NCBI GenBank assembly: GCA_000403255.2
Contig: KE159593.1
Span: 129,969-193,968, forward strand
Direction: 5' to 3'
Source: Lachnospiraceae bacterium 3-1
Lineage (GTDB): Bacteria > Bacillota > Clostridia > Lachnospirales > Lachnospiraceae
Length of the DNA stretch: 64,000 bases
Under the pieces are notes generated by a model that worked only from the letters and a program-made list of their open reading frames with translations, was not told where the DNA came from and searched no databases. This document shows, piece after piece, positions 1-64,000 of this stretch; within the stretch, counting starts at the first letter, position 1; the number at the start of each line of letters is the position of its first letter. A program made the translations under genes and the position numbers.

Positions 1-2
1 GC

Positions 3-3000
3 GACCTGCGTGATGCGCTGGAAACCTACCTGACAAAATGTTCCGCAGTCGTGCCATACCAGCCGTTTTTGCAGATGGTGGCAGAAAGCAGCCTGCCAAA
101 AGAGGACAAGCTGAATTTCTTAAACCGTACCATAAACCATCTGGAAGATAAGGAACAGACAAAGGCATACCACAACAACGCTTACGGTCTTGTGGAGTAT
201 ATCCAGAACAGGGATGCCTTTATGGTGGACTTAAAGAGCCGGGACGGGGAGCGGGAGAGATTTTCTGCAACCTATGAACAGCTTTATTCCATTATGGAAT
301 ATCTGATAAAAGCGCAGATGTTTACCGGGGAGATACGGATGTCGGCATACCTGCGAGATTTTGCAAAGCTGCCGTATGAAAAGATGTCTGCTTTGGAAAA
401 GCAGTTTGATGACAAACTCACCAGCCTGCGGAACAGGCAGCGGAAAGGGAACTTCCACTTTGAGGAGGCTGAACTGCCAAAGGGCGGACCGAAAACAAGA
501 TACCAGTGGAACGTGGAGGCAATCCGGCTGTTGAAGCAGATCGAACATGAGGACAGGACAGCCACACCGGAAGAACAGAAGGTGCTTGCAAGGTATGTGG
601 GATGGGGCGGTATCGCACAGGCTTTTGACGAAAGGAATAATGACTGGCAGAAAGAATATGCGGAACTGAAAGAGCTTCTTTCCACGTCGGAATATGAGGA
701 CGCAAGGGAGACAGTCAACACGGCATTTTACACTTCCCCCGTCATCACGCAGGCAGTTTATAACGCACTGGATAAATTCGGTTTCCGTAAAGGGACTATT
801 TTAGAGCCGGCGCTCGGCGTCGGTCATTTTTTCGGGACATTACCGGAAACCATGCAGGACAGCAGGCTTTACGGCGTGGAAAAGGACGACATCAGCGGGC
901 GGATCGCAAAGCTGCTCTACCCCAAAGCACAGATAAAGGTAAGGGGATTTGAGGAAACGCAGTACCCTGACAACTTTTTCGATGTTGCGGTGGGCAACGT
1001 GCCGTTTGGCGATTACAAGCTCTATGACGCAAAGTACGCAAAGCACAACTTCCGTATCCATGATTATTTTTTTGCGAAAGCGCTGGATAAGGTCAGACCG
1101 GGCGGCATTGTGGCATTTATTACAAGCAAGGGGACGCTTGACAAGGCGAATCCTTCCGTAAGGAAGTACCTTGCGGAACGGGCGGAGCTGCTCGGCGCAA
1201 TCCGCCTCCCCAATACAGCCTTTAAGGACAGTGCGGGAACCGATGTCACAAGCGACATCATATTTCTGCAAAAGAGGGAGCGCAAGATCGTGACGGAGCC
1301 GGACTGGGTGCATCTTGGCAGGACGGAGGACGGCATTGCGGTCAATTCCTATTTTGCGGGGCACCCGGAGATGATGCTTGGAACAATGGAGTACGATACA
1401 CGCATGTTCGGCAACGGCAGCAAATACACAAGCTGCATCAACCATGACGAGAATTTTGACTTAAAATCCGCACTGGAAACAGCAGTAGGGCAGCTTTCCG
1501 GCAGGATCACCGATGTTGCGGAGCTTGCGGCGGAGGAGGAAAACACGGAGGACATCATCGAGGCTGATCCCGACGTGAAGAATTACACCTATACCTTTGT
1601 GGACGGAAAACTCTACTACCGTGAAAATTCCGTCATGTACCGCAAGGAAGTGTCGGCAACGGCGGAGGAACGCATAAAGGGCATGGACGAAATCCGCACA
1701 ATCACAAGACAGCTAATCTTCATACAGACGGAAGGGTGCAGCAGCGAGGAACTGGCTGCACAGCAGAAATTACTAAATGACAGGTACGATGCCTATGTGA
1801 AAAAATACGGACCGCTGACCGGGAGGGGGAGCCAGCAGGCGTTCCGTGACGATGCGGATTACCCGCTTTTATGTTCCCTTGAGGTCGTGGACGAGGACGG
1901 AAAGGTGGAAAAGGCGGATATGTTCTACAAACAGACGATCCGTGCGAAGAATCAGGTGGAGCGTGTGGAAACGGCGGTGGAGGCGCTGAATGTGTCCGTC
2001 AATGAGTTCGGGACGGTCAATATCCCGTTCATGTTAAGCATTTATGAGCCTGACATCAGCAAGGAGATAGAAAGCCTGTCGGAAGGAAGCACACTCTCCC
2101 CGGATGCGGAGGCGGAAGTAAAGCGGTCGGTACTCTTAAAAGACCTTGAGGGGCTTGTGTATCTGGAACCCACGGAATACAATCCCGACAACCTGAACAC
2201 GGGATGGAAAACGGCGGACGAATACCTGTCCGGCAACGTGCGTGACAAGCTGAGGATTGCGGAAGTGTACCGAAAGGAGAACCCGGAGCTGTTCGGTGTC
2301 AATACGGAAGCATTGAAAAACGTGCAGCCGGAACGCCTTGATGCGTCTGAAATCGACGTGCGTATCGGAACCACATGGATTGAGCCGCAGGATTATGAGG
2401 AGTTCATCTATGAGCTTCTGAAAACACCATATCGTGCAAGGGCAGTCCGCACACAGTACACAAATTCAGGGATACAGGTAAAGCTCAACACCTACAACAT
2501 GAACTGGTTCATTGACGGAAAAAGGCATGACAACCATTCCGTTGCCGCAACGGAGACTTACGGCACGAAGCGGATTGACGCCTATTCCATTTTTGAGGAA
2601 ACCTTAAACCTGCGTACCGTGACAGTCCGTGACAGGATAGATGACGGAGGCGGAAAGTACCATTATGAGGTAAACAAGAAAGAAACCATGCTTGCAAGGG
2701 AAAAGCAGAACCAGATGAAGGAGGCGTTCAAAAGCTGGATATTCAAGGACCAGGAACGGCGGCAGAAATATGTGGACTATTACAATGAGACATTCAACAA
2801 TATCCGCCTGCGGGAGTATGACGGCTCACACCTGACATTCCCCGGAATGAACCCGGAAATCAAGCTGCGTGACCACCAGAAAAACGCAATCGCAAGGGTG
2901 CTTCTCGGCGGGAACACGCTGCTTGCGCATTGTGTAGGGGCAGGGAAAACATTTACCATGATGGCGGCATGTATGGAACAGCGGCGGCTCGGACTTGCCA

Positions 3001-5411
3001 ACAAGAATGTCATCGTGGTGCCGAAGTCCATCGTGGGGCAGACGGCGGGGGAGTTTATGCGGCTGTACCCGTCCGCAAATATCCTTGTGGCAACGGAGCG
3101 TGACTTTGAGAAGAGCAGGAGGAAGCAGTTCGTGTCCCGTATCGCAACCGGGGACTATGACTGCATCATCATGTCGCACTCGCAGTTTGAGAAGATACCG
3201 ATCTCAAAGGAACGGAAAGAGCGTATGCTGCAGGACCAGATACAGGAAATCTCCTTTGCGATTGATGAGATCAAGGCGGAAAAGGGGGAGCAGTGGACCA
3301 TCAAGCAGATGGAGGCACAGAAGAAAAAGCTGGACGAACAGCTAAAGGAACTGACAGAGGAAAGCCGCAAGGATGACCTGATTACCTTTGAGGAACTGGG
3401 CATTGATTCTGTCATGGTGGACGAGGCGCATCATTTTAAAAATTTGTCGATTTTCTCCAAAATCAACAACGTGTCGGGCATATCCAGCACTGGTTCCAAG
3501 AAGGCAATGGACATGTACCTGAAATGCCAGTACCTTGATGAAATCAACGACGGCAGGGGCATCGTGTTCGCAACCGGAACCCCGGTGAGCAATACCATGT
3601 GCGAACTGTATGTGATGCAGCTCTATTTGCAGAAAAGGACACTGGAACGCATGGGGATATACCATTTCGACTCATGGGCGGCAAACTTCGGGGAAGTGAC
3701 AACCGCACTGGAGCTGACCGTGGAAGGCAGCGGGTTTAAGTTCAAGAGCCGTTTCAACAAGTTTACAAACGTGCCGGAGCTTATGACCTCATTCCGTGAG
3801 GTGGCGGACGTGCAGACTGCGGATATGCTGAATCTCCCGGTTCCCGCACTGAGGGAAGGCAAGCCGATCATCGTGGAGAGCGAGCCGGACTGGTATGTGA
3901 AGCAGGTCATGGAAGAATTTGCGAAACGTGCGGAAAGGATTCACGGGGGCGGCGTTGATCCGAAAGAGGACAATTTCTTAAAGATAACGGGGGAGGCAAG
4001 GCTTTTAGGGACGGACGCAAGGCTTCTGGAACTGGATGCGCCGAATAACCCGGACGGGAAACTGAATAAGGTAGCAGCGAACGTGGCAGCCGAATATTTT
4101 GCCGGAAACAGGGACGGTAAAATCGGCTGCCAGCTTATTTTCTCGGACATCGGCACACCAAAAACAACATGGACGCCTGACTGGGCGGAGCGCATAAAAA
4201 ACGGCGGGCAGTTCGACATTTACAACTACCTGAAAACCGAACTGGTAAAACAGGGTATCCCAGCGGAGGAAATCTCCTTCATACACGACGCAAAGACCGA
4301 TGCACAGCGGGAGGCGCTCTTCAAGGATATGAGGAGCGGCAAAAAGAAGATACTGATCGGTTCCACGGACCAGTGCGGGACGGGCGTAAACGTGCAGGCG
4401 CACATTACGGCGATGCATCATGTTGACTGCCCGTGGAAGCCCTCCTGTATTGAGCAGCGTGAGGGGCGTGGCGTAAGGCAGGGCAATGAGAATGATGAGG
4501 TCGCAATCTACCGTTATGTCACAAAAGGGACATTTGATGCGTACTCATGGTCGCTGGTGGAAAACAAGCAGCGCTTCATCTCGCAGGTGATGACAAGCAG
4601 GGCAGTGTCAAGAACCTGTGAGGACATTGACGAGGCTACCCTTTCCTATGCGGAGATAAAAGCCGTGGCGACAGGAAACCCACTGATAAAGGAAAAGATG
4701 CAGCTTGAAAACGACGTGCAGCGGCTGAAAATGCTGAAAAGCAGTTATGACAGCCAGCGGTATTCCTTACAGGACAACTTCATGATCCGTTACCCGAAGC
4801 TGATTAAGGCGGCAACAGAGAAATTAGCCTGTGTGCGTGAGGACACAAAGACAGCGGAGGCGGCGCTCATTGCGGAGCCGGACTTTGCGATTACCGTGGA
4901 CGTTGCCGGGAAAAGCACGAAATTCACGGAGCGCACAGACGGCGGGACATTCATGCTGCAGGCGGTCAGCCAGTGCAAGACCGGGGAAACCACCCATATC
5001 GGCAGTTTCAAGGGGTTTGAGCTTCTGGTGGAAAAGAACTTCATCGGGGTAAACAACATGGTGCTGCGGGGAAAGACCGACTACAAGGCGGAGCTTTCCA
5101 CAAGCCCCGTGGGAAACATGGTAAAGCTGGAAAACCTCTGCCACGGCATACAGGTCAATATACCGGAACTGGAAAAGCGCATCGAGCAGTACCAGCGTGA
5201 CATGGAGCAGTCAAGGCAGGAATACGAAAAGCCTTTTACACAGGAGGAGGAACTGAATGAGAAAGTGGCACGTTTGAATGAGCTGAACGTGCAGTTAGAC
5301 TTGGAGAACGGAAAGACCGAAGATGTGGACCTTTGCGAAACACAGGACAATGCAAGGGTAGCGGAGCCGGGAACTTACCATTGCTTTCCGTCTGGAAAGG
5401 AGGGAAGATGA
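3..5411 (+). CDS. Conjugative-element methylase/SNF2-type helicase giant, 5' end outside window
   Basis: This is a very large DNA-processing protein of the kind found in Tn1549-like conjugative elements, joining an N6-adenine methyltransferase-like domain to a superfamily 2 helicase. The reading frame is open from base 3 with no stop, so the GTG at 51 is probably internal and the true start lies upstream. An AdoMet-binding motif ([10 protein letters not shown]) is encoded near 803-835 and the NPPF-like motif NVPFGDY near 995-1015. Helicase Walker A (GAGKT) lies near 2937-2951, the DEAH-type box (VDEAHHFKN) near 3417-3443, motif III (ATGTPVSNT) near 3570-3597 and motif VI ([10 protein letters not shown]) near 4453-4483. 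A coiled-coil-rich tail follows. The stop codon overlaps the next start, so it is translationally coupled to the sortase. The biochemical role in transfer is inferred from the family. Confidence 0.9.
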
Positions 5412-6049
5412 TGCGTAAAATCTTGGCAGCAATATTCATTACGGCGGGACTGGCAGCTATGTCAGTCCCACTTTTCTATCATTTCTACGGAAATCAAAAG
5501 ACAAATGAACTGATGGAACAGTTTGAACAAAACGTGGAACAGGAGCGGATAGAGGATGATGAAAAAGAGGAAGAAAGGGAAAGAGAGAATGAAACGGAGG
5601 CGGAGGATACCGAAGCCTCCATTAGTGAAGCGGATGCAGCCCTGTTTTCGTCCGGTAATGTGATTGGTCTGATTGAGATAGAAGCCCTAGACCTGAAATA
5701 TCCCATTGTGGAGGGTGCAGACAGTAAACAGCTTGCCTATGGGATCGGGCATATATCCGACACGGCGGCAGTCGGGAGCATGGGGAACTGTGTGCTTGCC
5801 GGACACCGGGGGAGCAGGTACGGCACTTATTTCAAGTACCTGAACAGGCTCTCAGAGGGGGACACGGTAAAGGTCATGGACAAAGCAGGGAACGTGTACC
5901 TGTATGAAGTCGTTTCATGGGAAGTTGTAGGACCGTATGACAATTCCGTGAAAGCACAGGGGGAAGAAACAGAGCTTACCCTGCTGACCTGTGAGAACAG
6001 CGGGACAATGCGGCTGATTTACCATTGTATCTACAAGGAGGGCGAATAG
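5408..6049 (+). CDS. Class B/D-like sortase of the transfer module
   Basis: A membrane-anchored transpeptidase that would join surface proteins to the cell wall. An N-terminal membrane segment (residues 7-27) is followed by a highly charged Glu/Arg linker (38-75) and the sortase fold. The catalytic residues are visible: His133 in LAGHRG, Cys195 in TLLTC and Arg202 in GTMRL. The longer frame starting at 5333 lies inside the helicase; I chose the ATG at 5408 (or the adjacent ATG at 5411) because AAAGGAGG sits just upstream. The start overlaps the helicase stop as ATGATG. Sortases are standard passengers of Gram-positive conjugative modules and may anchor the element's adhesin. The subclass is uncertain. 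Confidence 0.88.
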
Positions 6050-6050
6050 C

Positions 6051-6518
6051 ATGGAAGAAAACAGCAGGAAGTACCAGTTTGGCACGATAGAGGACATTCT
6101 GCGGGGATGTGAAGCCGAGCCGACGGAACCGGACAGGCAGACGGAAATGGACGGCGGCATACTGCTGACCAGCGGCGTCCATGTCTATCTGCCACGCCAT
6201 GAAATCAACGTGCATGAGGGATTTTTCTGTCACATGGCAGACGGGCAGCTTGAACCGCTGTATTTCCTGACCGTCATTTATGACAGGGCGGATAAAGAAT
6301 TTCTGTATGATGCGGAAGAAAACTTCGTGGACACGGTGCATCAATGGCTGAAAGGAAAATGCACACCGGAACAGTTGGAACAGGAACCTTGTGAGGTAAA
6401 AGGGATTAAGGAGGATATTGTCTATGGAAAAAGCATACAGACTGGGGGAAGTGGAGGAAATCCTTGCAGAGATGGAACAGCTTGCGGAAGTCCCGGACGA
6501 CATCATGGAAAGCGATGA
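6051..6518 (+). CDS. Hypothetical element protein, first of a paralogous pair
   Basis: A 155-residue acidic cytosolic protein of unknown function. It has no signal peptide or membrane segment. Its core, SGVHVYLPRHEINVHEGFF near residues 43-64, matches the next gene's SGWHVHIPELGLNLHEGVY position by position, and both continue with a short acidic stretch, an aromatic strand and a C-terminal helix. The two are therefore tandem duplicates. It starts one base after the sortase stop region and its last ~95 bases overlap the next gene in another frame, so the C-terminal tail after about residue 124 may be a by-product of that overlap. It belongs to the transfer-module operon. Confidence 0.7.
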   Translation: MEENSRKYQFGTIEDILRGCEAEPTEPDRQTEMDGGILLTSGVHVYLPRHEINVHEGFFCHMADGQLEPLYFLTVIYDRADKEFLYDAEENFVDTVHQWLKGKCTPEQLEQEPCEVKGIKEDIVYGKSIQTGGSGGNPCRDGTACGSPGRHHGKR

Positions 6519-6813
6519 GGATTACCAGATCGTCATCAGCGGGTGGCATGTGCATATCCCGGAACTGGGGCTGAACCTGCATGAAGGCGTTTACTGCAAT
6601 TATGACGGGGAGGAGGACGGCTATCTGCCTGATTTTGCAGTAACCGTCGTGAAAGAGGAAGGGCAGGACGAATGGATTTACTATGAGCAGGACGGCTTCC
6701 TGATAACCCTTGCGAATTACCTTCATGGGAAAACAGATTTGGATTTAGGGCAGTTGGGACAATTATCCTGTTTTATCCGTATGCCGGAGAAAAGCCTGCC
6801 AGCGGAAGAATGA
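6424..6813 (+). CDS. Hypothetical element protein, second of a paralogous pair
   Basis: A 129-residue acidic protein paralogous to the gene before it, sharing the SG-HVHIP-x-LN-HEG core. I place the start at ATG 6424, nine bases after the strong AAGGAGG at 6408-6414; the TTG at 6418 is too close to that site. The frame overlaps the end of the preceding gene. The function is unknown. Retention of two divergent copies in one operon suggests paired or heteromeric use, but nothing in the sequence proves it. Confidence 0.7.
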   Translation: MEKAYRLGEVEEILAEMEQLAEVPDDIMESDEDYQIVISGWHVHIPELGLNLHEGVYCNYDGEEDGYLPDFAVTVVKEEGQDEWIYYEQDGFLITLANYLHGKTDLDLGQLGQLSCFIRMPEKSLPAEE

Positions 6814-6899
6814 ACCTGCCTGACACTCTGAAAAGGAAAGGCAGTTCAGATAACAAAATAATATTTCATCGTCCAGAAGGGGCAGAAAAGGAGGAACTT

Positions 6900-7568
6900 A
6901 TGGAGTATTCCATCCAGTTGAACGCAGTAAACAACCCGGAAAAGAGTGTGCGGGCATTTGCAACCCTCGTGTTCGGGGACAGCTTCAAGGTCACGAATGT
7001 AGCGGTGCTTGAGGGCAGCAAGGGCAATTTCGTGTCTATGCCCAGTTTCCGCACAAAGGAGAGGGACGAACACAACAATCCGGTCTATAAGGACGTCTGC
7101 AACCCGATCACGAAGGAATTCCGTGAGGAACTGTACAACGACATCTTAAAGCTCTATGAAGAAATGGAGCAGACAGGCAAGGCAGAGGTCAAGATGGAGG
7201 CGGAGGAGCCGGACGAGCCGGAGTTTACGGTAAGGGTAACGCCTTTTGAGCGTGAGGGCAGCAACATGGTAGGTCTTGCGAGCATCGTGCTGAATGACAG
7301 CTTTGCGGTGGGCAATGTAAGCGTGGTGGAGGGCAAGAACGGAATGTTCGTGGCAATGCCGTCCTATAAGGCAGGCAACAGGTACAGGGACGTTTGTTTC
7401 CCGATCACAAAGGAGTTCAGGGAAAAGCTCAACGATGCGGTGCTTGAGACGTACCATCAGGCAAAGGAACAGGCAGTGCAGGAGGGAAAGGAGCGTGCAT
7501 CACAGCAGATGCAGACCGATGACAGGGGCTTTATGAAAGCCAGCGGGGAGCCGCTGCCGTTCCGATAG
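6900..7568 (+). CDS. Tandem double-domain SpoVG-family protein
   Basis: A 222-residue protein containing two SpoVG-like domains in a row. Domain one spans about residues 8-80 (VRAFATLVFGDSFKV, VLEGSKGNFVSMPSF, NPITKEFREEL) and domain two about 103-185 (GLASIVLNDSFAV, VVEGKNGMFVAMPSY, FPITKEFREKL). SpoVG is normally a single ~90-residue nucleic-acid-binding regulator, so this is a fused dimer, joined by an acidic linker. The open frame starts at 6810, but AAGGAGG at 6888-6894 is ideally placed for ATG 6900 and homology begins there. SpoVG-like genes are common passengers of conjugative elements, where a role in element expression is plausible but inferred. Confidence 0.88.
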   Translation: MEYSIQLNAVNNPEKSVRAFATLVFGDSFKVTNVAVLEGSKGNFVSMPSFRTKERDEHNNPVYKDVCNPITKEFREELYNDILKLYEEMEQTGKAEVKMEAEEPDEPEFTVRVTPFEREGSNMVGLASIVLNDSFAVGNVSVVEGKNGMFVAMPSYKAGNRYRDVCFPITKEFREKLNDAVLETYHQAKEQAVQEGKERASQQMQTDDRGFMKASGEPLPFR

Positions 7569-7591
7569 GCAGAACCAGTAACCAGAAAGGG

Positions 7592-7613
7592 GCAGGGCGG
7601 GGAACCGCCCTGC
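7592..7613 (+). other. Intercistronic GNRA-loop hairpin
   Basis: GCAGGGCGG and CCGCCCTGC form a perfect 9-bp stem closed by a GGAA tetraloop between the SpoVG-like gene and the next gene. There is no T tract, so an mRNA-stabilising or processing element is more likely than a terminator. Confidence 0.6.
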
Positions 7614-7629
7614 GGAAAGGAAAAGAAAA

Positions 7630-8523
7630 ATGGAAATGACAGCAAACGTGGAACTTACAAAGGAAAAAAATCTCATGGAGCTGCTCGATCTGCTCCGTAA
7701 AAACAATATGAAAGAGGCTGCAAACAGCATCTTTGAAATGGCGGCGTATGTCGATGTCATGGAGAAAAAGATGGATTCGGTCTTAGATGAGCTTACGACA
7801 GTTAAAAACCAGCTTCATAAGATGGAAGAGCGTGAGGCAGAGAAAGGGCTGAAACAGTCACTCAAAAGGGCAGTAAACAAGCTGGAACAGGACTGCAAAG
7901 CCATGAAAGAAAAACTGTTTGAAGTCAAGACAGAGATCAAGGCAAAGGCAGGGGAAATCGTGACGGCGGCAAAGCAGAAAGGGAAAGCTGCCCTGAACAA
8001 AGTGGCAGAATTTCTTGGAATTAAGAAAAAGTTAGAGGGTATCCGCCAGAATGTGCAGGAGTCCATAGCAGACGTGGATAAGAGCATTGGAAAGATAGAC
8101 GCTTTCGGCACAGGCATGAGGGAAGCCGGACAGAAGATCGCCAACACATTCCGTACCTTTGCGGATAAACCGGAAAAGGAATATGGGGAAAAGAAGTTCT
8201 CAAAGACAGAACTAATAAAGAAGCCCTTTCAGGCAAAGAGAAAGCTGCTGTCAGGTATCTTAAACTGTGCGGATGCCGCCATAGAAAAGACAGAGCAGCT
8301 TGCCGCAGACGTGAAAAAGTACCAGACGGATAAGGCAGAACGGGAAACAGGCAGCGTTGAAAGCATGGAGGCTGTTAATCCGGTTGAACTTGCAGTAGTG
8401 GCAGAGCCGGAGTTCCAGTACGGGGCAGAGGCGTTTGAGGCACACCAGCAGGAAACAACAAAGGTGATGGCAACGGATAAAGCGACAAAGAAAGAGCCTG
8501 TAAAGAACGGAAAGAGCCGATAG
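7630..8523 (+). CDS. Coiled-coil element protein (DUF6674-like)
   Basis: A 297-residue Lys/Glu-rich protein with no signal peptide. The N-terminus (residues 10-60: LMELLDLLRKNNMKEAAN, then a helix carrying MEKKMDSVLDELTTVKNQL) and the long helical middle suggest a coiled coil; the C-terminal third is low-complexity and charged. The arrangement resembles a family I recall as DUF6674 that travels with Tn1549-like elements, but I cannot verify that. It is the last gene of the transfer operon and is followed at once by a strong terminator and then by a sharp drop in GC content. Confidence 0.65.
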   Translation: MEMTANVELTKEKNLMELLDLLRKNNMKEAANSIFEMAAYVDVMEKKMDSVLDELTTVKNQLHKMEEREAEKGLKQSLKRAVNKLEQDCKAMKEKLFEVKTEIKAKAGEIVTAAKQKGKAALNKVAEFLGIKKKLEGIRQNVQESIADVDKSIGKIDAFGTGMREAGQKIANTFRTFADKPEKEYGEKKFSKTELIKKPFQAKRKLLSGILNCADAAIEKTEQLAADVKKYQTDKAERETGSVESMEAVNPVELAVVAEPEFQYGAEAFEAHQQETTKVMATDKATKKEPVKNGKSR

Positions 8524-8530
8524 GGAAAAG

Positions 8531-8578
8531 TCCTCTTGAATTGAACTTAGGTTTGATTCAGGAGGATTTTTTGTTTTG
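8531..8578 (+). terminator. Terminator of the transfer-module operon
   Basis: TCCTCTTGAAT (8531-8541) pairs with ATTCAGGAGGA (8556-8566), with one wobble and an extended inner pairing, followed by a T-rich run. It begins seven bases after the last gene of the module and marks the edge of the cargo. Confidence 0.85.
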
Positions 8579-8609
8579 ATAGTACATTTTATTCACAATC
8601 CCATAAAAT

Positions 8610-8649
8610 GAGCAAGTCAATAGAAAAATACTCTCACTTTGACTTGCTC
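8610..8649. terminator. Inverted repeat between convergent genes
   Basis: GAGCAAGTCAA (8610-8620) and TTGACTTGCTC (8639-8649) form a perfect 11-bp stem with an 18-nt loop. It lies between convergent transcription units. T tracts are weak on both sides, so it may be a weak bidirectional terminator. Confidence 0.55.
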
Positions 8650-8668
8650 GTGTTGTTTAGATTTTTAA

Positions 8669-9745
8669 TTAGTTGTGATTTTCTATAACCGGAAAAAAGA
8701 TAATGCTATCGTAATTTTTATTTTCTATTGATAAAGGAGTGCTTTTCATTTGATTATTTAAAATATCATAATCTACAATAAAACCTAGATTTACATATCC
8801 ATTCTTGTTCTCTGTAGCTTCATTTCGAGAAAAGAAGTATACATGGTTTTCATTTATCAAAGAACTGCTGACATAAGTATTTTGTGGTAAACTGCTTAAT
8901 TCGACAATAGTGCTATCGGATTCTATTTTGCAAATTATATTATCAAACACACCATATAAAAAGTTATTAAATGAAAAAATACTGCTAATATTTTTATCAA
9001 AATTCATAGAGGTCAATTTTTCTAATGAATCCATATCAAGTATATCTATTTCTTTTATATATCCATTCATATCTGCAACTGAACAATATAAATTGCCATC
9101 ATAGAGAACAACTTCCTTATAGTCTCTATTAGGTGATGTTATATTTTCTTTAATTGTTGAATCGGCTAAGTTGTATTTGATTATTTTACCGCTCCATTGA
9201 TCTTTTTCTAAATTGAGATATGAACCGATAATGTAAACAGTATTATTTTCGCACAAAATATCCGAGGCAAAAATGTCAAATATCTTTTTTTCTAAAATGT
9301 TCCCTTGTATATCTTGAATTACAAACAAATTTTGATAAGTATTATCTGTTATGTTGCCATTCATCACAGCAACGATGTTTTCATTATTAATAGTAATAGT
9401 CGTGACACCAGAATAATTTGGATTATCCAAAAGATTAAATTCGGTGACATTTCCTTGCGTATCTATTAGTAGATGGTTATTAGCCCTGTTTCCCCCCGCA
9501 ATGAAAGTGTTATCTACTAAATCGCTTTTTGAAATATCTTGGATTTTTAATGATTCCTGACTTGTAATATTTCCATCTATATCAATTCCGACTAAACCGC
9601 CAGATTTATTTAACATATCAGAATGTACGATATAATATGCAGTTTTTTCAGTAGAAAAACTGTTTTTTTTGAATATTTTGTTGCAAAAAATACATATAGT
9701 AACTATAACTAGGATGCAGCCTATTGTTAATAATCTTTTCTTCAT
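8669..9745 (-). CDS. Membrane-anchored beta-propeller-like protein of unknown function
   Basis: A 358-residue protein with one N-terminal membrane segment (about residues 5-23) and a long exterior region rich in short strands. Repeating units such as GLVGIDIDGNI, LLIDTQGNV, LFVIQDIQGNI and GKIIKYNL look like blades of a propeller. I recognise no enzymatic motif. No lipobox is clear, although there is a Cys in the membrane segment. The gene sits alone between the transfer-module terminator and the NlpC-like gene, on the same strand as the latter, about 100 bases downstream of it; co-transcription is possible. Confidence 0.7.
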   Translation of the reverse strand: MKKRLLTIGCILVIVTICIFCNKIFKKNSFSTEKTAYYIVHSDMLNKSGGLVGIDIDGNITSQESLKIQDISKSDLVDNTFIAGGNRANNHLLIDTQGNVTEFNLLDNPNYSGVTTITINNENIVAVMNGNITDNTYQNLFVIQDIQGNILEKKIFDIFASDILCENNTVYIIGSYLNLEKDQWSGKIIKYNLADSTIKENITSPNRDYKEVVLYDGNLYCSVADMNGYIKEIDILDMDSLEKLTSMNFDKNISSIFSFNNFLYGVFDNIICKIESDSTIVELSSLPQNTYVSSSLINENHVYFFSRNEATENKNGYVNLGFIVDYDILNNQMKSTPLSIENKNYDSIIFFPVIENHN

Positions 9746-9843
9746 AAATTATCTCCACTTTAAAATCAGCCAGTGTAATTGGAAGTATTGCACTGGCTGA
9801 TAAAAATAAATTATTGAATCCACTTCGCAATTTGCGAATTAAA

Positions 9844-10551
9844 TTACTGAACCTTTTTTACAATGTAAGTATTCGATGAATTTACCAGATCGGCAGGCGC
9901 AATGATAGCATTTGGAATTGAACCTGTTTCGCAGTTGATTCCTGCATCTAACCAAGCCTGCCATACTAACTGACTGCAATAAAACTTTTCAGTGGTGGTT
10001 TTGTTAGTGAATACCCAGTTGTACGGTTTTCCAACCTGTTTTGCGGCAAAAGCGGCGGCTGTAGAATATTGTGAGGAGGAAGCTCCGTTAGGACGAACTA
10101 AAAGTGCGCCTGACTTGGTATTCCATGTGTTATCGTAATATTGAACGCCATCTTTATCTATAGGACTCCAATTCTTGGCATACGATTCTATCGTTTTTGC
10201 ACTGTTTGAGGAAACGATGGCAGCATGTCCAGCAAAGCCAACACTTCCGGAGTCAATCATAAGACTTACTAAAATATCTCCGTAAGTTCCTAATGCTGAA
10301 CTTCTTGTTTCCGGCAGATCGGATTTGACATCGTTCTCAGCGGCGATTCTGCCTTCTTCCAACATTGCAGGAAGATTGCGTTCAATTTCAGCGATAACTG
10401 CCTGATCTTCTGCGTATAATTCCTCGTACATTTTTGTTGTTTCTTCATCGTAATTAGGCATGTTCGCTTCCTGTGCAAAGGCGGTGGTTGAAAAAGAGCA
10501 TACCATCGCAAGGGATAAGGCAAGGGCAATAAAATTTTTTGTTGTTTTCAT
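9844..10551 (-). CDS. Secreted NlpC/P60-like (YiiX type) cysteine hydrolase
   Basis: A 235-residue exported protein with a Sec signal peptide ending near AFA-QE (residues 25-27). The mature part has the order typical of YiiX/YebB-type papain-like hydrolases: GDI at 91-93, His109 in GHAAIV and Cys192 in FYCSQLVWQAW. Such enzymes cut peptidoglycan peptides or amides; the substrate here is unknown. Its start has AGGAGG upstream. It faces away from the HNH toxin gene and its promoter region adjoins a LytTR-type box pair that points the other way. Confidence 0.8.
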   Translation of the reverse strand: MKTTKNFIALALSLAMVCSFSTTAFAQEANMPNYDEETTKMYEELYAEDQAVIAEIERNLPAMLEEGRIAAENDVKSDLPETRSSALGTYGDILVSLMIDSGSVGFAGHAAIVSSNSAKTIESYAKNWSPIDKDGVQYYDNTWNTKSGALLVRPNGASSSQYSTAAAFAAKQVGKPYNWVFTNKTTTEKFYCSQLVWQAWLDAGINCETGSIPNAIIAPADLVNSSNTYIVKKVQ

Positions 10552-10680
10552 TTCTAATCCTCCTAATTTAATTCTAATCAGTTATGTGGTATTAATTTTA
10601 GTAGCGCATTATAATCTCCCCCTTTCTCAAAAAGCAATATATGATATTTTAAGCATATCATATGCTAAAAAAGATTCATA

Positions 10681-10749
10681 TGCCGTTTTCTGCAAAAACA
10701 GGTCGCTTTCTGCAAGGGATATTGAATTATTCAAGAAAATTATTAGAAT
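10681..10749 (+). promoter_or_regulatory. LytTR-type box-pair promoter P1 (HNH toxin)
   Basis: Box 1 (CCGTTTTCTGC) and box 2 (CGCTTTCTGC) repeat at exactly 20 bp (CTGC at 10690 and 10710). A -10 TAGAAT follows at 10744-10749, 34 bp after the second CTGC. There is no good -35, as expected for activator-dependent promoters. It shares this geometry with nine others here. Confidence 0.8.
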
Positions 10750-10805
10750 ATATTAAAATACAGATAATTTCATAAGTTATTTTTATTGAATAGGAGGTGA
10801 ATCCG

Positions 10806-10814
10806 ATGGTTTGA
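10806..10814 (+). other. Two-codon leader ORF with strong ribosome site
   Basis: TAGGAGGT at 10791-10798 is correctly spaced for ATG 10806, which is followed by one codon and a TGA stop. It lies in the leader made from P1, 118 bases before the toxin start. It might modulate leader stability or toxin translation; this is inference from position only. Confidence 0.35.
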
Positions 10815-10931
10815 ATTAGGCTGTGTATTCATAAACATAAAAACACAGAAGATTATAGTGAAAAAAGTACAGGTCTTGTTCTTGTATGTGTATTATAATC
10901 ACTGATAACAAAATTGAAAGAGAGGTATTTT

Positions 10932-11828
10932 ATGATTAAGAAACATTTCACAAAAATCTTATGTTTAGCTTTATCGCTCATAATGGTCATGAGCATGGGA
11001 ACATCTGTATTTGCGAGCGAAACCGATGATAATGGTAGTATTCCTGCTGTCGAAGATACAGCTATTTTCACTAGCGATACGTTTTTCTACAATGCCGAAA
11101 CTGGCGAAACCGTTGCCGAAAATGGTGAACCATTTGCTTTTGATGATATTGAATTTGAATTTGAAGAGTCTGAAAGCCAAGATGGTATATCTACGGCAGA
11201 TGTATCAATCGAGATTTATTTGCTTCGTGGAGGATTGAAAAGAACCAGCAATGGAACATTTACATGGTGGTTTAATACTGATTGCCCAACATCTCCGATT
11301 AATAAACCTAATATTAAAGTGACTGCACAGTTACAGGGAAATTTCACTACAGGTTCGACATTTTCAAATGTTGGAAGTCCTGTATATCATACTTATAATA
11401 CAAATGCCGAGTATGGAATTGATTATACATGGACAAGCACTGCGAAAACAGGTTACTATCGTATCAAATTTACACTAACGGATTATGATGCTGGCGGTAA
11501 AGTTCAATCTGCTAATACTAATTCACAACTTTGGAATAGAACAGGTCATGCATGGACTTTTTCATTTAGTGATAGTGCTAGTGGAAAATACTTGCCTAAA
11601 CCGCCAGCAAACTATACAAAAGGAGCTACATCAACACGTCCATCAAATCTAGCTGATACTTATTATACTACATATACGAACAATACAGGGGTAACCCTAA
11701 ATCGTTCTTTATATGATGTTCATCATATTCAGCCATTAGCTTATGGCGGCAATAATAGCTATAGTAATCTTATTCATCTGCCGAAAGCAACACATACAAG
11801 TGTGACAAGTTGGTGGGCTGGATATTAA
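10932..11828 (+). CDS. Secreted HNH nuclease toxin (bacteriocin-like)
   Basis: A 298-residue exported protein with a Sec signal peptide ending near VFA-SE (residue ~28), an acidic N-terminal region to about residue 85, a beta-rich middle, and a compact C-terminal nuclease: HHIQPLAYGGNN from His264, then NLIHL and a His288 (ATHTS). This is the HNH pattern seen at the C-terminus of polymorphic toxins and colicin-type nucleases. I chose ATG 10932 after AGAGAGG rather than the TTG at 10914. A cytoplasmic-looking gene follows within 15 bases and is the presumed immunity partner. Sec export of a nuclease, without LXG or WXG sequences, is unusual. Confidence 0.8.
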   Translation: MIKKHFTKILCLALSLIMVMSMGTSVFASETDDNGSIPAVEDTAIFTSDTFFYNAETGETVAENGEPFAFDDIEFEFEESESQDGISTADVSIEIYLLRGGLKRTSNGTFTWWFNTDCPTSPINKPNIKVTAQLQGNFTTGSTFSNVGSPVYHTYNTNAEYGIDYTWTSTAKTGYYRIKFTLTDYDAGGKVQSANTNSQLWNRTGHAWTFSFSDSASGKYLPKPPANYTKGATSTRPSNLADTYYTTYTNNTGVTLNRSLYDVHHIQPLAYGGNNSYSNLIHLPKATHTSVTSWWAGY

Positions 11829-11843
11829 GAAAGGAAGATTCCA

Positions 11844-12359
11844 TTGAGCAACGAGTACGAAAAATTTCAAAAACTGAAAGTAGATACCTCGTGTATTGGA
11901 TTGGCTCGTGAAGAAAATTCTAAATATTTTTGTACTCCAATAGGAGCAACTATAATCGGGTGGGATAATGGAATACATTATATTTTTATAAAAGGTTTTG
12001 ATGAAATGGTTTTTGCTGTAAATCCGGATACTGTTTGTGACTATTATGTGTACCCATTAGCTAATAATTTCTCTGACTTCTTAAGTCTTGTACTTGCAAC
12101 AAAGGGAACTAATACATTACAACAAATTATTCAATGGGATAAACAGCAATATATGGATTTTTCCAGTTCTCCTGATGAAGTTGAATATGCTTCTAGCAAA
12201 AAGGTTATAGAAGCATTGGAAGCAATACGCTCAATTGGGGTTTTGCCAATGGAAAACCCTTTTGAGTATGTAAAAAAAATACAAAATAGTTTTCAGTATT
12301 CAAAAATAGTTTTTAGCGATGAGTTTTATGATATTACAGGGCAAGAGAAGTTAAACTAA
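11844..12359 (+). CDS. Putative immunity protein (SUKH/SMI1-like) for the HNH toxin
   Basis: A 171-residue cytoplasmic protein with no signal peptide. The pattern of aromatic residues and the segment YPLANNFSDFLSLVLATKG (residues ~71-90) resemble SMI1/KNR4-superfamily immunity proteins, which commonly sit right behind nuclease toxin genes. The TTG start at 11844 follows AAAGGAAG. Assignment rests on gene order and weak family resemblance. An alternative is an unrelated accessory protein of the toxin. Confidence 0.6.
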   Translation: MSNEYEKFQKLKVDTSCIGLAREENSKYFCTPIGATIIGWDNGIHYIFIKGFDEMVFAVNPDTVCDYYVYPLANNFSDFLSLVLATKGTNTLQQIIQWDKQQYMDFSSSPDEVEYASSKKVIEALEAIRSIGVLPMENPFEYVKKIQNSFQYSKIVFSDEFYDITGQEKLN

Positions 12360-12601
12360 TTGCGAATATAACTAGAAAACTGCGGTTATCTTATTTTAGT
12401 TTTAACCTATAAGTCAATTTAGAAAGAACCTTCAGGATATGAAATTGAACTTTAGTGAATTATTGAATATGAAGGAAATGGAAAAACTGATTTCATAAAC
12501 AAATCGGTGTCCGTTATGACTGGAAAGGCTAATAGCGGAAAAATCCCCTTGAATCAGATGGTGATTGTTCAAGGGGATTTTTTATCTCTATAAATAGATA
12601 C
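12360..12601. other. Intergenic stretch with micro-ORF and terminator
   Basis: This stretch contains a possible 19-codon frame (12439-12498, leader-like sequence with KLNFSELLNM and EMEKLI) preceded by a weak AGGA, and ends in a strong terminator. The peptide ends in a stop directly after the leader-like part and may be a relic. Confidence 0.35.
12541..12584. terminator. Strong bidirectional terminator
   Basis: AAATCCCCTTGAA (12541-12553) pairs perfectly with TTCAAGGGGATTT (12568-12580), flanked by A and T runs. It separates the toxin/immunity unit from the convergent minus-strand gene. Confidence 0.88.
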
Positions 12602-13372
12602 TTATTTTTGATATTCTACTAACATCGCTTTTACACTAGACAATATTGCCGAAGGCATACTCTCAATATATTCTTCAGAGCAGGATCGTAGTTCTGCAAT
12701 AGTATCAATCCGGTATTTTCTGCTTATTTTCTGAGCAATTTTTCCTGATAAAAGTTCAAACAGATATTGATCTTCCCATTCTTGAAAGACAACTCCATTA
12801 TCCTTTAAGATATAATATGCTTTCATGGTGTCGTAGTAATATTGCTGGCATATGATATGTAAATCATGCGTGGTTATTTTGTTGAAATCGTCAATAGAAG
12901 CAAGATTGTACTTATAGAGAGTTTCGTAATGCCTAGAAGTAAAAGGCAAGTGATATTGAGCCAAACTTTCTTTAATGCTTTGTACAGAGTGCAGCTCTAT
13001 ATGATATGCCTGACATAGTTCTTCCAGCTCAATCATTGTTTGCTCTCCGAGGTTGCGCAAACTTGCAAGTTCTTCTTTGGAACATAAAGTTAATTGAGAT
13101 AAGTAGAGGAAATAATTTCTCTCAAGAATATGGAAAAGCCTTTTGGACATAGAAACATCGTAAATTGACACTGCATTGTCTGGGGGCAGTAAATATCCAG
13201 CATCATTGAGTTCCTGAATGATGGAATAAATATGATGAAGTTTAAAGGGGAATTTCTGAATCAAAGATATATAGTTTTGACCTTCCAGATCGGAAACCAT
13301 AGTGAATCCCAGTTCATGAAGTATATTTTTAGCATGGTAAGAAATTTTCAAATCATTTATCTGTAAATCCAT
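12602..13372 (-). CDS. RNA polymerase alpha-CTD-like helix-hairpin-helix protein, copy A
   Basis: A 256-residue cytosolic protein made of tandem modules resembling the C-terminal domain of the RNA polymerase alpha subunit. The clearest is residues ~69-120: SIYDVSMSKRLFHILE, then YLSQL and SLRNLGEQTMIELEEL, which follows the alpha-CTD pattern up to the NLG turn and last helix. A second unit lies at 4-45 and a third near 140-190. Alpha-CTD binds UP-element DNA and activators, so a transcriptional accessory role is plausible but unproven. ATG 13372 follows AAAGGAG; the longer frame from 13429 lacks a site and would begin upstream of the predicted -10. It is transcribed from a LytTR-type box pair and has a paralog at 15317-16087. 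Confidence 0.75.
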   Translation of the reverse strand: MDLQINDLKISYHAKNILHELGFTMVSDLEGQNYISLIQKFPFKLHHIYSIIQELNDAGYLLPPDNAVSIYDVSMSKRLFHILERNYFLYLSQLTLCSKEELASLRNLGEQTMIELEELCQAYHIELHSVQSIKESLAQYHLPFTSRHYETLYKYNLASIDDFNKITTHDLHIICQQYYYDTMKAYYILKDNGVVFQEWEDQYLFELLSGKIAQKISRKYRIDTIAELRSCSEEYIESMPSAILSSVKAMLVEYQK

Positions 13373-13394
13373 AAAAAACACTCCTTTATGATTT

Positions 13395-13460
13395 ATTTTA
13401 CTTGATATAAATGTAATTTTGCAATACATTAAGCAGAAAATGACAATATTAAGCAGAAAA
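13395..13460 (-). promoter_or_regulatory. LytTR-type box-pair promoter P2 (minus strand)
   Basis: Read on the minus strand, ATTTTCTGC occurs twice at 20-bp spacing (13460-13453 and 13440-13433), with -10 TAAAAT at 13400-13395, 36 bp past the second box. It drives the alpha-CTD-like gene. The start codon is only ~15 bases after the predicted start of transcription, so the leader is very short. Confidence 0.72.
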
Positions 13461-13534
13461 TGATTAATATATGAGATTCAAGCAGATAATCCCGATTTGT
13501 AGAAGCAATGCAATAAACAGAGGGCATATAATTA

Positions 13535-13601
13535 CCGTTTTCTGCAATAATGAACCGTATTCTGCAAAGGAAATTGAAGATTTTGTATGTTTTGGTATTA
13601 T
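13535..13601 (+). promoter_or_regulatory. LytTR-type box-pair promoter P3
   Basis: CCGTTTTCTGC and CCGTATTCTGC repeat at 20 bp (CTGC at 13542 and 13562) with -10 TATTAT at 13596-13601, 34 bp after the second. It drives the secreted protein at 13670 and is divergent from P2. Confidence 0.78.
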
Positions 13602-13669
13602 ATAGTTGTTCATGTATTGCAGCCACATAAAAGAATATATTATCATGTTTTGTAAGGAGGTATTTGGAA

Positions 13670-14143
13670 ATGAAGAAATTATTATCATTGATTACCTGTT
13701 TTGCACTTTGTGTAATGCTTGTAATGCCTGTTTCAGCAGCCGAAGTAAAAGCAACAGAGAATGTGGCAGTTGAGGAGGCTGTGATTGAAAATGAAGCTGT
13801 AGCATATTCAACAGGTTATTTTACTGGACAGACAGGAAAAATGAACTCATGGGAAGGTACAGAGTCAGCGGCATATACTATTTCATCAGGATCTATTCCC
13901 AGAGAGGCAGTTGTAACAAAAGTTACTCTCAATGTGACAGTTAGCTCAGGCAGTTCAGGATTTTATATTTTTGTAGAATGTCCTGATGGTACATATGCAG
14001 AAAGGTATGTGTCAAGAAGTGGACAAATAACAATTACTGATCTGAATGGACATTTGGCTTATGGTAAATGGAAAATTTCTATCATGTCCGTAGGTCAGGT
14101 TTCTACTGCAACTGCTCGGATGAGGGTGGATTATTCATATTAA
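13670..14143 (+). CDS. Small secreted beta-sandwich protein of unknown function
   Basis: A 157-residue exported protein. The Sec signal peptide ends near VSA-AE (residue ~24), followed by a short acidic linker rich in Glu and Val. The mature domain (YFTGQTGKMNSW through VDYSY) is strand-rich with many Ser/Gly and looks like a jelly-roll or proprotein-convertase P-domain fold. I see no catalytic motif or cysteine pair. ATG 13670 is nine bases after AAGGAGG; the TTG six bases earlier is too close. Its control by P3 puts it in the quorum-sensing regulon, so a secreted effector or bacteriocin component is possible. Confidence 0.7.
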   Translation: MKKLLSLITCFALCVMLVMPVSAAEVKATENVAVEEAVIENEAVAYSTGYFTGQTGKMNSWEGTESAAYTISSGSIPREAVVTKVTLNVTVSSGSSGFYIFVECPDGTYAERYVSRSGQITITDLNGHLAYGKWKISIMSVGQVSTATARMRVDYSY

Positions 14144-14182
14144 TACAGACTTTTAATGTGGTTGTGTGCGGTGAGCAAAATG

Positions 14183-14219
14183 AAGGTGCTATACTTTCTT
14201 GACTTAAGTATAGCACCTT
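14183..14219. terminator. Bidirectional terminator
   Basis: AAGGTGCTATACTT (14183-14196) pairs perfectly with AAGTATAGCACCTT (14206-14219). It lies between convergent genes. Confidence 0.85.
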
Positions 14220-14256
14220 TGTAATGTTAATTTCTGCTTTGTAAGATTTTCAACAG

Positions 14257-14820
14257 CTAAATAAATGTGTCAAATTGATTCTTTCTTGTGTTTGAACCGT
14301 TTATTTCTGAATTGAACAATGTCTCATCAGAAAATATTTCGTCTAAAATATCTTGTGAAACGGGTTTTCCTACAGTCCAACCGGGTACTTTTTCTTTAAT
14401 AGCATTAGAAATTTTTTTAGAAAAATTCTTTTCCAATTGTCCCAATGTATAGGCGGCAGATACACGATCACTTGTTTTTAACGTTTTATAGTATTCGTTT
14501 TTTGCACGAGCTAAAGTCTCCCATTCTGCTTCATTATCACCAGACATTCCGTAGTATTTGTAAAATGAATCCTTTACGCTGTTAAAAATCTTCTGCTTCA
14601 TTTCATCAGATACTTTAATGATTTTTTTGGCATTTGGATTATTAGTAGCACACATTCCCTCAACACCATAAGAATTTTTGCGATGTCCTGATAAGAAATC
14701 TGCCAATGTATTTCTGTGTCCATTATTGTTCACGGATGTTGAGTTTATTTTGGGTTGGGAAAAAGCTGTTTTCTGAGGAAAGAGCTTTGAGATAGTCATA
14801 TTTGTCAGTCCTATACGCAT
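14257..14820 (-). CDS. Hypothetical protein, 187 aa
   Basis: A mostly helical cytosolic protein that I do not recognise. The N-terminus is Asn/Ser-rich with no signal peptide; residues ~72-150 form amphipathic helices (VSDEMKQKIFNSVKDSFY, AEWETLARAKNEYYKTL). It starts at ATG 14820 with AAGGAGG seven bases upstream. The open, low-complexity N-terminus followed by a helical body recalls the DUF6033-like proteins encoded elsewhere in this window, but I see no direct alignment. Confidence 0.6.
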   Translation of the reverse strand: MRIGLTNMTISKLFPQKTAFSQPKINSTSVNNNGHRNTLADFLSGHRKNSYGVEGMCATNNPNAKKIIKVSDEMKQKIFNSVKDSFYKYYGMSGDNEAEWETLARAKNEYYKTLKTSDRVSAAYTLGQLEKNFSKKISNAIKEKVPGWTVGKPVSQDILDEIFSDETLFNSEINGSNTRKNQFDTFI

Positions 14821-14880
14821 ATGCAAACCTCCTTAAATACTTTTTGTTTAAGTATAGCATATCTTTGAGATTATATATAT

Positions 14881-14947
14881 GCCGTTTTCTGCAACAGAAG
14901 GTCATTTTCTGCTATGAATATCCGTTTTGTGCAATTAAAATTACAGA
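14881..14947 (+). promoter_or_regulatory. LytTR-type promoter P4 with a possible third box
   Basis: CCGTTTTCTGC and TCATTTTCTGC repeat at 20 bp (CTGC at 14889 and 14909). A degenerate third copy, CCGTTTTGTGC, keeps the same 20-bp phase at 14929. A weak -10 candidate (TACAGA, 14942) fits the common spacing. It points toward the HTH gene at 15039. Confidence 0.6.
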
Positions 14948-15038
14948 TTATGGACTGAAATCAGTCCCTTATCAGTAAAAGCATTGAATGCAATATTTAC
15001 AAATAGGACTAAAACGGGTTCATGGGTATGGTGATAAT

Positions 15039-15272
15039 ATGGAGCAGAAAATAAAGCAGGATGAAATATTTATTGGGCAGAATATTAGGCGGCTTAGGAA
15101 AGAGAAAGGTATCCGGCAGACAGAAATGGTGGCGCTGATGCAATTACAAAATGTATCTGTCACCAGAGAAGCATTAGTCAAAATAGAGAGAGGCATACAG
15201 CATATACAGGCATCACAGCTTAGGGCAATCCGAAATGTATTAAAAACAACATATGATGAATTGCTGAAATAA
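15039..15272 (+). CDS. XRE-family HTH regulator
   Basis: A 77-residue protein that is essentially one helix-turn-helix domain: IGQNIRRLRKEKGIRQTEMV (about residues 12-31), then NVSVTREALVKIERG as recognition region. The reading frame opens at 14988, but homology begins near ATG 15039. The ribosome site is weak. It lies downstream of the P4 boxes and may feed back on the regulon. DNA binding is known for the family; the target is unknown. Confidence 0.75.
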   Translation: MEQKIKQDEIFIGQNIRRLRKEKGIRQTEMVALMQLQNVSVTREALVKIERGIQHIQASQLRAIRNVLKTTYDELLK

Positions 15273-15301
15273 GAATGACAGATCGGTGTGACCTGTCATT
15301 C
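15273..15301. terminator. Bidirectional hairpin terminator
   Basis: GAATGACAG (15273-15281) and CTGTCATTC (15293-15301) form a perfect 9-bp stem immediately after the HTH stop and just before the end of the convergent gene. Confidence 0.65.
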
Positions 15302-15316
15302 AACTATTTTACATAT

Positions 15317-16087
15317 CTATCCAATTGATAACAAATTCTTTATTGCTACTGAAAATGAATTTGAAGATGAAATCTGCTGTCTTAATTTCTGCTCATCACA
15401 TGCAGGGATTTGTGAAAGCAGGCTGACTTTATGTTTTTTCCAGAGCATAGCGGCTTTTTTTTCAGGCAGGATCTCAAAGATAAATTTGTCCTCCCAGTTA
15501 TTAAATGCAATTCCATTCTCTCTTAAAATAAAGTAAATTCGCATGGTAAGGCTGTAATCTTCCTGACATATATGGTATAAGTCCTTAGCTGTTTTATGTT
15601 TAAAGTCGTCCATGCAGGATATATTGTACTGGAACAGCAGGGGGTAGATTTTTTGGGGGAACTGGTATTTATCAAAATACTCTTTGATGGATAACATTGA
15701 CCGTATTTCAATATGATACGCCCTACAGATCTGTTCCAGCTCTATTGCTGTTTTTTCTCCTAAATTTCTAAAATGCAGGATTCTTTCTTTGGGATAGGAA
15801 GAAAGCTGCGAAAGATACATAACGCCATTTTGTATAAGGGCATTTTGTAACCGCTTTGACATAGAGACATCATAAACTGATATTTCGTCGCTTGGCGGTA
15901 ACAGATGACCTAATGCGTTTAATTCGTTGATTATGGGTTCTAAATTAAAATTCTTGGGGAACTTGTCTATCAGAGTGATATAGTTTTGCCCTTCCAGTTC
16001 TGAAACCTTTGTCAAACCTACGCTTTTCAGGGCAGCTTTGGCAGCAGCAGAAATATTTAGGTCTTGTATGTTCATATCTAATATCAT
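15317..16087 (-). CDS. RNA polymerase alpha-CTD-like helix-hairpin-helix protein, copy B
   Basis: A 256-residue paralog of the gene at 12602-13372, similar along its whole length (EGQNYITLIDKFP, LLPPSDEISVYDVSMSKRL, FRNLGEKTAIELEQICRAYHIE). It shows the same tandem alpha-CTD-like modules with the NLG turn near residue 107. The start is uncertain: ATG 16087 lies very close to an AAAGGAG, ATG 16075 matches the paralog's N-terminus best, and the frame opens at 16111. Unlike copy A it has an ordinary promoter (TTGTAT-16-TATACT, near 16123-16151) and no box pair, so the two copies are expressed differently. Confidence 0.75.
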   Translation of the reverse strand: MILDMNIQDLNISAAAKAALKSVGLTKVSELEGQNYITLIDKFPKNFNLEPIINELNALGHLLPPSDEISVYDVSMSKRLQNALIQNGVMYLSQLSSYPKERILHFRNLGEKTAIELEQICRAYHIEIRSMLSIKEYFDKYQFPQKIYPLLFQYNISCMDDFKHKTAKDLYHICQEDYSLTMRIYFILRENGIAFNNWEDKFIFEILPEKKAAMLWKKHKVSLLSQIPACDEQKLRQQISSSNSFSVAIKNLLSIG

Positions 16088-16111
16088 TGCTCCTTTATTT
16101 TGGGGATTCAA

Positions 16112-16480
16112 ATAGAAACAATCCTAGTATAACACTTTTTCCGAAAAATACAAACCTGAAAAGGACTAATATGGGTTCGGAAAATAAAATTATGATTATT
16201 TCATGCTAATAAGTAAGTAAAGATATCTATAATCACTTATTTATTAGTGTCAAAATCTGCATAAACAGGTCATTTTCTGTAATTTAATTGACTAATGCGT
16301 TAAAGGGAAATAAAATGAAAGGGCTAATTCATACTGTTTTTGGCATGTCGTATTTCTTTACTATGAATATAGGTGGAGGATTAAAGATTTCGGCACGATA
16401 TGTCGAAATACAAGCTAAAGGAAGTACGATACTTCAGAGACAGGCTACCATTAGATTATTGAGAGGGGAGGGAAAAATGG
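16112..16480. other. Divergent promoter region of system 1 regulator
   Basis: This gap holds the minus-strand promoter of alpha-CTD-like copy B, a 12-bp inverted repeat with one mismatch (16207-16246) without a T tract, the P5 box pair, and a ~160-nt leader for the LytTR regulator. No convincing gene is present. Confidence 0.6.
16252..16316 (+). promoter_or_regulatory. LytTR-type box-pair promoter P5 (autoregulation of regulator 1)
   Basis: A degenerate box 1 (AAAATCTGC, CTGC at 16257) and box 2 (TCATTTTCTGT, 16277) keep the 20-bp period, with -10 TAAAAT at 16311-16316 exactly 34 bp further. It lies ahead of the LytTR regulator gene, the autoregulation typical of agr systems. Confidence 0.7.
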
Positions 16481-17206
16481 ATGTTCAGAATTGCTATATG
16501 TGATGATGAGAGTTTATTTACAGAAGAATTAGAAAGACTGATTTCCAGTTATATGATGGAAAAAGGGCTGGTCTTTAAAATAGATGCATATGGCTCTGGT
16601 GAAGCATTGGTAAACTTGGGGATAGAGGTGGTGCGTTATACTGTCGTTTTTTTAGATATTAACATGGACAAGATTGATGGGATCAGGACGGCTGAAAAGA
16701 TTAGGAAGGTAAGCAGGGATATACTTATTGTATTTGTGACAGCATATGTGAATTATTCTTTAGAAGGCTATCGGTTAGATGCCGTCCGGTATTTATTAAA
16801 AGGCAATGCTAACTTTCAGAGTACAGTGAATGAGTGTATGGATGCCATTATGGATAAACTGAATTATTCAGTTGCAAAAAAAGAGTTTGAGTTTAAGGAG
16901 GGGACAAAGAAAATATCATTAGAAAGATTGTTGTATATTGAGAGCAATCTGCATAAATTGGAGTTTCATATTATGGAAGATGATATGATGGTATATACCA
17001 CATATGGAACATTGAATACGTTAGAGGAAGAACTGGCAGAAAATGGTTTTATAAGGATACATCAAAGCTACCTTGTAAATCAAAAATACATAGAGAATGT
17101 CAAAAGATATAAAGTTGTATTGACAAACGGGGTTGAATTATCTATACCAAAAGTAAGGTATACATATGTAAAGGAGCAGTTTATATTATATCAGGGAGAA
17201 GTTTAA
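16481..17206 (+). CDS. agrA: AgrA-like LytTR response regulator, system 1
   Basis: A 241-residue regulator. The receiver domain (1-120) has the acidic pocket Asp8-Asp9, the phospho-acceptor Asp59 in VFLDINMD, and Thr in VFVTAYV; the LytTR DNA-binding domain occupies about 137-238 (ERLLYIESNLHKLEF, GFIRIHQSYLVN, LSIPKVRYTYVKE). ATG 16481 follows GGGAGGGA; an overlapping ATG at 16477 is in another frame. The stop directly abuts the kinase start. LytTR domains bind pairs of ~9-bp direct repeats about two helical turns apart, which fits the TTTTCTGC pairs found throughout the cargo; that match is my inference. Confidence 0.9.
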   Translation: MFRIAICDDESLFTEELERLISSYMMEKGLVFKIDAYGSGEALVNLGIEVVRYTVVFLDINMDKIDGIRTAEKIRKVSRDILIVFVTAYVNYSLEGYRLDAVRYLLKGNANFQSTVNECMDAIMDKLNYSVAKKEFEFKEGTKKISLERLLYIESNLHKLEFHIMEDDMMVYTTYGTLNTLEEELAENGFIRIHQSYLVNQKYIENVKRYKVVLTNGVELSIPKVRYTYVKEQFILYQGEV

Positions 17207-18508
17207 ATGTCTGATTTAGTGGTGGAAATTTTAATATTATTTTTTGAAGTGTTATGTAGCAAAATCTTCTGTGAAATATTTGGAAAAGTGAGGAATAAGG
17301 GCTGGATCAACATAGTTCAGCTATTTGTCCTTGAAATCAGTGTATTTATAATGGCAAGGACATTTTCAAATGTAATGATTTTAAAACAAATAGTGGTGGC
17401 ATCAATATATGCCGGGGTTATGTTATGGCATGTGAAGATAAGTATAGGAAAGTCGTTTGCACTGGGGCTGTTGTATCAGGCGATGCTGTTGTCAACGGAT
17501 TATCTCGCATACTCTATTAACAAGGAAATATGTTCAGGCAATGAGCTGACAGGAAAACAGTATAATTTAGAGAATGTTCTTGTAATTCTACTTGGAAGAG
17601 CAATATTATTTTTAGGCGTTATCATTATAAGAAGAAAAATTGGAAAAAAGTCAATCGAGGTATTATGTGACACGGATTGGTTAAAATTGTTGGTTTTTCC
17701 TATATTTACGATAGTTATCATAACTTCAATGCTTTCATTCTTTAAAAATGTTGAAACAACTGACCAGATCATGCTGGTGTTTGTAGGTGCTTTTGGAATG
17801 ATTGGAATGAATATTGTGGTATTCTATTTAATCAACGATATTGCGGAGAGGGAAACAAAGTTATATGAGCATAGAATTTTCCAACTCCAGGTCAAAAGCC
17901 AGACAGAAATGTATCGGTCAATATCAGAAAATTTTGACAAACAGAAAAAGAAAACACATGAGTATAAAAATCAAATTGATTGCATTGAACAGCTATTGAA
18001 TCGAGAGCAGTATTCAAAACTGGAAGAATATGTAAAAGCGGTGCATGGGAGACTTGATAAGGAACTGGATGCTATTGATACGAATAACATAATAGTGAAC
18101 GCAATTTTAAATACAAAGTATCAGGAAGCAGATACAAACGGGATTGTTGTTGTGCTGCGTGTAAACGATTTGTCTGGTGTGTGGATGAAAGACGAAGATA
18201 TTGTTACAATATTATCTAATCTGCTTGATAATGCGATAGAAGCGTGTAAAAAATGTGATGACGGAAAAAGAATATTGAAGTTGAAATTTGTTAATGAAGA
18301 TGGAATGATAAAGATCGGAGTTAAAAATACATTCAGTAATCCGATTGTATATGAGAATGGGGAAATAAAATCTACAAAATTGGTACAGGCAGAGGAACAT
18401 GGAGTAGGAATCAAAAATATTATTGAAGTCATTGAGAAGTATGGCGGATCATATATCATAAAGGATGATAATTATGAGTTTTATTTTTCAATAATTATTC
18501 CTGCCTGA
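17207..18508 (+). CDS. agrC: AgrC-like sensor histidine kinase, system 1
   Basis: A 433-residue quorum-sensor kinase. The N-terminal half has about six membrane segments (to residue ~220). The kinase part has the H-box KKKTHEYKNQID (~245), the N-box ILSNLLDNAIEAC (~340) and the G-box EHGVGIKNI (~400) of the HPK10 group, whose members sense cyclic peptides. The start follows GGGAGAAG and abuts the regulator stop. It is predicted to sense the AgrD1 peptide and phosphorylate the regulator encoded upstream. Confidence 0.9.
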   Translation: MSDLVVEILILFFEVLCSKIFCEIFGKVRNKGWINIVQLFVLEISVFIMARTFSNVMILKQIVVASIYAGVMLWHVKISIGKSFALGLLYQAMLLSTDYLAYSINKEICSGNELTGKQYNLENVLVILLGRAILFLGVIIIRRKIGKKSIEVLCDTDWLKLLVFPIFTIVIITSMLSFFKNVETTDQIMLVFVGAFGMIGMNIVVFYLINDIAERETKLYEHRIFQLQVKSQTEMYRSISENFDKQKKKTHEYKNQIDCIEQLLNREQYSKLEEYVKAVHGRLDKELDAIDTNNIIVNAILNTKYQEADTNGIVVVLRVNDLSGVWMKDEDIVTILSNLLDNAIEACKKCDDGKRILKLKFVNEDGMIKIGVKNTFSNPIVYENGEIKSTKLVQAEEHGVGIKNIIEVIEKYGGSYIIKDDNYEFYFSIIIPA

Positions 18509-18513
18509 TAACA

Positions 18514-18555
18514 AGCATCTTATATGTCGGATAGAGCATATGGGATGCTTTTTTG
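18514..18555 (+). terminator. Terminator of the regulator-kinase operon
   Basis: AGCATCTTATATG (18514-18526) pairs with CATATGGGATGCT (18537-18549) through two wobble pairs, followed by a T run. The T run leads straight into box 1 of P6. Confidence 0.82.
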
Positions 18556-18625
18556 TGCCGTTTTCTGCTGTAAAGTGTCCACTTTCTGCAAAGGATATTG
18601 TTTTATTTCGTTTTTTCTTTATACT
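18556..18625 (+). promoter_or_regulatory. LytTR-type box-pair promoter P6 (agrBD1)
   Basis: TGCCGTTTTCTGC and CCACTTTCTGC repeat at 20 bp (CTGC at 18565 and 18585), with -10 TATACT at 18620-18625, 35 bp on. It precedes agrB and agrD, giving the positive feedback loop expected of quorum sensing. Confidence 0.82.
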
Positions 18626-18649
18626 GAATAAAAGGAGGGACATATAGCT

Positions 18650-19234
18650 ATGGTAGAAAAGATAGTAATGCAGTTAGTAACTCAAATGGAGGAACGAAAA
18701 ATAATTGAAAAATCCAGCAGAGATTATTATGAATATGTTTTGATAACTTTGGCAGAACATATTATTGCGGTTGGAACCATGCTGATAATCGGTATGCTTT
18801 TTAATCAATTCATAGCAACGATTATTTTTCTGGTATTTTTTCTTTCATTGAGAAAACGAACCGGGGGTTATCATGCAGATAAATTCTGGCAGTGCTATCT
18901 TGCGACAATCATAACTTATATTGGAATTATTCAGGTGGCTGCAATCTTATCGGAAAAGTCTTATATTATGTGTGTAACACTGTTTTTTGCGGTGCTTATC
19001 ATTGAGATTATAGGAACCGTAAATCACCCTAACATTGATATGGACAAGGACGAATTGCAGGAAAACAAAAAGTCAGCCAGATTACTTGTATTGATGGAGG
19101 CAGCAGTAATAATTTTATTGGACATCTTGGGGATGAACCAGCTCTATGTAAGTTATATGTCAATCGCTATCATATTGTGTTCGCTTCTGATGTGCGTAGC
19201 AAAATTATTGAAACAGGAGGTAAAGGTAAGATGA
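18650..19234 (+). CDS. agrB: AgrB-like peptide processing/export protein, system 1
   Basis: A 194-residue membrane protease that trims AgrD and forms the cyclic peptide. The family signature RKRTGGYHADKFWQC (residues ~62-76) supplies the His and Cys catalytic dyad, and NHPN lies near residue 125. Five to six hydrophobic segments are visible. ATG 18650 follows AAAGGAGGG. The gene overlaps the start of agrD by four bases, so they are coupled. Confidence 0.92.
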   Translation: MVEKIVMQLVTQMEERKIIEKSSRDYYEYVLITLAEHIIAVGTMLIIGMLFNQFIATIIFLVFFLSLRKRTGGYHADKFWQCYLATIITYIGIIQVAAILSEKSYIMCVTLFFAVLIIEIIGTVNHPNIDMDKDELQENKKSARLLVLMEAAVIILLDILGMNQLYVSYMSIAIILCSLLMCVAKLLKQEVKVR

Positions 19235-19380
19235 AGAAAACAGAAAAGATTACAAACAAGGTATTGAAGGTAGTGGAGAGAATTGCCCGGAATGAAGTGG
19301 AAAAAACAGTTCTTGGCAGGACGGCGGAGTGTTCAGCGATTTATCACCAGCCGAAAAGACCGAAGAAAAGGGAAAACTAA
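19231..19380 (+). CDS. agrD: AgrD-like cyclic autoinducer peptide precursor, system 1
   Basis: A 49-residue peptide starting at ATG 19231, which overlaps the agrB stop and follows an AGGAGGTAAAGGT ribosome site. It has an amphipathic N-terminal helix (residues 5-25), then the predicted core CSAIY at 34-38 and a charged tail starting HQPKRP. By comparison with AgrD2 (core CMYCL, tail HQPKQP), AgrB should cut before the HQPK and close a five-residue thiolactone ring on Cys34. Ring size is inferred. Confidence 0.85.
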   Translation: MKKTEKITNKVLKVVERIARNEVEKTVLGRTAECSAIYHQPKRPKKREN

Positions 19381-19607
19381 ATACTGGTTGCGAAGTCTAG
19401 TGTGTATAAAGTTGGCTGTCGCATTAAGAAATTAGTGCGCAGCCTAGCTTAATTAAACTTGTCACTTTATTTTGTCACAGGTATGTCTTGATTGTTATTC
19501 AACATAATTAGACTTTGTTTAACTATATGTATGTTGTTCGTTTGGACCTTTTAGGAAAACGATGTGGTTCTGACTGACAGAGGAATCGTAGAAAGGAGAT
19601 ATACGGT
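19381..19607. other. Gap between agrD1 and peptide cluster 1
   Basis: An imperfect hairpin (GGCTGTCGCA with TGCGCAGCC, 19413-19445) lies after agrD1, with only a weak T tract. A TTGATT at 19488 has no good -10 partner. I cannot place a promoter for peptide cluster 1 with confidence; it may be read through from agrBD1 or depend on another activator. Confidence 0.45.
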
Positions 19608-19877
19608 GTGACAGTATCAAATAAAAGTATAGAAGATAAGTTGGATAGAGTTTTTACTGAAAAGTTCGGCTGTAGTGCAGATAAAGTTGAAATGATGAGA
19701 GAGCATAGATTTCTGTCAAGTGAAATAGGTTTTTCTGCTGCTAATCTTTTAGAATTATTTATAGAAGTGGAAAAAGAGTTTGGAATTATTTTTTCAAAGG
19801 ATGAAATATTGAGTACGCAGTTTGACGACTATACAGAATTAGTAGAAGGAATTAACAAAAAGCTAGGAGGAGAATAA
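19608..19877 (+). CDS. Acyl-carrier-related protein of peptide cluster 1
   Basis: An 89-residue protein with the acyl carrier protein fold pattern: SSEIGFSAANLLELFIEVE then KEFGIIF. Ser43 sits where the phosphopantetheine serine lies in acyl carrier proteins, but the usual Asp before it is Phe, so modification is uncertain. It resembles the acyl-carrier-related family (TIGR04069, from memory) that accompanies CLI_3235-type Cys-rich peptides. The GTG start at 19608 follows AAAGGAGAT. It is the first gene of cluster 1. Confidence 0.75.
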   Translation: MTVSNKSIEDKLDRVFTEKFGCSADKVEMMREHRFLSSEIGFSAANLLELFIEVEKEFGIIFSKDEILSTQFDDYTELVEGINKKLGGE

Positions 19878-19879
19878 TT

Positions 19880-20704
19880 ATGCTTGGTGCAAATGTTGGA
19901 AATATAGGAGTAAATCCATATAGGAACTCCTATACAAGTTCTATACAAAATAAGAATAATGAAAAAGTATCGGAATCTTTTTCAGATAAAATTGTGGGAA
20001 CAATTGAAAATAGTGGCGTTACAGAATCAAGTGCTATGAAGTTTCCTGGGGACATGACAATTAATTATCCACCGAATTTAGCTAAAGTTTCAAATAGTTC
20101 AGTTGGTGGAAAATCCAAAGGTGAAATGACGTTGGATGAGTATAAGCAATGGGTTATGAATGAAATATCCCAAATGCCCGTTAGCGGATGGGCTCGTTCT
20201 ACATACTCATCGGGAGCAATTATAATTAAAGAAGAAGCTTTTGAAAGAATGAAAATTGATCCAGAGTATGAGGAATATGTTTTGAATCGGGTACGTTCAG
20301 CATGTTCGGTTCAAGGTATAACCGGATGTTCAAACTATGTTGGTTATGATGTTATTGGAGCATCGCCGGAAGAATGTTATGGTTATGCAGGTCCAGCGGG
20401 GGGGAGCAGTTTAGAAAATGTAAGTGACGGGGAAACTTGGTGGGAGAAACGCCATAAAAAGATAAAGGAATTGCTTGAAGAGCAAATTGAAAAAAGTCAA
20501 AAGGAGCAATTAGCAAGACGCAAACAAGCAGAAGCTGAATATATAAGTCAGGTATATGCAAGCCGACAGAGAATGTCAAATTTGTTACATAAATCTAATA
20601 CTGGCAGTGATAATATTGCTGTTCTGCCTTTGATGACAACAGCAGCTTCTGCTTATGAAAAAAATGTTGAAGTGTTGTCAGGTGAAACAATTAAAAAATC
20701 TTAA
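19880..20704 (+). CDS. DUF6033-like helical protein of peptide cluster 1
   Basis: A 274-residue protein of unknown function. It has a Ser/Asn-rich N-terminus without signal peptide, a central region (residues ~70-150) and a Lys/Glu/Gln-rich helical C-terminus (190-235). The segment AIIIKEEAFERMKIDPEYEEY matches the cluster 2 protein at 26858 (ISASVVERMATDPQTAEKY), and both proteins occupy the position just before a Cys-rich precursor gene. Pairing of this family with the precursor in both clusters suggests a chaperone, carrier or co-secreted role. The central part contains extra cysteines and Gly-rich SPEECYGYAGPAGGSS. Confidence 0.65.
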   Translation: MLGANVGNIGVNPYRNSYTSSIQNKNNEKVSESFSDKIVGTIENSGVTESSAMKFPGDMTINYPPNLAKVSNSSVGGKSKGEMTLDEYKQWVMNEISQMPVSGWARSTYSSGAIIIKEEAFERMKIDPEYEEYVLNRVRSACSVQGITGCSNYVGYDVIGASPEECYGYAGPAGGSSLENVSDGETWWEKRHKKIKELLEEQIEKSQKEQLARRKQAEAEYISQVYASRQRMSNLLHKSNTGSDNIAVLPLMTTAASAYEKNVEVLSGETIKKS

Positions 20705-20715
20705 AGATTATAATC

Positions 20716-20739
20716 AAATTATTGTTTACATAATAATTT
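20716..20739 (+). other. Intercistronic AT-rich hairpin before precursor 1
   Basis: AAATTATT (20716-20723) and AATAATTT (20732-20739) form an 8-bp stem 36 bases before the precursor start. It could protect or process the precursor mRNA. Confidence 0.4.
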
Positions 20740-20774
20740 TGTTTATAAAATATTCATGAAAGGAGGATATGACA

Positions 20775-20963
20775 ATGAAAAAAACATTAGGAAAGAAAAA
20801 TTCAGTAAGTAATGGTACAGTAATGTCCTTTGCTTGCAACTGCATGTCTGTTTGCGGTATTGGTTGCTCATGTGGCACTACAGACGCATATACCACGCAG
20901 GTCCAGAATTTGGCAAAGGTCGTATCTAGTGGAATGCAGATGTCAACATGGTCTTCTATGTAA
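20775..20963 (+). CDS. Cys-rich precursor peptide 1 (CLI_3235-like)
   Basis: A 62-residue peptide beginning MKKTLGKKNSVSNGTV, a leader shared with precursor 2, followed by a core with Cys21, 23, 27, 31 and 33 and a Ser/Thr-rich tail. It is placed right before a radical-SAM maturase, as in the CLI_3235/CcpM-type systems of clostridia (families recalled from memory). ATG 20775 is eight bases after GGAGG; the ATG at 20769 is too close. The likely modification is thioether (sactionine-type) cross-linking of Cys residues. Confidence 0.82.
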   Translation: MKKTLGKKNSVSNGTVMSFACNCMSVCGIGCSCGTTDAYTTQVQNLAKVVSSGMQMSTWSSM

Positions 20964-20991
20964 TTTTTTTGAAAGACAGTGAATTGACAGG

Positions 20992-21026
20992 ATACAGCGA
21001 TAGGATAGCCTATCGCTGTATTTTTA
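20992..21026 (+). terminator. Attenuator after precursor 1
   Basis: ATACAGCGATAGG (20992-21004) and CCTATCGCTGTAT (21009-21021) form a perfect 13-bp stem with a 4-nt loop and a T5 tail. Partial read-through would give excess precursor relative to the maturase genes downstream. Confidence 0.85.
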
Positions 21027-21057
21027 AAAAATATAATTTTGGAGGAAGGATAATGTA

Positions 21058-22455
21058 ATGCAAAAAAATGATTTTTTTATTCATACATTTAGAACATTAA
21101 ACTCATGTTATTTGTATGATGTTAATATAAATTCTATAATTAGAATAAATGAATCCACCTATAATATATTGAAAAATGAGCAAGAGATTCCAAATGGAGA
21201 TATAAGAATTAGCAAATTGAAGGAACGTGGTTTTTTGCAACCAATAGATAGAAACTTCCAGATTGAGCATCCTTTAACAGATAAAGTGGAAAGCTATATA
21301 CAAAACAATTTATCTCTTTTAATATTGCAGGTTACACAAAATTGTAATCTGAGGTGTAAATATTGTGTTTATTCGGGTAGCTATGTTAATCGTGTTCATA
21401 CAAATAAACGCATGAATTTTGAAACAGCAAAACAAGCGGTGGATTTTTACTACAATCATAGCAAAAATATTGATATTGCTTCAATAAGTTTCTATGGGGG
21501 AGAACCTTTATTAGAATTTGAGCTCATAAGGAATATTGTGGAATATTGTGAAATGAAATTTAGTGGTAAACAATTAAATCTCAATATGACTACTAATGCA
21601 ACATTATTAACAAATGAGATGATGGATTTTTTACAGGTACATAAAATTAATTTAACAATTAGTTTAGATGGGCCAGAAGAAATACATAATAAAAATCGTG
21701 TTTTTGCCGATCATACAAAAGGTACATTTGCAAAGGTTTTAGATAATTTGAACAAATTCCAGCAATTATATCCAGATTATGTAGATACAATTAGCTTCAA
21801 TGCTGTATTTGACGAAGAAAATAATTTTAAAATAAGTAATGACTTCTTTTCTTCAGATTTTATGAAGAAAGCAGACGTGACATTTACAACGGTCAGTGAA
21901 CGTGATGCGAAAGAGTATAAAGACATACAAGAAGAATTTGTTATAAACTACAAATACGAGTTGTTTAAAATGTTTTTGTTTTGTATTGGAAGATTGGAGC
22001 AAGAAGATGTTTCAAAATTGTTGTCAGCACATATTAATAAGTTAAAACAAAGCGTGCATGAACATTTGAAAAAGCCTTTCATTTCAAATGGAAAAACGTA
22101 TCCAAGTGGACCATGTATTCCAGGTGTCAATCGCCTATTTGTTACTGTAGATGGAGAATTATTCCCATGTGAAAGAGTTAGTGAAACGAATTATGCATAT
22201 AAAATAGGTAGTTTGGAAGATGGTTTTTATCTTGATAAAGTTAAAGAACTATTAAACATTGCTCAATATACTAAAACACAGTGCAGTTCATGTTGGGCAA
22301 TGGGTTATTGTGATGGATGTGCATCAGATATGAGTGACGGAGATAAATTAGTTGCAAAGAAGCGATTAGAGAGGTGCGCATCTATGCGTTTTACGGCAGA
22401 TGAAATGATGAAGGAATATTGTGTACTAAGAGAGAATGGATACAATTTTGAATAA
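21058..22455 (+). CDS. Radical-SAM/SPASM peptide maturase 1 (CcpM-like)
   Basis: A 465-residue iron-sulfur enzyme expected to modify precursor 1. The N-terminal ~85 residues resemble the peptide-recognition region of such maturases. The radical-SAM motif CNLRCKYC uses Cys96, Cys100 and Cys103, followed by SFYGGEPLLEF and a C-terminal SPASM region with many Cys (FPCERV, CSSCWAMGYCDGC, RLERC). It is closely similar along its length to the cluster 2 maturase. ATG 21058 follows GGAGGAAGG. It is the first gene after the attenuator. Confidence 0.9.
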   Translation: MQKNDFFIHTFRTLNSCYLYDVNINSIIRINESTYNILKNEQEIPNGDIRISKLKERGFLQPIDRNFQIEHPLTDKVESYIQNNLSLLILQVTQNCNLRCKYCVYSGSYVNRVHTNKRMNFETAKQAVDFYYNHSKNIDIASISFYGGEPLLEFELIRNIVEYCEMKFSGKQLNLNMTTNATLLTNEMMDFLQVHKINLTISLDGPEEIHNKNRVFADHTKGTFAKVLDNLNKFQQLYPDYVDTISFNAVFDEENNFKISNDFFSSDFMKKADVTFTTVSERDAKEYKDIQEEFVINYKYELFKMFLFCIGRLEQEDVSKLLSAHINKLKQSVHEHLKKPFISNGKTYPSGPCIPGVNRLFVTVDGELFPCERVSETNYAYKIGSLEDGFYLDKVKELLNIAQYTKTQCSSCWAMGYCDGCASDMSDGDKLVAKKRLERCASMRFTADEMMKEYCVLRENGYNFE

Positions 22456-22472
22456 ATGAAAGGAAGAAAATT

Positions 22473-23540
22473 ATGAGAACATTGGTATATCCATATGATG
22501 AAGACTTTGAGGCAGTCATTAAGTATGGCGATTTTATTGAGACAATGGAAATAAGAGAGATTTTGTCTCCAGTTGGATGGGGATTACAAAATAAGAAAGT
22601 GGGAGAAAATATTCCAATAAAAACAAATATAAATGCTGTTAATTGGGAACGAATTGATGCATTATTGTTAATTGACACAATCAGAACGAATTTACATATA
22701 AATGAAATTTTGGAAGTGGTTAAATTATCTGCAAAATTTGTACAAAAGATTATTTTAAATAGGGACATAGATGAAAAATCATATGCATGTATAGAAGATA
22801 TATGTTCAAATGAAAAAGTAGCATTGATAGATGTTAGGAGACAAACTCAATTACGAGTTTCAGATAATAAACAGTTAAAGTCGATTTATACACCAGTAAT
22901 AGTTGTTGCGGGTATGGGAGAATGTTGTAATAAGCTGGAAGTTCAAATGTTTATAAAACGATATTTGAATAAATTAGATTATAATGTATGCGTGGTTTCT
23001 TCCAGAAAAAATATGGAAATAGTGGGTTTACATTCTTTTCCAACATTCATGTATGGGAATCAAATTGATGAGTCTGAAAAAATTATTGGATTTAATCATT
23101 ATATAAAGGAGTTGGAAATTGAAGAAAATCCCGATATAATTCTAATTGGAATACCGGGAAGCATTATGCCCATATCTGAAAAACACTCCGAGTTTTTTGG
23201 GGTTTTCGCTTTTGAAGTTTTTAATGCAATTAAAAGTGATATGTTATTGTTCTGCATACATAACAATATTTATACTAATGAATATTTTGAAGAATTAAAG
23301 AAATTGTGTAAATACCGTTATCAGGCAGATATTGACGCTATTATAATATCGAATCATTCATACGATTCACTTTCGTTGCAAACAGAAGGGACGATCAAAT
23401 ATCTTTCTTTTGACGATGAAGAGGTTGATAGGTATAGAGCCAGCTACCCAGATGATGTTTATAGCAGAGCTATGTATGAAAAACTTGCTGAACATGTGAT
23501 AGAAACATTATCTGAATACGCAGATTTTCAAGTGATGTAA
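22473..23540 (+). CDS. Peptide-maturation partner protein 1 (TIGR04066-like)
   Basis: A 355-residue cytosolic protein. The N-terminal half begins RTLVYPYDEDFEAVIKY and EILSPVGWGL; the second half has an alpha/beta pattern (PVIVVAGMGECCNKLEVQ, ILIGIPGSIMPISEKH) that resembles a nucleotide-binding fold without a clear Walker motif. Its paralog lies at 29265. From memory this is the TIGR04066 family tied to Cys-rich peptide maturases; the function is unknown. Its C-terminal domain is also fused to the S8 protease encoded next. Confidence 0.72.
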   Translation: MRTLVYPYDEDFEAVIKYGDFIETMEIREILSPVGWGLQNKKVGENIPIKTNINAVNWERIDALLLIDTIRTNLHINEILEVVKLSAKFVQKIILNRDIDEKSYACIEDICSNEKVALIDVRRQTQLRVSDNKQLKSIYTPVIVVAGMGECCNKLEVQMFIKRYLNKLDYNVCVVSSRKNMEIVGLHSFPTFMYGNQIDESEKIIGFNHYIKELEIEENPDIILIGIPGSIMPISEKHSEFFGVFAFEVFNAIKSDMLLFCIHNNIYTNEYFEELKKLCKYRYQADIDAIIISNHSYDSLSLQTEGTIKYLSFDDEEVDRYRASYPDDVYSRAMYEKLAEHVIETLSEYADFQVM

Positions 23541-23556
23541 ATAAAAGGATAAATTG

Positions 23557-24999
23557 GTGAAACAATTGAATGATGAACAAATAGCAATAATTGATAATGG
23601 AATAAGTGGGAAAATTGTTGGAATAGATAAAATACAGTCTAAGATTTTTGTAGATGATGACAATAATTGCAAGGAGGATTATGTTGAAATTCAAATTACA
23701 GAATTTCAACATGGGACTTTATGTGCATTAATTGTTAAAAAATACAATCCTCACTGTACGTTGAATAGTTTAAGAATTTTAGATAAAGACGGTAATGGAA
23801 GGATTGAAAAAATAGAACCTGCATTTGAATGGTGTTATCAGAACAATATAACGATTGTTAATTTAAGTTTTGGAACTACAAACTTTAATGAGTATGAAAA
23901 GTTAAGAAATTTGGTTAATAAGTATGTGAATAATGGTTTGATTATTGTGGCGGCAACTGCTAATTCGGGTTTTGTGACATATCCGGCTAGTTTAACAAAT
24001 GTAATTGGTATAGCAACAACAGATAGCCCTTTAAATTATTTTAAGGATTATATGCAGATGGGAATTGATTCGGTTGTTCCATCTGAACATATTGTTAAGA
24101 TATGTGACATAGAAACAATAACATCATTAAGTAATAGTTATGCTGCGCCATATATATGTGCTTTGATTGCAAATAAACTAAACAATGACAAAACTCTTGA
24201 TATAGTAAAATTAAAGAGATATGCAAAAGAGCAAAGCCATATTGAAATGACAGTGGAGGGTTATGAGCCGGATTGGATTTACAGGGCGTATATATCGGGC
24301 AGAGGAACTATGAGCAGGGCAGAGTATTATTTTGAAACAGTTACAGGGGCGTATGATGAAATACAGGGGAAAGCAGATACGGTAATAGCCTATTCTATGG
24401 CAGAATTAGGAAATTTGGATATAAGAAATAAGAACTTAATATATCTTGGAAATGAGGACATTCATAATATAGATGTTCAAGGATTCATTTGGAGCAGGGA
24501 AACAAGGCAACGGCAAATTGAGCATAATTATTATCAGGGAAATGGTCTTGAAGTTCCGGTAGTGATACTGGCAGTGGAAGATGTTATAGATAAGTTCTAT
24601 GTACTCACAGAACTAAAGAGGGCATTTGCCAATGGCGGTTATAACGCATATACAATAGGAATGGAGCCGGAGAGTGTATTATATGCATTAGAATATATGC
24701 CGGAGCCGGTATCAGATATTGATGCTTGGAAAAATTTTATAGAGAGCCAGACTTTTTATAAACAGAGTGATTTGGTCATATGGTGCGTTCCAGTGGAAGA
24801 ACAAGATAAATATTTGAAAGTATATCCTGATTGTGATGTGCAGATCAGTCTTTGCAATGAGGGAAATATAAATATTATTCAGTTCTCTTTTGAAGGAGAA
24901 AAGATTGAGAAAAAAATATCTGGACTGATTGACAGAAAAGATGTTGAGGAAATATATCATATTATAGAAGCGAAACTGACGGAGGAAGAAGATGGATAA
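23557..24999 (+). CDS. Subtilisin-like S8 protease fused to a maturation-partner domain
   Basis: A 480-residue two-part protein. The N-terminal half is an S8-type serine protease with a complete triad: Asp13 (IAIIDNG), His52 (QHGT), oxyanion Asn136 (AATANSG) and Ser194 (SNSYAAP). There is no signal peptide or propeptide, so it acts inside the cell. The C-terminal half (EVPVVILAVEDVIDKFYVL onward) resembles the second half of the neighbouring maturation protein. The fusion suggests leader removal coupled to the maturation complex; the neighbouring ABC exporter has no peptidase domain. Start GTG 23557 is 7 bases after AAAGGAT. Confidence 0.8.
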   Translation: MKQLNDEQIAIIDNGISGKIVGIDKIQSKIFVDDDNNCKEDYVEIQITEFQHGTLCALIVKKYNPHCTLNSLRILDKDGNGRIEKIEPAFEWCYQNNITIVNLSFGTTNFNEYEKLRNLVNKYVNNGLIIVAATANSGFVTYPASLTNVIGIATTDSPLNYFKDYMQMGIDSVVPSEHIVKICDIETITSLSNSYAAPYICALIANKLNNDKTLDIVKLKRYAKEQSHIEMTVEGYEPDWIYRAYISGRGTMSRAEYYFETVTGAYDEIQGKADTVIAYSMAELGNLDIRNKNLIYLGNEDIHNIDVQGFIWSRETRQRQIEHNYYQGNGLEVPVVILAVEDVIDKFYVLTELKRAFANGGYNAYTIGMEPESVLYALEYMPEPVSDIDAWKNFIESQTFYKQSDLVIWCVPVEEQDKYLKVYPDCDVQISLCNEGNINIIQFSFEGEKIEKKISGLIDRKDVEEIYHIIEAKLTEEEDG

Positions 25000-26698
25000 C
25001 AAAGAGGCTGTAAAAAGATTACTTCTGTTACTAGGCAGATACAAAAAAACAATAGTTGTAATTGTCGGCTGTCTGCTTGTTTCTACCGGGTTAAATCTAT
25101 GTGTTCCGCTGATCAGCAGGCGGATCATGGACGATGGCTTTATTGGTGGAAATAAGAAATTATTGATAGAGCTGGTCTTGGCGTCTATGGTAATCTACAC
25201 TATAAATTCCCTCATAGATATAGTTAAGGAAAAGAAACGTGTAGATATTTCAGCAAAGATACAATATTTTCTTTCGGAACAGTCTTTTTCACATCTTATG
25301 AAGCTGCGGGTAAACTATTTCAATAACACAAATTATGCGGAGACTTTGAATAATATCAACATGGATATTAACCAGATGACATCTATTGCTGACAGCAGTG
25401 TTTTTTTCGTAATTACGCAGACGTTTAGCATGACAGGCGGCATAATAGGTTTATTCATAATAGATTTCAGAATGACGGTACTGGTTCTTCTGTTTATACC
25501 TATTAAGTGTGTGGTAATGAAATACTTTGCAAAAAAGCAAAAACAGATTATGGACGAGTTCATAAAAAGGAATCAGGAGTACGCTAAATGGTTTGGAGAT
25601 ACCGTTGGAGGGGTACGGGAAGTCAAGCTGTTTAATATCTTGGATAAAAAGCATGAGGAGTTTGAGTTTAATCAGAACAATATTATAGAGAAACAAAAGC
25701 AGATGAATATGTTAGGGCAGTGGAATACGATAACAGATAGTATCATGGTACAGTTTCTTTCCACATTATTATACATACTGGGCGCAAATTTAGTGTTTGA
25801 TATGAAACTTTCAGTAGGCAGTGTGTTCGCTTTCATTACATATAGTGCTTACGTTACCGGACCGATTTCTGCAATCCTAAATATAGGATACCTGTTATCA
25901 GGGATTATTCCGTCAACAAAAAGATATTATGCGTTTATGGAATTGGAGGAAGAAACGGATAATGGAAAGAAAACGGATCTATGTCCAAATGATTTGAGAT
26001 TGCAGAAGGTTTCTTTTGCGTATGAAAGGGATAAGTGCATTTTAAAGAATATTGATATATTATTTGCAAAATGCAGCAAGACAGCTATAATCGGGCGCAA
26101 TGGTTCGGGAAAGACAACAATCATCAATCTTCTTACGAGAATGTATGAGCCGACAAGCGGTGAAATACTGTTGGGAGCAGAAAATATTTCAGAGCTGCCA
26201 TTGCCAGAATACCGAAATATGGTATCTGTTGTGAGCCAACAAATCTACTTATTCAATGACACAATAAAGAATAACATCTGTCTGTATAAACAAATAGATG
26301 ATACAGTGATAGAAGCTGCCTGCAAGGACAGTGGACTTGAAGATTTTATAAACGAGGTTTCCTTAGATCATGTGGTAGGGCAGAATGGGGCAATGCTCTC
26401 CGGCGGGCAAAAGCAGAAAATAGCCCTTGCAAGGGCATTGGTGCATGACAAGCCGATTATTTTATTTGATGAAGCTACTTCAAACACAGATGCTTATTCA
26501 GAACAGCAAATAAACGGACTGCTTGATACTCGGCTAAAAGACAAAACAGTGATAGTGATAACACATAAGAAAGAAATATTGAGCAAAGTGGATCAGATCG
26601 TTGTACTGAAGGAGGGAGTGGTTACAGCTTTAGGGAGATATGATGATTTGATAGGGAAAAGTGATGAACTAAATGTTATGTTGGAAAAAGCAGAATAA
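24992..26698 (+). CDS. ABC exporter, peptide cluster 1
   Basis: A 568-residue fused permease-ATPase half transporter. About five to six membrane segments occupy residues 15-300. The ATPase has Walker A GRNGSGKTT, signature LSGGQKQKIA and Walker B IILFDEATSNTD. There is no N-terminal C39 peptidase, consistent with a separate S8 protease. The start overlaps the protease gene by eight bases. It probably exports the mature cluster 1 peptide and perhaps the cluster 2 peptide, which has no exporter of its own. Confidence 0.88.
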   Translation: MDNKEAVKRLLLLLGRYKKTIVVIVGCLLVSTGLNLCVPLISRRIMDDGFIGGNKKLLIELVLASMVIYTINSLIDIVKEKKRVDISAKIQYFLSEQSFSHLMKLRVNYFNNTNYAETLNNINMDINQMTSIADSSVFFVITQTFSMTGGIIGLFIIDFRMTVLVLLFIPIKCVVMKYFAKKQKQIMDEFIKRNQEYAKWFGDTVGGVREVKLFNILDKKHEEFEFNQNNIIEKQKQMNMLGQWNTITDSIMVQFLSTLLYILGANLVFDMKLSVGSVFAFITYSAYVTGPISAILNIGYLLSGIIPSTKRYYAFMELEEETDNGKKTDLCPNDLRLQKVSFAYERDKCILKNIDILFAKCSKTAIIGRNGSGKTTIINLLTRMYEPTSGEILLGAENISELPLPEYRNMVSVVSQQIYLFNDTIKNNICLYKQIDDTVIEAACKDSGLEDFINEVSLDHVVGQNGAMLSGGQKQKIALARALVHDKPIILFDEATSNTDAYSEQQINGLLDTRLKDKTVIVITHKKEILSKVDQIVVLKEGVVTALGRYDDLIGKSDELNVMLEKAE

Positions 26699-26706
26699 GT
26701 ATAAGA

Positions 26707-26747
26707 AAATCTTTTCAGAAGCAAGTCTGTCTGTAAAGATTTTTTTT
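26707..26747 (+). terminator. Terminator of peptide cluster 1
   Basis: AAATCTTT (26707-26714) pairs with AAAGATTT (26735-26742), followed by a T run. The run merges into box 1 of P7. Confidence 0.7.
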
Positions 26748-26748
26748 G

Positions 26749-26817
26749 TGCCGTTTTCTGCAAAAACAATTCATTTTCTGCAAGGGTAATTGTATTTGTT
26801 TAAAAGTCTGTTATCAT
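26749..26817 (+). promoter_or_regulatory. LytTR-type box-pair promoter P7 (peptide cluster 2)
   Basis: TGCCGTTTTCTGC and TTCATTTTCTGC repeat at 20 bp (CTGC at 26758 and 26778), with -10 TATCAT at 26812-26817, 34 bp on. It drives the DUF6033-like gene and cluster 2. Confidence 0.82.
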
Positions 26818-26857
26818 TAAAGAAAAGTCTGAAATTTAAATAAGGGAGGATGATACT

Positions 26858-27538
26858 ATGGCAATAGCAGGAGTAACCGACTATACAAATACATATGCAG
26901 CGAATAGAACCAGCTACAATGCAAAAGGAAGTAGTGGATTGAGTGAGACTGCTCAAAGTTATCTGAGTGATTTGAAACAGAAATACTCGGATGTAAATAT
27001 TACGGTAGCAGATTTTAACAGTGAAAAACAGTCAGATGCCTATATGTTAGGTAGCCGTGGTTATAATAATGTGGCTATTTCAGCTAGTGTTGTGGAGAGG
27101 ATGGCAACAGATCCGCAGACAGCAGAGAAATATGAAAAAGTAGTTTCAGATATGAGTGGAAATGCAGAACGGATAGAAAAATTTGCACAGGAAAATAATG
27201 ATGAGATTCTTGGTGCAGGTGTTGTCATTGACAAAAATGGAAAAGTGTCGTATTGGATGGTTGGCAGGAGTAAGGATACGTATGAAAATCCCGGTACTGT
27301 GTATAAAGAAAAGGTACAAAAGCAGTTAGAAGAGAAGCGGGCGAAAAGAAAAGAAGAAGAGAAATTGAAAGAAAAGCGAATAATCAAGGCAGAAACAGCA
27401 GAAAAGTTGCTGGAAAAGAGGAAAAATGGCAAAGCCATGAGAGCTGATCTGAAAGAAGAACTTTTAGATATTGGGCTTGATGGACATGTTAGAAAAATCA
27501 CAGAAGAAAAAGGAGTGCAGATGGATATAACTGTTTAA
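26858..27538 (+). CDS. DUF6033-like helical protein of peptide cluster 2
   Basis: A 226-residue protein starting AIAGVTDYTNTYAANR, with no signal peptide, a central alpha/beta-looking region and a strongly charged Lys/Glu coiled-coil C-terminus (residues ~150-195). I recall this pattern as the DUF6033 family, common in Lachnospiraceae and of unknown role. It aligns with the cluster 1 protein at 19880 around VERMATDP. ATG 26858 follows GGGAGG, and it is the first gene after P7. Confidence 0.7.
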   Translation: MAIAGVTDYTNTYAANRTSYNAKGSSGLSETAQSYLSDLKQKYSDVNITVADFNSEKQSDAYMLGSRGYNNVAISASVVERMATDPQTAEKYEKVVSDMSGNAERIEKFAQENNDEILGAGVVIDKNGKVSYWMVGRSKDTYENPGTVYKEKVQKQLEEKRAKRKEEEKLKEKRIIKAETAEKLLEKRKNGKAMRADLKEELLDIGLDGHVRKITEEKGVQMDITV

Positions 27539-27591
27539 TTTGATATGTTGTTTTTCAATGACATAAATATGTAGAGTAGGAGGTGAAATAA

Positions 27592-27759
27592 ATGAAGAAA
27601 TTAGGAAAGAAGAGAACAGGCAACAATAATACTGTTCAGGCGTATGCATGTGGAGGTGCATTTTGTGTATGCAAAGCATGTGCGGCTGCTTCCGTTGATT
27701 CCATGCTCTATAATGGAACAAAAAGCCAGAATGATGGAACATTAATGCTGATCGGCTAG
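27592..27759 (+). CDS. Cys-rich precursor peptide 2 (CLI_3235-like)
   Basis: A 55-residue peptide. Its leader, MKKLGKKRTGNNNTVQAYA, is of the CLI_3235 type and shares the KK-LGKK and N-TV features with precursor 1. The core has Cys20, 25, 27 and 30. ATG 27592 lies after GTAGGAGGTGA. It precedes the second radical-SAM maturase. The core differs from precursor 1 in Cys number and spacing, so the products should be distinct. Confidence 0.82.
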   Translation: MKKLGKKRTGNNNTVQAYACGGAFCVCKACAAASVDSMLYNGTKSQNDGTLMLIG

Positions 27760-27783
27760 TTTGTATGTCAGGAAGTGGAGTGT

Positions 27784-27814
27784 ACGAGGGACTGTTGAAC
27801 AAGCAGTCCCTTGT
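27784..27814 (+). terminator. Attenuator-like hairpin after precursor 2
   Basis: ACGAGGGACTG (27784-27794) pairs with CAGTCCCTTGT (27804-27814) with one wobble. It lacks a T run, so it may stabilise the precursor mRNA 3' end after processing or be a weak attenuator. Confidence 0.55.
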
Positions 27815-27831
27815 AACATATGGGAGGAATA

Positions 27832-29265
27832 ATGGAAAGTACAATTAAGAAATTAAACTGCCATTTGTTTAGGACTTGTGGAAAATATTATGTGTATGAT
27901 GTTCCGAAGAATGTCATATTAAAAGTAAATAGAGATACTTATAATGAAATTAAAGAATTAAGCGCAGCGGAGCAGTGTGAGTATAGAGGGAATAATGAAA
28001 TTATTAAGGAATTGCAGAATGAAGGTTATTTGAGTTCACAGTATATTGAAATGATAGAACATCCCATGACAAGGAATATAGAGAGTGCGTTAGGGAATAG
28101 TGTACATATGCTTACACTACAAGTAACACAGAATTGTAATTTACGCTGTAAATATTGTGTATACTCTGGAAGTTATATTAACCGAAAGCATAACAATAAG
28201 AGAATGTCCTTTGAAACGGCAAAAAAAGCAATTGACTATTATATTTTACATAGTTCACAAATGCCGAAATTAAGATTTGGATTTTATGGCGGTGAGCCAA
28301 CTTTAGAGATGGAATTAATTCGCAAATGTGTTTCATATATTAACGGATGCTCATTAGGAAAGCCAGTTGAATACAATTTGACAACAAATGCTACGATTCT
28401 TAATAAGGATATTGTTCAGTTTTTTATTGATAATCAGTTCTATTTAACAATAAGTTTGGATGGTTCCAAAAAGATACAGGACAAAAACAGAGTTTATGCA
28501 GAATCAGGAAAGGGAACTTTCGACAAGGTTATAGAAAATATCGGTTGGTTGAGAAAAGATTTTCCTGATTTCTTACAGAGGGTTCATTTTAATATGGTTA
28601 TGGACCCTGTAGATGGATATAGAGATTCCAATGAATTTTTTATGAGAGATGAAAGAGTAAAGGGTATAGAAGTAAATGCTTCACAAAAAAATGATGTTAA
28701 TTATAAAGAAGAAATAGTAAAAGCACCAGAATATTATATGAATCGTTCTTATGAGCAATTTAAAGTGATTTTCAATTATTATAGAGATATTGAAGAAGAT
28801 GTTTCTCCATTGGTGAATGGTTATTTGGGTGGAATTAAAAATAATATTGCAGATATGTTAAAAGGAGATGAATCTGGATATAAAATAGGTCATCCAGGTG
28901 GTCCCTGTGTTCCAGGGCTGCAAAGGCTATTCGTTAATGCTGATGGAAACTTCTATCCATGTGAAAGAACTAACGAAGATTCAAAGATGATGATTATTGG
29001 CGATGTAGAACAGGGAATAGATATAGATAAGGCAAAAACTTTGTTAAATGTTGGCAAGATCTCAGAGAATGTGTGTAAAAAATGTTGGGCATTTCGATTT
29101 TGTACTTCGTGTGCGGTTTATGCGGAAGACAGGGATAAATTATCAGTAGAGAAGAGGCTGTCTCGATGTGATTCAATTAGGAGTGCTGTAGAAACAAATT
29201 TTAGGGAATATTGCATATTGAAAGAATTGAAAATGGATTTTGAAGAATTGGAGGAAACAGACTGA
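27832..29265 (+). CDS. Radical-SAM/SPASM peptide maturase 2 (CcpM-like)
   Basis: A 477-residue paralog of maturase 1. The radical-SAM motif uses Cys102, Cys106 and Cys109 (CNLRCKYC); FGFYGGEPTLEM follows, and the SPASM cysteines lie at the C-terminus (YPCERT, CKKCWAFRFCTSC, RLSRC). ATG 27832 follows GGGAGG; the in-frame ATG at 27820 is inside that ribosome site. The stop overlaps the next start (ATGA). It should act on precursor 2. Confidence 0.9.
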   Translation: MESTIKKLNCHLFRTCGKYYVYDVPKNVILKVNRDTYNEIKELSAAEQCEYRGNNEIIKELQNEGYLSSQYIEMIEHPMTRNIESALGNSVHMLTLQVTQNCNLRCKYCVYSGSYINRKHNNKRMSFETAKKAIDYYILHSSQMPKLRFGFYGGEPTLEMELIRKCVSYINGCSLGKPVEYNLTTNATILNKDIVQFFIDNQFYLTISLDGSKKIQDKNRVYAESGKGTFDKVIENIGWLRKDFPDFLQRVHFNMVMDPVDGYRDSNEFFMRDERVKGIEVNASQKNDVNYKEEIVKAPEYYMNRSYEQFKVIFNYYRDIEEDVSPLVNGYLGGIKNNIADMLKGDESGYKIGHPGGPCVPGLQRLFVNADGNFYPCERTNEDSKMMIIGDVEQGIDIDKAKTLLNVGKISENVCKKCWAFRFCTSCAVYAEDRDKLSVEKRLSRCDSIRSAVETNFREYCILKELKMDFEELEETD

Positions 29266-30350
29266 TGAAAAAAGTATTGCTTTTTCCATATAATTATAAT
29301 TGCTGTGAAATTTTAAGATATAGGGATATGCTTATAGATTACGAAGTAATAGATGTCTTAGCGCCGTCTGGTTGGGGAGTAAATGGGAAAGATGCGGGAA
29401 TAGTAGATGGTGGAAAGAATATAGGAGTTAATATTCTGGAAACCATAGACTATGGACAGGATTTTCAAGGTGTCATGATAGTTGCTGATTGCACTAATGA
29501 GGAAATAGAGCAGGCAGTGTTGATCTATGTAGAGGATGCTATTAGTCATAATAAAGAAATTATTTTTGCAACAGAAGTTAGTGACAAGGTAAAAGAACTG
29601 TGTTCTAACAAGCCAGAGCAGATAACTTATTTAATTGATAAACAGCCAACCATTAAGCATAGATGGAAGCTGTTGCAAATAAATACGCCTATTGCTGTAA
29701 TTGCAGGTTTGAATGAGCTTACCCATAAATTTAAGATACAATTAGAAGTAAATCAATATTTTAGTAAGCAAGGTTATAAAGTAAGTCATGTAGGTTCAAA
29801 ACAATATGGGGGACTTTTTGGCATACATTCTTTTCCTGATTTTATGTATTCTGATCTAAATGAAACAGAAAAGATATATCGGTTTAATAAATATATAAGG
29901 GATATAGAAAAGAAGGAACAGTCAGACATAATAATTGTTGGTGTCCCAGGAGGGATAATGCCATATAACGAAAAATTTCCGGGGCATTTTGGAATAACAA
30001 TGTTTGAAGTTATGCAGGCTATAAGACCAGATATATTAATAATGAGCTGCTTATATGATAATTACAATGCCGAATATTTTGAAAATTTGTCAACAGGAAT
30101 TCGTCACAAGTATGGTGTAGATGTGGATGCATTTAATATATCGACTTTTCAGGTTGATATTAACGAGTCAGAACAGAGTAGGGTTCTACAATATTATAAA
30201 ATAACTCATAATGAGGTAACTACGTTAATTGATTCTTGTAAGGATAGCAGCGTACCAATTTTTAATATAATGAACGGAACCGATGGAGAAAAGATTGCAG
30301 AGCTGGTTCTTAATAAGCTGCAAGAATATAGTGAAGCAGAACTGGTATAA
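29265..30350 (+). CDS. Peptide-maturation partner protein 2 (TIGR04066-like)
   Basis: A 361-residue paralog of the protein at 22473, with matching VLLFPYNYNCCEILRY, DVLAPSGWGV, PIAVIAGLNELTHKFKIQ and IIVGVPGGIMPYNEKF segments. It directly follows maturase 2 in the same operon order as cluster 1. The role is unknown; repetition of the pair maturase plus this protein in both clusters supports a shared maturation complex. Confidence 0.72.
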   Translation: MKKVLLFPYNYNCCEILRYRDMLIDYEVIDVLAPSGWGVNGKDAGIVDGGKNIGVNILETIDYGQDFQGVMIVADCTNEEIEQAVLIYVEDAISHNKEIIFATEVSDKVKELCSNKPEQITYLIDKQPTIKHRWKLLQINTPIAVIAGLNELTHKFKIQLEVNQYFSKQGYKVSHVGSKQYGGLFGIHSFPDFMYSDLNETEKIYRFNKYIRDIEKKEQSDIIIVGVPGGIMPYNEKFPGHFGITMFEVMQAIRPDILIMSCLYDNYNAEYFENLSTGIRHKYGVDVDAFNISTFQVDINESEQSRVLQYYKITHNEVTTLIDSCKDSSVPIFNIMNGTDGEKIAELVLNKLQEYSEAELV

Positions 30351-30361
30351 GGAGTGGGAAG

Positions 30362-30619
30362 ATGCAAGGAGATATTGAGGAAAAAGTGTTTGAAATATTT
30401 AGAAAATACCTATTCCGGGATTTGACACAATGTGAAGATCCTTTTTCAGAAAGTATATTTGGAGAAAAAATTGCATTACTTCCGGCAGAGGCGTATTTTT
30501 TGTTGGTGAAAATAGAAGAAGAATTTTCTATTAAATTTTCAAATGATGTTGTAATTGAGAGGAGATTTAATTATTTAAAGGATATTGTTGAAGAGATAGG
30601 AAAATGCTTGGAAAAATAA
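30362..30619 (+). CDS. Acyl-carrier-related protein of cluster 2, lacking the carrier serine
   Basis: An 85-residue protein with the same helix pattern as the cluster 1 acyl-carrier-like protein (LLPAEAYFLLVKIEEEFSIKF). The position of the carrier serine is Leu40, next to Pro41, so it cannot be phosphopantetheinylated there. It is therefore probably a structural or docking protein and not a true carrier. It is the last gene of cluster 2 and follows an AGGAGTGGGAAG ribosome site. Confidence 0.72.
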   Translation: MQGDIEEKVFEIFRKYLFRDLTQCEDPFSESIFGEKIALLPAEAYFLLVKIEEEFSIKFSNDVVIERRFNYLKDIVEEIGKCLEK

Positions 30620-30642
30620 AATTGGAAAATGAAAGATATTTT

Positions 30643-30684
30643 AGGGCTTTTTTAGATATTGTTAGCAATGTCTGGAAAAGCCCT
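30643..30684 (+). terminator. Terminator-like hairpin after cluster 2
   Basis: AGGGCTTTT (30643-30651) pairs perfectly with AAAAGCCCT (30676-30684). Only a short T stretch follows, overlapping box 1 of P8. Confidence 0.6.
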
Positions 30685-30685
30685 A

Positions 30686-30754
30686 TTCCGTTTTCTGCAA
30701 AAACAGTTCATTTTCTGCAAAGCTAATGTTATGACTGCAAATATTTGATATGAT
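30686..30754 (+). promoter_or_regulatory. LytTR-type box-pair promoter P8 (putative small RNA)
   Basis: CCGTTTTCTGC and TCATTTTCTGC repeat at 20 bp (CTGC at 30695 and 30715), with -10 TATGAT at 30749-30754, 34 bp on. No protein gene starts close downstream. Confidence 0.8.
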
Positions 30755-30760
30755 ATAGAC

Positions 30761-30904
30761 TACTGTGCGGCATAATTTTTTCAAGCTAATACAAAGCCTG
30801 AACAGGCTTAATCTTGTTGTGCAAATGAATGATACTATGCAATTAACAACAAGATTATTAGTGTACACCTGATAACAAATAAACGTTGTTGGGTGTATTT
30901 TTTT
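30761..30904 (+). ncRNA. Candidate quorum-regulated structured RNA
   Basis: The region between promoter P8 and a terminator would give a ~144-nt transcript. It contains AAGCCTG-AA-CAGGCTT (30794-30809), an 11-bp perfect stem AATCTTGTTGT/ACAACAAGATT (30810-30820 and 30846-30856), and a terminator stem TACACC/GGTGTA (30864-30869 and 30892-30897) with a T7 tail. The only frame is ~15 codons with no ribosome site. It may be a stand-alone RNA or an attenuator: the ACAAC strand can also pair with the GTTGTT of the terminator. Confidence 0.5.
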
Positions 30905-31009
30905 CTTAATTTTTGATGATTAGATTTTTACATAGATTGTTCTTTAAGGGATATATGCGCTGTCTGATACAGTACAATATACTCCTGAAAAGTAAATACG
31001 GCAGCTTAC

Positions 31010-31058
31010 GAGTACACAAATCGACATGGCAGGTCGGTGCGGTGTACTCTTTTTTTTG
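31010..31058 (+). terminator. Strong intrinsic terminator upstream of HTH gene
   Basis: A perfect 8-bp stem GAGTACAC/GTGTACTC with a nested CGAC/GTCG pairing in the loop is followed by about nine T. Confidence 0.82.
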
Positions 31059-31062
31059 CTAC

Positions 31063-31109
31063 TGTCGAAAAATGCTGATACATCAGGATATATACATTCG
31101 ACTGTCGAA
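31063..31109 (+). promoter_or_regulatory. Two Spo0A-type boxes (TGTCGAA) 40 bp apart
   Basis: Perfect copies of the 0A-box core TGTCGAA lie at 31063-31069 and 31103-31109 within the longer repeat ACTGTCGAAAA, 60-100 bases before the HTH start at 31169. Binding by Spo0A is inferred from the known consensus. Confidence 0.6.
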
Positions 31110-31168
31110 AAGAGGACCTCCGTCTGATTCTTCATTTCAACAAAATAGAAAGAATGGAGAATTAGAAA

Positions 31169-31501
31169 ATGAAGGATATAAAATATATTATTGCCGATAA
31201 CGTGAAATTATACCGGAAAAAGCAGAATTTAACCCAATTTGAACTGGCAGAGAAAGCGGAGCTTTCAGTTGATTCTATCAAACGGATCGAACATGGGAGC
31301 AGAACAATGTCGTTAGAAAACTTCATGAGAATTGCAGATGCATTGGCTGTCCCTCTTTCATATCTCTTATATGAAAATCTCAATGAAATTCCCATAACAG
31401 AACGTATTCTAAATATCTTAAACAGTAAGAGTGTAAATCAGCAGGAATATTTAGTACATATGCTTGAGGAAATGTCTCTAGGATTGGACAAGCTCTTATA
31501 G
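31169..31501 (+). CDS. XRE-family HTH regulator
   Basis: A 110-residue protein with an N-terminal helix-turn-helix (ADNVKLYRKKQNLTQFELAE, then LSVDSIKRIEHGSRT) and a helical C-terminal extension (residues 70-110) that may dimerise. It resembles the standard one-domain repressors of mobile elements. Two Spo0A-type boxes and a terminator lie upstream, so sporulation or growth-phase input is possible. It precedes the ECF sigma gene. Confidence 0.8.
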   Translation: MKDIKYIIADNVKLYRKKQNLTQFELAEKAELSVDSIKRIEHGSRTMSLENFMRIADALAVPLSYLLYENLNEIPITERILNILNSKSVNQQEYLVHMLEEMSLGLDKLL

Positions 31502-31683
31502 CATATACAAGAAAGACGAAAAAGGTGTATAGGGGATTCTATGCGCCTTTTTTTGGTAAAGAACATTGTAGTATGCAGATTTATAAGAGCAGTTAAAATA
31601 TTTCCAGTTTTTACTAAAAAGTGAAACCAAATTCTTGCAGATGCCGTATTGATAAAAAATTTGAGCAGATAGGATTTGGAGGA

Positions 31684-32244
31684 ATGGACGAAAAGAGCAT
31701 ACTAAAGAGGTTACGGAACAGGGATGAAAAAGCATTTGAAGAAATAATTGATTTGTATAGCGCTTATATCACTGCCATTGTCAGAAACCTATTAAGCTCA
31801 AAAGGAACAAGAGAAGATGTGGAGGAGGTGGTCGCAGACACGTTTATCTCACTGTGGAATACAGTTGAAAGGATCAATTATGAAGAATACAGCAGCATTA
31901 AGGCATACATAGCAGTTATCGCAAGGAACAAGGCGAAGGACTGGCTGAGAAATACCAAAGTGCAGAATTTACAGTTAATGGATGATATTCTGATAATTGA
32001 TAACAGCGTGGAACAGCTAATAGTCCAAAGAGAACAGCAGAGGATCATAGCAAGAATTTTAGAACAGTTGAAGCCGTTAGACTGGAAGATTTTTGTGGCG
32101 TATTACTACCAGTACAAAAAAGTAAATGAGATTGCGCAGGAGCTTCAGATGAATCCCCAGACGGTAAAAACCAGACTGCGGCGTGGAAGAGAGGTGCTTA
32201 AAAAATTTCTGATTAAAGAGGGATATGGAAGCAATGCAGATTAG
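31684..32244 (+). CDS. ECF-type RNA polymerase sigma factor
   Basis: A 186-residue sigma factor of the extracytoplasmic-function group. Region 2 lies at about 15-85 (DEKAFEEIIDLYSAYI, EEVVADTFISLW) and region 4 at about 120-180 (LKPLDWKIFVAYYYQY, INEIAQ-type helix KVNEIAQELQMN, TVKTRLRRGREVL). ATG 31684 is preferred; a GGAGG is very close and AGGAT is at a better distance, so the start is a little uncertain (the frame opens at GTG 31621). The next gene overlaps its end and encodes an anti-sigma-like N-terminus. Confidence 0.85.
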   Translation: MDEKSILKRLRNRDEKAFEEIIDLYSAYITAIVRNLLSSKGTREDVEEVVADTFISLWNTVERINYEEYSSIKAYIAVIARNKAKDWLRNTKVQNLQLMDDILIIDNSVEQLIVQREQQRIIARILEQLKPLDWKIFVAYYYQYKKVNEIAQELQMNPQTVKTRLRRGREVLKKFLIKEGYGSNAD

Positions 32245-33382
32245 GATTAGTGATATGCTTGATAATGCTTCGGAGTTGATTGAAGAAAACGGGGAAGTCA
32301 GGAATACAACCAACAATGACAGGATCAAGAAAATGGTATTTTCAGAGATTGACTGTACACCAAAAAATATTGTGAAAAAGAAAGGGGAAAGGAACATGAG
32401 AAAAAAGATATTGAAGATTATGAAATGGGCAGGTTTGATTTTATTGGGAGCTGCTGCAGCACTGATGATTTGGAATTTTATCTGCAAGCAGGCAGAGCAG
32501 TCCAAAATACAAGCTGCATATGGAACGGTTGTTGAAGTGAATGGGCATAATATGGTGGTGGATATAAAGGGAGAGGACAACGAAACAACAATCATATTGC
32601 TGCCCGGTTGGGGATCGTCCTCGCCTGTTTTGGAATTTCTACCGCTGGCGGAAGAATTGTCAAAGGATTTCAGGGTTATAACCATAGAGCCGTTTGGATA
32701 TGGGCTTTCCGACAGGGTTGGAACAGAACGTGAGATTAGTGTTGTGGTGGAAGAACTGCATGAGTGTACCCAAAGGTTAGGCTGTGATCAGTATTATTTA
32801 ATGCCTCACTCGCTTTCCGGGCTGTATTCCCTGTACTGGGCAAATGCCTATCCGCAGGAAGTAAAGGGCTTTATAGGGATTGATCCGTCTGTTCCCAAAC
32901 AATCCGATGAAGAGCCGCTCCCGATCAGCATGGCAGCATTGAATAAATTATCAGCGTATTTCCAGAAAGCAGTAAATGTTTTAGGCATTACCAGACTGCG
33001 TTCTATCGGGCATCCCGAAAATGCTATTTATGCCGATACTGTTTATCCATATTCAGATAAGGAGCTGGAAGTATTCCGCATTTTGTCTATGGATTACGCA
33101 TACAGCAAAGATATTATGAATGAAATAAAGCATATGGAAGGTAGTCTGGAGTCTGTAAGAGATATGAAATTCCCTGAAACAGTTCCGGTATTACAGTTTG
33201 TTTCAGGGGAAAACTGCGAGCTACTAGAAACATGGGAAACATTGCATAGGGAGGTCATTACAGAAACGGATATGAGTGAGGTGTTGCGACTGGAGGGTGG
33301 ACATTATCTGCATTTTGAAAGGAAACAGGAACTTATTGAAAAAGTAAGGGAATGGGTGCGAAAGGTGGAAGAAAGCTTGTAG
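32225..33382 (+). CDS. Membrane alpha/beta-hydrolase with anti-sigma-like N-terminus
   Basis: A 385-residue protein. Residues 1-57 (ISDMLDNASELIEENGE, NNDRIKKMVFSEI, basic KKK) resemble the cytosolic N-terminus of anti-sigma factors, followed by a membrane segment (68-86) and an exterior alpha/beta-hydrolase: LPGWGSSSP oxyanion turn (~126-134), nucleophile Ser196 in PHSLSG, and His in EGGHYLHF. An internal ATG at 32396 has its own ribosome site (GGGGAAAGG) and would give only the hydrolase. Overlap with the sigma gene by 20 bases supports a sigma/anti-sigma pair. The substrate is unknown. Confidence 0.72.
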   Translation: MEAMQIRISDMLDNASELIEENGEVRNTTNNDRIKKMVFSEIDCTPKNIVKKKGERNMRKKILKIMKWAGLILLGAAAALMIWNFICKQAEQSKIQAAYGTVVEVNGHNMVVDIKGEDNETTIILLPGWGSSSPVLEFLPLAEELSKDFRVITIEPFGYGLSDRVGTEREISVVVEELHECTQRLGCDQYYLMPHSLSGLYSLYWANAYPQEVKGFIGIDPSVPKQSDEEPLPISMAALNKLSAYFQKAVNVLGITRLRSIGHPENAIYADTVYPYSDKELEVFRILSMDYAYSKDIMNEIKHMEGSLESVRDMKFPETVPVLQFVSGENCELLETWETLHREVITETDMSEVLRLEGGHYLHFERKQELIEKVREWVRKVEESL

Positions 33383-33387
33383 TTTTT

Positions 33388-33455
33388 ACCTTTTTCTGCA
33401 ATATAAAGCCTTTTTCTGCGAAGATAATGTTGCCGAAATATATTTTTGCTATTAT
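33388..33455 (+). promoter_or_regulatory. LytTR-type box-pair promoter P9
   Basis: CCTTTTTCTGC and CCTTTTTCTGC repeat at 20 bp (CTGC at 33396 and 33416), with -10 TATTAT at 33450-33455, 34 bp on. It lies ahead of the small gene at 33592. Confidence 0.76.
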
Positions 33456-33591
33456 AAATGTGAGTGCAAAAAATGTGCATATAGGTTTTCACAGTGGTTA
33501 GACTGTTTCTATAAATTCAATAAGTTTTTAAAATTCATATTTGCGGGAAATGTGGTTTGCACGTTTTCCTGCATTGGACGAAGGAGAGTGT

Positions 33592-33963
33592 ATGATGGAT
33601 AAATATAAAGGACTGATAAGTATTTTTTCGGATGTCCTCGAAAAATCAAAGGATTACCATATTGCGTATATCTATCAGGTGGGTTATGTGTCCCTGGTCG
33701 GTTTATTGGGCAAAGAGGAAGGGCAGAACCTATCAATGATAGTTGATGAAATATTTTCTTCGCCGGAGGTTATGGCGGAAAGTCTGCTTCGGAACTGGCG
33801 TTGGCAGTGGTTTTATGAAAACAGAGAACTGCTCCCAAGAAAAGATTATGATGATATTTGCAGGCTTGATGATGAAGTGCCGGACAGCCTGCGGGAGCAG
33901 TATAACCGGGAGATTCTAAGCTGGCAGGATAAAATACAGGCTATATTGCAAAGAGAAAGCTAA
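33592..33963 (+). CDS. Hypothetical cytosolic protein in the quorum regulon
   Basis: A 123-residue protein I do not recognise, acidic and mostly helical, with Trp-rich RNWRWQWFYENREL near residue 65. It has no signal peptide. ATG 33592 (or 33595) follows AAGGAGAG. It is the only gene behind promoter P9 and overlaps the convergent agrB2 by four bases at its stop. Small size and regulon membership would fit an immunity or modulator protein, but that is speculation. Confidence 0.65.
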   Translation: MMDKYKGLISIFSDVLEKSKDYHIAYIYQVGYVSLVGLLGKEEGQNLSMIVDEIFSSPEVMAESLLRNWRWQWFYENRELLPRKDYDDICRLDDEVPDSLREQYNREILSWQDKIQAILQRES

Positions 33964-34529
33964 GCCTGTCTGTATATCAGACGTCCGATGAGGGAAGTAG
34001 CAGAGATAAAGACAAATACGATTGTTTGAAGTAGCATATATCTTGTGTTTTGCATAAAAATGAAAAATAGAGCCAATAAAAAGCTGATAAACATCGTAAA
34101 ATAGGTTCTCTTAATGAATGTGCTGTTTTCTTGTGCATCTACTTCCCGATTTGGATGGTCAACCGGACCGATGAACAGGATCAGTATGGCAGTAAACAGA
34201 TACAGTGTAAAAGAGATCGGAATGGGAACTGTTAAATATTTTACTGCCATCAGCGAAGTTGTGAGTATCAGGCAGGAGCCTATAAAACAGGCAAAATATG
34301 TTTTCATGTGCAAGCCGCCGCCGTAGGAGCGCATGGGGATAAAAAGCAGGAAAAAGAAAAGGCACTCAGGCAGCATACCAAGAAACAGGGCTATTATAAT
34401 GCTGCATATGGTACTCACAGACAGTTCTAAAAAGCACTGGAAACCGTACTTGTAGATCTCCGTCATTTCCTCGGTAATAATTTCTTTTTCACATATATAA
34501 TCTGCTAATCTTTTTGCTAAATGTTCCAT
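33960..34529 (-). CDS. agrB: AgrB-like peptide processing/export protein, system 2
   Basis: A 189-residue membrane protein with the AgrB signature RSYGGGLHMKTYFAC (residues ~67-81, catalytic His and Cys) and VDHPN near 127, in the same relative positions as system 1. Several hydrophobic segments are present. The ribosome site AAGGAGC precedes ATG 34529. It is the last gene of the minus-strand agr2 operon; its substrate gene agrD2 lies on the other strand 2.7 kb away, an unusual split. Confidence 0.9.
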   Translation of the reverse strand: MEHLAKRLADYICEKEIITEEMTEIYKYGFQCFLELSVSTICSIIIALFLGMLPECLFFFLLFIPMRSYGGGLHMKTYFACFIGSCLILTTSLMAVKYLTVPIPISFTLYLFTAILILFIGPVDHPNREVDAQENSTFIKRTYFTMFISFLLALFFIFMQNTRYMLLQTIVFVFISATSLIGRLIYRQA

Positions 34530-34564
34530 GACAGCTCCTTAAAAAATATGAAATCAATCATTTG

Positions 34565-35875
34565 TTATCCGGCTTTCTCCGAATGTGAACCATACATGAC
34601 CACAATGACCTGAAATAGATTGTCATTGTCCGTTATATCCATTTGCCCATGATAATTTACAACAGCATGGTTTATGGATGAAAGCCCAAGACCGTGATAT
34701 ATGTTGTCGTTTTTGGTGGTTAGATAGTGACCGATATTATCTTTTTTCCGCTTTGCCTGATAGTTGTTTTTTATGCATAGCTGAAAAATGTCTTTGGCAT
34801 AAGAAATATCAAGGCATATAAAACCTTTTCCGTCTGTAATATCCCGGCAGGCTTCCAGAGCATTTTCCAGTAGGTTTCCTAAAATTATAGCTAAATGCCC
34901 GCTTTCAAATGGAAGGGATGCGGGTACAAGAACATTGACATCAAACTGTATGTTATCTTTTTGCGCTGCGGCATATGCATTATTGATTAAGGAATCTATA
35001 ACGATATTACCGCTGCGGGAAACTTCCTCCGGGAGACTTCCGGCGCCAATATCTAACATTCGCAGTATGTATTCCTCTGCATCACTGATCTGCCCTGTCT
35101 GAACCATTCCAAGAAGCCCAGAAAGATGATTTTTCAAATCATGCCGGATTCTGCGGATTTCAAGATAGAGGCTTTCACGTTCTTCTGCCTGCTGGCTACA
35201 AAGCTCCAGTTGCTGCGCATACAGTCGGTTTTGTTCACGCAGTTCAGCGTTTCGGCTGATCCAGTCGTAGACCTCAAAGATAATATAGTTTACAACAAGC
35301 AGCAGGAAACTCGCTGTGGCGGAGAATATCATATACTCACTATGGGTAGCCGCAATAAGAAATATATGGTGCATCACATAAATGCTGCTGACTGGTATCA
35401 GTAAAATGCTCAAAAAGTAAAGCAGGGGAATTTCGGAATAGTGCTTATCCTTGATGCAGTGGCTTATGATGACGGATAACAGCAGCATACATATTTTAGA
35501 TATGAAACTTCCGGCATCCTGAAGCGTTCTGGAATCAAAACCGACAAATGTTAGTATCATCATGACAATGACTTCCACTAACATCCATACTGTGCATATC
35601 AATAAAGAAAATATGCAGCGCTGCTTAAGGCTTCTCTTACGAGTAGCCGAGCTGATCATAAATATCAGCAGTACGTTCCCAACCAATAACAGATGGGGTG
35701 GGAACACGGAATTGATATTGCCTACGAGCAGAAAAACATAATATAAGCCCCACTCTATGTAACCCTTCAAATTCCTGATTTCTGGTCCCCAAAATACATT
35801 CATATATTTCCGTATGATAAGGAGATGGAGCAGAGACAGGAACAGTTCGGATATTATCGTTAAATATTCAGTCAT
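34565..35875 (-). CDS. agrC: AgrC-like sensor histidine kinase, system 2
   Basis: A 436-residue kinase with about six to seven N-terminal membrane segments (to residue ~205), an H-box RRIRHDLKNHLSGL (~245), N-box LGNLLENALEAC (~340) and G-box HGLGLSSI (~400). These belong to the peptide-sensing HPK10 group. Its start overlaps the regulator stop as ATGA, so the two are coupled. It should sense the AgrD2-derived peptide. Confidence 0.9.
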   Translation of the reverse strand: MTEYLTIISELFLSLLHLLIIRKYMNVFWGPEIRNLKGYIEWGLYYVFLLVGNINSVFPPHLLLVGNVLLIFMISSATRKRSLKQRCIFSLLICTVWMLVEVIVMMILTFVGFDSRTLQDAGSFISKICMLLLSVIISHCIKDKHYSEIPLLYFLSILLIPVSSIYVMHHIFLIAATHSEYMIFSATASFLLLVVNYIIFEVYDWISRNAELREQNRLYAQQLELCSQQAEERESLYLEIRRIRHDLKNHLSGLLGMVQTGQISDAEEYILRMLDIGAGSLPEEVSRSGNIVIDSLINNAYAAAQKDNIQFDVNVLVPASLPFESGHLAIILGNLLENALEACRDITDGKGFICLDISYAKDIFQLCIKNNYQAKRKKDNIGHYLTTKNDNIYHGLGLSSINHAVVNYHGQMDITDNDNLFQVIVVMYGSHSEKAG

Positions 35876-36615
35876 TCTTCTATGACCGCCTTTCCACCTG
35901 CAATTTTACAAAGCTGCTGGCGCACTTCCTTTTGCCGATCCTCGCTGATTTTCAATTCCATTTCCTTCCCCATGTAGCTGATAGTAATATTGAAAAAGTT
36001 CATCTTCTTAACATAGTCGTAATTTACCAAAAAGGACTGGTGTATGCGCAGAAAATATTGCCTGCTTGCTGCCAGTTCCTTTTCTACATTATTGAGCTTT
36101 CCATAAAAGTGTTCATCAGTGCCGTCTTTCAGGTGGATATAGACGATTCTGTTGTTGCTTTCAAAATAAACGATGTCTCTTACAGACACTTTCCGTATTT
36201 CCTTGTTGAATGTAAATTGATAGAATACTTCCGTCTCATTGATGCGCTTACAGGATTCCTTAAAATAGCGGGCGAACTGGACAGGATTTAAAGGTTTTGA
36301 TAGAAAGCGGAACGGTTCCACTTCAAACAGTTCCTTTAAATATTTGTCATAACCTGATACATAAATCAGCAGTACCGTCCGGTCTATCTCACGGATGTGC
36401 CTTGCAGCCGTTATTCCGTCTACCTGCTTCATTTCGATGTCAATGAATATAAGTTGATAATGCTCGCCGTCCTGAATGCTTTTTAAAAGGGTTTTACCGT
36501 CAGAAAATACTTCGGTTTCTACACGGATACCCAACTTCTGGCTTTCCTGAAATACCAGAGCTTCAATTTCCCCGGTAAATTTTGAATCATCATCACATAT
36601 TGCTATCCTCAGCAT
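35872..36615 (-). CDS. agrA: AgrA-like LytTR response regulator, system 2
   Basis: A 247-residue regulator. The receiver has Asp8-Asp9-Asp10, phospho-acceptor Asp59 in IFIDIEM and Lys in FLSKPLN; the LytTR domain covers about 135-235 (RDIVYFESNNRIVYIHL, YFLRIHQSFLVNYDYV). The start lies inside the end of the upstream HTH gene. Its likely targets are the ACA-centred box pairs before agrD2 and the amidase gene, which differ from the TTTTCTGC pairs assigned to system 1. Confidence 0.9.
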   Translation of the reverse strand: MLRIAICDDDSKFTGEIEALVFQESQKLGIRVETEVFSDGKTLLKSIQDGEHYQLIFIDIEMKQVDGITAARHIREIDRTVLLIYVSGYDKYLKELFEVEPFRFLSKPLNPVQFARYFKESCKRINETEVFYQFTFNKEIRKVSVRDIVYFESNNRIVYIHLKDGTDEHFYGKLNNVEKELAASRQYFLRIHQSFLVNYDYVKKMNFFNITISYMGKEMELKISEDRQKEVRQQLCKIAGGKAVIEE

Positions 36616-36991
36616 TTTTATCCACTTCCTTTGCAGATGCGTCCTCGCTTTCCTTTTGCGCCTGCTCTAAGCGCTCAAGTATGCAGCGGAGTGTCTTTTG
36701 GTTAATTTCGGATAATTTCTGATAGCGGCGGACAATATCGTAGCACCTATCCATTTCCTGATTCATGCGGTACTGTCCGTTGTAATCACGTTTTACATCA
36801 GAAATTCCAAGTATGTAGTCGGTAGTAACCTCAAAGAAGCCTGCCATTTTAATGAGCGATTCAGAAGGAATATCATAAGCGTGATTTTCCATTCTGCTTA
36901 CTGCCTGTTGAGTAGTGTGAATTACTTCCGCAAGGGCTTCTTGTGACATGTTCTGGCTCTTGCGTAGTTCACGAATACGATTGTTTACCAT
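36593..36991 (-). CDS. XRE-family HTH regulator heading the agr2 operon
   Basis: A 132-residue protein with a classic helix-turn-helix (MVNNRIRELRKSQNMSQEAL, then TTQQAVSRMENHAYDIPSES) and a helical, charged C-terminus. The frame opens at 37051, but AAAGGAAG and homology favour ATG 36991. The gene overlaps the regulator start by 23 bases. As the first gene of the operon it may repress its own promoter and so gate the quorum system. Confidence 0.85.
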   Translation of the reverse strand: MVNNRIRELRKSQNMSQEALAEVIHTTQQAVSRMENHAYDIPSESLIKMAGFFEVTTDYILGISDVKRDYNGQYRMNQEMDRCYDIVRRYQKLSEINQKTLRCILERLEQAQKESEDASAKEVDKNAEDSNM

Positions 36992-37127
36992 ATGTACAAC
37001 TTCCTTTCTATTATTATTTTTACACATGAAGTAGAAATATTCCAACAACATGAGTGAATAGACAAATACGCATATATGAGTAAAAATATAGATATAATAT
37101 CGGTATGGACACTTTCTAAGGGAAAAA

Positions 37128-37187
37128 TTACAAGCTGTATCGGAATTTCAACATTTAAACGGAATAAGCTGTAGAATAAGGTATACT
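37128..37187 (+). promoter_or_regulatory. AgrA-type box-pair promoter of agrD2
   Basis: ACAAGCTGT (37130) and ACATTTAAA (37151) repeat at 21 bp, followed by -10 TATACT at 37182-37187. The second box shares TTTCAACATTTA with the amidase promoter. Spacing equals that of the known AgrA repeat (ACAGTTAAG with 12-bp spacer). Confidence 0.6.
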
Positions 37188-37220
37188 TTTATTGAAAAAA
37201 TGAAATTGGAGGTGTATTAT

Positions 37221-37367
37221 ATGTCAGGCAATGGAAAGAAAAATATTACAGCTACAATTTTGGAGAAAGTAGCACGTAATTCTGTGAAAGCAGCAGCCGA
37301 CAGCAGATGTATGTACTGTCTGCATCAGCCCAAGCAGCCGACAGGAATGAAAAAGTTTTCCAAATAA
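37221..37367 (+). CDS. agrD: AgrD-like cyclic autoinducer peptide precursor, system 2
   Basis: A 48-residue peptide starting at ATG 37221 after TTGGAGGT. The N-terminal amphipathic part (NITATILEKVARNSVKAAA) is followed by the core CMYCL at 30-34 and the tail HQPKQPTGM. It aligns with AgrD1 at Cys and at HQPK-x-P, so a five-residue ring closed on Cys30 is predicted, with a second Cys33 inside the ring. It is transcribed divergently from the rest of its system and ends in its own terminator. Confidence 0.85.
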   Translation: MSGNGKKNITATILEKVARNSVKAAADSRCMYCLHQPKQPTGMKKFSK

Positions 37368-37387
37368 GAAAGTTGCATAAGAAAGAA

Positions 37388-37437
37388 AATACTGCCATAT
37401 ATGTGATAAAGATTACATATATGGCAGTATTTTTTTG
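37388..37437 (+). terminator. Strong terminator after agrD2
   Basis: A perfect 17-bp stem (37388-37404 with 37415-37431, AATACTGCCATATATGT and complement) is followed by a T run. Confidence 0.9.
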
Positions 37438-37511
37438 AAAAAGTTTTGTCATCACTGTATGCTTCATAAATGTAAACGAGTTTAAAGAAATTGGAAAATA
37501 GATAGGAAAAA

Positions 37512-37570
37512 TGACATACAGAGTCGTTTTTTCAACATTTAGTTTAAAAAGTATGAATAAATATTATATT
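37512..37570 (+). promoter_or_regulatory. AgrA-type box-pair promoter of the secreted amidase
   Basis: ACATACAGA (37514) and ACATTTAGT (37535) repeat at 21 bp, with -10 TATATT at 37565-37570. Position and box 2 sequence match the agrD2 promoter. A small hairpin GGAGTG/CACTCC (37580-37596) lies in the leader. Confidence 0.6.
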
Positions 37571-37632
37571 TTTATTGGAGGAGTGGTCAACACTCCAAAG
37601 TTGCTAATATATCAAAAAAAGGAGGAAAAGAA

Positions 37633-38736
37633 ATGCAATTAGCAAAAGTAAAAAGAAAAGTAATGTCGTTTGCTGTAGTAGGTGCGGTTATATTATCCTT
37701 GATGATGCCGGGTATGCCAGTCAATGCTGCACAGGAGGTTGCTGTAACAAATGAAACCAGTTTTCTTGGTGAGGAACAGGTTGATGCTATCTGCAAAGCG
37801 GTTGTAGAAAACATTGAGGAAAATTATGAAGGAGTGTATGCATTTGATAATTATGACATAACAGTTCATAACCAAACAGAAAAGGGTGATGCATTATATG
37901 TGGATGTAGATGTCTTGGTGGACATGACATTGATCCGGAATCCAGAGGACAGCCCATATATGATGGGAATGAAAGCAGCGTTAGATGAGATTGCAGGCGC
38001 AGAAGAAAAGGAAATTGCTCAGCAGGAGTATGATGCGTATCTACAAAAGATTATGCCCTATTATAATCTGCCAGTATTAACAGGCTTCTTATATCGTGTA
38101 TATGTTCCGACCATGATGGTATTGGATTCAGAAAGTGATTTCAGATTTGATATGTATCACAGAATGGATATAACAGATGAAGAAGTTATTTTGTCTGAAG
38201 TTTTGGAGGATGAACAGTACACTGAAATTGGAGATAATGAGGATGGTAGAAATTATATTAATGAGGTGTTGATCAGTGCGGCAGCCGAATCGAGCAACAG
38301 TTTATATGATGCATCGAGAGCAGTGGCTTATGCAGTGGCTCATGCTAAAGATATACCAGAATACAGCGCAGCAAATAACAATGGAAGTGATTGTGCAAAT
38401 TTTGTATCCAAATGTATCAATGCAGGCGGGATTCCACAGGATAGAGCTGGGAATTGGTATCAGGGTTCCACAAATTGGATTCGTACAGGATATTACAACA
38501 ATGGCGGTGTTGTTCCATATCTTACGGGAAAAGGATATTTTAGATCGGTTCCCTCTAGTAGTGCAGCAACAGAGGGGAGTATTATGTATTATAACACGAA
38601 GAGCCATGTTGCCATTGTAACGCTGATTGATGGATCGACAATTAAGTATTCGCATCATTCAAATGTACCAAAGGATGCTGTATATTATGTATATAACAGT
38701 AAAACCGATGATGTTACATTCTATGTGCCACGATAA
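37633..38736 (+). CDS. Secreted amidase-domain protein (cell-wall hydrolase-like)
   Basis: A 367-residue exported protein with a Sec signal peptide ending near VNA-AQ (residue ~32), an N-terminal mature domain of unknown fold (35-215) and a C-terminal cysteine amidase domain of the amidase_6 type: YDASRAVAYAVAHA, Cys254 in GSDCANFVSKC, and His325 in SHVAIVT. Such proteins are thought to act on peptidoglycan or on peptide amides. ATG 37633 follows AAAGGAGG. The box-pair promoter suggests induction by quorum system 2. Confidence 0.82.
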   Translation: MQLAKVKRKVMSFAVVGAVILSLMMPGMPVNAAQEVAVTNETSFLGEEQVDAICKAVVENIEENYEGVYAFDNYDITVHNQTEKGDALYVDVDVLVDMTLIRNPEDSPYMMGMKAALDEIAGAEEKEIAQQEYDAYLQKIMPYYNLPVLTGFLYRVYVPTMMVLDSESDFRFDMYHRMDITDEEVILSEVLEDEQYTEIGDNEDGRNYINEVLISAAAESSNSLYDASRAVAYAVAHAKDIPEYSAANNNGSDCANFVSKCINAGGIPQDRAGNWYQGSTNWIRTGYYNNGGVVPYLTGKGYFRSVPSSSAATEGSIMYYNTKSHVAIVTLIDGSTIKYSHHSNVPKDAVYYVYNSKTDDVTFYVPR

Positions 38737-38758
38737 AGTATATCATCTATACATAATA

Positions 38759-38788
38759 AGGGAAACTGTTTGAAAAGACAGTTTCCCT
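38759..38788 (+). terminator. Terminator of the amidase gene
   Basis: AGGGAAACTGT (38759-38769) and ACAGTTTCCCT (38778-38788) form a perfect 11-bp stem; the T tract is weak. Confidence 0.7.
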
Positions 38789-38910
38789 ATATGTGTGTCT
38801 GGTAAAGTTAATATGAGTGCTGTTATATTCAGGCAATGTTACATATGGAGTAATAGAAATTACAATGAATGTATAGATGTAGCAGCCGCTCTAATTTTCG
38901 TCAACAAGAG

Positions 38911-40218
38911 TTATTTTGTAAGTGGTAGAGAAATTTTAAACGTACAGCCCCCTCCAGCAGTATCAAATAGCTGAATTTTCCCCTCTAGTTTATTGACTAA
39001 TTCATTTGCAATACTAAGTCCGAGTCCAAAATGTTCTCTTTGGGTACGGGACTTGTCACATTGATAGAAACGGTTAAATATAAAAGGCTTATCCTTGTTG
39101 CTGATGCCAATCCCATGATCAATAATTGTAATTACCAATTCATTTCTTTCTACTGATGCGTTTAATGAAATTTCGGATTCAGACGGAGAATATGAAACAG
39201 CGTTATCAAGAAAGATACTGATAATCTGGTTTAATCGGTCTGCATCAGAATAAAGTGGTGGAAAGCACTCATCCGGTATATTAAGTTGTAACAGTATATT
39301 CTTTTTTCTACAAATCTGTTCAAATTTTGTATATAGGTTTATCAATAATGTATCAATATTGATTTCTTCCATGTGAAAAGACCAGTTTCCGGCATCAATA
39401 GATGAGAGCAGGAGCAGATCCCCAATAAGCCGGGACATTCGTGATACCTCTGAATCAATCATTTGTATATGATTTTTAATGGTATCTGGAATATTCGGTA
39501 CAGATTCAATCATTTCAGCAGAGGAAAGAATTGCTGCCAATGGAGCTTTACATTCATGCGAAACAGCAGCAATAAAGTCTTTCTGACTTTGCATGGCTTG
39601 TTCGGTGGGTTTTACAGCTTTTTCAATAAGTATTTTGGAAAGGCAAAAAACGCAAGCAAAGACGCCACACCATATACAAAAATAATATCCAAGTTCTGGT
39701 TTTATTATAGTAACAAAGTTGGAACACTCTTTAATTGCTGCAACAGTATATATGTTGTCACGGTCTGTAATAATCAGGCAGTTTACACAATAATAATTTT
39801 TTCCATTTATCGCTTTGATTGTATAAACACCGCTTTGCCTGCTATAATAATAGTCCCTCAAACTAGAAGAACTAAAGGTAAAATCTCCTTCTGTGTCAAG
39901 TAATGTGGTCAGAAAAGTATCAATAATATCAGTATTGTTTTTTAAATATTCACTTTGGTAGAGAGAATGTCCTGTATTCGATAAAATCTGAAAATACATA
40001 TCCCTTTGTTCTTCATAAAGGTTTAAACATGTTTGATAATCAGATTCATGTTCTAATTGAAGTACAAGGGTAGTTGCCATTCTATTAAAATAAGCCAACT
40101 CTGATTTCCTCTTAGCCTTTATGTTCTCATGAATCATCAGACAAAATACGATAGAAAAGATGAACATGAGTGAACCGATAAGTAAAAAATAAAGATTCCG
40201 TTTAAGCCTTTGTATCAT
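38911..40218 (-). CDS. Sensor histidine kinase of an OmpR-type two-component system
   Basis: A 435-residue classic kinase with two membrane segments (about 10-29 and 176-198) flanking an exterior sensor region. The dimerisation/phospho-acceptor site is VSHECKAPLAAI; N, G1 and G2 boxes follow as IFLDNAVSYSP, DHGIGI and HFGLGLSIA. It overlaps the regulator gene by 17 bases. It lies convergent to the amidase unit and divergent, through its regulator, from an ABC transporter that it may control. Confidence 0.9.
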   Translation of the reverse strand: MIQRLKRNLYFLLIGSLMFIFSIVFCLMIHENIKAKRKSELAYFNRMATTLVLQLEHESDYQTCLNLYEEQRDMYFQILSNTGHSLYQSEYLKNNTDIIDTFLTTLLDTEGDFTFSSSSLRDYYYSRQSGVYTIKAINGKNYYCVNCLIITDRDNIYTVAAIKECSNFVTIIKPELGYYFCIWCGVFACVFCLSKILIEKAVKPTEQAMQSQKDFIAAVSHECKAPLAAILSSAEMIESVPNIPDTIKNHIQMIDSEVSRMSRLIGDLLLLSSIDAGNWSFHMEEINIDTLLINLYTKFEQICRKKNILLQLNIPDECFPPLYSDADRLNQIISIFLDNAVSYSPSESEISLNASVERNELVITIIDHGIGISNKDKPFIFNRFYQCDKSRTQREHFGLGLSIANELVNKLEGKIQLFDTAGGGCTFKISLPLTK

Positions 40219-40897
40219 GTTTTACCTCCAATATAAATCCAGAACCATAAACAGAGGACAAGACACATTCACTCTCGACGGTGCGGATTCTTTTGCGTAA
40301 AAAATAGATATAATTATCTAAATTTTTGGATTCCACGGATGCATCTGTCTCCCAAACTTTTTGTACAAGCTGTTCTCTTGTAAGCAAAATCTCTGGTTTT
40401 TCAAGAAAGATATCCATTAAATGAAATTCTGTCGGTGTCAGTACCAAATGATTGTTTTTACATACAAGCTGCCTTTTTGAAATGTCAAGGGAAAGATCAT
40501 GGTAAGAAATGCAGCTTTGTTCGGCAAGAATAGCTGGTCTGCGGGTTAATGCTCTGATTCGTGCAGATAATTCACTGATATGGAAAGGCTTTGTAAGATA
40601 ATCATCGGCACCGTTGTCTAAGCCTTCAATTTTATCCTGCAATTCTGACATCCCGGTTATTATGATGATGGGAATTTGCATTTTTTTATTTCGCATTGCT
40701 TTTATAATAGCCAGACCGTCTATAACCGGGAGCATACGGTCAATAACAGCTAGATCATAACCGTTGTTTCTATCTAATGCAAGTAAGAGACCTTCTTCTC
40801 CGTCATTGCAGGCATCAACAATGTATCCTTCTTTTGTAAGCTGTTGTTTCATATTATCGCAAAGGTATTTGTCATCTTCTAATAATAAAATTTTCAT
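40202..40897 (-). CDS. OmpR/PhoB-family response regulator
   Basis: A 231-residue regulator with receiver (Asp8-Asp9, phospho-acceptor Asp53 in VIDRMLP, Lys in TKPFH) and winged-helix DNA-binding domain (TPTEFHLMDIFLEKPEILLT, LRKRIRTVE, VYGSGFIL). The frame opens at 40939 but ATTGGAGATC favours ATG 40897. Its divergent promoter carries a 16-bp perfect inverted repeat that is a good operator candidate. Confidence 0.9.
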   Translation of the reverse strand: MKILLLEDDKYLCDNMKQQLTKEGYIVDACNDGEEGLLLALDRNNGYDLAVIDRMLPVIDGLAIIKAMRNKKMQIPIIIITGMSELQDKIEGLDNGADDYLTKPFHISELSARIRALTRRPAILAEQSCISYHDLSLDISKRQLVCKNNHLVLTPTEFHLMDIFLEKPEILLTREQLVQKVWETDASVESKNLDNYIYFLRKRIRTVESECVLSSVYGSGFILEVKHDTKA

Positions 40898-40929
40898 ATT
40901 GATCTCCAATCTATTTGATATATGTACTA

Positions 40930-41004
40930 AGTATAGCAAAAAAAATCCTAAAAATCTTCTAAAAAAGTCTTAATATTCGATGGTGAAATAGAAGATTTTT
41001 AGGA
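40930..41004. promoter_or_regulatory. Divergent promoter with 16-bp perfect inverted repeat
   Basis: TCCTAAAAATCTTCTA (40946-40961) and TAGAAGATTTTTAGGA (40989-41004) are exact inverse copies 27 bp apart. A minus-strand -10 TATACT lies at 40935-40930. Each arm could host an OmpR-type regulator dimer, so both divergent units may be controlled together. Confidence 0.65.
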
Positions 41005-41067
41005 TAGTTGGATGCTATTCTTTAAACAGGCGAAAAAAAGCCAAATAAAAGAAAAGAGGTATAGAAG

Positions 41068-41688
41068 ATGAAAAAAAAGATGTTAAAAACAGCAGGAGTT
41101 TTATGTTTATGCATGGTATTGTGCATAAGTATGGTGGGATGTTCGGGAAAGGAAAACGATCAATCAAATACACCAGATGTACATACGATTAAAGATGGTG
41201 GCAGTAATGACAACGTTGAAACGAGTGGAGCAAAAGATGATAGTGAAGAAAACAACAGCAATGGTATAGCGGGCAATTATGAAGATACTGGTAATAACAG
41301 TACAGAAAGCAGCAGTGAAATGTCAGATGATAGCAAAGAGGAAGGAGTATTCTATGATGGGGCTAATTTAAGTGGGAGGGTTGTTGACTTTTCAGATACG
41401 GGATGCACCATAACGCCTCGGACGCTGATCATAAATGAGGATGGTTCAATGGAGGGAGGTATTGCAGCTCCGGGATATGAATCGGAAGAAACTAACATTC
41501 ATATAACTTATGCGGAGGATGTTGTTTTTCAGGTTATATATTTCAGTATGGGATCGCAGACAGAAATTTCGAGAGAGGACACTGACAAAAATAGTGTCAA
41601 GAAAGAAACAGATGTCAATATATTCGGCACTTGTCAGGATGATAAAAATTGGATTGCTGATAAGGTTGTAATCACAAGATGGCAGTAG
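41068..41688 (+). CDS. Lipoprotein of the ABC transporter operon
   Basis: A 206-residue lipoprotein: the signal sequence ends in a lipobox ISMVGC (Cys ~25), followed by a long low-complexity Asn/Ser/Asp/Glu linker (28-95) and a small C-terminal domain (100-206) with strand-rich NLSGRVVDFSDTG and ITPRTLIINED. It starts at ATG 41068 after AAGAGGT and opens the operon with two permeases and an ATPase. The arrangement suggests an envelope sensor or substrate-binding accessory. Confidence 0.78.
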   Translation: MKKKMLKTAGVLCLCMVLCISMVGCSGKENDQSNTPDVHTIKDGGSNDNVETSGAKDDSEENNSNGIAGNYEDTGNNSTESSSEMSDDSKEEGVFYDGANLSGRVVDFSDTGCTITPRTLIINEDGSMEGGIAAPGYESEETNIHITYAEDVVFQVIYFSMGSQTEISREDTDKNSVKKETDVNIFGTCQDDKNWIADKVVITRWQ

Positions 41689-41697
41689 GAGGTTAAG

Positions 41698-42897
41698 ATG
41701 GATTGTTTGACAAGAGCGCTCTGCTATATTCGGAGAAAAAAGATGAAATCTGTCTTATTGCTGTTACTGTTTCTTGTTATTAACTGCATGGTTTTAGGTG
41801 CATTGGGAATACGGAAATTGACTCTGGAACTGGAAAGAGAACTCCGAAAAAATGCAGAAAGTAAAATCACATTGGAAAGCATGGATGTAAACTGCCCTTT
41901 TGGGGAAAAGGATATGCAGACAATAGAAAATATCCCCGATGTAAACTGGATCAACCGCATATCGGAGATACAGGTTATTTCCACAACCTGTATCCCGTTT
42001 TCGGGCAGTGAAGGTTCTGAAACTGTGTTTACTGTTCATGGGTACGACAAACTGGAAAATGACAGTCCGTTTGCGGATAAAGTATATCGGCTTACGGATG
42101 GGCGCTATCCGCAGGAAAGCGAAGATATTGTAATCAACCAGTTTTTGGCAGAGCATAACGGAATTCAGACGGGTGATAAAATCGTATTTGAAGCGGTGGA
42201 TGGAAAGAAACGGGAATCGGTTGTTGCCGGATTGTTCCTGTCCGGAACAGAACGCAGCCAGACAGAAAATGTGCAGGTAGTGAACCGTATTGAAAACCAG
42301 ATTTATGGAACGGCAGATTTTGTAAACAGTCTGTCCGATGTAAACAGTTTTGTAAAGGCGGCAGTATATGTGAATGATCCGGTGCGGCTAACAGATACCA
42401 AGGAAATGTTGGAAAAAATGTATTGGGACGGGGTGGCTATTGGGATGACGGACAACACCTACCAAAAGCTGAAGATGATGATTGGACAGACAGGGAGAAT
42501 CACGTTTTTAATCTTTATTTTAACTGTAGCTGCAGGCAGTATCGTAACTGGTCTTTTGCTTGCAATGTGGATGCGGAACCGAAAAACGGAGATTGCCGTT
42601 TTTATCAGTCTTGGCATATCAAAAATGAATATTTTATTGCAGATGATACTGGAAGGAATGTTTATTTATTTTGTTGCATTTGCCAGCGCAATAATTGTAA
42701 CAAAACTCTTATTGCCACAAATCAGTAACGGTCTGGCTATCATGCAGGGGAACAGTATGACACCGGAATTATCATTAGGCTGGATGCTGCTGGTCTTATG
42801 TATCGGGTTGGTCGGCGTCGTGATACTGACGGGAATTGCTATTTTCCCATGTGTAAAAAAACCTGTTAAGGAAATTTTATCAGAAATGGAGGGATAA
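41698..42897 (+). CDS. FtsX/MacB-type ABC permease, first copy
   Basis: A 399-residue permease: one N-terminal membrane segment (~17-36), a large exterior domain (MacB periplasmic-like, 40-255) and three C-terminal membrane segments (~265-395). This is the layout of mechanotransmission ABC proteins that release lipoproteins or confer peptide resistance. It follows the lipoprotein by nine bases with AGGAGGT upstream. Confidence 0.85.
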   Translation: MDCLTRALCYIRRKKMKSVLLLLLFLVINCMVLGALGIRKLTLELERELRKNAESKITLESMDVNCPFGEKDMQTIENIPDVNWINRISEIQVISTTCIPFSGSEGSETVFTVHGYDKLENDSPFADKVYRLTDGRYPQESEDIVINQFLAEHNGIQTGDKIVFEAVDGKKRESVVAGLFLSGTERSQTENVQVVNRIENQIYGTADFVNSLSDVNSFVKAAVYVNDPVRLTDTKEMLEKMYWDGVAIGMTDNTYQKLKMMIGQTGRITFLIFILTVAAGSIVTGLLLAMWMRNRKTEIAVFISLGISKMNILLQMILEGMFIYFVAFASAIIVTKLLLPQISNGLAIMQGNSMTPELSLGWMLLVLCIGLVGVVILTGIAIFPCVKKPVKEILSEMEG

Positions 42898-42898
42898 T

Positions 42899-44338
42899 AT
42901 GGGCATCTTAGGGTTAAGCATACGCTGTCTGGTCAGAAAGCGGGCAAAGACAATCCTGCTTTTCAGTATTGTGTTTGTAACATCCTGTCTGATTTATGCC
43001 GGATGGGCGTGCAAATCAGCAAATGTACAGACGCAGACAGAAGGGAAACAGGCGCTTGGAGCATCTTTTCGGATGGAAGAAAATGAAGCAAACAGGCGTG
43101 ACAGGACGGCTGCGGCAATAGAAAAATTGGGAGGGCAGAATGGAAGCGTGGATGGATCGCACATAGAGCAGCTTGAATCTGGGGACTGGATGATATGGCA
43201 TGACAACTCTTTTGAAACCCTTCAGATGGAGGATATTGAAACGCTTGCAGGGCAGGAAGGGATTGCGGAATATAATATTACCACAGCAAACATCGTTGTC
43301 AATCCTGTGAATTTTATGCGGATTGAAGATCCGGATGTAGACCAGAATTCAGACCTGTTGGGCGTGTCACTGCGGGGGAATATGGAAATGCGGCTGGATT
43401 TTGACGTGCAGAACGGGAACATAGAAGTAAACGAGGGACGTATGATTACATCGAACGATAAAGATGTATGCGTCATATCAAGGGAGCTGGCGGAATTAAA
43501 CGGGTTGACGGTTGGGGATAAACTGGAATTTAATAACTGTAAGGAGCGTGAGACATCTAAAGTTTATAGCGCCCAGATAGTCGGAATTTATGATACGGTT
43601 CATAAAATGACTCCAATCATGTATGGGGACAGTTATAGAAGCGAGAATATCATCATGACAGATCTGCGTTTTCCTGAGAAACCGGATGGATGTGAGGGAG
43701 ATCCATTATATCAGTATGCGACATTCTGGGTAGAAAATGTGGATGAGTATGAAACGGTAAAGGAGCAGATCAAAAAGGCTGACATTGACTGGAAACGCTA
43801 TGATTTTATTGATAATACCGGGATGAGCGATACGATGGCGGAAAATTTTGGTGATCTGGATGAAATGAGTACCATGATACTTATTTTAGTCGCTGTTTCA
43901 GGCGCAGTCATTATTTTTCTTGTATTTCTTTTTTGGCTGAAAGGCAGGGTACATGAAATTGGCGTATTTTTGGCAATCGGAAAAAGTAAGGGTGCAATTA
44001 TAGCTCAGATGATAGTGGAAGGAATCTTGATAGGGTGCATTTCTTTTATGTTGGCAACTATATGTGCGCCTGCCCTGTCAAAAAGTATTGCAGATTATTT
44101 GGTAGGTTATCAGGTGCAGCAGCAGGAAGAACAGAAGAAAGCAGAAGAAGGCATGACGGGAAGTGCAGGAGCGATAGAGTATGAAACAGAGGTTGTGGGA
44201 GTTGAAACCGAAGTGACAGGAAAAATAATACTGCTATCTGCAAGTTCCATACTGGGAGTAATTTTGGTTGCGGTTTTATCGTCCTGCATGTTTGTGGTGG
44301 CACAGAAACCAAAAGAAATTTTAAGTAAGATGAGCTAA
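42899..44338 (+). CDS. FtsX/MacB-type ABC permease, second copy
   Basis: A 479-residue permease with the same layout as its neighbour: N-terminal membrane segment (~18-36), long exterior domain and three C-terminal membrane segments. A charged insertion (QQQEEQKKAEEG to EVVGVETEV, ~410-440) separates the last two. It is adjacent to the previous gene and probably forms a heterodimer with it. Confidence 0.85.
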   Translation: MGILGLSIRCLVRKRAKTILLFSIVFVTSCLIYAGWACKSANVQTQTEGKQALGASFRMEENEANRRDRTAAAIEKLGGQNGSVDGSHIEQLESGDWMIWHDNSFETLQMEDIETLAGQEGIAEYNITTANIVVNPVNFMRIEDPDVDQNSDLLGVSLRGNMEMRLDFDVQNGNIEVNEGRMITSNDKDVCVISRELAELNGLTVGDKLEFNNCKERETSKVYSAQIVGIYDTVHKMTPIMYGDSYRSENIIMTDLRFPEKPDGCEGDPLYQYATFWVENVDEYETVKEQIKKADIDWKRYDFIDNTGMSDTMAENFGDLDEMSTMILILVAVSGAVIIFLVFLFWLKGRVHEIGVFLAIGKSKGAIIAQMIVEGILIGCISFMLATICAPALSKSIADYLVGYQVQQQEEQKKAEEGMTGSAGAIEYETEVVGVETEVTGKIILLSASSILGVILVAVLSSCMFVVAQKPKEILSKMS

Positions 44339-44348
44339 AGGAGGCTGT

Positions 44349-44996
44349 ATGTTAGAGTTAAAGAATGTTTCATATTATTATAAATCACAGATGGATAAGA
44401 CGATTCTGGATCATATTTCCTATGAATTTAAGAAAGGAGTCATGTATGCTATTTTAGGTTCCAGTGGTTCGGGAAAAACGACACTGTTATCTTTACTGGC
44501 GGGATTGGATGTACCGATTGATGGAACTATCTTTGTTGCGGGAGAGGATATTTTGCATAAAGGATTAAACGCACATAGAAGGGATAATATTTCTCTGGTT
44601 TTTCAAAACTATAATCTGATTGACTATTTGACACCCGTTGAAAATGTAAGGCTTGGAGGGAAAGCTGATGCGGAAGAATTGCTGGCACAGATGGGCATTG
44701 ATGAAGCACAGAGGAAAAGAAATGTGATGCAGTTATCCGGTGGGCAGCAGCAGAGGGTAGCCATTGCAAGGGCATTGGCGAGCAAAGCGCCCATTCTGTT
44801 AGCTGATGAACCAACGGGAAATCTGGACGAGGATACTGCAAACGAGATTATAGCTATTTTTCAGAAGTTGGCTCATGAACAGAAGAAATGTGTGGTTGTA
44901 GTTACCCACAGCAGGGAACTGGCAGAGCAGGCGGATGTTGTCCTGCGGTTAAAGAAAGGGAAAATCGCAGACAACACAGATAGCGGAGAAAAATAG
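44349..44996 (+). CDS. ABC transporter ATPase (LolD/MacB type)
   Basis: A 215-residue ATPase with Walker A GSSGSGKTT (~36-44), Q-loop VFQNYNLIDYLTP, signature LSGGQQQRVA and Walker B ILLADEPTGNLD. It serves the two upstream permeases. ATG 44349 follows AAAGGAGG. Together with the adjacent two-component system it resembles antimicrobial-peptide sensing and resistance modules, although the exact substrate cannot be read. Confidence 0.92.
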   Translation: MLELKNVSYYYKSQMDKTILDHISYEFKKGVMYAILGSSGSGKTTLLSLLAGLDVPIDGTIFVAGEDILHKGLNAHRRDNISLVFQNYNLIDYLTPVENVRLGGKADAEELLAQMGIDEAQRKRNVMQLSGGQQQRVAIARALASKAPILLADEPTGNLDEDTANEIIAIFQKLAHEQKKCVVVVTHSRELAEQADVVLRLKKGKIADNTDSGEK

Positions 44997-45017
44997 ATAC
45001 GATTGTGAGGAACATGG

Positions 45018-46007
45018 ATGGTATCAGGTGGCAGAAATGACAGGATGAACAGGCAGCAGATGGAGAGCAGAAGAAAAAAACAGCAGATAAGGTGGATATC
45101 ACTATTAGTCAGAGTGGCGGTTTTGGTTGTAATTGTGTTTTGTATTAGAAATATCTATGCCCGTCTGGAAGAAATGCAGATGGAATTGGAGCGGCTGGAG
45201 ATACAGCAATATGGGATGGTACAGACCAACGCAGATGCGCAGCCACCAGATAAATTGAATGATGTAGATTATGTTGACAGTCTTGACGCATGGGAAGTTG
45301 GCAAGCCTACAGAACGCACGGAAGCGGAAGTCCTGCAGCGGCTAGGTGAGTTGGGGCAGGTAAGTTCCTTGATAGAAGGGATTTATCAAAATCATTCCCA
45401 GTATCCGAAGGAGCTGCTTGCGGCATTGGCAAATAATCCGGAAATGGCAGATTTTGTCTCCGGGTATCCTGATCGGAATGGAATGACAGGGGGAATTACT
45501 GCATCTGAAAAAGAGCAGGAATTTCCACTGTTTCTCCAATGGGACAGGCGCTGGGGGTATGAATCCTATGGGGATAGCTGTATCGGACTGGCAGGTTGCG
45601 GACCAACGTGTCTGTCTATGGTATTATTCTATCTGACCGGGGATGAAACGCATACTCCCGACAAAATCGCTGCATACAGTATGGAAAATGGATATTATGT
45701 GGAAGGAACCGGCACATCATGGGGTTTGATGGAGGATGTGCCAAAGCTGTATGGCATTAAAGTCTCATCCGTAAGCTCCACTGTAAATAATATGAGAGCA
45801 GTGCTTGATAATGGCGGAATCATTATATGTGCTATGGGAAAAGGGGATTTCACAACATCTGGTCACTATATTGTCATATATGGATATGATAACGAGGGAT
45901 TTATGGTAAATGATCCTAACTGTGCGGCAAGGAGTGGCAGGAGATGGACTTTCAGCGAGATTGAAAATCAGATTAAAAGTATTTGGGTATATGATAAAGA
46001 GAAATAA
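45018..46007 (+). CDS. Membrane-anchored C39-like cysteine peptidase
   Basis: A 329-residue protein with one membrane segment (~27-44), a coiled-coil stalk (47-65) and an exterior papain-like domain of the peptidase_C39_2 type: FLQWDRRWGYESYGDSC, then Cys194 in AGCGPT, His283 in SGHYIVIYGYD and Asp299 in VNDP. ATG 45018 follows GAGGAAC; a second ATG at 45045 is possible. It closes the ABC transporter operon. Candidates for its role are cutting an exported peptide or an enemy bacteriocin. Confidence 0.8.
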   Translation: MVSGGRNDRMNRQQMESRRKKQQIRWISLLVRVAVLVVIVFCIRNIYARLEEMQMELERLEIQQYGMVQTNADAQPPDKLNDVDYVDSLDAWEVGKPTERTEAEVLQRLGELGQVSSLIEGIYQNHSQYPKELLAALANNPEMADFVSGYPDRNGMTGGITASEKEQEFPLFLQWDRRWGYESYGDSCIGLAGCGPTCLSMVLFYLTGDETHTPDKIAAYSMENGYYVEGTGTSWGLMEDVPKLYGIKVSSVSSTVNNMRAVLDNGGIIICAMGKGDFTTSGHYIVIYGYDNEGFMVNDPNCAARSGRRWTFSEIENQIKSIWVYDKEK

Positions 46008-46656
46008 GCCTTGAGTTGAATAGAATAAGAAGCAATAAGGGAAAAAGCCTTCAAAGACCAACCGCCGCTATGGGAAAAACGCCTCATATGCGGCGGTCTG
46101 CCATTTCTCCTGCACTTATCCACATAGCGGGCTTTCCAATTACATTACTGTGAATTGCGGTGCAATGTTGACAACACGTCTTTAAGCAGGCAGACTATAT
46201 TTTGATATTAAAGAAAGGTACATTCAAGGAATAAGAATTAAACAAAAACAGTATGAACCAGCTAGATTTGGATGGGTTCAAGCTGTTTTTATTTGTTTTA
46301 AGTAATTAAATATAGTAGGAATATTATTGTATGAATCCTTTAATAACCTAAATTCCACAAAAAATTATAACTAGTATACTGACACATTTACTTTCGGCCA
46401 AATGACGCAGAATGGATTTTTACTCTGCAAGGCGGCAGAATGAGGCGATGCGGTGGCTACGGCGATTGACGACAACGCAGTAGATGGAAATATTTATAAG
46501 GGGTTGAAGTCATTGTTATAATTCGATGTGGAATTTGGATTAATAAGTAAAGGGAAAAATGACATATACCTTCGGAATAATTACGAGCATCGAAAATGTT
46601 GTCAAATCTTGTATATAATAATCTCATCAAGTTCAGAAAGGGATGAGGTAAAGTAA
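46008..46656. other. Long intergenic region before peptide cluster 3
   Basis: This 649-bp region contains a GC-rich hairpin (ACCGCCGC...GCGGCGGT, 46060-46097, one bulge), a terminator (AAAACAG..TGAACC with GGGTTCA..CTGTTTTT, 46243-46290), a short GC-rich patch (46420-46490) unlike its surroundings that looks like decayed sequence, and a TATAAT (46614-46619) with no clear -35 ahead of the maturase gene. No gene is supported. Confidence 0.55.
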
Positions 46657-48207
46657 ATGGATAGAAATAATGACATTATCAGTAAATTTCATAAATTAGT
46701 TCCAGATGAAAATTACGGTCGGTTGGGTACTACATTTGAAACAGAAAGTCGAAAATATTTCTTTGATACAGGCACAGGAAAAGTGTTTGAATGTGATGAA
46801 GATGAATATAAAGTTCTGTCTTATCTTTTCAAATATAATAAGCTCGCATCTGAGACGGATCTGGATGATTTAGGAAAGAGTGTCTTTGAGGTATATGAGG
46901 GCATATTGGAACTTTCTGAAAAAGAGCATATTTTGCAGGCTCCAAAATATAAGGAATTTGTGCAAGTATCAGATGAAAGACTTAAAAACCTTGTGGGGCA
47001 GAATTTGCAGCAGGTGATTTTAGAATTAACCGAAAAGTGCAATTTGAGATGTAAATATTGTGTTTATCATGAATACAACCCGGCGTACAGAAATTTTGAA
47101 ACTAGGGATATGGAATGGGATACGGCGAAAAGGGCAATAGATTATACTTGTTCCCATAGTGGAGAGAAAGTAGCTGTTACTTTTTATGGCGGTGAACCAT
47201 TAGTGAAGTTTGAATTAATGAAAAAGTGTATAGAATATAGCCGTTCCATTATGGGCGATAGAGAATTATCATTTTCATTTTCTACAAACCTCACATTAAT
47301 GACAAGAGAAATTGCTAAATATATAGCTTCTGTTGATGGGTGTAGTGTTTTATGCAGCTTGGATGGTCCAAAGGTTATTCATGATTCATACAGAGTCAAA
47401 GTAGATGGGACAGGTTCATTTGAACAAGCAATCAGAGGCTTGCGGTATTTAGTGGAAGAAATGGGTGAAGCTGCAAAAGAAAGGATTATTATAAACACGG
47501 TTGTTTGCCCGCCTTATTCTAAAGAAAAATTGGACATGATCCAAAAGTTTTTTGACGATTTAGATTGGTTGCCAAAAGAACTGGATAAAAAATGTGATTA
47601 TGTTGAAGGCGGAACATTACGGGATGAGGATATTGCCGTTGACTTTTTAGATAAAAAAGACATAACTGATAGATATCAGACAAGGGAACTGGATTCAATA
47701 AAATCATGGGCATTGGACAATGTATTAAGTGGCAGCGATCAAAAAGGATATGCAGAAGGGCTTCACACATCTAATTTAGTAAAAATACATAATAGGACGC
47801 TGACGGATATTCCGCAGACAAGGTTATGGAGAAATGGATGTTGCATTCCCGGAAATCGAAGAATATATGTTCAGGTAGATGGAAATTTCCTTGTCTGTGA
47901 AAAAGTTGGAAATTCGCCAAGCATTGGAAATGTATTTACAGGGATAGATATTGATAGAGTAAAAAAGTTTTATTTGCAGGAGTATGATGAACAGTCTATT
48001 GATAAATGCAGTAACTGTTGGGCGGTAAATCTTTGCGGTATATGTTATGCTACATGCTATTGCGAAAATGGATTAGATATCTCTGTAAAAAATAATGCTT
48101 GCGATTATCATAGAGAACATGCAAAGGGAGAATTAATGGCATATTATCAACTTTTGGAGGAAAAGCCGGAAGTAATTGAGAAAATAAAAGATATTCCGAT
48201 TATTTAA
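46657..48207 (+). CDS. Radical-SAM/SPASM sactipeptide-type maturase 3
   Basis: A 516-residue iron-sulfur enzyme. The N-terminal ~115 residues resemble a peptide-recognition domain; the radical-SAM motif CNLRCKYC uses Cys128, 132 and 135, followed by VTFYGGEPLVKF and a Cys-rich SPASM tail (FLVCEKV, CSNCWAVNLCGICYATCYC, CDYH). It is more distant from maturases 1 and 2 than they are from each other. Its precursor gene lies downstream. The TATAAT at 46614 may be the -10 of its promoter. Confidence 0.9.
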   Translation: MDRNNDIISKFHKLVPDENYGRLGTTFETESRKYFFDTGTGKVFECDEDEYKVLSYLFKYNKLASETDLDDLGKSVFEVYEGILELSEKEHILQAPKYKEFVQVSDERLKNLVGQNLQQVILELTEKCNLRCKYCVYHEYNPAYRNFETRDMEWDTAKRAIDYTCSHSGEKVAVTFYGGEPLVKFELMKKCIEYSRSIMGDRELSFSFSTNLTLMTREIAKYIASVDGCSVLCSLDGPKVIHDSYRVKVDGTGSFEQAIRGLRYLVEEMGEAAKERIIINTVVCPPYSKEKLDMIQKFFDDLDWLPKELDKKCDYVEGGTLRDEDIAVDFLDKKDITDRYQTRELDSIKSWALDNVLSGSDQKGYAEGLHTSNLVKIHNRTLTDIPQTRLWRNGCCIPGNRRIYVQVDGNFLVCEKVGNSPSIGNVFTGIDIDRVKKFYLQEYDEQSIDKCSNCWAVNLCGICYATCYCENGLDISVKNNACDYHREHAKGELMAYYQLLEEKPEVIEKIKDIPII

Positions 48208-48210
48208 AGG

Positions 48211-48230
48211 TTTAAACACATCTGTGTTTA
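48211..48230 (+). other. Hairpin between maturase 3 and precursor 3
   Basis: TTAAACACA and TGTGTTTAA form a perfect stem with a 2-nt centre, followed by a second small palindrome (CATTTAC-TTAG-TAAATG). RNA cleavage or protection here could raise precursor mRNA over maturase mRNA. Confidence 0.5.
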
Positions 48231-48281
48231 AATAAATAACAAGCATTTACTTAGTAAATGTGTGCTGAAGGAGGTGAGAAT

Positions 48282-48482
48282 ATGAAATTAGTTAATCCTA
48301 TGGGAAGACAGGCGGAAACAGGTGCGAACTACGATGGGAATGTGGCTCGTGGAGGTTGTGTATGCTCAGGTACAGTTGAGATCGCCAATTCGCATGATCA
48401 GGGACCTTCTATCTGTAATCCGTACTGTGCTGGCGGTACTGTTAACCACAACGCCAATGAGGAGCTTGCTAAAAAGAAGTAA
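48282..48482 (+). CDS. Sactipeptide-type precursor peptide 3 (CA_C0660-like)
   Basis: A 66-residue peptide starting MKLVNPMGR, a leader that I recall from the CA_C0660-type sactipeptide family, with Cys26, 28, 45 and 49 in a Gly/Asn/Ser-rich core and a charged tail. ATG 48282 follows AAGGAGGTGAG, a near-perfect ribosome site. It differs from precursors 1 and 2. It is unusual in lying after its maturase, and is flanked by hairpins on both sides. Confidence 0.82.
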   Translation: MKLVNPMGRQAETGANYDGNVARGGCVCSGTVEIANSHDQGPSICNPYCAGGTVNHNANEELAKKK

Positions 48483-48494
48483 CCGCACATGAGG

Positions 48495-48526
48495 GGTGCC
48501 ATCTTGCTGATTTCAGTAGGATGGCA
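48495..48526 (+). terminator. Attenuator after precursor 3
   Basis: TGCCATC and GATGGCA close a stem with an inner CTG/CAG pairing (48495-48525), followed by a T-rich stretch. It would limit read-through into the peptidase and exporter genes. Confidence 0.7.
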
Positions 48527-48566
48527 TTTCCTTTATATATAAAAATAGAACAATCGGTATTTATTA

Positions 48567-49757
48567 ATGGTGAATCCAATGAAAGAAATAGAAGAATTTA
48601 TAATAAAGAATGATAGCAGATTTTATATCTATAATCTGGAAATGCTTAAGAATCAAGTCAGCATAGCATTAGTTATTAAGTGTGGCTCTATGAGGGAAAA
48701 AGAAGATCAAAGAGGATTCAGTCACTTATTGGAACACATGAATATTAGTTTTGATAAGTATTTTTATAATGGAAAAATAAAATGTTTGGGCTATACGGAT
48801 TATTTTTATACATATTATTTATTTTGCACAGATAAATCATACCTTCCGGAGTGTATGGAGCGAGTAAATGAAATTATTTCTGGTATATACATTACAGATG
48901 AAATTATGAAAAAAATTAAACCAGATGTCATTGAAGAATACTATAAAATAATAATGGATGAAAGTAATAATGAATACAGGTATTTATTAGAAGGAACAGA
49001 ATATTCAAAGCATCTTGCTATTGGAGATATTAATGTAATTAAGGAATGTCAATATAGTGAACTTGTAAAGTTTTATAAAAAATATTATATTTCCGGTAAT
49101 ATAGATATAATTTTCATGGGAAATAGAGAATTTGTTGAAGAATATGTTCCTCAAAATTGCAAACAAAGCAGACCAAGAGAGTTAATTTGTAGGCAGAAAT
49201 ATTGTATTCGAGATTTTGAATGGAAAAAGTTAGGAAACAAAAAAATAGTTAAAATATATTACCTAAAAAGATGCAGCAATAAAGACAAAAGAGAATTATT
49301 GTATGATGGCATCTTTCTGTCGTTAATAAAAAAAGTGATTTATGATGTTTATGGAGAAGAAAATATTGAGGTGGGAAAAATAGTTCTTTCAAATTTAGAA
49401 GAATTTATATACATAGATGCAAAAAAAATGTTATTAAGAAATTTTTCAGAAGTAAAAAAATTTTTGGAAAATATAGTTTTCATAGTAGATGAGAATTATA
49501 TTATAAGTTTCATATCGGAATATAAAATGTCATATTTTAACATGTTAAGTGGCGGATATGGTATTAATACGGTTCATGAAATGAGACAATGCATTAATAG
49601 TTTGATTTTTGATGGTGAAATAATTGGAAGTAGAGAATTGATCAATATCATGCAACAAGGATTTGAAGATTTAGAAATAAGTAAAATAGCAGATATGGTT
49701 AGCAAATTGATAAATAATGATGAGAGTTTTTTCTTATATAAAATTATTGAACAATAA
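48567..49757 (+). CDS. M16-family zinc metallopeptidase of peptide cluster 3
   Basis: A 396-residue protein with the inverted zinc motif HxxEH: His53, Glu56 and His57 in FSHLLEHMN, preceded by the typical LVIKCGSMREKEDQRG. It is about the size of an M16 half-enzyme, with a degenerate C-terminal half. M16 peptidases occur with sactipeptides and are thought to remove the leader. The ribosome site is weak. It is highly AT-rich. It lies between the attenuator and the exporter gene. Confidence 0.8.
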   Translation: MVNPMKEIEEFIIKNDSRFYIYNLEMLKNQVSIALVIKCGSMREKEDQRGFSHLLEHMNISFDKYFYNGKIKCLGYTDYFYTYYLFCTDKSYLPECMERVNEIISGIYITDEIMKKIKPDVIEEYYKIIMDESNNEYRYLLEGTEYSKHLAIGDINVIKECQYSELVKFYKKYYISGNIDIIFMGNREFVEEYVPQNCKQSRPRELICRQKYCIRDFEWKKLGNKKIVKIYYLKRCSNKDKRELLYDGIFLSLIKKVIYDVYGEENIEVGKIVLSNLEEFIYIDAKKMLLRNFSEVKKFLENIVFIVDENYIISFISEYKMSYFNMLSGGYGINTVHEMRQCINSLIFDGEIIGSRELINIMQQGFEDLEISKIADMVSKLINNDESFFLYKIIEQ

Positions 49758-49796
49758 TGCAAGTATTAAAGGTTAAGTAGCGGAATGGAGATTTAT

Positions 49797-51584
49797 ATGA
49801 TAAAAAATATTAAAAATATGGTAGATGTCTTTATTAATGTTTTCAAACTTTTGTGGAAAAGTTCGAGATTTTATTTTATAGGTATGTTAATAGTTAATAT
49901 TTTTTCTGGATTAACTTTGTCACTGAATATGATAATTTGGAAAAACATCATTAATACTATTCAGAAAGCATTTGAAACAGGTTCAACAAAATTAGCATTG
50001 TATTGGTTAATTGGATTTATGTTTTTAGAATTTTTTCAGAATATAATGGATGAGGCAAATCAATATTTTAAGAATATTTTAGCAAGTTGTACAAATAAGT
50101 ATATAACGAAAGCAATCCTTGAAAAAACAAAAGAAATAAGCATGACTCATTATGCAGAGGCATCAATGCATGACAAAATAAAAAAGGCAAGTGAAGAATC
50201 TGTTGGAAGGACAATGAATTTGCTTTATTCTACAGGATTACTAATCAAAGGAATTAGCGTTTTTATATCTACAGCCATTATTTTGGTTAGATTCAATCCT
50301 CCAACTATGATTATATGCTTAGTTACAAGTATACCAATGCTATTAATTAGTATGAAAATTGCAATTAAGCAATTTGCAATATACAATGAAAGATTTGAAA
50401 ATATTAGATTTATCGAATATATAAAGGCACTATTGACAAAGCATGAAAATGTTAAAGAAATAAAAATTTATGGTGTTACAGATTTTTTTATTGAGTACAT
50501 AGATAAATTGTACAAAAGATATATACATGAAGATAAAAAAATACGAAAAAAATTTTCCTTTAACTCTATGGGTGCCAAATTTGCAGAAAATATAGTTGTT
50601 TACATTATCAAAGCAATGGTATGTATAAAAGTTATTATATTGAAAATCTCCATTGGTGATCTGACATTATACATTAGTGCAATTGATAATTTTAAAAGTG
50701 CAATAGCCAATATATTATCTGTTATAACGACTATATATGAAGATGGATTATATGTTAATAATTTTTTTGAACTGATTAGTCTGGAAGAAGAAAAAAGTTC
50801 CAAAAGAGAACTTTTCTTTAATGGAAAGTTTGAAAGAATTATATTTTCTAATGTATGGTTTAAGTATCCAGGAGCTAGTGATTATATTTTGAAAGGTGTT
50901 AATCTGGAAATAGAAAGTGGAAATACATATGCAATTGTCGGATTGAATGGTTCTGGGAAAACAACCATTCTAAAATTGTTATTACGTTTATATTTACCAA
51001 ATAAAGGACATATTTATATTGATAATAAGGATATAGCAGATATGAACATAGAGAGTTATTATAAATATATTGCAGCAGTCTTTCAGGATTTTATCAAGTA
51101 TCCTTTGTCTTTTAAACAGAATATAGGGCTTGGAGATGTCGAACGAATGGATATTGAAGAAGAAATTATTGATGCAGCAGAGAAAAGTGGAATATATGAT
51201 TATATAAATAGTTTGCCAGCAGGGATTGATACAAAGTTGCAAATGGAATGGACGAATGCAACAGAGTTGTCATTAGGACAGTGGCAAAAACTGGCAATAA
51301 GCAGGGCATTTTTTAAAAAAGCGCAAATCCTGATTTTAGATGAACCTACAGCCTCGTTAGATCCAGTTGCAGAGTCTGATATTAGTTCTAAGATAAGGGA
51401 GCTTATTGGTGGAAAAACTTGCATTTTAATCGCACATAGATTTTCTACAGTCAAATTGGTAAATAGAATATATGTATTAAAAGCAGGTGCCATAGAAGAA
51501 AGCGGTTCTCATTCTGAACTAATGCTTAAAGGAGGAGAGTATTCAAAATTATATAGTATGCAGGCGCAGGGATATATTGATTGA
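49797..51584 (+). CDS. ABC exporter of peptide cluster 3
   Basis: A 595-residue fused permease-ATPase. Membrane segments lie within residues 15-300; the ATPase has Walker A GLNGSGKTT, a signature ELSLGQWQKLA (SLGQ for the usual SGGQ) and Walker B ILILDEPTASLD. No C39 peptidase domain is fused, matching the separate M16 gene. ATG 49797 is favoured by the TGGAG seven bases ahead; the frame opens at 49785. It should export mature peptide 3. Confidence 0.86.
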   Translation: MIKNIKNMVDVFINVFKLLWKSSRFYFIGMLIVNIFSGLTLSLNMIIWKNIINTIQKAFETGSTKLALYWLIGFMFLEFFQNIMDEANQYFKNILASCTNKYITKAILEKTKEISMTHYAEASMHDKIKKASEESVGRTMNLLYSTGLLIKGISVFISTAIILVRFNPPTMIICLVTSIPMLLISMKIAIKQFAIYNERFENIRFIEYIKALLTKHENVKEIKIYGVTDFFIEYIDKLYKRYIHEDKKIRKKFSFNSMGAKFAENIVVYIIKAMVCIKVIILKISIGDLTLYISAIDNFKSAIANILSVITTIYEDGLYVNNFFELISLEEEKSSKRELFFNGKFERIIFSNVWFKYPGASDYILKGVNLEIESGNTYAIVGLNGSGKTTILKLLLRLYLPNKGHIYIDNKDIADMNIESYYKYIAAVFQDFIKYPLSFKQNIGLGDVERMDIEEEIIDAAEKSGIYDYINSLPAGIDTKLQMEWTNATELSLGQWQKLAISRAFFKKAQILILDEPTASLDPVAESDISSKIRELIGGKTCILIAHRFSTVKLVNRIYVLKAGAIEESGSHSELMLKGGEYSKLYSMQAQGYID

Positions 51585-51653
51585 GATTATTTTAACGTTA
51601 TAAGAAATGGTTGTGGACAAGCTGTTATATATTTTTGTATTGATATTAGAAAT

Positions 51654-51692
51654 ACAGTCTGAAATAATATTAGATTTCAGACTGTGTTTTCT
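51654..51692. terminator. Bidirectional terminator after cluster 3
   Basis: ACAGTCTGAAAT (51654-51665) and ATTTCAGACTGT (51674-51685) form a perfect 12-bp stem with T-rich flanks, between convergent genes. Confidence 0.85.
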
Positions 51693-51918
51693 ATTTTTCA
51701 TCAGGGGGATTATATTCCAGTAGATCAGCAATGGAACAATTTAATGTCCTGCATATTCGTACTAGTACTTCCGTATCTAATCGTGTAATGGTATTATTGA
51801 TATATCCATTTAGCTGAGAACGTTGAATTTCTGCTTTTTGACAGAATTTGTTTTTGCTTAAACCAGATTCTTTAAGTAGTTCGCCTAAGTGAATTTTGAT
51901 ACTTCCGTTTTGACTCAA
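51691..51918 (-). CDS. XRE-family HTH regulator
   Basis: A 75-residue one-domain repressor: IKIHLGELLKESGLSKNKFC, then QRSQLNGYINNT as recognition helix and CRTLNCSIADLLEY. The TTG start at 51918 follows GGAGGTACAA. It is divergent from the Spo0A-like gene, and a TGTCGAA Spo0A-type box overlaps its ribosome-site region. It lies right behind peptide cluster 3 and may control either neighbour. Confidence 0.8.
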   Translation of the reverse strand: MSQNGSIKIHLGELLKESGLSKNKFCQKAEIQRSQLNGYINNTITRLDTEVLVRICRTLNCSIADLLEYNPPDEK

Positions 51919-51930
51919 TATTGTACCTCC

Positions 51931-51996
51931 TGTCGAAAAGTGTCATAATAAGTAGACACAAACTGTTTGACTAGTTAAGTATACATTAGTTAAAAT
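51931..51996. promoter_or_regulatory. Divergent promoter with Spo0A-type box
   Basis: TGTCGAA lies at 51931-51937 between the HTH start and its promoter. On the plus strand TTGACT (51967-51972) and TAAAAT (51991-51996) with an 18-bp spacer form a good promoter for the gene at 52058. Confidence 0.6.
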
Positions 51997-52057
51997 TGAT
52001 ATATCAGTTATAAGAAATTATAGATAAGAAGTTATAGTACCTGAAAGGAGAAAGAAA

Positions 52058-52300
52058 ATGAGTGAGAGAACTGCTAAAGATGCAATTAAAAAAATTGCCA
52101 AAAGAGAAGGAAAAAGTGAAAGTGAAATAAGGCAGGAAATGGAGAAAGCTATTATGATAGGTTTTTTGAACAAGGGGACAAGAAATATGTGGGATAATCT
52201 GTTTGGAGTAGGGAAGTTGCCAAGCCCGGAGGAATTTATTACAGTATTATCAATGAACGTAGGAAAAAAGAAGAAGTGGGATAAAAAGGCGTATTTTTAA
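52058..52300 (+). CDS. Spo0A C-terminal-like small DNA-binding protein
   Basis: An 80-residue protein whose sequence (AIKKIAKREGKSESEIRQEM, EKAIMIGFLN, MWDNLFG, PSPEEFITVLS) follows the small Spo0A C-terminal-like helix-turn-helix proteins of Lachnospiraceae; it lacks a receiver. ATG 52058 follows AAAGGAG. It may bind Spo0A-type boxes, one of which lies in its own divergent promoter region. This reading is from family memory. Confidence 0.65.
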   Translation: MSERTAKDAIKKIAKREGKSESEIRQEMEKAIMIGFLNKGTRNMWDNLFGVGKLPSPEEFITVLSMNVGKKKKWDKKAYF

Positions 52301-52338
52301 AAAACAGTTTGATTATTCAATGTGGTAAAATCGTTTGT

Positions 52339-52408
52339 GTCCGTTTTCTGCAATAAAGTGCCACTTTCTGCAACCTCTATTGTAAGTGAATTGATTGTTT
52401 GATATATT
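52339..52408 (+). promoter_or_regulatory. LytTR-type box-pair promoter P10 (secreted two-protein operon)
   Basis: TCCGTTTTCTGC and CCACTTTCTGC repeat at 20 bp (CTGC at 52348 and 52368), with -10 TATATT at 52403-52408, 35 bp on. It drives the operon 52564-54144 and its leader. Confidence 0.8.
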
Positions 52409-52428
52409 TGCCCTAGGGAGGTTAATAT

Positions 52429-52461
52429 ATGGTGCTGAATGTGTTGATAAATAGTTTGTGA
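52429..52461 (+). CDS. Ten-residue leader ORF with strong ribosome site
   Basis: AGGGAGGT at 52415-52422 is ideally placed for ATG 52429, which begins a 10-codon frame (MVLNVLINSL) ending in TGA, right at the 5' end of the P10 transcript. It could be a translated leader that controls the operon or a very short hydrophobic peptide. The P1 transcript carries a comparable minimal leader frame. Confidence 0.4.
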   Translation: MVLNVLINSL

Positions 52462-52563
52462 GGTATAAGATTTTTCATTTGATAAGGAATAATTTATCTG
52501 CATTCAAATTTAAAAACCATAGGATTGAAGCGTATGACATTTCGTTTATAAGGAGGTTTTTAT

Positions 52564-53244
52564 ATGGGTAAAAAATTATTTTCAGTAATCTTATCAATAG
52601 TTTTATGCTTATCATTATCAATAAGTGCATTTGCTCAGGAAGCAGGAACAACAACAACATTTGCAATGGAGGGCAAAGAATATACATTATATGTTAGGGA
52701 TAATGTAAGTGTTGTTACAGAAGTAGAAACTGGAGTTAGAGCGTCATTTGATAATTCAACATACATACTGACAATCTACGAGAATGCAGATGCACAGCCT
52801 ATAGTAATACAATTGCCGAAAACTGCAACTTACGCATCTAATGCAACAAAGGATAATGAATATGCTTATTCTACGTCTATTAAGAGATACAACAATAAGC
52901 CATATACATTCTGGCAGATTCAAATACCGGACAACATCAAATACACATATGAAACTAATAACTCATCGGCTTTGATTGGTTTTCGAAATGCTGTGGATAC
53001 TATAAAAAGTGGTGAAGACTCTATATCTTCTGCATGGGGAACTACAGTGCTTGCGCTGGTTTTGGGGGTTATTGCAGTCACTCCGGTTGGTGCTTTGGCA
53101 ACAGCTATAGCAACTGTTTTAGCAGGTATTGTTGGTGCTGATGGAATTGCAGGTATTGTTGGCAATGCTAAAACAATTAAGACAGCAAAAGAAAGTGCTG
53201 ATTCATACTTTCATCAGGTAGTGCCTGTTTCAATACCATATTAA
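52564..53244 (+). CDS. Secreted protein with pore-like Gly/Ala hydrophobic segment
   Basis: A 226-residue exported protein. The signal peptide ends near AFA-QE (~25). A beta-rich domain (30-130) is followed by a long Gly/Ala/Val hydrophobic stretch at about 158-202 (VLALVLGVIAVTPVGALATA, then LAGIVGADGIAGIVGN) with repeated GxxxG-like spacing, as in membrane-inserting bacteriocins. ATG 52564 follows AAGGAGG. With the next gene and a small 2-TM protein it forms one operon behind P10. A two-component bacteriocin or toxin is proposed. Confidence 0.7.
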   Translation: MGKKLFSVILSIVLCLSLSISAFAQEAGTTTTFAMEGKEYTLYVRDNVSVVTEVETGVRASFDNSTYILTIYENADAQPIVIQLPKTATYASNATKDNEYAYSTSIKRYNNKPYTFWQIQIPDNIKYTYETNNSSALIGFRNAVDTIKSGEDSISSAWGTTVLALVLGVIAVTPVGALATAIATVLAGIVGADGIAGIVGNAKTIKTAKESADSYFHQVVPVSIPY

Positions 53245-53261
53245 AACGAGGAGAATAAAAT

Positions 53262-53927
53262 ATGAAAAAAAAGTTTTCAAAATTAATTTATGCTTCTATG
53301 TTAAGCATTTGTATGCTCGCATCTTCGCTGAATGTAATGGCGGCACCGGCTGAATGTGAGGTGGAAGATTATAAAGCATCTGAATATTCGGGAGAATTTG
53401 AGAGTGAAGAAAGTTACAAAGAGTATGATTTGAGTGAAATTCCAAATGCTAATGAAGTGGATGAAATTATTGATTTTCTTCAATTAGGTAACAAGGAATT
53501 TGTTCAACAATCATCTGTTTTGAATATTGAAGACATCATAGCAGATGCGGATATTTCTACTTTTAGCAGCGATGTTTCAGGTTCTTTTACATCAGCCACA
53601 TTTGATACAGGAACTCCTGGTGTAACATGGTATTATGATGTTGATTATACTGTTTCCCCTCTGTCAAATGGAATTGGTTGGTACTTTAAGAGTGTAGATG
53701 TTACTTGTCATTATAAGAAAGGACTTTCATTATGGACATGGGCAAATACATGTAGCATTACTTGGAAAAAGGCAACCTATACTTTGTCACCATCTACAAA
53801 ACCTACTTCGCTGACTGTAGACATTACTTTGGATTTTTCAATTACAACGAATGCTACAGGTACAAAGCCTGTAACATATTCAGAAAACCATTCGCACACA
53901 ACTAAAGTAGAAAACATTCCTTTATAA
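53262..53927 (+). CDS. Secreted beta-rich partner protein
   Basis: A 221-residue exported protein: signal peptide ending near VMA-AP (~28), a strongly acidic Glu/Tyr pro-like region (30-95) and a beta-rich C-terminal domain (105-221) with WYYDVDYTVSPL and alternating Thr/Ser strands, plus two Cys (VDVTCHY, NTCSITW) that could pair. I do not recognise the family. The acidic segment could keep it inactive until processed. It follows its partner by 17 bases with its own GAGGAG site. Confidence 0.7.
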   Translation: MKKKFSKLIYASMLSICMLASSLNVMAAPAECEVEDYKASEYSGEFESEESYKEYDLSEIPNANEVDEIIDFLQLGNKEFVQQSSVLNIEDIIADADISTFSSDVSGSFTSATFDTGTPGVTWYYDVDYTVSPLSNGIGWYFKSVDVTCHYKKGLSLWTWANTCSITWKKATYTLSPSTKPTSLTVDITLDFSITTNATGTKPVTYSENHSHTTKVENIPL

Positions 53928-53943
53928 AATATGAGGTGGCTTT

Positions 53944-54144
53944 ATGGAGAAGATAAAAATAATATCAAAATTTACAGTGGTTTTTAGCGCATTAATCATG
54001 GTAATATCTTTTGGAATAGTAGTATTTAATGCCGATTACGGTATTCCATTAATCATTGGGGAAATTGGTGGTATTATTTTTATTATTTCAGCGATAATTA
54101 TAGCTATTGATGCAATCACTCAAATGGTGAACAAAAAAGAATAG
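53944..54144 (+). CDS. Two-helix membrane protein, putative immunity protein
   Basis: A 66-residue protein with two hydrophobic helices (about 8-28 and 34-56) and charged ends. Small 2-TM proteins at the end of bacteriocin operons often give self-immunity. It follows the secreted pair by 16 bases, with TGAGGTGG as ribosome site, and precedes the operon terminator. The immunity role is inferred from order and size. Confidence 0.65.
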   Translation: MEKIKIISKFTVVFSALIMVISFGIVVFNADYGIPLIIGEIGGIIFIISAIIIAIDAITQMVNKKE

Positions 54145-54145
54145 T

Positions 54146-54190
54146 AAATACCAGCTAACTTTGGAGCTTATAAGTTAGCTGGTATTTTTA
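54146..54190 (+). terminator. Strong terminator of the secreted-protein operon
   Basis: AAATACCAGCTAACT (54146-54160) pairs perfectly over 15 bp with AGTTAGCTGGTATTT (54173-54187), with a T run. Confidence 0.92.
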
Positions 54191-54960
54191 AATTATGCTA
54201 TGTATGTAATGTTATAAACAAATTATCGAAGTAGATGTTTAAAATCAATCTTATATGATATTCGTCATTGTAGCTTTCTCTTGGAAATAGTGAATAATGA
54301 TTAAAAAAGATTCAGTTCTTATTTATGGAGGACTGATTTTTTCAATTTTCAAGGTGGTATATATCAGCTATAAATAGTGCAATCTGGCACTCTGAAAACA
54401 ACTCCCTTTCAGTTATGATAGTTGCAGGCTTGAAAAAGCCAAAACAATTTTATAGGACACGCATACACCTGATTTTATTTTCGCCTTTTTATCCGTCTAT
54501 GCTTGCATGGGGATAAAGGGGTGGCAGAATCCCATTTCGTGCGAAGATGTGCCTGCAATGGATAACATTGTTGCCCGTGAAGGTATGGAGCAGAGGGTTG
54601 TGCCTACTGGTATGGCAACCAGAGGTAATGAGATAGAACGGCACCGGAATTTCAGCGAAAGCATTTTTCGGGAGTGGCTGCCTGCGGACTCTGTCTGGTT
54701 GGGCAAGACAGAGGCGCAGTGTGGGATCGCCGTCCCAGTGTATGTTACCCGGTTCGGGGACAAGCGAGAGCCAGTCTGATATTTTCAGATTGAACAGAGG
54801 GGTAATGTGGCGGAAACGCCACGTTATCCTCTGATACAGGCGAGCCTTGCAGTTATCAGATAACAGCAGACAAGGCTTTCCTGTATGAGAGGATAATGCC
54901 GGCAAAAAACTTCTCTTTTGTTTCAGTCAATGAGAATAGAAGAAAGAACAGGTGATTATC
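54191..54960. other. Cargo/recombination-module boundary with structured non-coding block
   Basis: The first part is AT-rich and holds a hairpin TCAGTTCT/AGGACTGA (54312-54336) with a T run. From ~54490 the sequence turns GC-richer. Frames at 54507-54779 (+) and 54489-54905 (-) overlap each other and lack ribosome sites. The block ends in a structured segment. It reads as conserved non-coding DNA of the recombination module. Confidence 0.5.
54796..54880 (+). ncRNA. Structured segment upstream of the recombination operon
   Basis: CAGAGGGGTAATGTGGCG pairs with CGCCACGTTATCCTCTG around a GAAA tetraloop (54795-54834, few mismatches). It is followed by a nested hairpin in which GCCTTG and CAAGGC enclose the perfect GTTATC-A-GATAAC. 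Two adjacent stable hairpins with a GNRA loop suggest a regulatory RNA or leader; a DNA site used in recombination is also possible. Confidence 0.45.
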
Positions 54961-55389
54961 ATGTGCAGTAATGTGAAAAGTTTTGAGGTCGGCTTGCTTG
55001 TGCATCCGGCAGTCATGTTTATGAACTCCAACAAGTCAGAAAGCAATATCCGCCAGATCATTCAGCAGAACCGTCAGAAGTGCAGCTTGGCAGGGATAGC
55101 ACTGATGAATGAAACCATCGTCAATAAGGGACCGAACAGGGATATTGACCGTGATGCGGTAAATATGCTGATTAACCATCTGATTACCGGGCAGTATGAT
55201 ACGGTTGTCGTGGAAAACATGGATGATATAACAGCGGACGAGTCCGATCTGGAAGAATTTATGTATGATGCTGCAAACATTGGTGTCGGATTTTTTGAGC
55301 TTTCTACCATGCAGTACCATATGTACGATACAACAAAGTGTCCTGCCGACAGGGAAAGACCGATATGGGGAGGGAGTAAGTGCTGTTGA
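54961..55389 (+). CDS. Degenerate resolvase-fold protein
   Basis: A 142-residue protein that follows the N-terminal resolvase pattern of the large serine recombinases nearby: DRDAVNMLINHLITGQYDTV, VVENMDDITADESDLEEFMY, ANIGVGFFEL. The catalytic YVRLS is replaced by MFMNS and the SRFGR arginines by DDITADE, so it should be inactive as a recombinase. It may be a directionality or structural partner. ATG 54961 follows AGGTGATT. It overlaps the MazF-like gene. Confidence 0.65.
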   Translation: MCSNVKSFEVGLLVHPAVMFMNSNKSESNIRQIIQQNRQKCSLAGIALMNETIVNKGPNRDIDRDAVNMLINHLITGQYDTVVVENMDDITADESDLEEFMYDAANIGVGFFELSTMQYHMYDTTKCPADRERPIWGGSKCC

Positions 55390-55757
55390 TGAAGATAAGG
55401 AGAGGCGACATTCTGTATGTCGATTTGGGCATACAGTATCAGGGAAGTACGCAGGGCGGTATGCGCCCTGTGGTGGTGGTCAGTAACAATATGGCAAACA
55501 GGCACAGCACAGTCTTAACGGTAGTTCCGCTGTCTACAAAGATATATAAAAAACGGAATCTGCCCACGCATGTATTCATATCGTTGTATAAGACGGAGGG
55601 GCTGGATCAGCACAGCATCGCATTATGCGAACAGGTAACAGCGCTGAACTTTGACCGTATCATAGAATACATGGGAAAGGTCGATGAAGAAACGCTCGGC
55701 AGGATCACGGAGGGCGTACAGGTGCAGGTAGGCGTGTTTGACAGATACAACAAATAG
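55380..55757 (+). CDS. MazF/PemK-type toxin
   Basis: A 125-residue MazF-family endoribonuclease-like protein: RRGDILYVDLGIQYQGSTQG, GMRPVVVVSNN, LTVVPLST and the C-terminal helix LGRITEGVQVQVGV. The conserved RGD and RP residues are present. GTG 55380 lies just after GGGAGGGAG; ATG 55389 is an alternative. No separate antitoxin is recognisable; the overlapping upstream resolvase-like gene occupies the usual antitoxin position. Such solitary MazF genes recur beside triple recombinases. Confidence 0.82.
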   Translation: MLLMKIRRGDILYVDLGIQYQGSTQGGMRPVVVVSNNMANRHSTVLTVVPLSTKIYKKRNLPTHVFISLYKTEGLDQHSIALCEQVTALNFDRIIEYMGKVDEETLGRITEGVQVQVGVFDRYNK

Positions 55758-55773
55758 GGAAAAGGTGGTAAAT

Positions 55774-55914
55774 ATGATTAAGGTAAGACATTTTGCAGCA
55801 GCAGGCGTGTTTTTGGCTTTATCGGTACTTGCCGTTTCAGGACTGGCTGTTTCCGCAAAGAGAAAGACATACGGACGTATGCGCTGGAACGATAACGATG
55901 ACAGAAGATGGTAA
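55774..55914 (+). CDS. Small membrane/secreted peptide, 46 aa
   Basis: A 46-residue peptide with a hydrophobic N-terminal signal or anchor (FAAAGVFLALSVLAVSGLAV) and a basic tail rich in Arg, Asp and Trp ending DDRRW. ATG 55774 follows AAAAGGTGG. A longer 71-codon frame at 55793 in another frame has no ribosome site and is rejected in its favour. The function is unknown. Confidence 0.6.
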   Translation: MIKVRHFAAAGVFLALSVLAVSGLAVSAKRKTYGRMRWNDNDDRRW

Positions 55915-56050
55915 ATTTAAGAAACAGGGTAAATCATTACAAAGCCGGGCAGATGTCCGGCTGTTTACATATTTGTCCGTTTTGGGGCAGCGTATGTCAT
56001 TCAGATAAATTGCTGGATGGAGGATTGCAGGACGAAAGGAGCATGTAAAG

Positions 56051-56449
56051 ATGGGCTTTACAAAATTGGAACTGGTTCAGTTCTTTGACGGGCTGACAGA
56101 GCTTGTCAGTGAGGAAAACAGGGGAAAAGCCAGAGTCCAGATACGGAAATTTTTACTTGAATTTGAAAAGAGTTACCAGTATGAGGATGCAGTAACGCAG
56201 AGGAATGTGCCGTACATTCCGCCTTACTACATACCCGCAATGCCGCAGGCTGTACAGGAGGAAATCAGGGAAAAGCTGTCTGCAAAGCTGACAGGGCAGG
56301 GGGAAAATGCCACTGAACGGATAGAACAGTTCATGCGTTCACAGATCTATGACCTGAAAGGACTGATTGACATTAAGGAGTATGTGGCGTGGGTAGACAA
56401 AGAGATATACAGGAATTTCCAAAAAAGGCTTGAAGCAAGCAGGGAATAG
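56051..56449 (+). CDS. Hypothetical protein of the recombination module
   Basis: A 132-residue cytosolic helical protein (GFTKLELVQFFDGLTELV, RGKARVQIRKFLLEFEKS, then a Pro/Tyr-rich stretch VPYIPPYYIPAMP at ~53-66 and two further helices). I do not recognise the family. The start has GAAAGGAGCATGTAAAG upstream. It sits in the gene string leading to the serine recombinases. Confidence 0.65.
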   Translation: MGFTKLELVQFFDGLTELVSEENRGKARVQIRKFLLEFEKSYQYEDAVTQRNVPYIPPYYIPAMPQAVQEEIREKLSAKLTGQGENATERIEQFMRSQIYDLKGLIDIKEYVAWVDKEIYRNFQKRLEASRE

Positions 56450-56536
56450 GGAACCTTCCATGACCGGATGCGTCCGGTTTTTACATAGCCGTCCGCATAA
56501 CAGCAGGTGGCAATTTTTTTCATGGAGGTTTGTTGA

Positions 56537-56785
56537 ATGACAGCAGAAGATCATAGAAAGTTTCTTGAGATGGATTTTTCAGACGCAAAACTGGAGGAAC
56601 TGGCTGATATAGGGAAAATCCGCATAGACAGGAAGAAAAGCGTGGAGGAAAAAAAGCGCCAGTATCTCAATCAGGTAAAAAATCCTTATCTGGTTAAGGT
56701 GGGGGACACAATGGTAAAGATACGGTTTGCCAATAACGGCGTGTCATTTGAGGATGCGTTTGAAAACCTCTTACTGATGGCGTAG
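56537..56785 (+). CDS. Small element protein (DUF6870-like)
   Basis: An 82-residue protein whose pattern (FLEMDFSDAKLEELADI, then NPYLVKVGDTMVKIRFANN and SFEDAFENLLLMA) resembles a small family I recall as DUF6870, found next to recombinases in Firmicutes elements. The function is unknown. ATG 56537 follows TGGAGGT. Confidence 0.65.
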   Translation: MTAEDHRKFLEMDFSDAKLEELADIGKIRIDRKKSVEEKKRQYLNQVKNPYLVKVGDTMVKIRFANNGVSFEDAFENLLLMA

Positions 56786-56955
56786 AAAAAATAAAAAAAG
56801 TCGTGGAAAATCCTATGAAAGTGTGTTATGATGTAATCCAGAGAAAGGGCAGGCTGCAAGGAAACTGTGAGAAAGGCTCCTTGCAGCCCGGCTTGGACAT
56901 ATCTATATTACTGGGATTTGTTCCGACTTAAAAATCATTTAAGGAGGAACAGGTT
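56786..56955 (+). promoter_or_regulatory. Leader of the recombinase operon with hairpin
   Basis: A promoter candidate with -10 TATGAT (56827-56832) precedes a perfect 10-bp stem GGCTGCAAGG/CCTTGCAGCC (56852-56861 and 56879-56888). The recombinase start follows 68 bases later after AAGGAGG. No T tract follows, so a leader structure is more likely than a terminator. Confidence 0.5.
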
Positions 56956-58632
56956 ATGGGTAATATCCAGAAAATCAGAAAAATATTTCATGCAGCTATT
57001 TATGTGAGGCTGTCAAAAGAGGATGGCGATGTTGCGGATGCAGGCAAAAAGGAAAGCAACAGCATATCCAATCAGAAATCCCTTATCAGAGATTTTTTAA
57101 GAGACAAGGAAGATATTGAAATCGTGTCGGAGCGGGTGGACGACGGGTATTCCGGTTCCAATTTTGAGCGTCCCCAGTTTAAGTTGATGATGGAAGATAT
57201 AAAAAGGGGCATTGTTGACTGTGTGGTAGTAAAGGACTTATCCCGTTTTGGACGTGAGTATATTGATTCGGGCAAGTATATCGAAAGGCTGTTCCCGGCT
57301 CTTGGAGTGCGCTTTATTGCAGTGAATGACCATATAGACAGCCTTGAGGACGGACGTGACGACATCGTGGTTCCGTTCAAGAACCTGATGAATGATGCGT
57401 ACTGCCGTGACATTTCCATAAAGATCAGGAGCCATCTGGAAGTCAAAAGAAAAAATGGCGATTACATAGGGGCATTTACCCCGTATGGTTATTTAAAGGA
57501 TGAACAGGATAAGAACAGGCTTGTGCCGGATACCTATGCGGCAGGGATTGTAAAAGAAATCTTCCGCATGAAGCTCGGCGGCATGAGCCAGACTGCCATT
57601 GCAGATTACCTAAATGACCATGACGTATTATCCCCTATGGAATATAAGCACAGTCTTGGAATCCGCATACAGGACAATTTCAAGACACATGAACAGGCGG
57701 AATGGAGCGCCATGTCCGTCCGAAGAATCCTTGAAAATGAGGTCTACAAAGGGACGCTGGTGCAGGGAAAGCACACCACGCCGAACCACAAGGTAAAAAA
57801 GCTGGTGGATAAGCCGGAAGAAGAATGGGTGCGCATTGAGAAAAACCATACACCCATTATCGGGGAAAGGGACTTTGCACTTGTACAGAAACTGCTTGGC
57901 ATGGATACACGCACGTCCCCTTATGAGACAGAGGTATATGTGCTGTCAGGGATTGCAGTGTGCGGGGACTGCGGTGCGCCCATGATCAAGAGGGATGTCC
58001 CGGCAGGCGGAAAGGTATACTCCTATTATATCTGTTCACGGAACAATGCAACAAAGGAGTGCAGCACACACCGTATTCCGAGGGAAAAACTGGAGTCCCT
58101 TGTGCTTGGGGTATTGCAGGCGCATATCCAGAACATTCTTGACATGAAGCGTATCCTTGCATATGTCGATACGGTGCCTTTTCAGGAGCTTGACATTCAG
58201 GAACTTGAAAACCGCAGGGAGGCAAAGGAGCAGGAAATACAGCGCTGCAAGGAAATGAGGAACCTCCTTTATGAAGATTTGAAGGAAGGGGTTGTATCAA
58301 AAGAGGACTATGCGGAACTGTATGAGGGATACAATGCAAAACGGAGAAAAGCGGAAGAGGCAGTGCGGGCAATCCAGCGTGAGATCAGGGACATTCTGGA
58401 ATCAAAGACGGAAAAGTACCAGTGGCTTGATTATTTCACGGAACACCAGAACATAGACCGACTGACAAGGACGGCGGTTGTGGAGCTGGTTGACAGGGTA
58501 AAGGTTTTTGACAAGAAGCATATCGAGGTAGTGTTCCAGTTTGATGACTGTTACCAGTCCATGATGAAACAGATAGAAACAACGGGATGCGCTGTTTCCG
58601 TGGAGACGGCAGGAAGGAAGGAGGTCGTATAG
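56956..58632 (+). CDS. Large serine recombinase 1
   Basis: A 558-residue site-specific recombinase. The catalytic domain (1-150) has Ser20 in YVRLS, DDGYSGSNFERP, KDLSRFGREYI; the recombinase domain (~165-270) and zinc ribbon (CGDCG, CSTH at ~340-375) follow, then a coiled coil (~395-480). All catalytic residues look intact. It is the first of three consecutive recombinases, its stop two bases ahead of the next start region. Such enzymes cut and rejoin element ends; the division of labour among the three is unknown. Confidence 0.93.
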   Translation: MGNIQKIRKIFHAAIYVRLSKEDGDVADAGKKESNSISNQKSLIRDFLRDKEDIEIVSERVDDGYSGSNFERPQFKLMMEDIKRGIVDCVVVKDLSRFGREYIDSGKYIERLFPALGVRFIAVNDHIDSLEDGRDDIVVPFKNLMNDAYCRDISIKIRSHLEVKRKNGDYIGAFTPYGYLKDEQDKNRLVPDTYAAGIVKEIFRMKLGGMSQTAIADYLNDHDVLSPMEYKHSLGIRIQDNFKTHEQAEWSAMSVRRILENEVYKGTLVQGKHTTPNHKVKKLVDKPEEEWVRIEKNHTPIIGERDFALVQKLLGMDTRTSPYETEVYVLSGIAVCGDCGAPMIKRDVPAGGKVYSYYICSRNNATKECSTHRIPREKLESLVLGVLQAHIQNILDMKRILAYVDTVPFQELDIQELENRREAKEQEIQRCKEMRNLLYEDLKEGVVSKEDYAELYEGYNAKRRKAEEAVRAIQREIRDILESKTEKYQWLDYFTEHQNIDRLTRTAVVELVDRVKVFDKKHIEVVFQFDDCYQSMMKQIETTGCAVSVETAGRKEVV

Positions 58633-58633
58633 C

Positions 58634-60334
58634 ATGGCAAGGAAATCAAGGAAAACGGATTTTGTAAATGCAGGGACGACAGCCGCCGATGCTGCCAGTG
58701 TGAAAGCGGAGCATGAAGCAGAGGCAAAGCGTCCGGTTTACAGGGCAGGGCTGTATGCACGTCTTTCGTTTGAGAGTGGCGCAAACAGGGAGCGCAATAC
58801 GATTGAGACACAGATGGAGTTTTTAAAGAAGTTTGTTGACCAGACCACGGACATTGTGGTGGAAAAGGAATACTTCGACATTTCAAAAACAGGAACGGAC
58901 TTTGAGCGGTCAGGATTTGACGAGATGATGCAGGACGTCCGCAGCAGCCGTATCAACTGTATCATAGTAAAAGACCTGTCAAGGCTTGGCAGGAATTACG
59001 TTGAGGCAGGAAACTACATTGAAAGGGTGTTCCCGTTTTTTGAGGTGCGGTTTATTGCAGTTACGGACGGGTACGACTCCGAACAGGGGGAAGCCGGGCT
59101 TGCGGTCTGCATGTCAAACATCTTTAATGAGTATTATTCAAGGGATCTTGGGAAAAAAATCAAGGCGGCAGCCCGGAGCAACTGGGCAAAGGGAAGATGC
59201 GTGGCAGGCAACCTTGCCTACGGTCTGAAAAGGAACCCGGCTGACAGGTATCAGATCATCCATGACGAAGAAACAGCCCCTAATGTGGTGCGTATGTTTG
59301 AGATGTTCCTTGACGGTGCGACGTATGCAGAGATAGCGGCAGCGTTTAACAGGGAAGGGCTGCTGAATCCGAGGGCTTACAAACGGTTCAAGAGTACAGG
59401 ACAGATACCGGACACATTTGACATCAGGTGGCAGACAAACAGCATCCCTAAATTTCTCAGCAACCGTTATTATGCGGGGGACAGCGTGCATGGGCAGCAC
59501 ACCAACGATTCCTTCAGGGAAAAACACCAGCAGAGGGAGCCGGAGGAAAACTGGATCATTGTTGAGAACACGCATGAGCCGATAGTGTCAAAAGAAATTT
59601 TTGAGAAGGCACAGCAGGAAATGGAAAGGCGGAAGGCAGCGCATAAAGCCGCAAAGTCTCCGGGGAAATACAGTGTGTCAGACCGTAATTTCTTCGGGAA
59701 AAAGATAGTCTGTGCAGACTGCGGAAAGACCATGTACCTTCAGCGGAGCGGGACAGACAAGGCAGCTTTCAACTGCGGCACACATTTTTTAAAGAAAAAG
59801 TGCTTTTCACACAGGATTTATGATACGGATGTTTATGAAAAAGTGCTGAAACTGATCCATACGCACATGAATGTGTACCTTGACAAAGTGGCAATGATAC
59901 GGAGGCTGAACGCAAGGCAGGAAAGCATTGAAAGGTATGATGTCATCGGAAAGGAAATACGCAAGTGCCATAAGGAGCTGGACAGTCTTGCAGCGAATAA
60001 GGAAAGGCTCTATGAGGACTATGTGAGCCATATCATTGATGCGGAGCAGTATGAAGCCTTTAAGGAACAGGACGGGGTAAAGGAAAGGAGCCTGCAGGCG
60101 AGGATTGTGGAACTATCCGAATACAGGGCGGGATATTCCATAAACTTCCAGACCGATAAGGAATGGGAGAAAGTGATTGACACCTACCGTGACAAGCGGA
60201 AACTGACAAAGAAGATGGTGGACGCCTTTGTGGAGAAGATAGAAGTCGGGGCAGACCGCAGACTTACCGTTCACCTGTATTATGATGACATGCTGGAAAA
60301 GCTGGCTGCTTATGCAAAGGAAAGGGAGGCATGA
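58634..60334 (+). CDS. Large serine recombinase 2
   Basis: A 566-residue recombinase with a ~35-residue Ala/Lys-rich N-terminal extension, Ser45 in YARLS, KTGTDFERSGFDEM, KDLSRLGRNYVEAG, a recombinase domain, a zinc ribbon (CADCG, CGTH) and a coiled-coil tail. It lacks the DDGYSG motif form of its neighbours (here FDISKTG). It follows recombinase 1 immediately and overlaps the start region of recombinase 3. Confidence 0.93.
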   Translation: MARKSRKTDFVNAGTTAADAASVKAEHEAEAKRPVYRAGLYARLSFESGANRERNTIETQMEFLKKFVDQTTDIVVEKEYFDISKTGTDFERSGFDEMMQDVRSSRINCIIVKDLSRLGRNYVEAGNYIERVFPFFEVRFIAVTDGYDSEQGEAGLAVCMSNIFNEYYSRDLGKKIKAAARSNWAKGRCVAGNLAYGLKRNPADRYQIIHDEETAPNVVRMFEMFLDGATYAEIAAAFNREGLLNPRAYKRFKSTGQIPDTFDIRWQTNSIPKFLSNRYYAGDSVHGQHTNDSFREKHQQREPEENWIIVENTHEPIVSKEIFEKAQQEMERRKAAHKAAKSPGKYSVSDRNFFGKKIVCADCGKTMYLQRSGTDKAAFNCGTHFLKKKCFSHRIYDTDVYEKVLKLIHTHMNVYLDKVAMIRRLNARQESIERYDVIGKEIRKCHKELDSLAANKERLYEDYVSHIIDAEQYEAFKEQDGVKERSLQARIVELSEYRAGYSINFQTDKEWEKVIDTYRDKRKLTKKMVDAFVEKIEVGADRRLTVHLYYDDMLEKLAAYAKEREA

Positions 60335-60335
60335 A

Positions 60336-61976
60336 ATGGGAAATAGAAAAGCAATCGCAATGTATATCCGCCTCTCTGACGAGGACGGGAACGTGGACGG
60401 CTGTGCAAAGACGGAGAGCAACAGCATAACCGCACAGCGTAACCTGATTGAATCCTATATCAGAAGCAGGGAAGAATTCAAGGGCTGTCCGGTCATGGAA
60501 TATGTGGACGACGGATGGAGCGGCACCAATTTCCAAAGACCGCAGTTTAAAATGATGATGGAAGATGCCAGGCAGGGCAGTTTCAGTATCATTATCGTAA
60601 AGGATTTTTCAAGGTTTGGGCGTGACCATCTGGAAGTCGGGAATTTCCTTGAAAGGATACTGCCCGTATTGCAGATACGTTTTATCTCCGTAAATGACAG
60701 CTTTGACAGCATGGAGTGCCGTGGAATGACAGGCGGCATGAGCGTTGCACTGAAAAATATACTCAATTCCATGTACAGCAGGGACCTGTCCGTAAAAGTG
60801 AGGACGGCGATGGATACGAGGGCGGCAAGAGGGGAATATGTGTCATCTTTTGCCGCATACGGATACTGCAAGAACCCGGAGGACAAACACCAGCTTGTGC
60901 CTGATCCGGAGGCGGCGGAGATTGTAAGGCTCATATTCACAATGGCAGCGGAGGGTAAGACAAAATCAGAGATTACCCGCTACCTGAATGAGAACCATGT
61001 CACGACACCCATAGAGCATATCAGGAAAAACGGCGTGAACAAAACGGCATACCACGAAAAAGGCATCAAGCTGTGGACCACCACAAGCATCGGGGACATG
61101 CTCAAGAATGAGGTTTATCTTGGAAAAACCATATGGAATAAAACCAGCCGCCCGCACGTCGGCGCCAGACGGAAGATAAAAAATGACCGTTCGGAATGGC
61201 AGATTGTGGAGGGGACACATGAACCTCTCGTGTCACAGGAACTGTTTGACAGGGCAAACGAAAAGGCATTTACGCATATTCCAAAGAAAATCGTAAAAAG
61301 CAGGAAACCTTCCCCTTTGCTGTTCTGTCCATACTGTGACAGATACATGAGTTTCGGGGGCGGCAGACACCTGAATTACCGCTGCTCGCAGGCAAGCAAG
61401 ACCGGAATAAAGGAATGTGCGGAAAGCAAAATCAACCGTGAGCTTTTGGAAAATCTCATTCTTACCTGTACGAAGGAAATGGCAAATCTCCTGTCGGCAG
61501 ACATGGAACGCAGGAAAAAGCAGTGGTCGGAAAGCCAGAGGTTAGCGGACGAAGCAGAGACGCTCCAAAACGAGAAGGCAAGACTTTCCGCAAGGAAGTT
61601 TACCATCTATGATGATTACCGCAGCGGGAACAGCAGCAGGGAGAAATATTTGCATGACCTTGAACAGATACGGGTACGGCTTGCAGAGATTGAAACACTG
61701 ATCCCCGGCTTGGAACAGCAGATAAAAGAAGCGGATAAGAAAATGGAAGGCGTGAACGAGACAGAGAACAATCTTGCGGACATAGTGGCGTTACAGTCTT
61801 TTGACAAGGAAATATTGTCAAAGGTCATTGAAAGGGTATACGTCTATGGAGCGGACAGGGTAGAGATTATCTGGAAAACAGACGACATTTTCTTTTCAGA
61901 TGAAATGCCGGAGAAACGGAAAGTAATCAATCCGGCAGAAATGCCGCTGATGAATGAAACACCAGCAGGGGCATAG
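60336..61976 (+). CDS. Large serine recombinase 3
   Basis: A 546-residue recombinase with Ser14 in YIRLS, DDGWSGTNFQRP, KDFSRFGRDHLEVG, a recombinase domain, a zinc ribbon (CPYCDRY, CSQ.. GIKECAE) and a coiled-coil region. I chose ATG 60336 after GGGAGG; the frame opens at 60282 inside recombinase 2. It is the last gene of the module, so the element's right end should lie close after 61976. Confidence 0.93.
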   Translation: MGNRKAIAMYIRLSDEDGNVDGCAKTESNSITAQRNLIESYIRSREEFKGCPVMEYVDDGWSGTNFQRPQFKMMMEDARQGSFSIIIVKDFSRFGRDHLEVGNFLERILPVLQIRFISVNDSFDSMECRGMTGGMSVALKNILNSMYSRDLSVKVRTAMDTRAARGEYVSSFAAYGYCKNPEDKHQLVPDPEAAEIVRLIFTMAAEGKTKSEITRYLNENHVTTPIEHIRKNGVNKTAYHEKGIKLWTTTSIGDMLKNEVYLGKTIWNKTSRPHVGARRKIKNDRSEWQIVEGTHEPLVSQELFDRANEKAFTHIPKKIVKSRKPSPLLFCPYCDRYMSFGGGRHLNYRCSQASKTGIKECAESKINRELLENLILTCTKEMANLLSADMERRKKQWSESQRLADEAETLQNEKARLSARKFTIYDDYRSGNSSREKYLHDLEQIRVRLAEIETLIPGLEQQIKEADKKMEGVNETENNLADIVALQSFDKEILSKVIERVYVYGADRVEIIWKTDDIFFSDEMPEKRKVINPAEMPLMNETPAGA

Positions 61977-61999
61977 CAGAGCAGGAAAGTAACAGGCAG

Positions 62000-62518
62000 T
62001 TGGAAAGCATCACGAAAGGTCAGGCTTTTGGTGGTGCTTTTCCTTTGCAGAAAAAGAATATTTTTTTTAGTTTTTACTTGACAAAAGCAGAAATGTTAGC
62101 ACTGACAAAAGAAGATGTTGATTTTCAAAACAATCAAATTAGCATTACTAAGACTTATTACAGAACGGAGCGTAGGGATATTATTACAACGCCGAAAACG
62201 GAACAGTCGGTTAGAGTGATTGACATTCCCCAATTTTTAACGAAAGAGATTGAAATGTATGTGAACCGCTGTTATGCTCTGCCGGATAATGAAAGACTGT
62301 TCCCGATTGTGGCAGAAGCGGTACAGCACAAGCTGAAACGTGCGTGTGTGAAATCGGGTGTAAAGCAAATTAGGGTGCATGATTTACGTCATAGCCATGT
62401 GGCATATCTTATCAATCAAGGCGTACAGCCTTTGATTATTAAAGAACGGTTAGGGCATAGGGATATTAAAATCACGCTGAATATCCACTATAGAATAAAA
62501 TTCCCGGTCATTTAGGCT
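62000..62518 (+). pseudogene. Tyrosine integrase fragment (Tn916-family-like), broken at both ends
   Basis: The frame encodes the C-terminal catalytic half of a tyrosine recombinase from about 62085: AEMLALTKEDVDF, TPKTEQSVRVIDIP, HDLRHSHVAYLINQG and ERLGHRDIKITLNI. The N-terminal half with the first catalytic Arg is missing; upstream residues are unrelated. After NIHY the expected tail with the catalytic Tyr context is replaced by unrelated codons. It is therefore a remnant cut by insertion on the left and by a junction near 62483 on the right. Confidence 0.8.
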
Positions 62519-62677
62519 TCTCTTAGAATAAAAATTCTGAAAGTCTGTGTCGCTTGACATCATAAGAAAGCGGAAATTTTCAATAAAGCTCCGTTGCTTG
62601 TCTTGTGATTCCAGTTTTTCATATTCCCGTCTTATGTAGTGGGAAAGATTTTTTTCGATTTCTAAAATGAGTATCAC
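62483..62677 (-). pseudogene. Truncated element gene fragment ending in the integrase remnant
   Basis: On the minus strand a frame from 62677 (GTG) encodes EKNLSHYIRREYEKLESQDK, then SSDTDFQNFYSKRSLNDREF, a clean protein-like sequence. It runs directly into the antisense of the integrase fragment near 62483 and then stops. Its real C-terminus appears lost. The source is probably another mobile element; I cannot name the family. Confidence 0.5.
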
Positions 62678-62903
62678 CGCCTTTGCATAATATAGTTGGA
62701 GTTTATAGAAATTTAATAATTGGACATCACCTCACTTAAATCACAAATATAATTAAAACATCACACTTATAAATGAGATTATACATATAACTATGTGAAA
62801 AGTCAATAGCACAAGATAACAAATAAGTTCAAAAAAACATGATACTTTGATTTTTCACATTTATTCATGTATAATCTTTGAAAAAGCATAACGAGGTGAT
62901 TGT
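62519..62903. other. AT-rich gap with promoter for HTH gene
   Basis: Apart from the minus-strand fragment to 62677, this stretch is AT-rich with no gene. It holds a textbook promoter, TTGATT (62847-62852), 17-bp spacer, TATAAT (62870-62875), for the HTH gene at 62904. Confidence 0.7.
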
Positions 62904-63116
62904 ATGGCTATGGCTTCTAAAATCCGTATTCTTCTGATTGAAAGAAACATGAAGATTAAGGACTTGGCACAAATGCTTGGATATAGTGGAAATAATTTGA
63001 GCAATAAATTGAGAGATGATAACTTTTCGGAAAAGGAATTGAGAAAAATAGCGGAGTTGTTGGATTGCGATTTTGACGCCACGTTTACTTTGAGAGATAC
63101 GGGGAAGATTATATAG
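62904..63116 (+). CDS. Small HTH regulator of mobile-element type
   Basis: A 70-residue Cro/CI-type protein: ASKIRILLIERNMKIKDLAQ, LGYSGNNLSNKLRDDNFSEK, then a short strand (FDATFTLRDTG). This form is common next to conjugation and integration genes. ATG 62904 follows ACGAGGTG and a consensus promoter. It probably belongs to the recipient element and not to the cargo. Confidence 0.8.
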   Translation: MAMASKIRILLIERNMKIKDLAQMLGYSGNNLSNKLRDDNFSEKELRKIAELLDCDFDATFTLRDTGKII

Positions 63117-63192
63117 GCGAGAAAACAACGTAATTGGTAGCGTGTGATTATTTTAAGTTTTTCATAAACGAATTTATTTAGAGGAGAATATT

Positions 63193-64000
63193 ATGCAAGC
63201 AAATTTGAATGATTTAATTGACAAATATGCACATAAAATAAGTGAAAAACAGGCTATACAATATGTTCCGATGTTAAAAAATTATTTTGTACCTTATATT
63301 ATTGAGAATTATTCTTGTAATAATCTAAAATCTTTATTTTGTGAGGAAATTACCCGTAATGGCATAATACAATCCGGGGTGTATTATGTCATGAATAATG
63401 AAAATGTTTCTGCAAAATCAAGATTGATTTATTTTTTGAATGCTTTGGATAGTTTTTTTATAATTCCTTGTTTGAAATATTTCCTAACCCCAATATACGA
63501 GGTATTTATCCATTTACTAGTCTACAAGATGAAATTGTAGAAATTTTAAATAAAAAAGGTATTCATTTGTATGATAAAAAACAGAACCCACCTATTGATG
63601 ATGAACAGTATATTTTTTTGATGGATACAATAAAAAATAAAAACGGTTCCTTTATATCGAAACAGAAAAATATTATTATTAAGTTGTATTTATTATATGG
63701 GTTGAGTGCGGATAAATTGTCAAAAGTGCTGGTATCAAAGTACTCAAGTGAACGTAATGTATTGATGATTCCGTGTTCTGTTCGTACAGATATAATTATT
63801 CATATTGAGTTACCTTATGGATTATCTAAGGAAATATCAACCTACATAAGTGAAAGAGGTTTGAGTGATGATGATTTTCTGTTTTTAACTGAAAAAGGAA
63901 ATGCAGTTACTTCTAACTATATTAACGATTATCTGAAAAGTATACAAAAAGCATATTATAAAGGTGTACAACCAATGCAAGAGAATCAATTTACTCCTAC
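63193..64000 (+). pseudogene. Frameshifted tyrosine-recombinase-like gene, runs off the window
   Basis: The first frame (63193-63540) gives a helical N-terminal part (NLNDLIDKYAHKISEKQAIQ). It derails at a run of seven T (63453-63459). With one extra T the protein would continue FFYNSLFEIFPNPNIRGIYP and stay open to the window end, including LYLLYGLSADKLSKVL and DDFLFLTEKGNAVTSNYIND, which looks like the catalytic region of a tyrosine recombinase. The gene is thus one frameshifted reading frame cut by the window edge. The family call is tentative. Confidence 0.6.

What the first reader, a model, noticed from the sequence alone, without database searches (positions are those of the whole stretch)
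10681..52408. Ten promoters share a 20-bp direct-repeat box pair: a quorum-sensing regulon
TTTTCTGC occurs as direct pairs exactly 20 bp apart at 10681, 13460 (minus), 13535, 14881, 16252, 18556, 26749, 30686, 33388 and 52339. In each case a -10 element lies 33-36 bp after the second copy, usually 34. Extended forms are TGCCGTTTTCTGCAA for box 1 and TTCATTTTCTGCAA for box 2. One pair precedes the AgrA-like LytTR regulator gene itself and one precedes agrBD1. LytTR regulators are known to bind paired repeats about two turns apart. The conclusion that system 1 controls all ten is inference. The box sequence differs from the classical AgrA site (ACAGTTAAG).
Basis: partly seen in the sequence, partly recalled or inferred. 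Interest (0 to 1): 0.9.

Follow-up and report, generated by a model that had tools for sequence, protein, structure and literature searches.

The report
Quorum-sensing regulon with new operator
In gut bacteria of the Lachnospiraceae kind, a paired TTTTCTGC sequence sits in front of about ten promoters of one 42-kb gene island and accompanies one peptide quorum-sensing regulator from genome to genome, so one cell-to-cell signal probably switches these toxin-like, peptide-making and secreted-protein genes together.

Summary
Five of ten pairs are exact at 20 bp; three have one mismatch; the agrB1 pair has one mismatch and a 21-bp period; the agrA1 pair has four mismatches. Nine of ten are followed by a promoter at fixed distance (-35 at +15..18, -10 at +38..41 from box-2 start); the 14885 pair is not.

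All five exact pairs of the 5.08-Mb genome lie in this window. Across 397 family genomes, strict pairs occur in 10 of 13 with an AgrA1 ortholog (>=50% identity) and in 6 of 384 without. The three exceptions carry degenerate boxes behind agrC. The second LytTR regulator and the alpha-CTD-like proteins are absent from most box-bearing genomes.

Best explanation: an autoregulated Agr-type regulon with a newly recognised operator, built like plantaricin and VirR promoters. The agr core and operator persist while cargo is exchanged. Binding and induction are not shown. In orthologs below 50% identity the box fades: 14 of 29 loci examined at 38-61% had no scored pair.

Extras: an alpha-CTD-like gene divergent from agrA1 in 12 genomes, and a candidate small RNA under one pair.

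The parts
10686..10713 (+). Box pair 1 (one mismatch, 20 bp); -35 TTGAAT, -10 TAGAAT; precedes 10914-11828, secreted protein with a weak HNH match, and 11844-12359 (possible immunity partner)
   Evidence: (HNH_4 E 4e-4, below Pfam cut-off)
13433..13460 (-). Box pair 2 (exact); -35 TTGCAA, -10 TAAAAT; precedes the alpha-CTD-like gene 12602-13429; this target recurs in 8 sites
13538..13565 (+). Box pair 3 (one mismatch); -35 TTGAAG, -10 TATTAT; precedes 13664-14143, small secreted protein
14885..14932 (+). Box pair 4 (exact) plus a third copy TTTTGTGC; between divergent 14257-14826 (DUF3879) and 14988-15272 (XRE-like by eye); no promoter at the usual distance
16253..16280 (+). Box pair 5 (degenerate, 4 mismatches) before agrA1; -35 TTGACT, -10 TAAAAT
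   Evidence: clearer pairs at this place in L129, L132, L133
16481..17206 (+). agrA1: response regulator, receiver plus LytTR domains; proposed binder of the boxes
17207..18508 (+). agrC1-like sensor kinase (GHKL domain)
18561..18589 (+). Box pair 6 (one mismatch, 21 bp); -35 TTGTTT, -10 TATACT; before agrB1; follows a terminator-like hairpin at 18513-18550
18650..19234 (+). agrB1
   Evidence: PF04647, 121 bits
19231..19380 (+). agrD1, 49-aa precursor with Cys...HQPKRP tail
   Evidence: (TIGR04223, 23.2 bits, cut-off 19)
19608..26698 (+). ACP-like protein (by eye), CLI_3235-type bacteriocin precursor (20769-20963), radical-SAM enzyme, S8 peptidase, ABC exporter; possibly read from the agrB1 promoter
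   Evidence: operon continuity inferred
26754..26781 (+). Box pair 7 (exact); -35 TTGTAT, -10 TATCAT; precedes 26858-30619 (DUF6033, radical SAM, unknown, ACP-like)
30691..30718 (+). Box pair 8 (exact); -10 TATGAT; follows a terminator-like hairpin at 30642-30685
30762..30904 (+). Candidate small RNA (or attenuated leader) of about 143 nt ending in a terminator-like hairpin (30863-30898)
   Evidence: similar leaders in 6 genomes; start site inferred
33392..33419 (+). Box pair 9 (exact); -10 TATAAA region; precedes 33541-33963, unknown protein found under a box in 4 sites
52344..52371 (+). Box pair 10 (one mismatch); -35 TTGTAA, -10 TATATT; precedes 52564-53244 and perhaps 53262-53927, secreted proteins by eye
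15317..16111 (-). Alpha-CTD-like protein divergent from agrA1; linkage kept in the close clade

Best explanation
The pairs are operators of the LytTR response regulator AgrA1, end point of an Agr-type peptide quorum-sensing circuit. AgrB1 would process AgrD1 into a cyclic peptide; the kinase 17207-18508 would sense it and phosphorylate AgrA1; AgrA1 would bind the two half-sites, about two helical turns apart, just upstream of -35 and recruit RNA polymerase. Targets include agrA1 and agrB1D1 themselves (positive feedback) and an exchangeable set of operons: radical-SAM peptide clusters, a possible secreted nuclease and partner, secreted proteins, an alpha-CTD-like protein and a candidate small RNA. 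Shown by sequence: box, fixed geometry, locality, co-occurrence with AgrA1, recurrent agrA/agrB sites. Inferred: binding, phosphorylation, peptide structure, induction, activation rather than repression.
For: Exact pairs 5 vs 0.01 expected, none elsewhere in the genome. 40 loci around AgrA1 orthologs: 136 pairs against 0-10 for 29 of 30 permuted-box draws and 21 for one (CTGCTTTT) (L115 repeats the window and L125 repeats L096/L097, so not all are independent). 105 distinct sites: TTG of -35 at exactly +16 in 74, best -10 at +37..41 in 70. Co-occurrence 10 of 13 vs 6 of 384 genomes, Fisher p 9e-14. 23 of 23 ortholog-bearing genomes (22 distinct) have pairs, 118 hits vs 1 control. agrB is the commonest target (22 of 114 sites). 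In 29 loci at 38-61% identity, 22 scored pairs vs 0-4 for the 114 orderings of the core that do not overlap it (five overlapping orderings 14-19). LytTR2 and alpha-CTD-like proteins absent from most box-bearing genomes.
Against: No binding or expression data. 14 of 29 loci at 38-61% identity have no scored pair. Six genomes have a strict pair but no AgrA1 ortholog of 50%: G111, G037 and G270 lack a promoter there, G284 has a promoter-like site inside an open frame, G076 has a convincing site (and a 40% relative of AgrA1), G027 was not examined. Three of these (G076, G111, G284) hold a 39-40% relative of LytTR2. 23 of 112 hits are not on the agrA contig. One off-window near pair has a promoter score of 8 of 12, equal to the weakest window sites, and three window pairs also overlap open frames of 100 codons or more, so overlap with an open frame does not separate true from false. 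The 14885 site does not fit.
Confidence: 0.85

Rival explanations
1. The boxes belong to the second LytTR regulator (35872-36615) or another of the genome's LytTR proteins.
For: The genome has 31 LytTR matches and LytTR proteins share a site type; LytTR2 lies in the same island; three box-positive genomes without AgrA1 have a 39-40% LytTR2 relative.
Against: LytTR2 orthologs of 50% or more in 2 of 23 genomes (own, G321); boxes follow AgrA1 orthologs and flank agrA/agrB. Cross-binding in this one genome is not excluded.
Confidence: 0.07
2. The alpha-CTD-like proteins, not AgrA1, read the boxes.
For: One is divergent from agrA1 and one is under a box; the alpha-CTD fold binds DNA (established knowledge).
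Against: Found in 4 of 23 genomes, and in 4 of the 16 strict-box genomes.
Confidence: 0.03
3. The pairs are copies of a repeated element or relics of promoter duplication without regulatory meaning.
For: Clustered sites share flanks such as CCGTTTTCTGCAAAAACAG.
Against: Inter-box and downstream sequence differ while box, period and -35 distance persist (core conservation there is partly by selection, the promoter positions are not). Boxes precede unrelated genes.
Confidence: 0.03

Closest known systems
Plantaricin (pln) regulon of Lactiplantibacillus plantarum, PlnC/PlnD
   Same: One locus with several operons, each with two tandem repeats directly upstream of -35/-10; LytTR-type regulators; autoregulation; cargo operons vary between strains (PMC2714321, passages).
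   Different: 9-bp TACGTTAAT repeats with 12-bp spacer (period 21) there, TTTTCTGC with period 20, sometimes 21, here; here an AgrB/AgrD pair. That PlnA is a linear double-glycine-leader pheromone is recalled.
VirR boxes of Clostridium perfringens (VirSR with Agr-like AgrB/D)
   Same: Pair of direct repeats separated by 7-8 nt immediately upstream of -35, same helix face (PMC2838878, passages); a box-driven regulatory RNA, VR-RNA (PMC4877802, passages). CCCAGTTATTCAC, seen as the start of a pfoA primer in PMC2706048 and recalled by me to be VirR box 1, shares TTnTnCA with TTCTGCA.
   Different: VirR sites are few and scattered over the genome by the cited text; here they are packed beside the agr genes. 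Homology of VirR and AgrA1 was not compared.
AgrA/P2-P3 of Staphylococcus aureus
   Same: LytTR regulator, direct repeats upstream of promoters, centre of promoter-proximal repeats about -60, non-optimal -35/-10 spacer (PMC4227749, passages).
LytTR regulatory systems (HdrRM, BrsRM) of Streptococcus mutans
   Same: Direct repeats mostly 12 bp apart and near -35, autoregulation, bacteriocin targets (PMC6193735, passages).
   Different: Membrane inhibitor protein there; kinase and AgrB/D here.
Agr of Clostridium acetobutylicum controlling CA_C0082
   Same: Agr-controlled RiPP-synthetase-like target next to agrCA (PMC10301443, passages).
   Different: The passages seen name no operator; a single adjacent target.

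Membership tests
Agr-type peptide quorum-sensing system | AgrB protease/transporter, AgrD precursor, GHKL sensor kinase and LytTR response regulator encoded together | tested here: met
Agr-type peptide quorum-sensing system | Cyclic peptide made and sensed; density-dependent response | not testable with these tools
   needs chemistry and culture
LytTR direct-repeat regulon | Two direct repeats about two helical turns apart just upstream of -35 | tested here: met
   9 of 10 window sites; 74 of 105 sites with TTG at +16
LytTR direct-repeat regulon | Regulator binds the repeats | not testable with these tools
   only co-occurrence shown
LytTR direct-repeat regulon | Autoregulatory site at the regulator or signal operon | tested here: met
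   agrA1 and agrB1 sites; agrB 22 and agrA 9 of 114 sites, one agrA site a triple counted twice
S. aureus AgrA (NCBIfam equivalog NF046049) | Score over the curated cut-off | tested here: not met
   52.6 bits vs cut-off 400
Plantaricin-type bacteriocin regulon | TACGTTAAT repeats with 12-bp spacer | tested here: not met
   box is TTTTCTGC, period 20/21; repeat
VirR regulon | Orthology of the regulator to C. perfringens VirR | not tested
   VirR sequence not compared

The most novel reading that the evidence does not exclude
The agrA-linked alpha-CTD-like proteins are a dedicated, regulon-encoded mimic of the RNA polymerase alpha C-terminal domain acting at AgrA1-box promoters, as co-activator or feedback competitor, and the box-driven leader at 30762 is an RNAIII/VR-RNA-like effector RNA: a quorum-sensing circuit with its own polymerase-mimic layer.
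Probability: 0.2. Interest if true: 0.8.

Novelty: new variant of a known kind. Interest (0 to 1): 0.6.

Why it matters
It offers a readable operator code for peptide quorum sensing in gut Lachnospiraceae. None of the listings of my searches (open-licence papers only) was about this box or an AgrA regulon in this family. With the box, quorum-sensing targets, among them peptide clusters and toxin-like genes, can be listed from sequence. A constant operator with exchangeable cargo makes the evolution of such islands testable.

Tried and rejected
Generic direct-repeat promoter finders (output of 34 was cut) were too noisy; the core-specific scan with permuted controls replaced them. The own-genome scan with 3 mismatches gave 365 hits vs 116 for the reversed pattern; not used, since the reversed pattern has another base context. 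The pattern had a wrong spacer (period 21 only); one search replaced it. Phage or plasmid home: 4 phage records (metagenomic 'Bacteriophage sp.', best 75%), no plasmid match, and no relative in the viral scan; not supported, but one element test only. Rfam: no family at gathering score. A coding origin for 30762-30904 was considered: the ORF after it (from about 30913) shows a mild excess of third-position changes in two segments; the leader itself showed no convincing ORF by eye. The RumC cluster (46657-51584) has no pair within 3 mismatches upstream in my scan and is not counted. My first reading that the off-window pairs are told apart by lying in open frames was dropped: three window pairs overlap open frames too.

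Limits: of the off-window near pairs I inspected eight regions; C10 and C21 copies of the C6 sequence and most two-mismatch hits were not. One search scored at most 7 candidates per genome. Tallies 13, 10, 6 and 89 of 112 are hand counts from listings. L115/G397 is 100% identical to the window over 1-62091 and G407 is the contig of G268; both stood, and in the 112 only G407 was removed (G397 adds 8).
Full report
Setting. The window is G000:C23:129969-193968 of a 5.08-Mb genome in 27 contigs. Bases 1-62091 are 100% identical to Eubacterium sp. 14-2 in the pieces compared. Titles of related loci name Petralouisia muris, Lachnospiraceae and Eubacterium MAGs; a Lachnospiraceae host is my inference.

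Observation and chance. The ten pairs are real, with the corrections of the observation check. Exact pairs: 5 observed, 0.01 expected, none elsewhere in the genome. I inspected eight off-window regions with ten near pairs: promoter scores 4-8 of 12, against 8-10 for nine window pairs and 5 for 14885. All ten off-window pairs lie in open frames of 85 codons or more, but so do three window pairs (100 or more), so the promoter, not the frame, separates them, and one off-window pair reaches 8.

The regulator. Strict pairs (TTTTCTGCAA-N10-TTTTCTGCAA, up to one mismatch) occur in 16 of 397 family genomes; AgrA1 orthologs of 50% identity or more in 13; both in 10; Fisher p = 9e-14. The three ortholog-bearing exceptions have degenerate sites between agrC and the next gene: G321 a pair with two mismatches before agrB, G108 an AATTCTGC pair (the next gene is not agrB), G171 a single box before agrB at its first copy, while its second copy (45%) has two pairs. 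The six genomes with a strict pair but no such ortholog are mixed: G076 has a convincing site, G284 a promoter-like site inside an open frame, G111, G037 and G270 none, G027 not examined. All 23 ortholog-bearing genomes given to carry pairs (22 distinct, one of them the near-identical Eubacterium sp. 14-2): 118 hits against 1 for the reversed control. By hand count 89 of 112 hits (G407 removed) are on the contig of an AgrA1 ortholog, within about 43 kb; 23 are elsewhere, some on short contigs of fragmented assemblies.

Rivals. The second LytTR regulator of the island has an ortholog of 50% or more in 2 of 23 genomes (own, G321), though G076, G111, G284 and G144 hold 39-40% relatives. Alpha-CTD-like proteins occur in 4 of 23. 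The genome has 31 LytTR matches, so cross-regulation in this genome remains possible.

The operator. In 105 distinct sites (one mismatch in all; core conservation partly by selection) the flanks read [CT]C[AG] before both boxes and AA after box 2; TTG of the -35 starts at +16 in 74 and the best -10 at +37..41 in 70, so the usual spacer is 16. Among 114 sites of a looser scan with promoter requirement the period is 20 in 91 and 21 in 23. If transcription starts 7 nt after the -10 (inference), the boxes centre near -46 and -66. The same layout is published for PlnC/D, HdrR/BrsR, VirR and AgrA, from passages. In loci with regulators of 38-61% identity, 15 of 29 had at least one scored TT[CT]TGC pair and 14 had none; 12 of 29 had one at agrA and/or behind agrC where agrB lies. 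Of 120 orderings of the core, the true one gave 22, five overlapping orderings 14-19, the other 114 gave 0-4.

Targets. Of 114 sites, 93 have a following ORF with a ribosome-binding-site-like stretch and 21 do not. Recurrent: agrB 22, agrA 9 (a triple counted twice), a single-linkage group with the DUF6033 protein 9, alpha-CTD-like 8, an unknown family 4, XRE 3; 24 occur once. A CLI_3235-like peptide lies under a box in L101 (by likeness of sequence). Synteny is mosaic: the agr core is shared with G398, P. muris and others while blocks between are replaced. AgrD-like peptides with a C...HQPK-type tail were found by a pattern that asks for such a tail in about 29 of the loci listed, with variable residues around the cysteine.

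Alpha-CTD-like proteins. Both window paralogs match RNA_pol_A_CTD. The 15317-16111 type is divergent from and within 700 bp of agrA in the own genome and 11 others (G268, G276, G029, G398, G399, G400, G401, G406, G410, G411, G414; a fragment in one of two G406 loci), 4 kb away in G408, and was not found in L120, L121, L123, L128, L131, L132, L134 (L122 and L135 hold little upstream DNA). The model (pLDDT 75, pTM 0.50, 11 sequences) shows repeated helical units. No PDB match reached E 0.001 (best 0.007); the listed matches are nearly all RNA polymerase alpha chains, e.g. 1z3e_B with TM 0.87 by target length and rmsd 1.0 over 62 columns. Four modules is my reading of the helix pattern.

Candidate small RNA. 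After the 30691 pair, 86-143 nt separate the inferred start from the end of a terminator-like hairpin in six genomes (own, G398, G029, G410, G268, G276), the -10 at +38 in each; G029 lacks a T-run. The consensus fold holds only the hairpin. An attenuator is equally possible.

Literature. Passages only: PMC2838878, PMC4877802, PMC6193735, PMC2706048, PMC10301443, PMC4227749, PMC2714321. Listings only; one search returned none.

Verdict. A real, conserved operator of an Agr-type regulon: known architecture, new sequence and lineage, unproven binding.

Noticed in passing
56956-61976: Three ORFs of 558-566 aa in a row; the first is a large serine recombinase, the other two were not scanned. The 100% match to Eubacterium sp. 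14-2 ends at 62091, so an element boundary may be near.
   Followed up: partly
46657-51584: RumC-family sactipeptide precursor (48258-48482, NF035950, 99.8 bits vs cut-off 40) with radical-SAM enzyme, M16-type peptidase and ABC transporter; no box pair found upstream.
   Followed up: partly
33960-37367: A second agr set: AgrB2 (33960-34529 minus), GHKL kinase, LytTR2, and an AgrD-like peptide on the other strand at 37221-37367.
   Followed up: partly
10914-12359: Secreted protein with a weak C-terminal HNH match followed by a 171-aa protein without Pfam match: a possible toxin-immunity pair.
   Followed up: no
14955-14970: Palindrome GGACTGAAATCAGTCC before the XRE-like gene 14988, kept in L116 and altered in L117 and L119: a possible repressor site beside box pair 4.
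   Followed up: no
31014-31130: Stretch almost unchanged in 11 copies, with a second terminator-like hairpin and TGTCGAAA motifs resembling Spo0A boxes (recalled), before the XRE gene 31169.
   Followed up: partly
L097, L117, L124, L125: Alpha-CTD-like copies near agrA that are broken or fragmentary.
   Followed up: no
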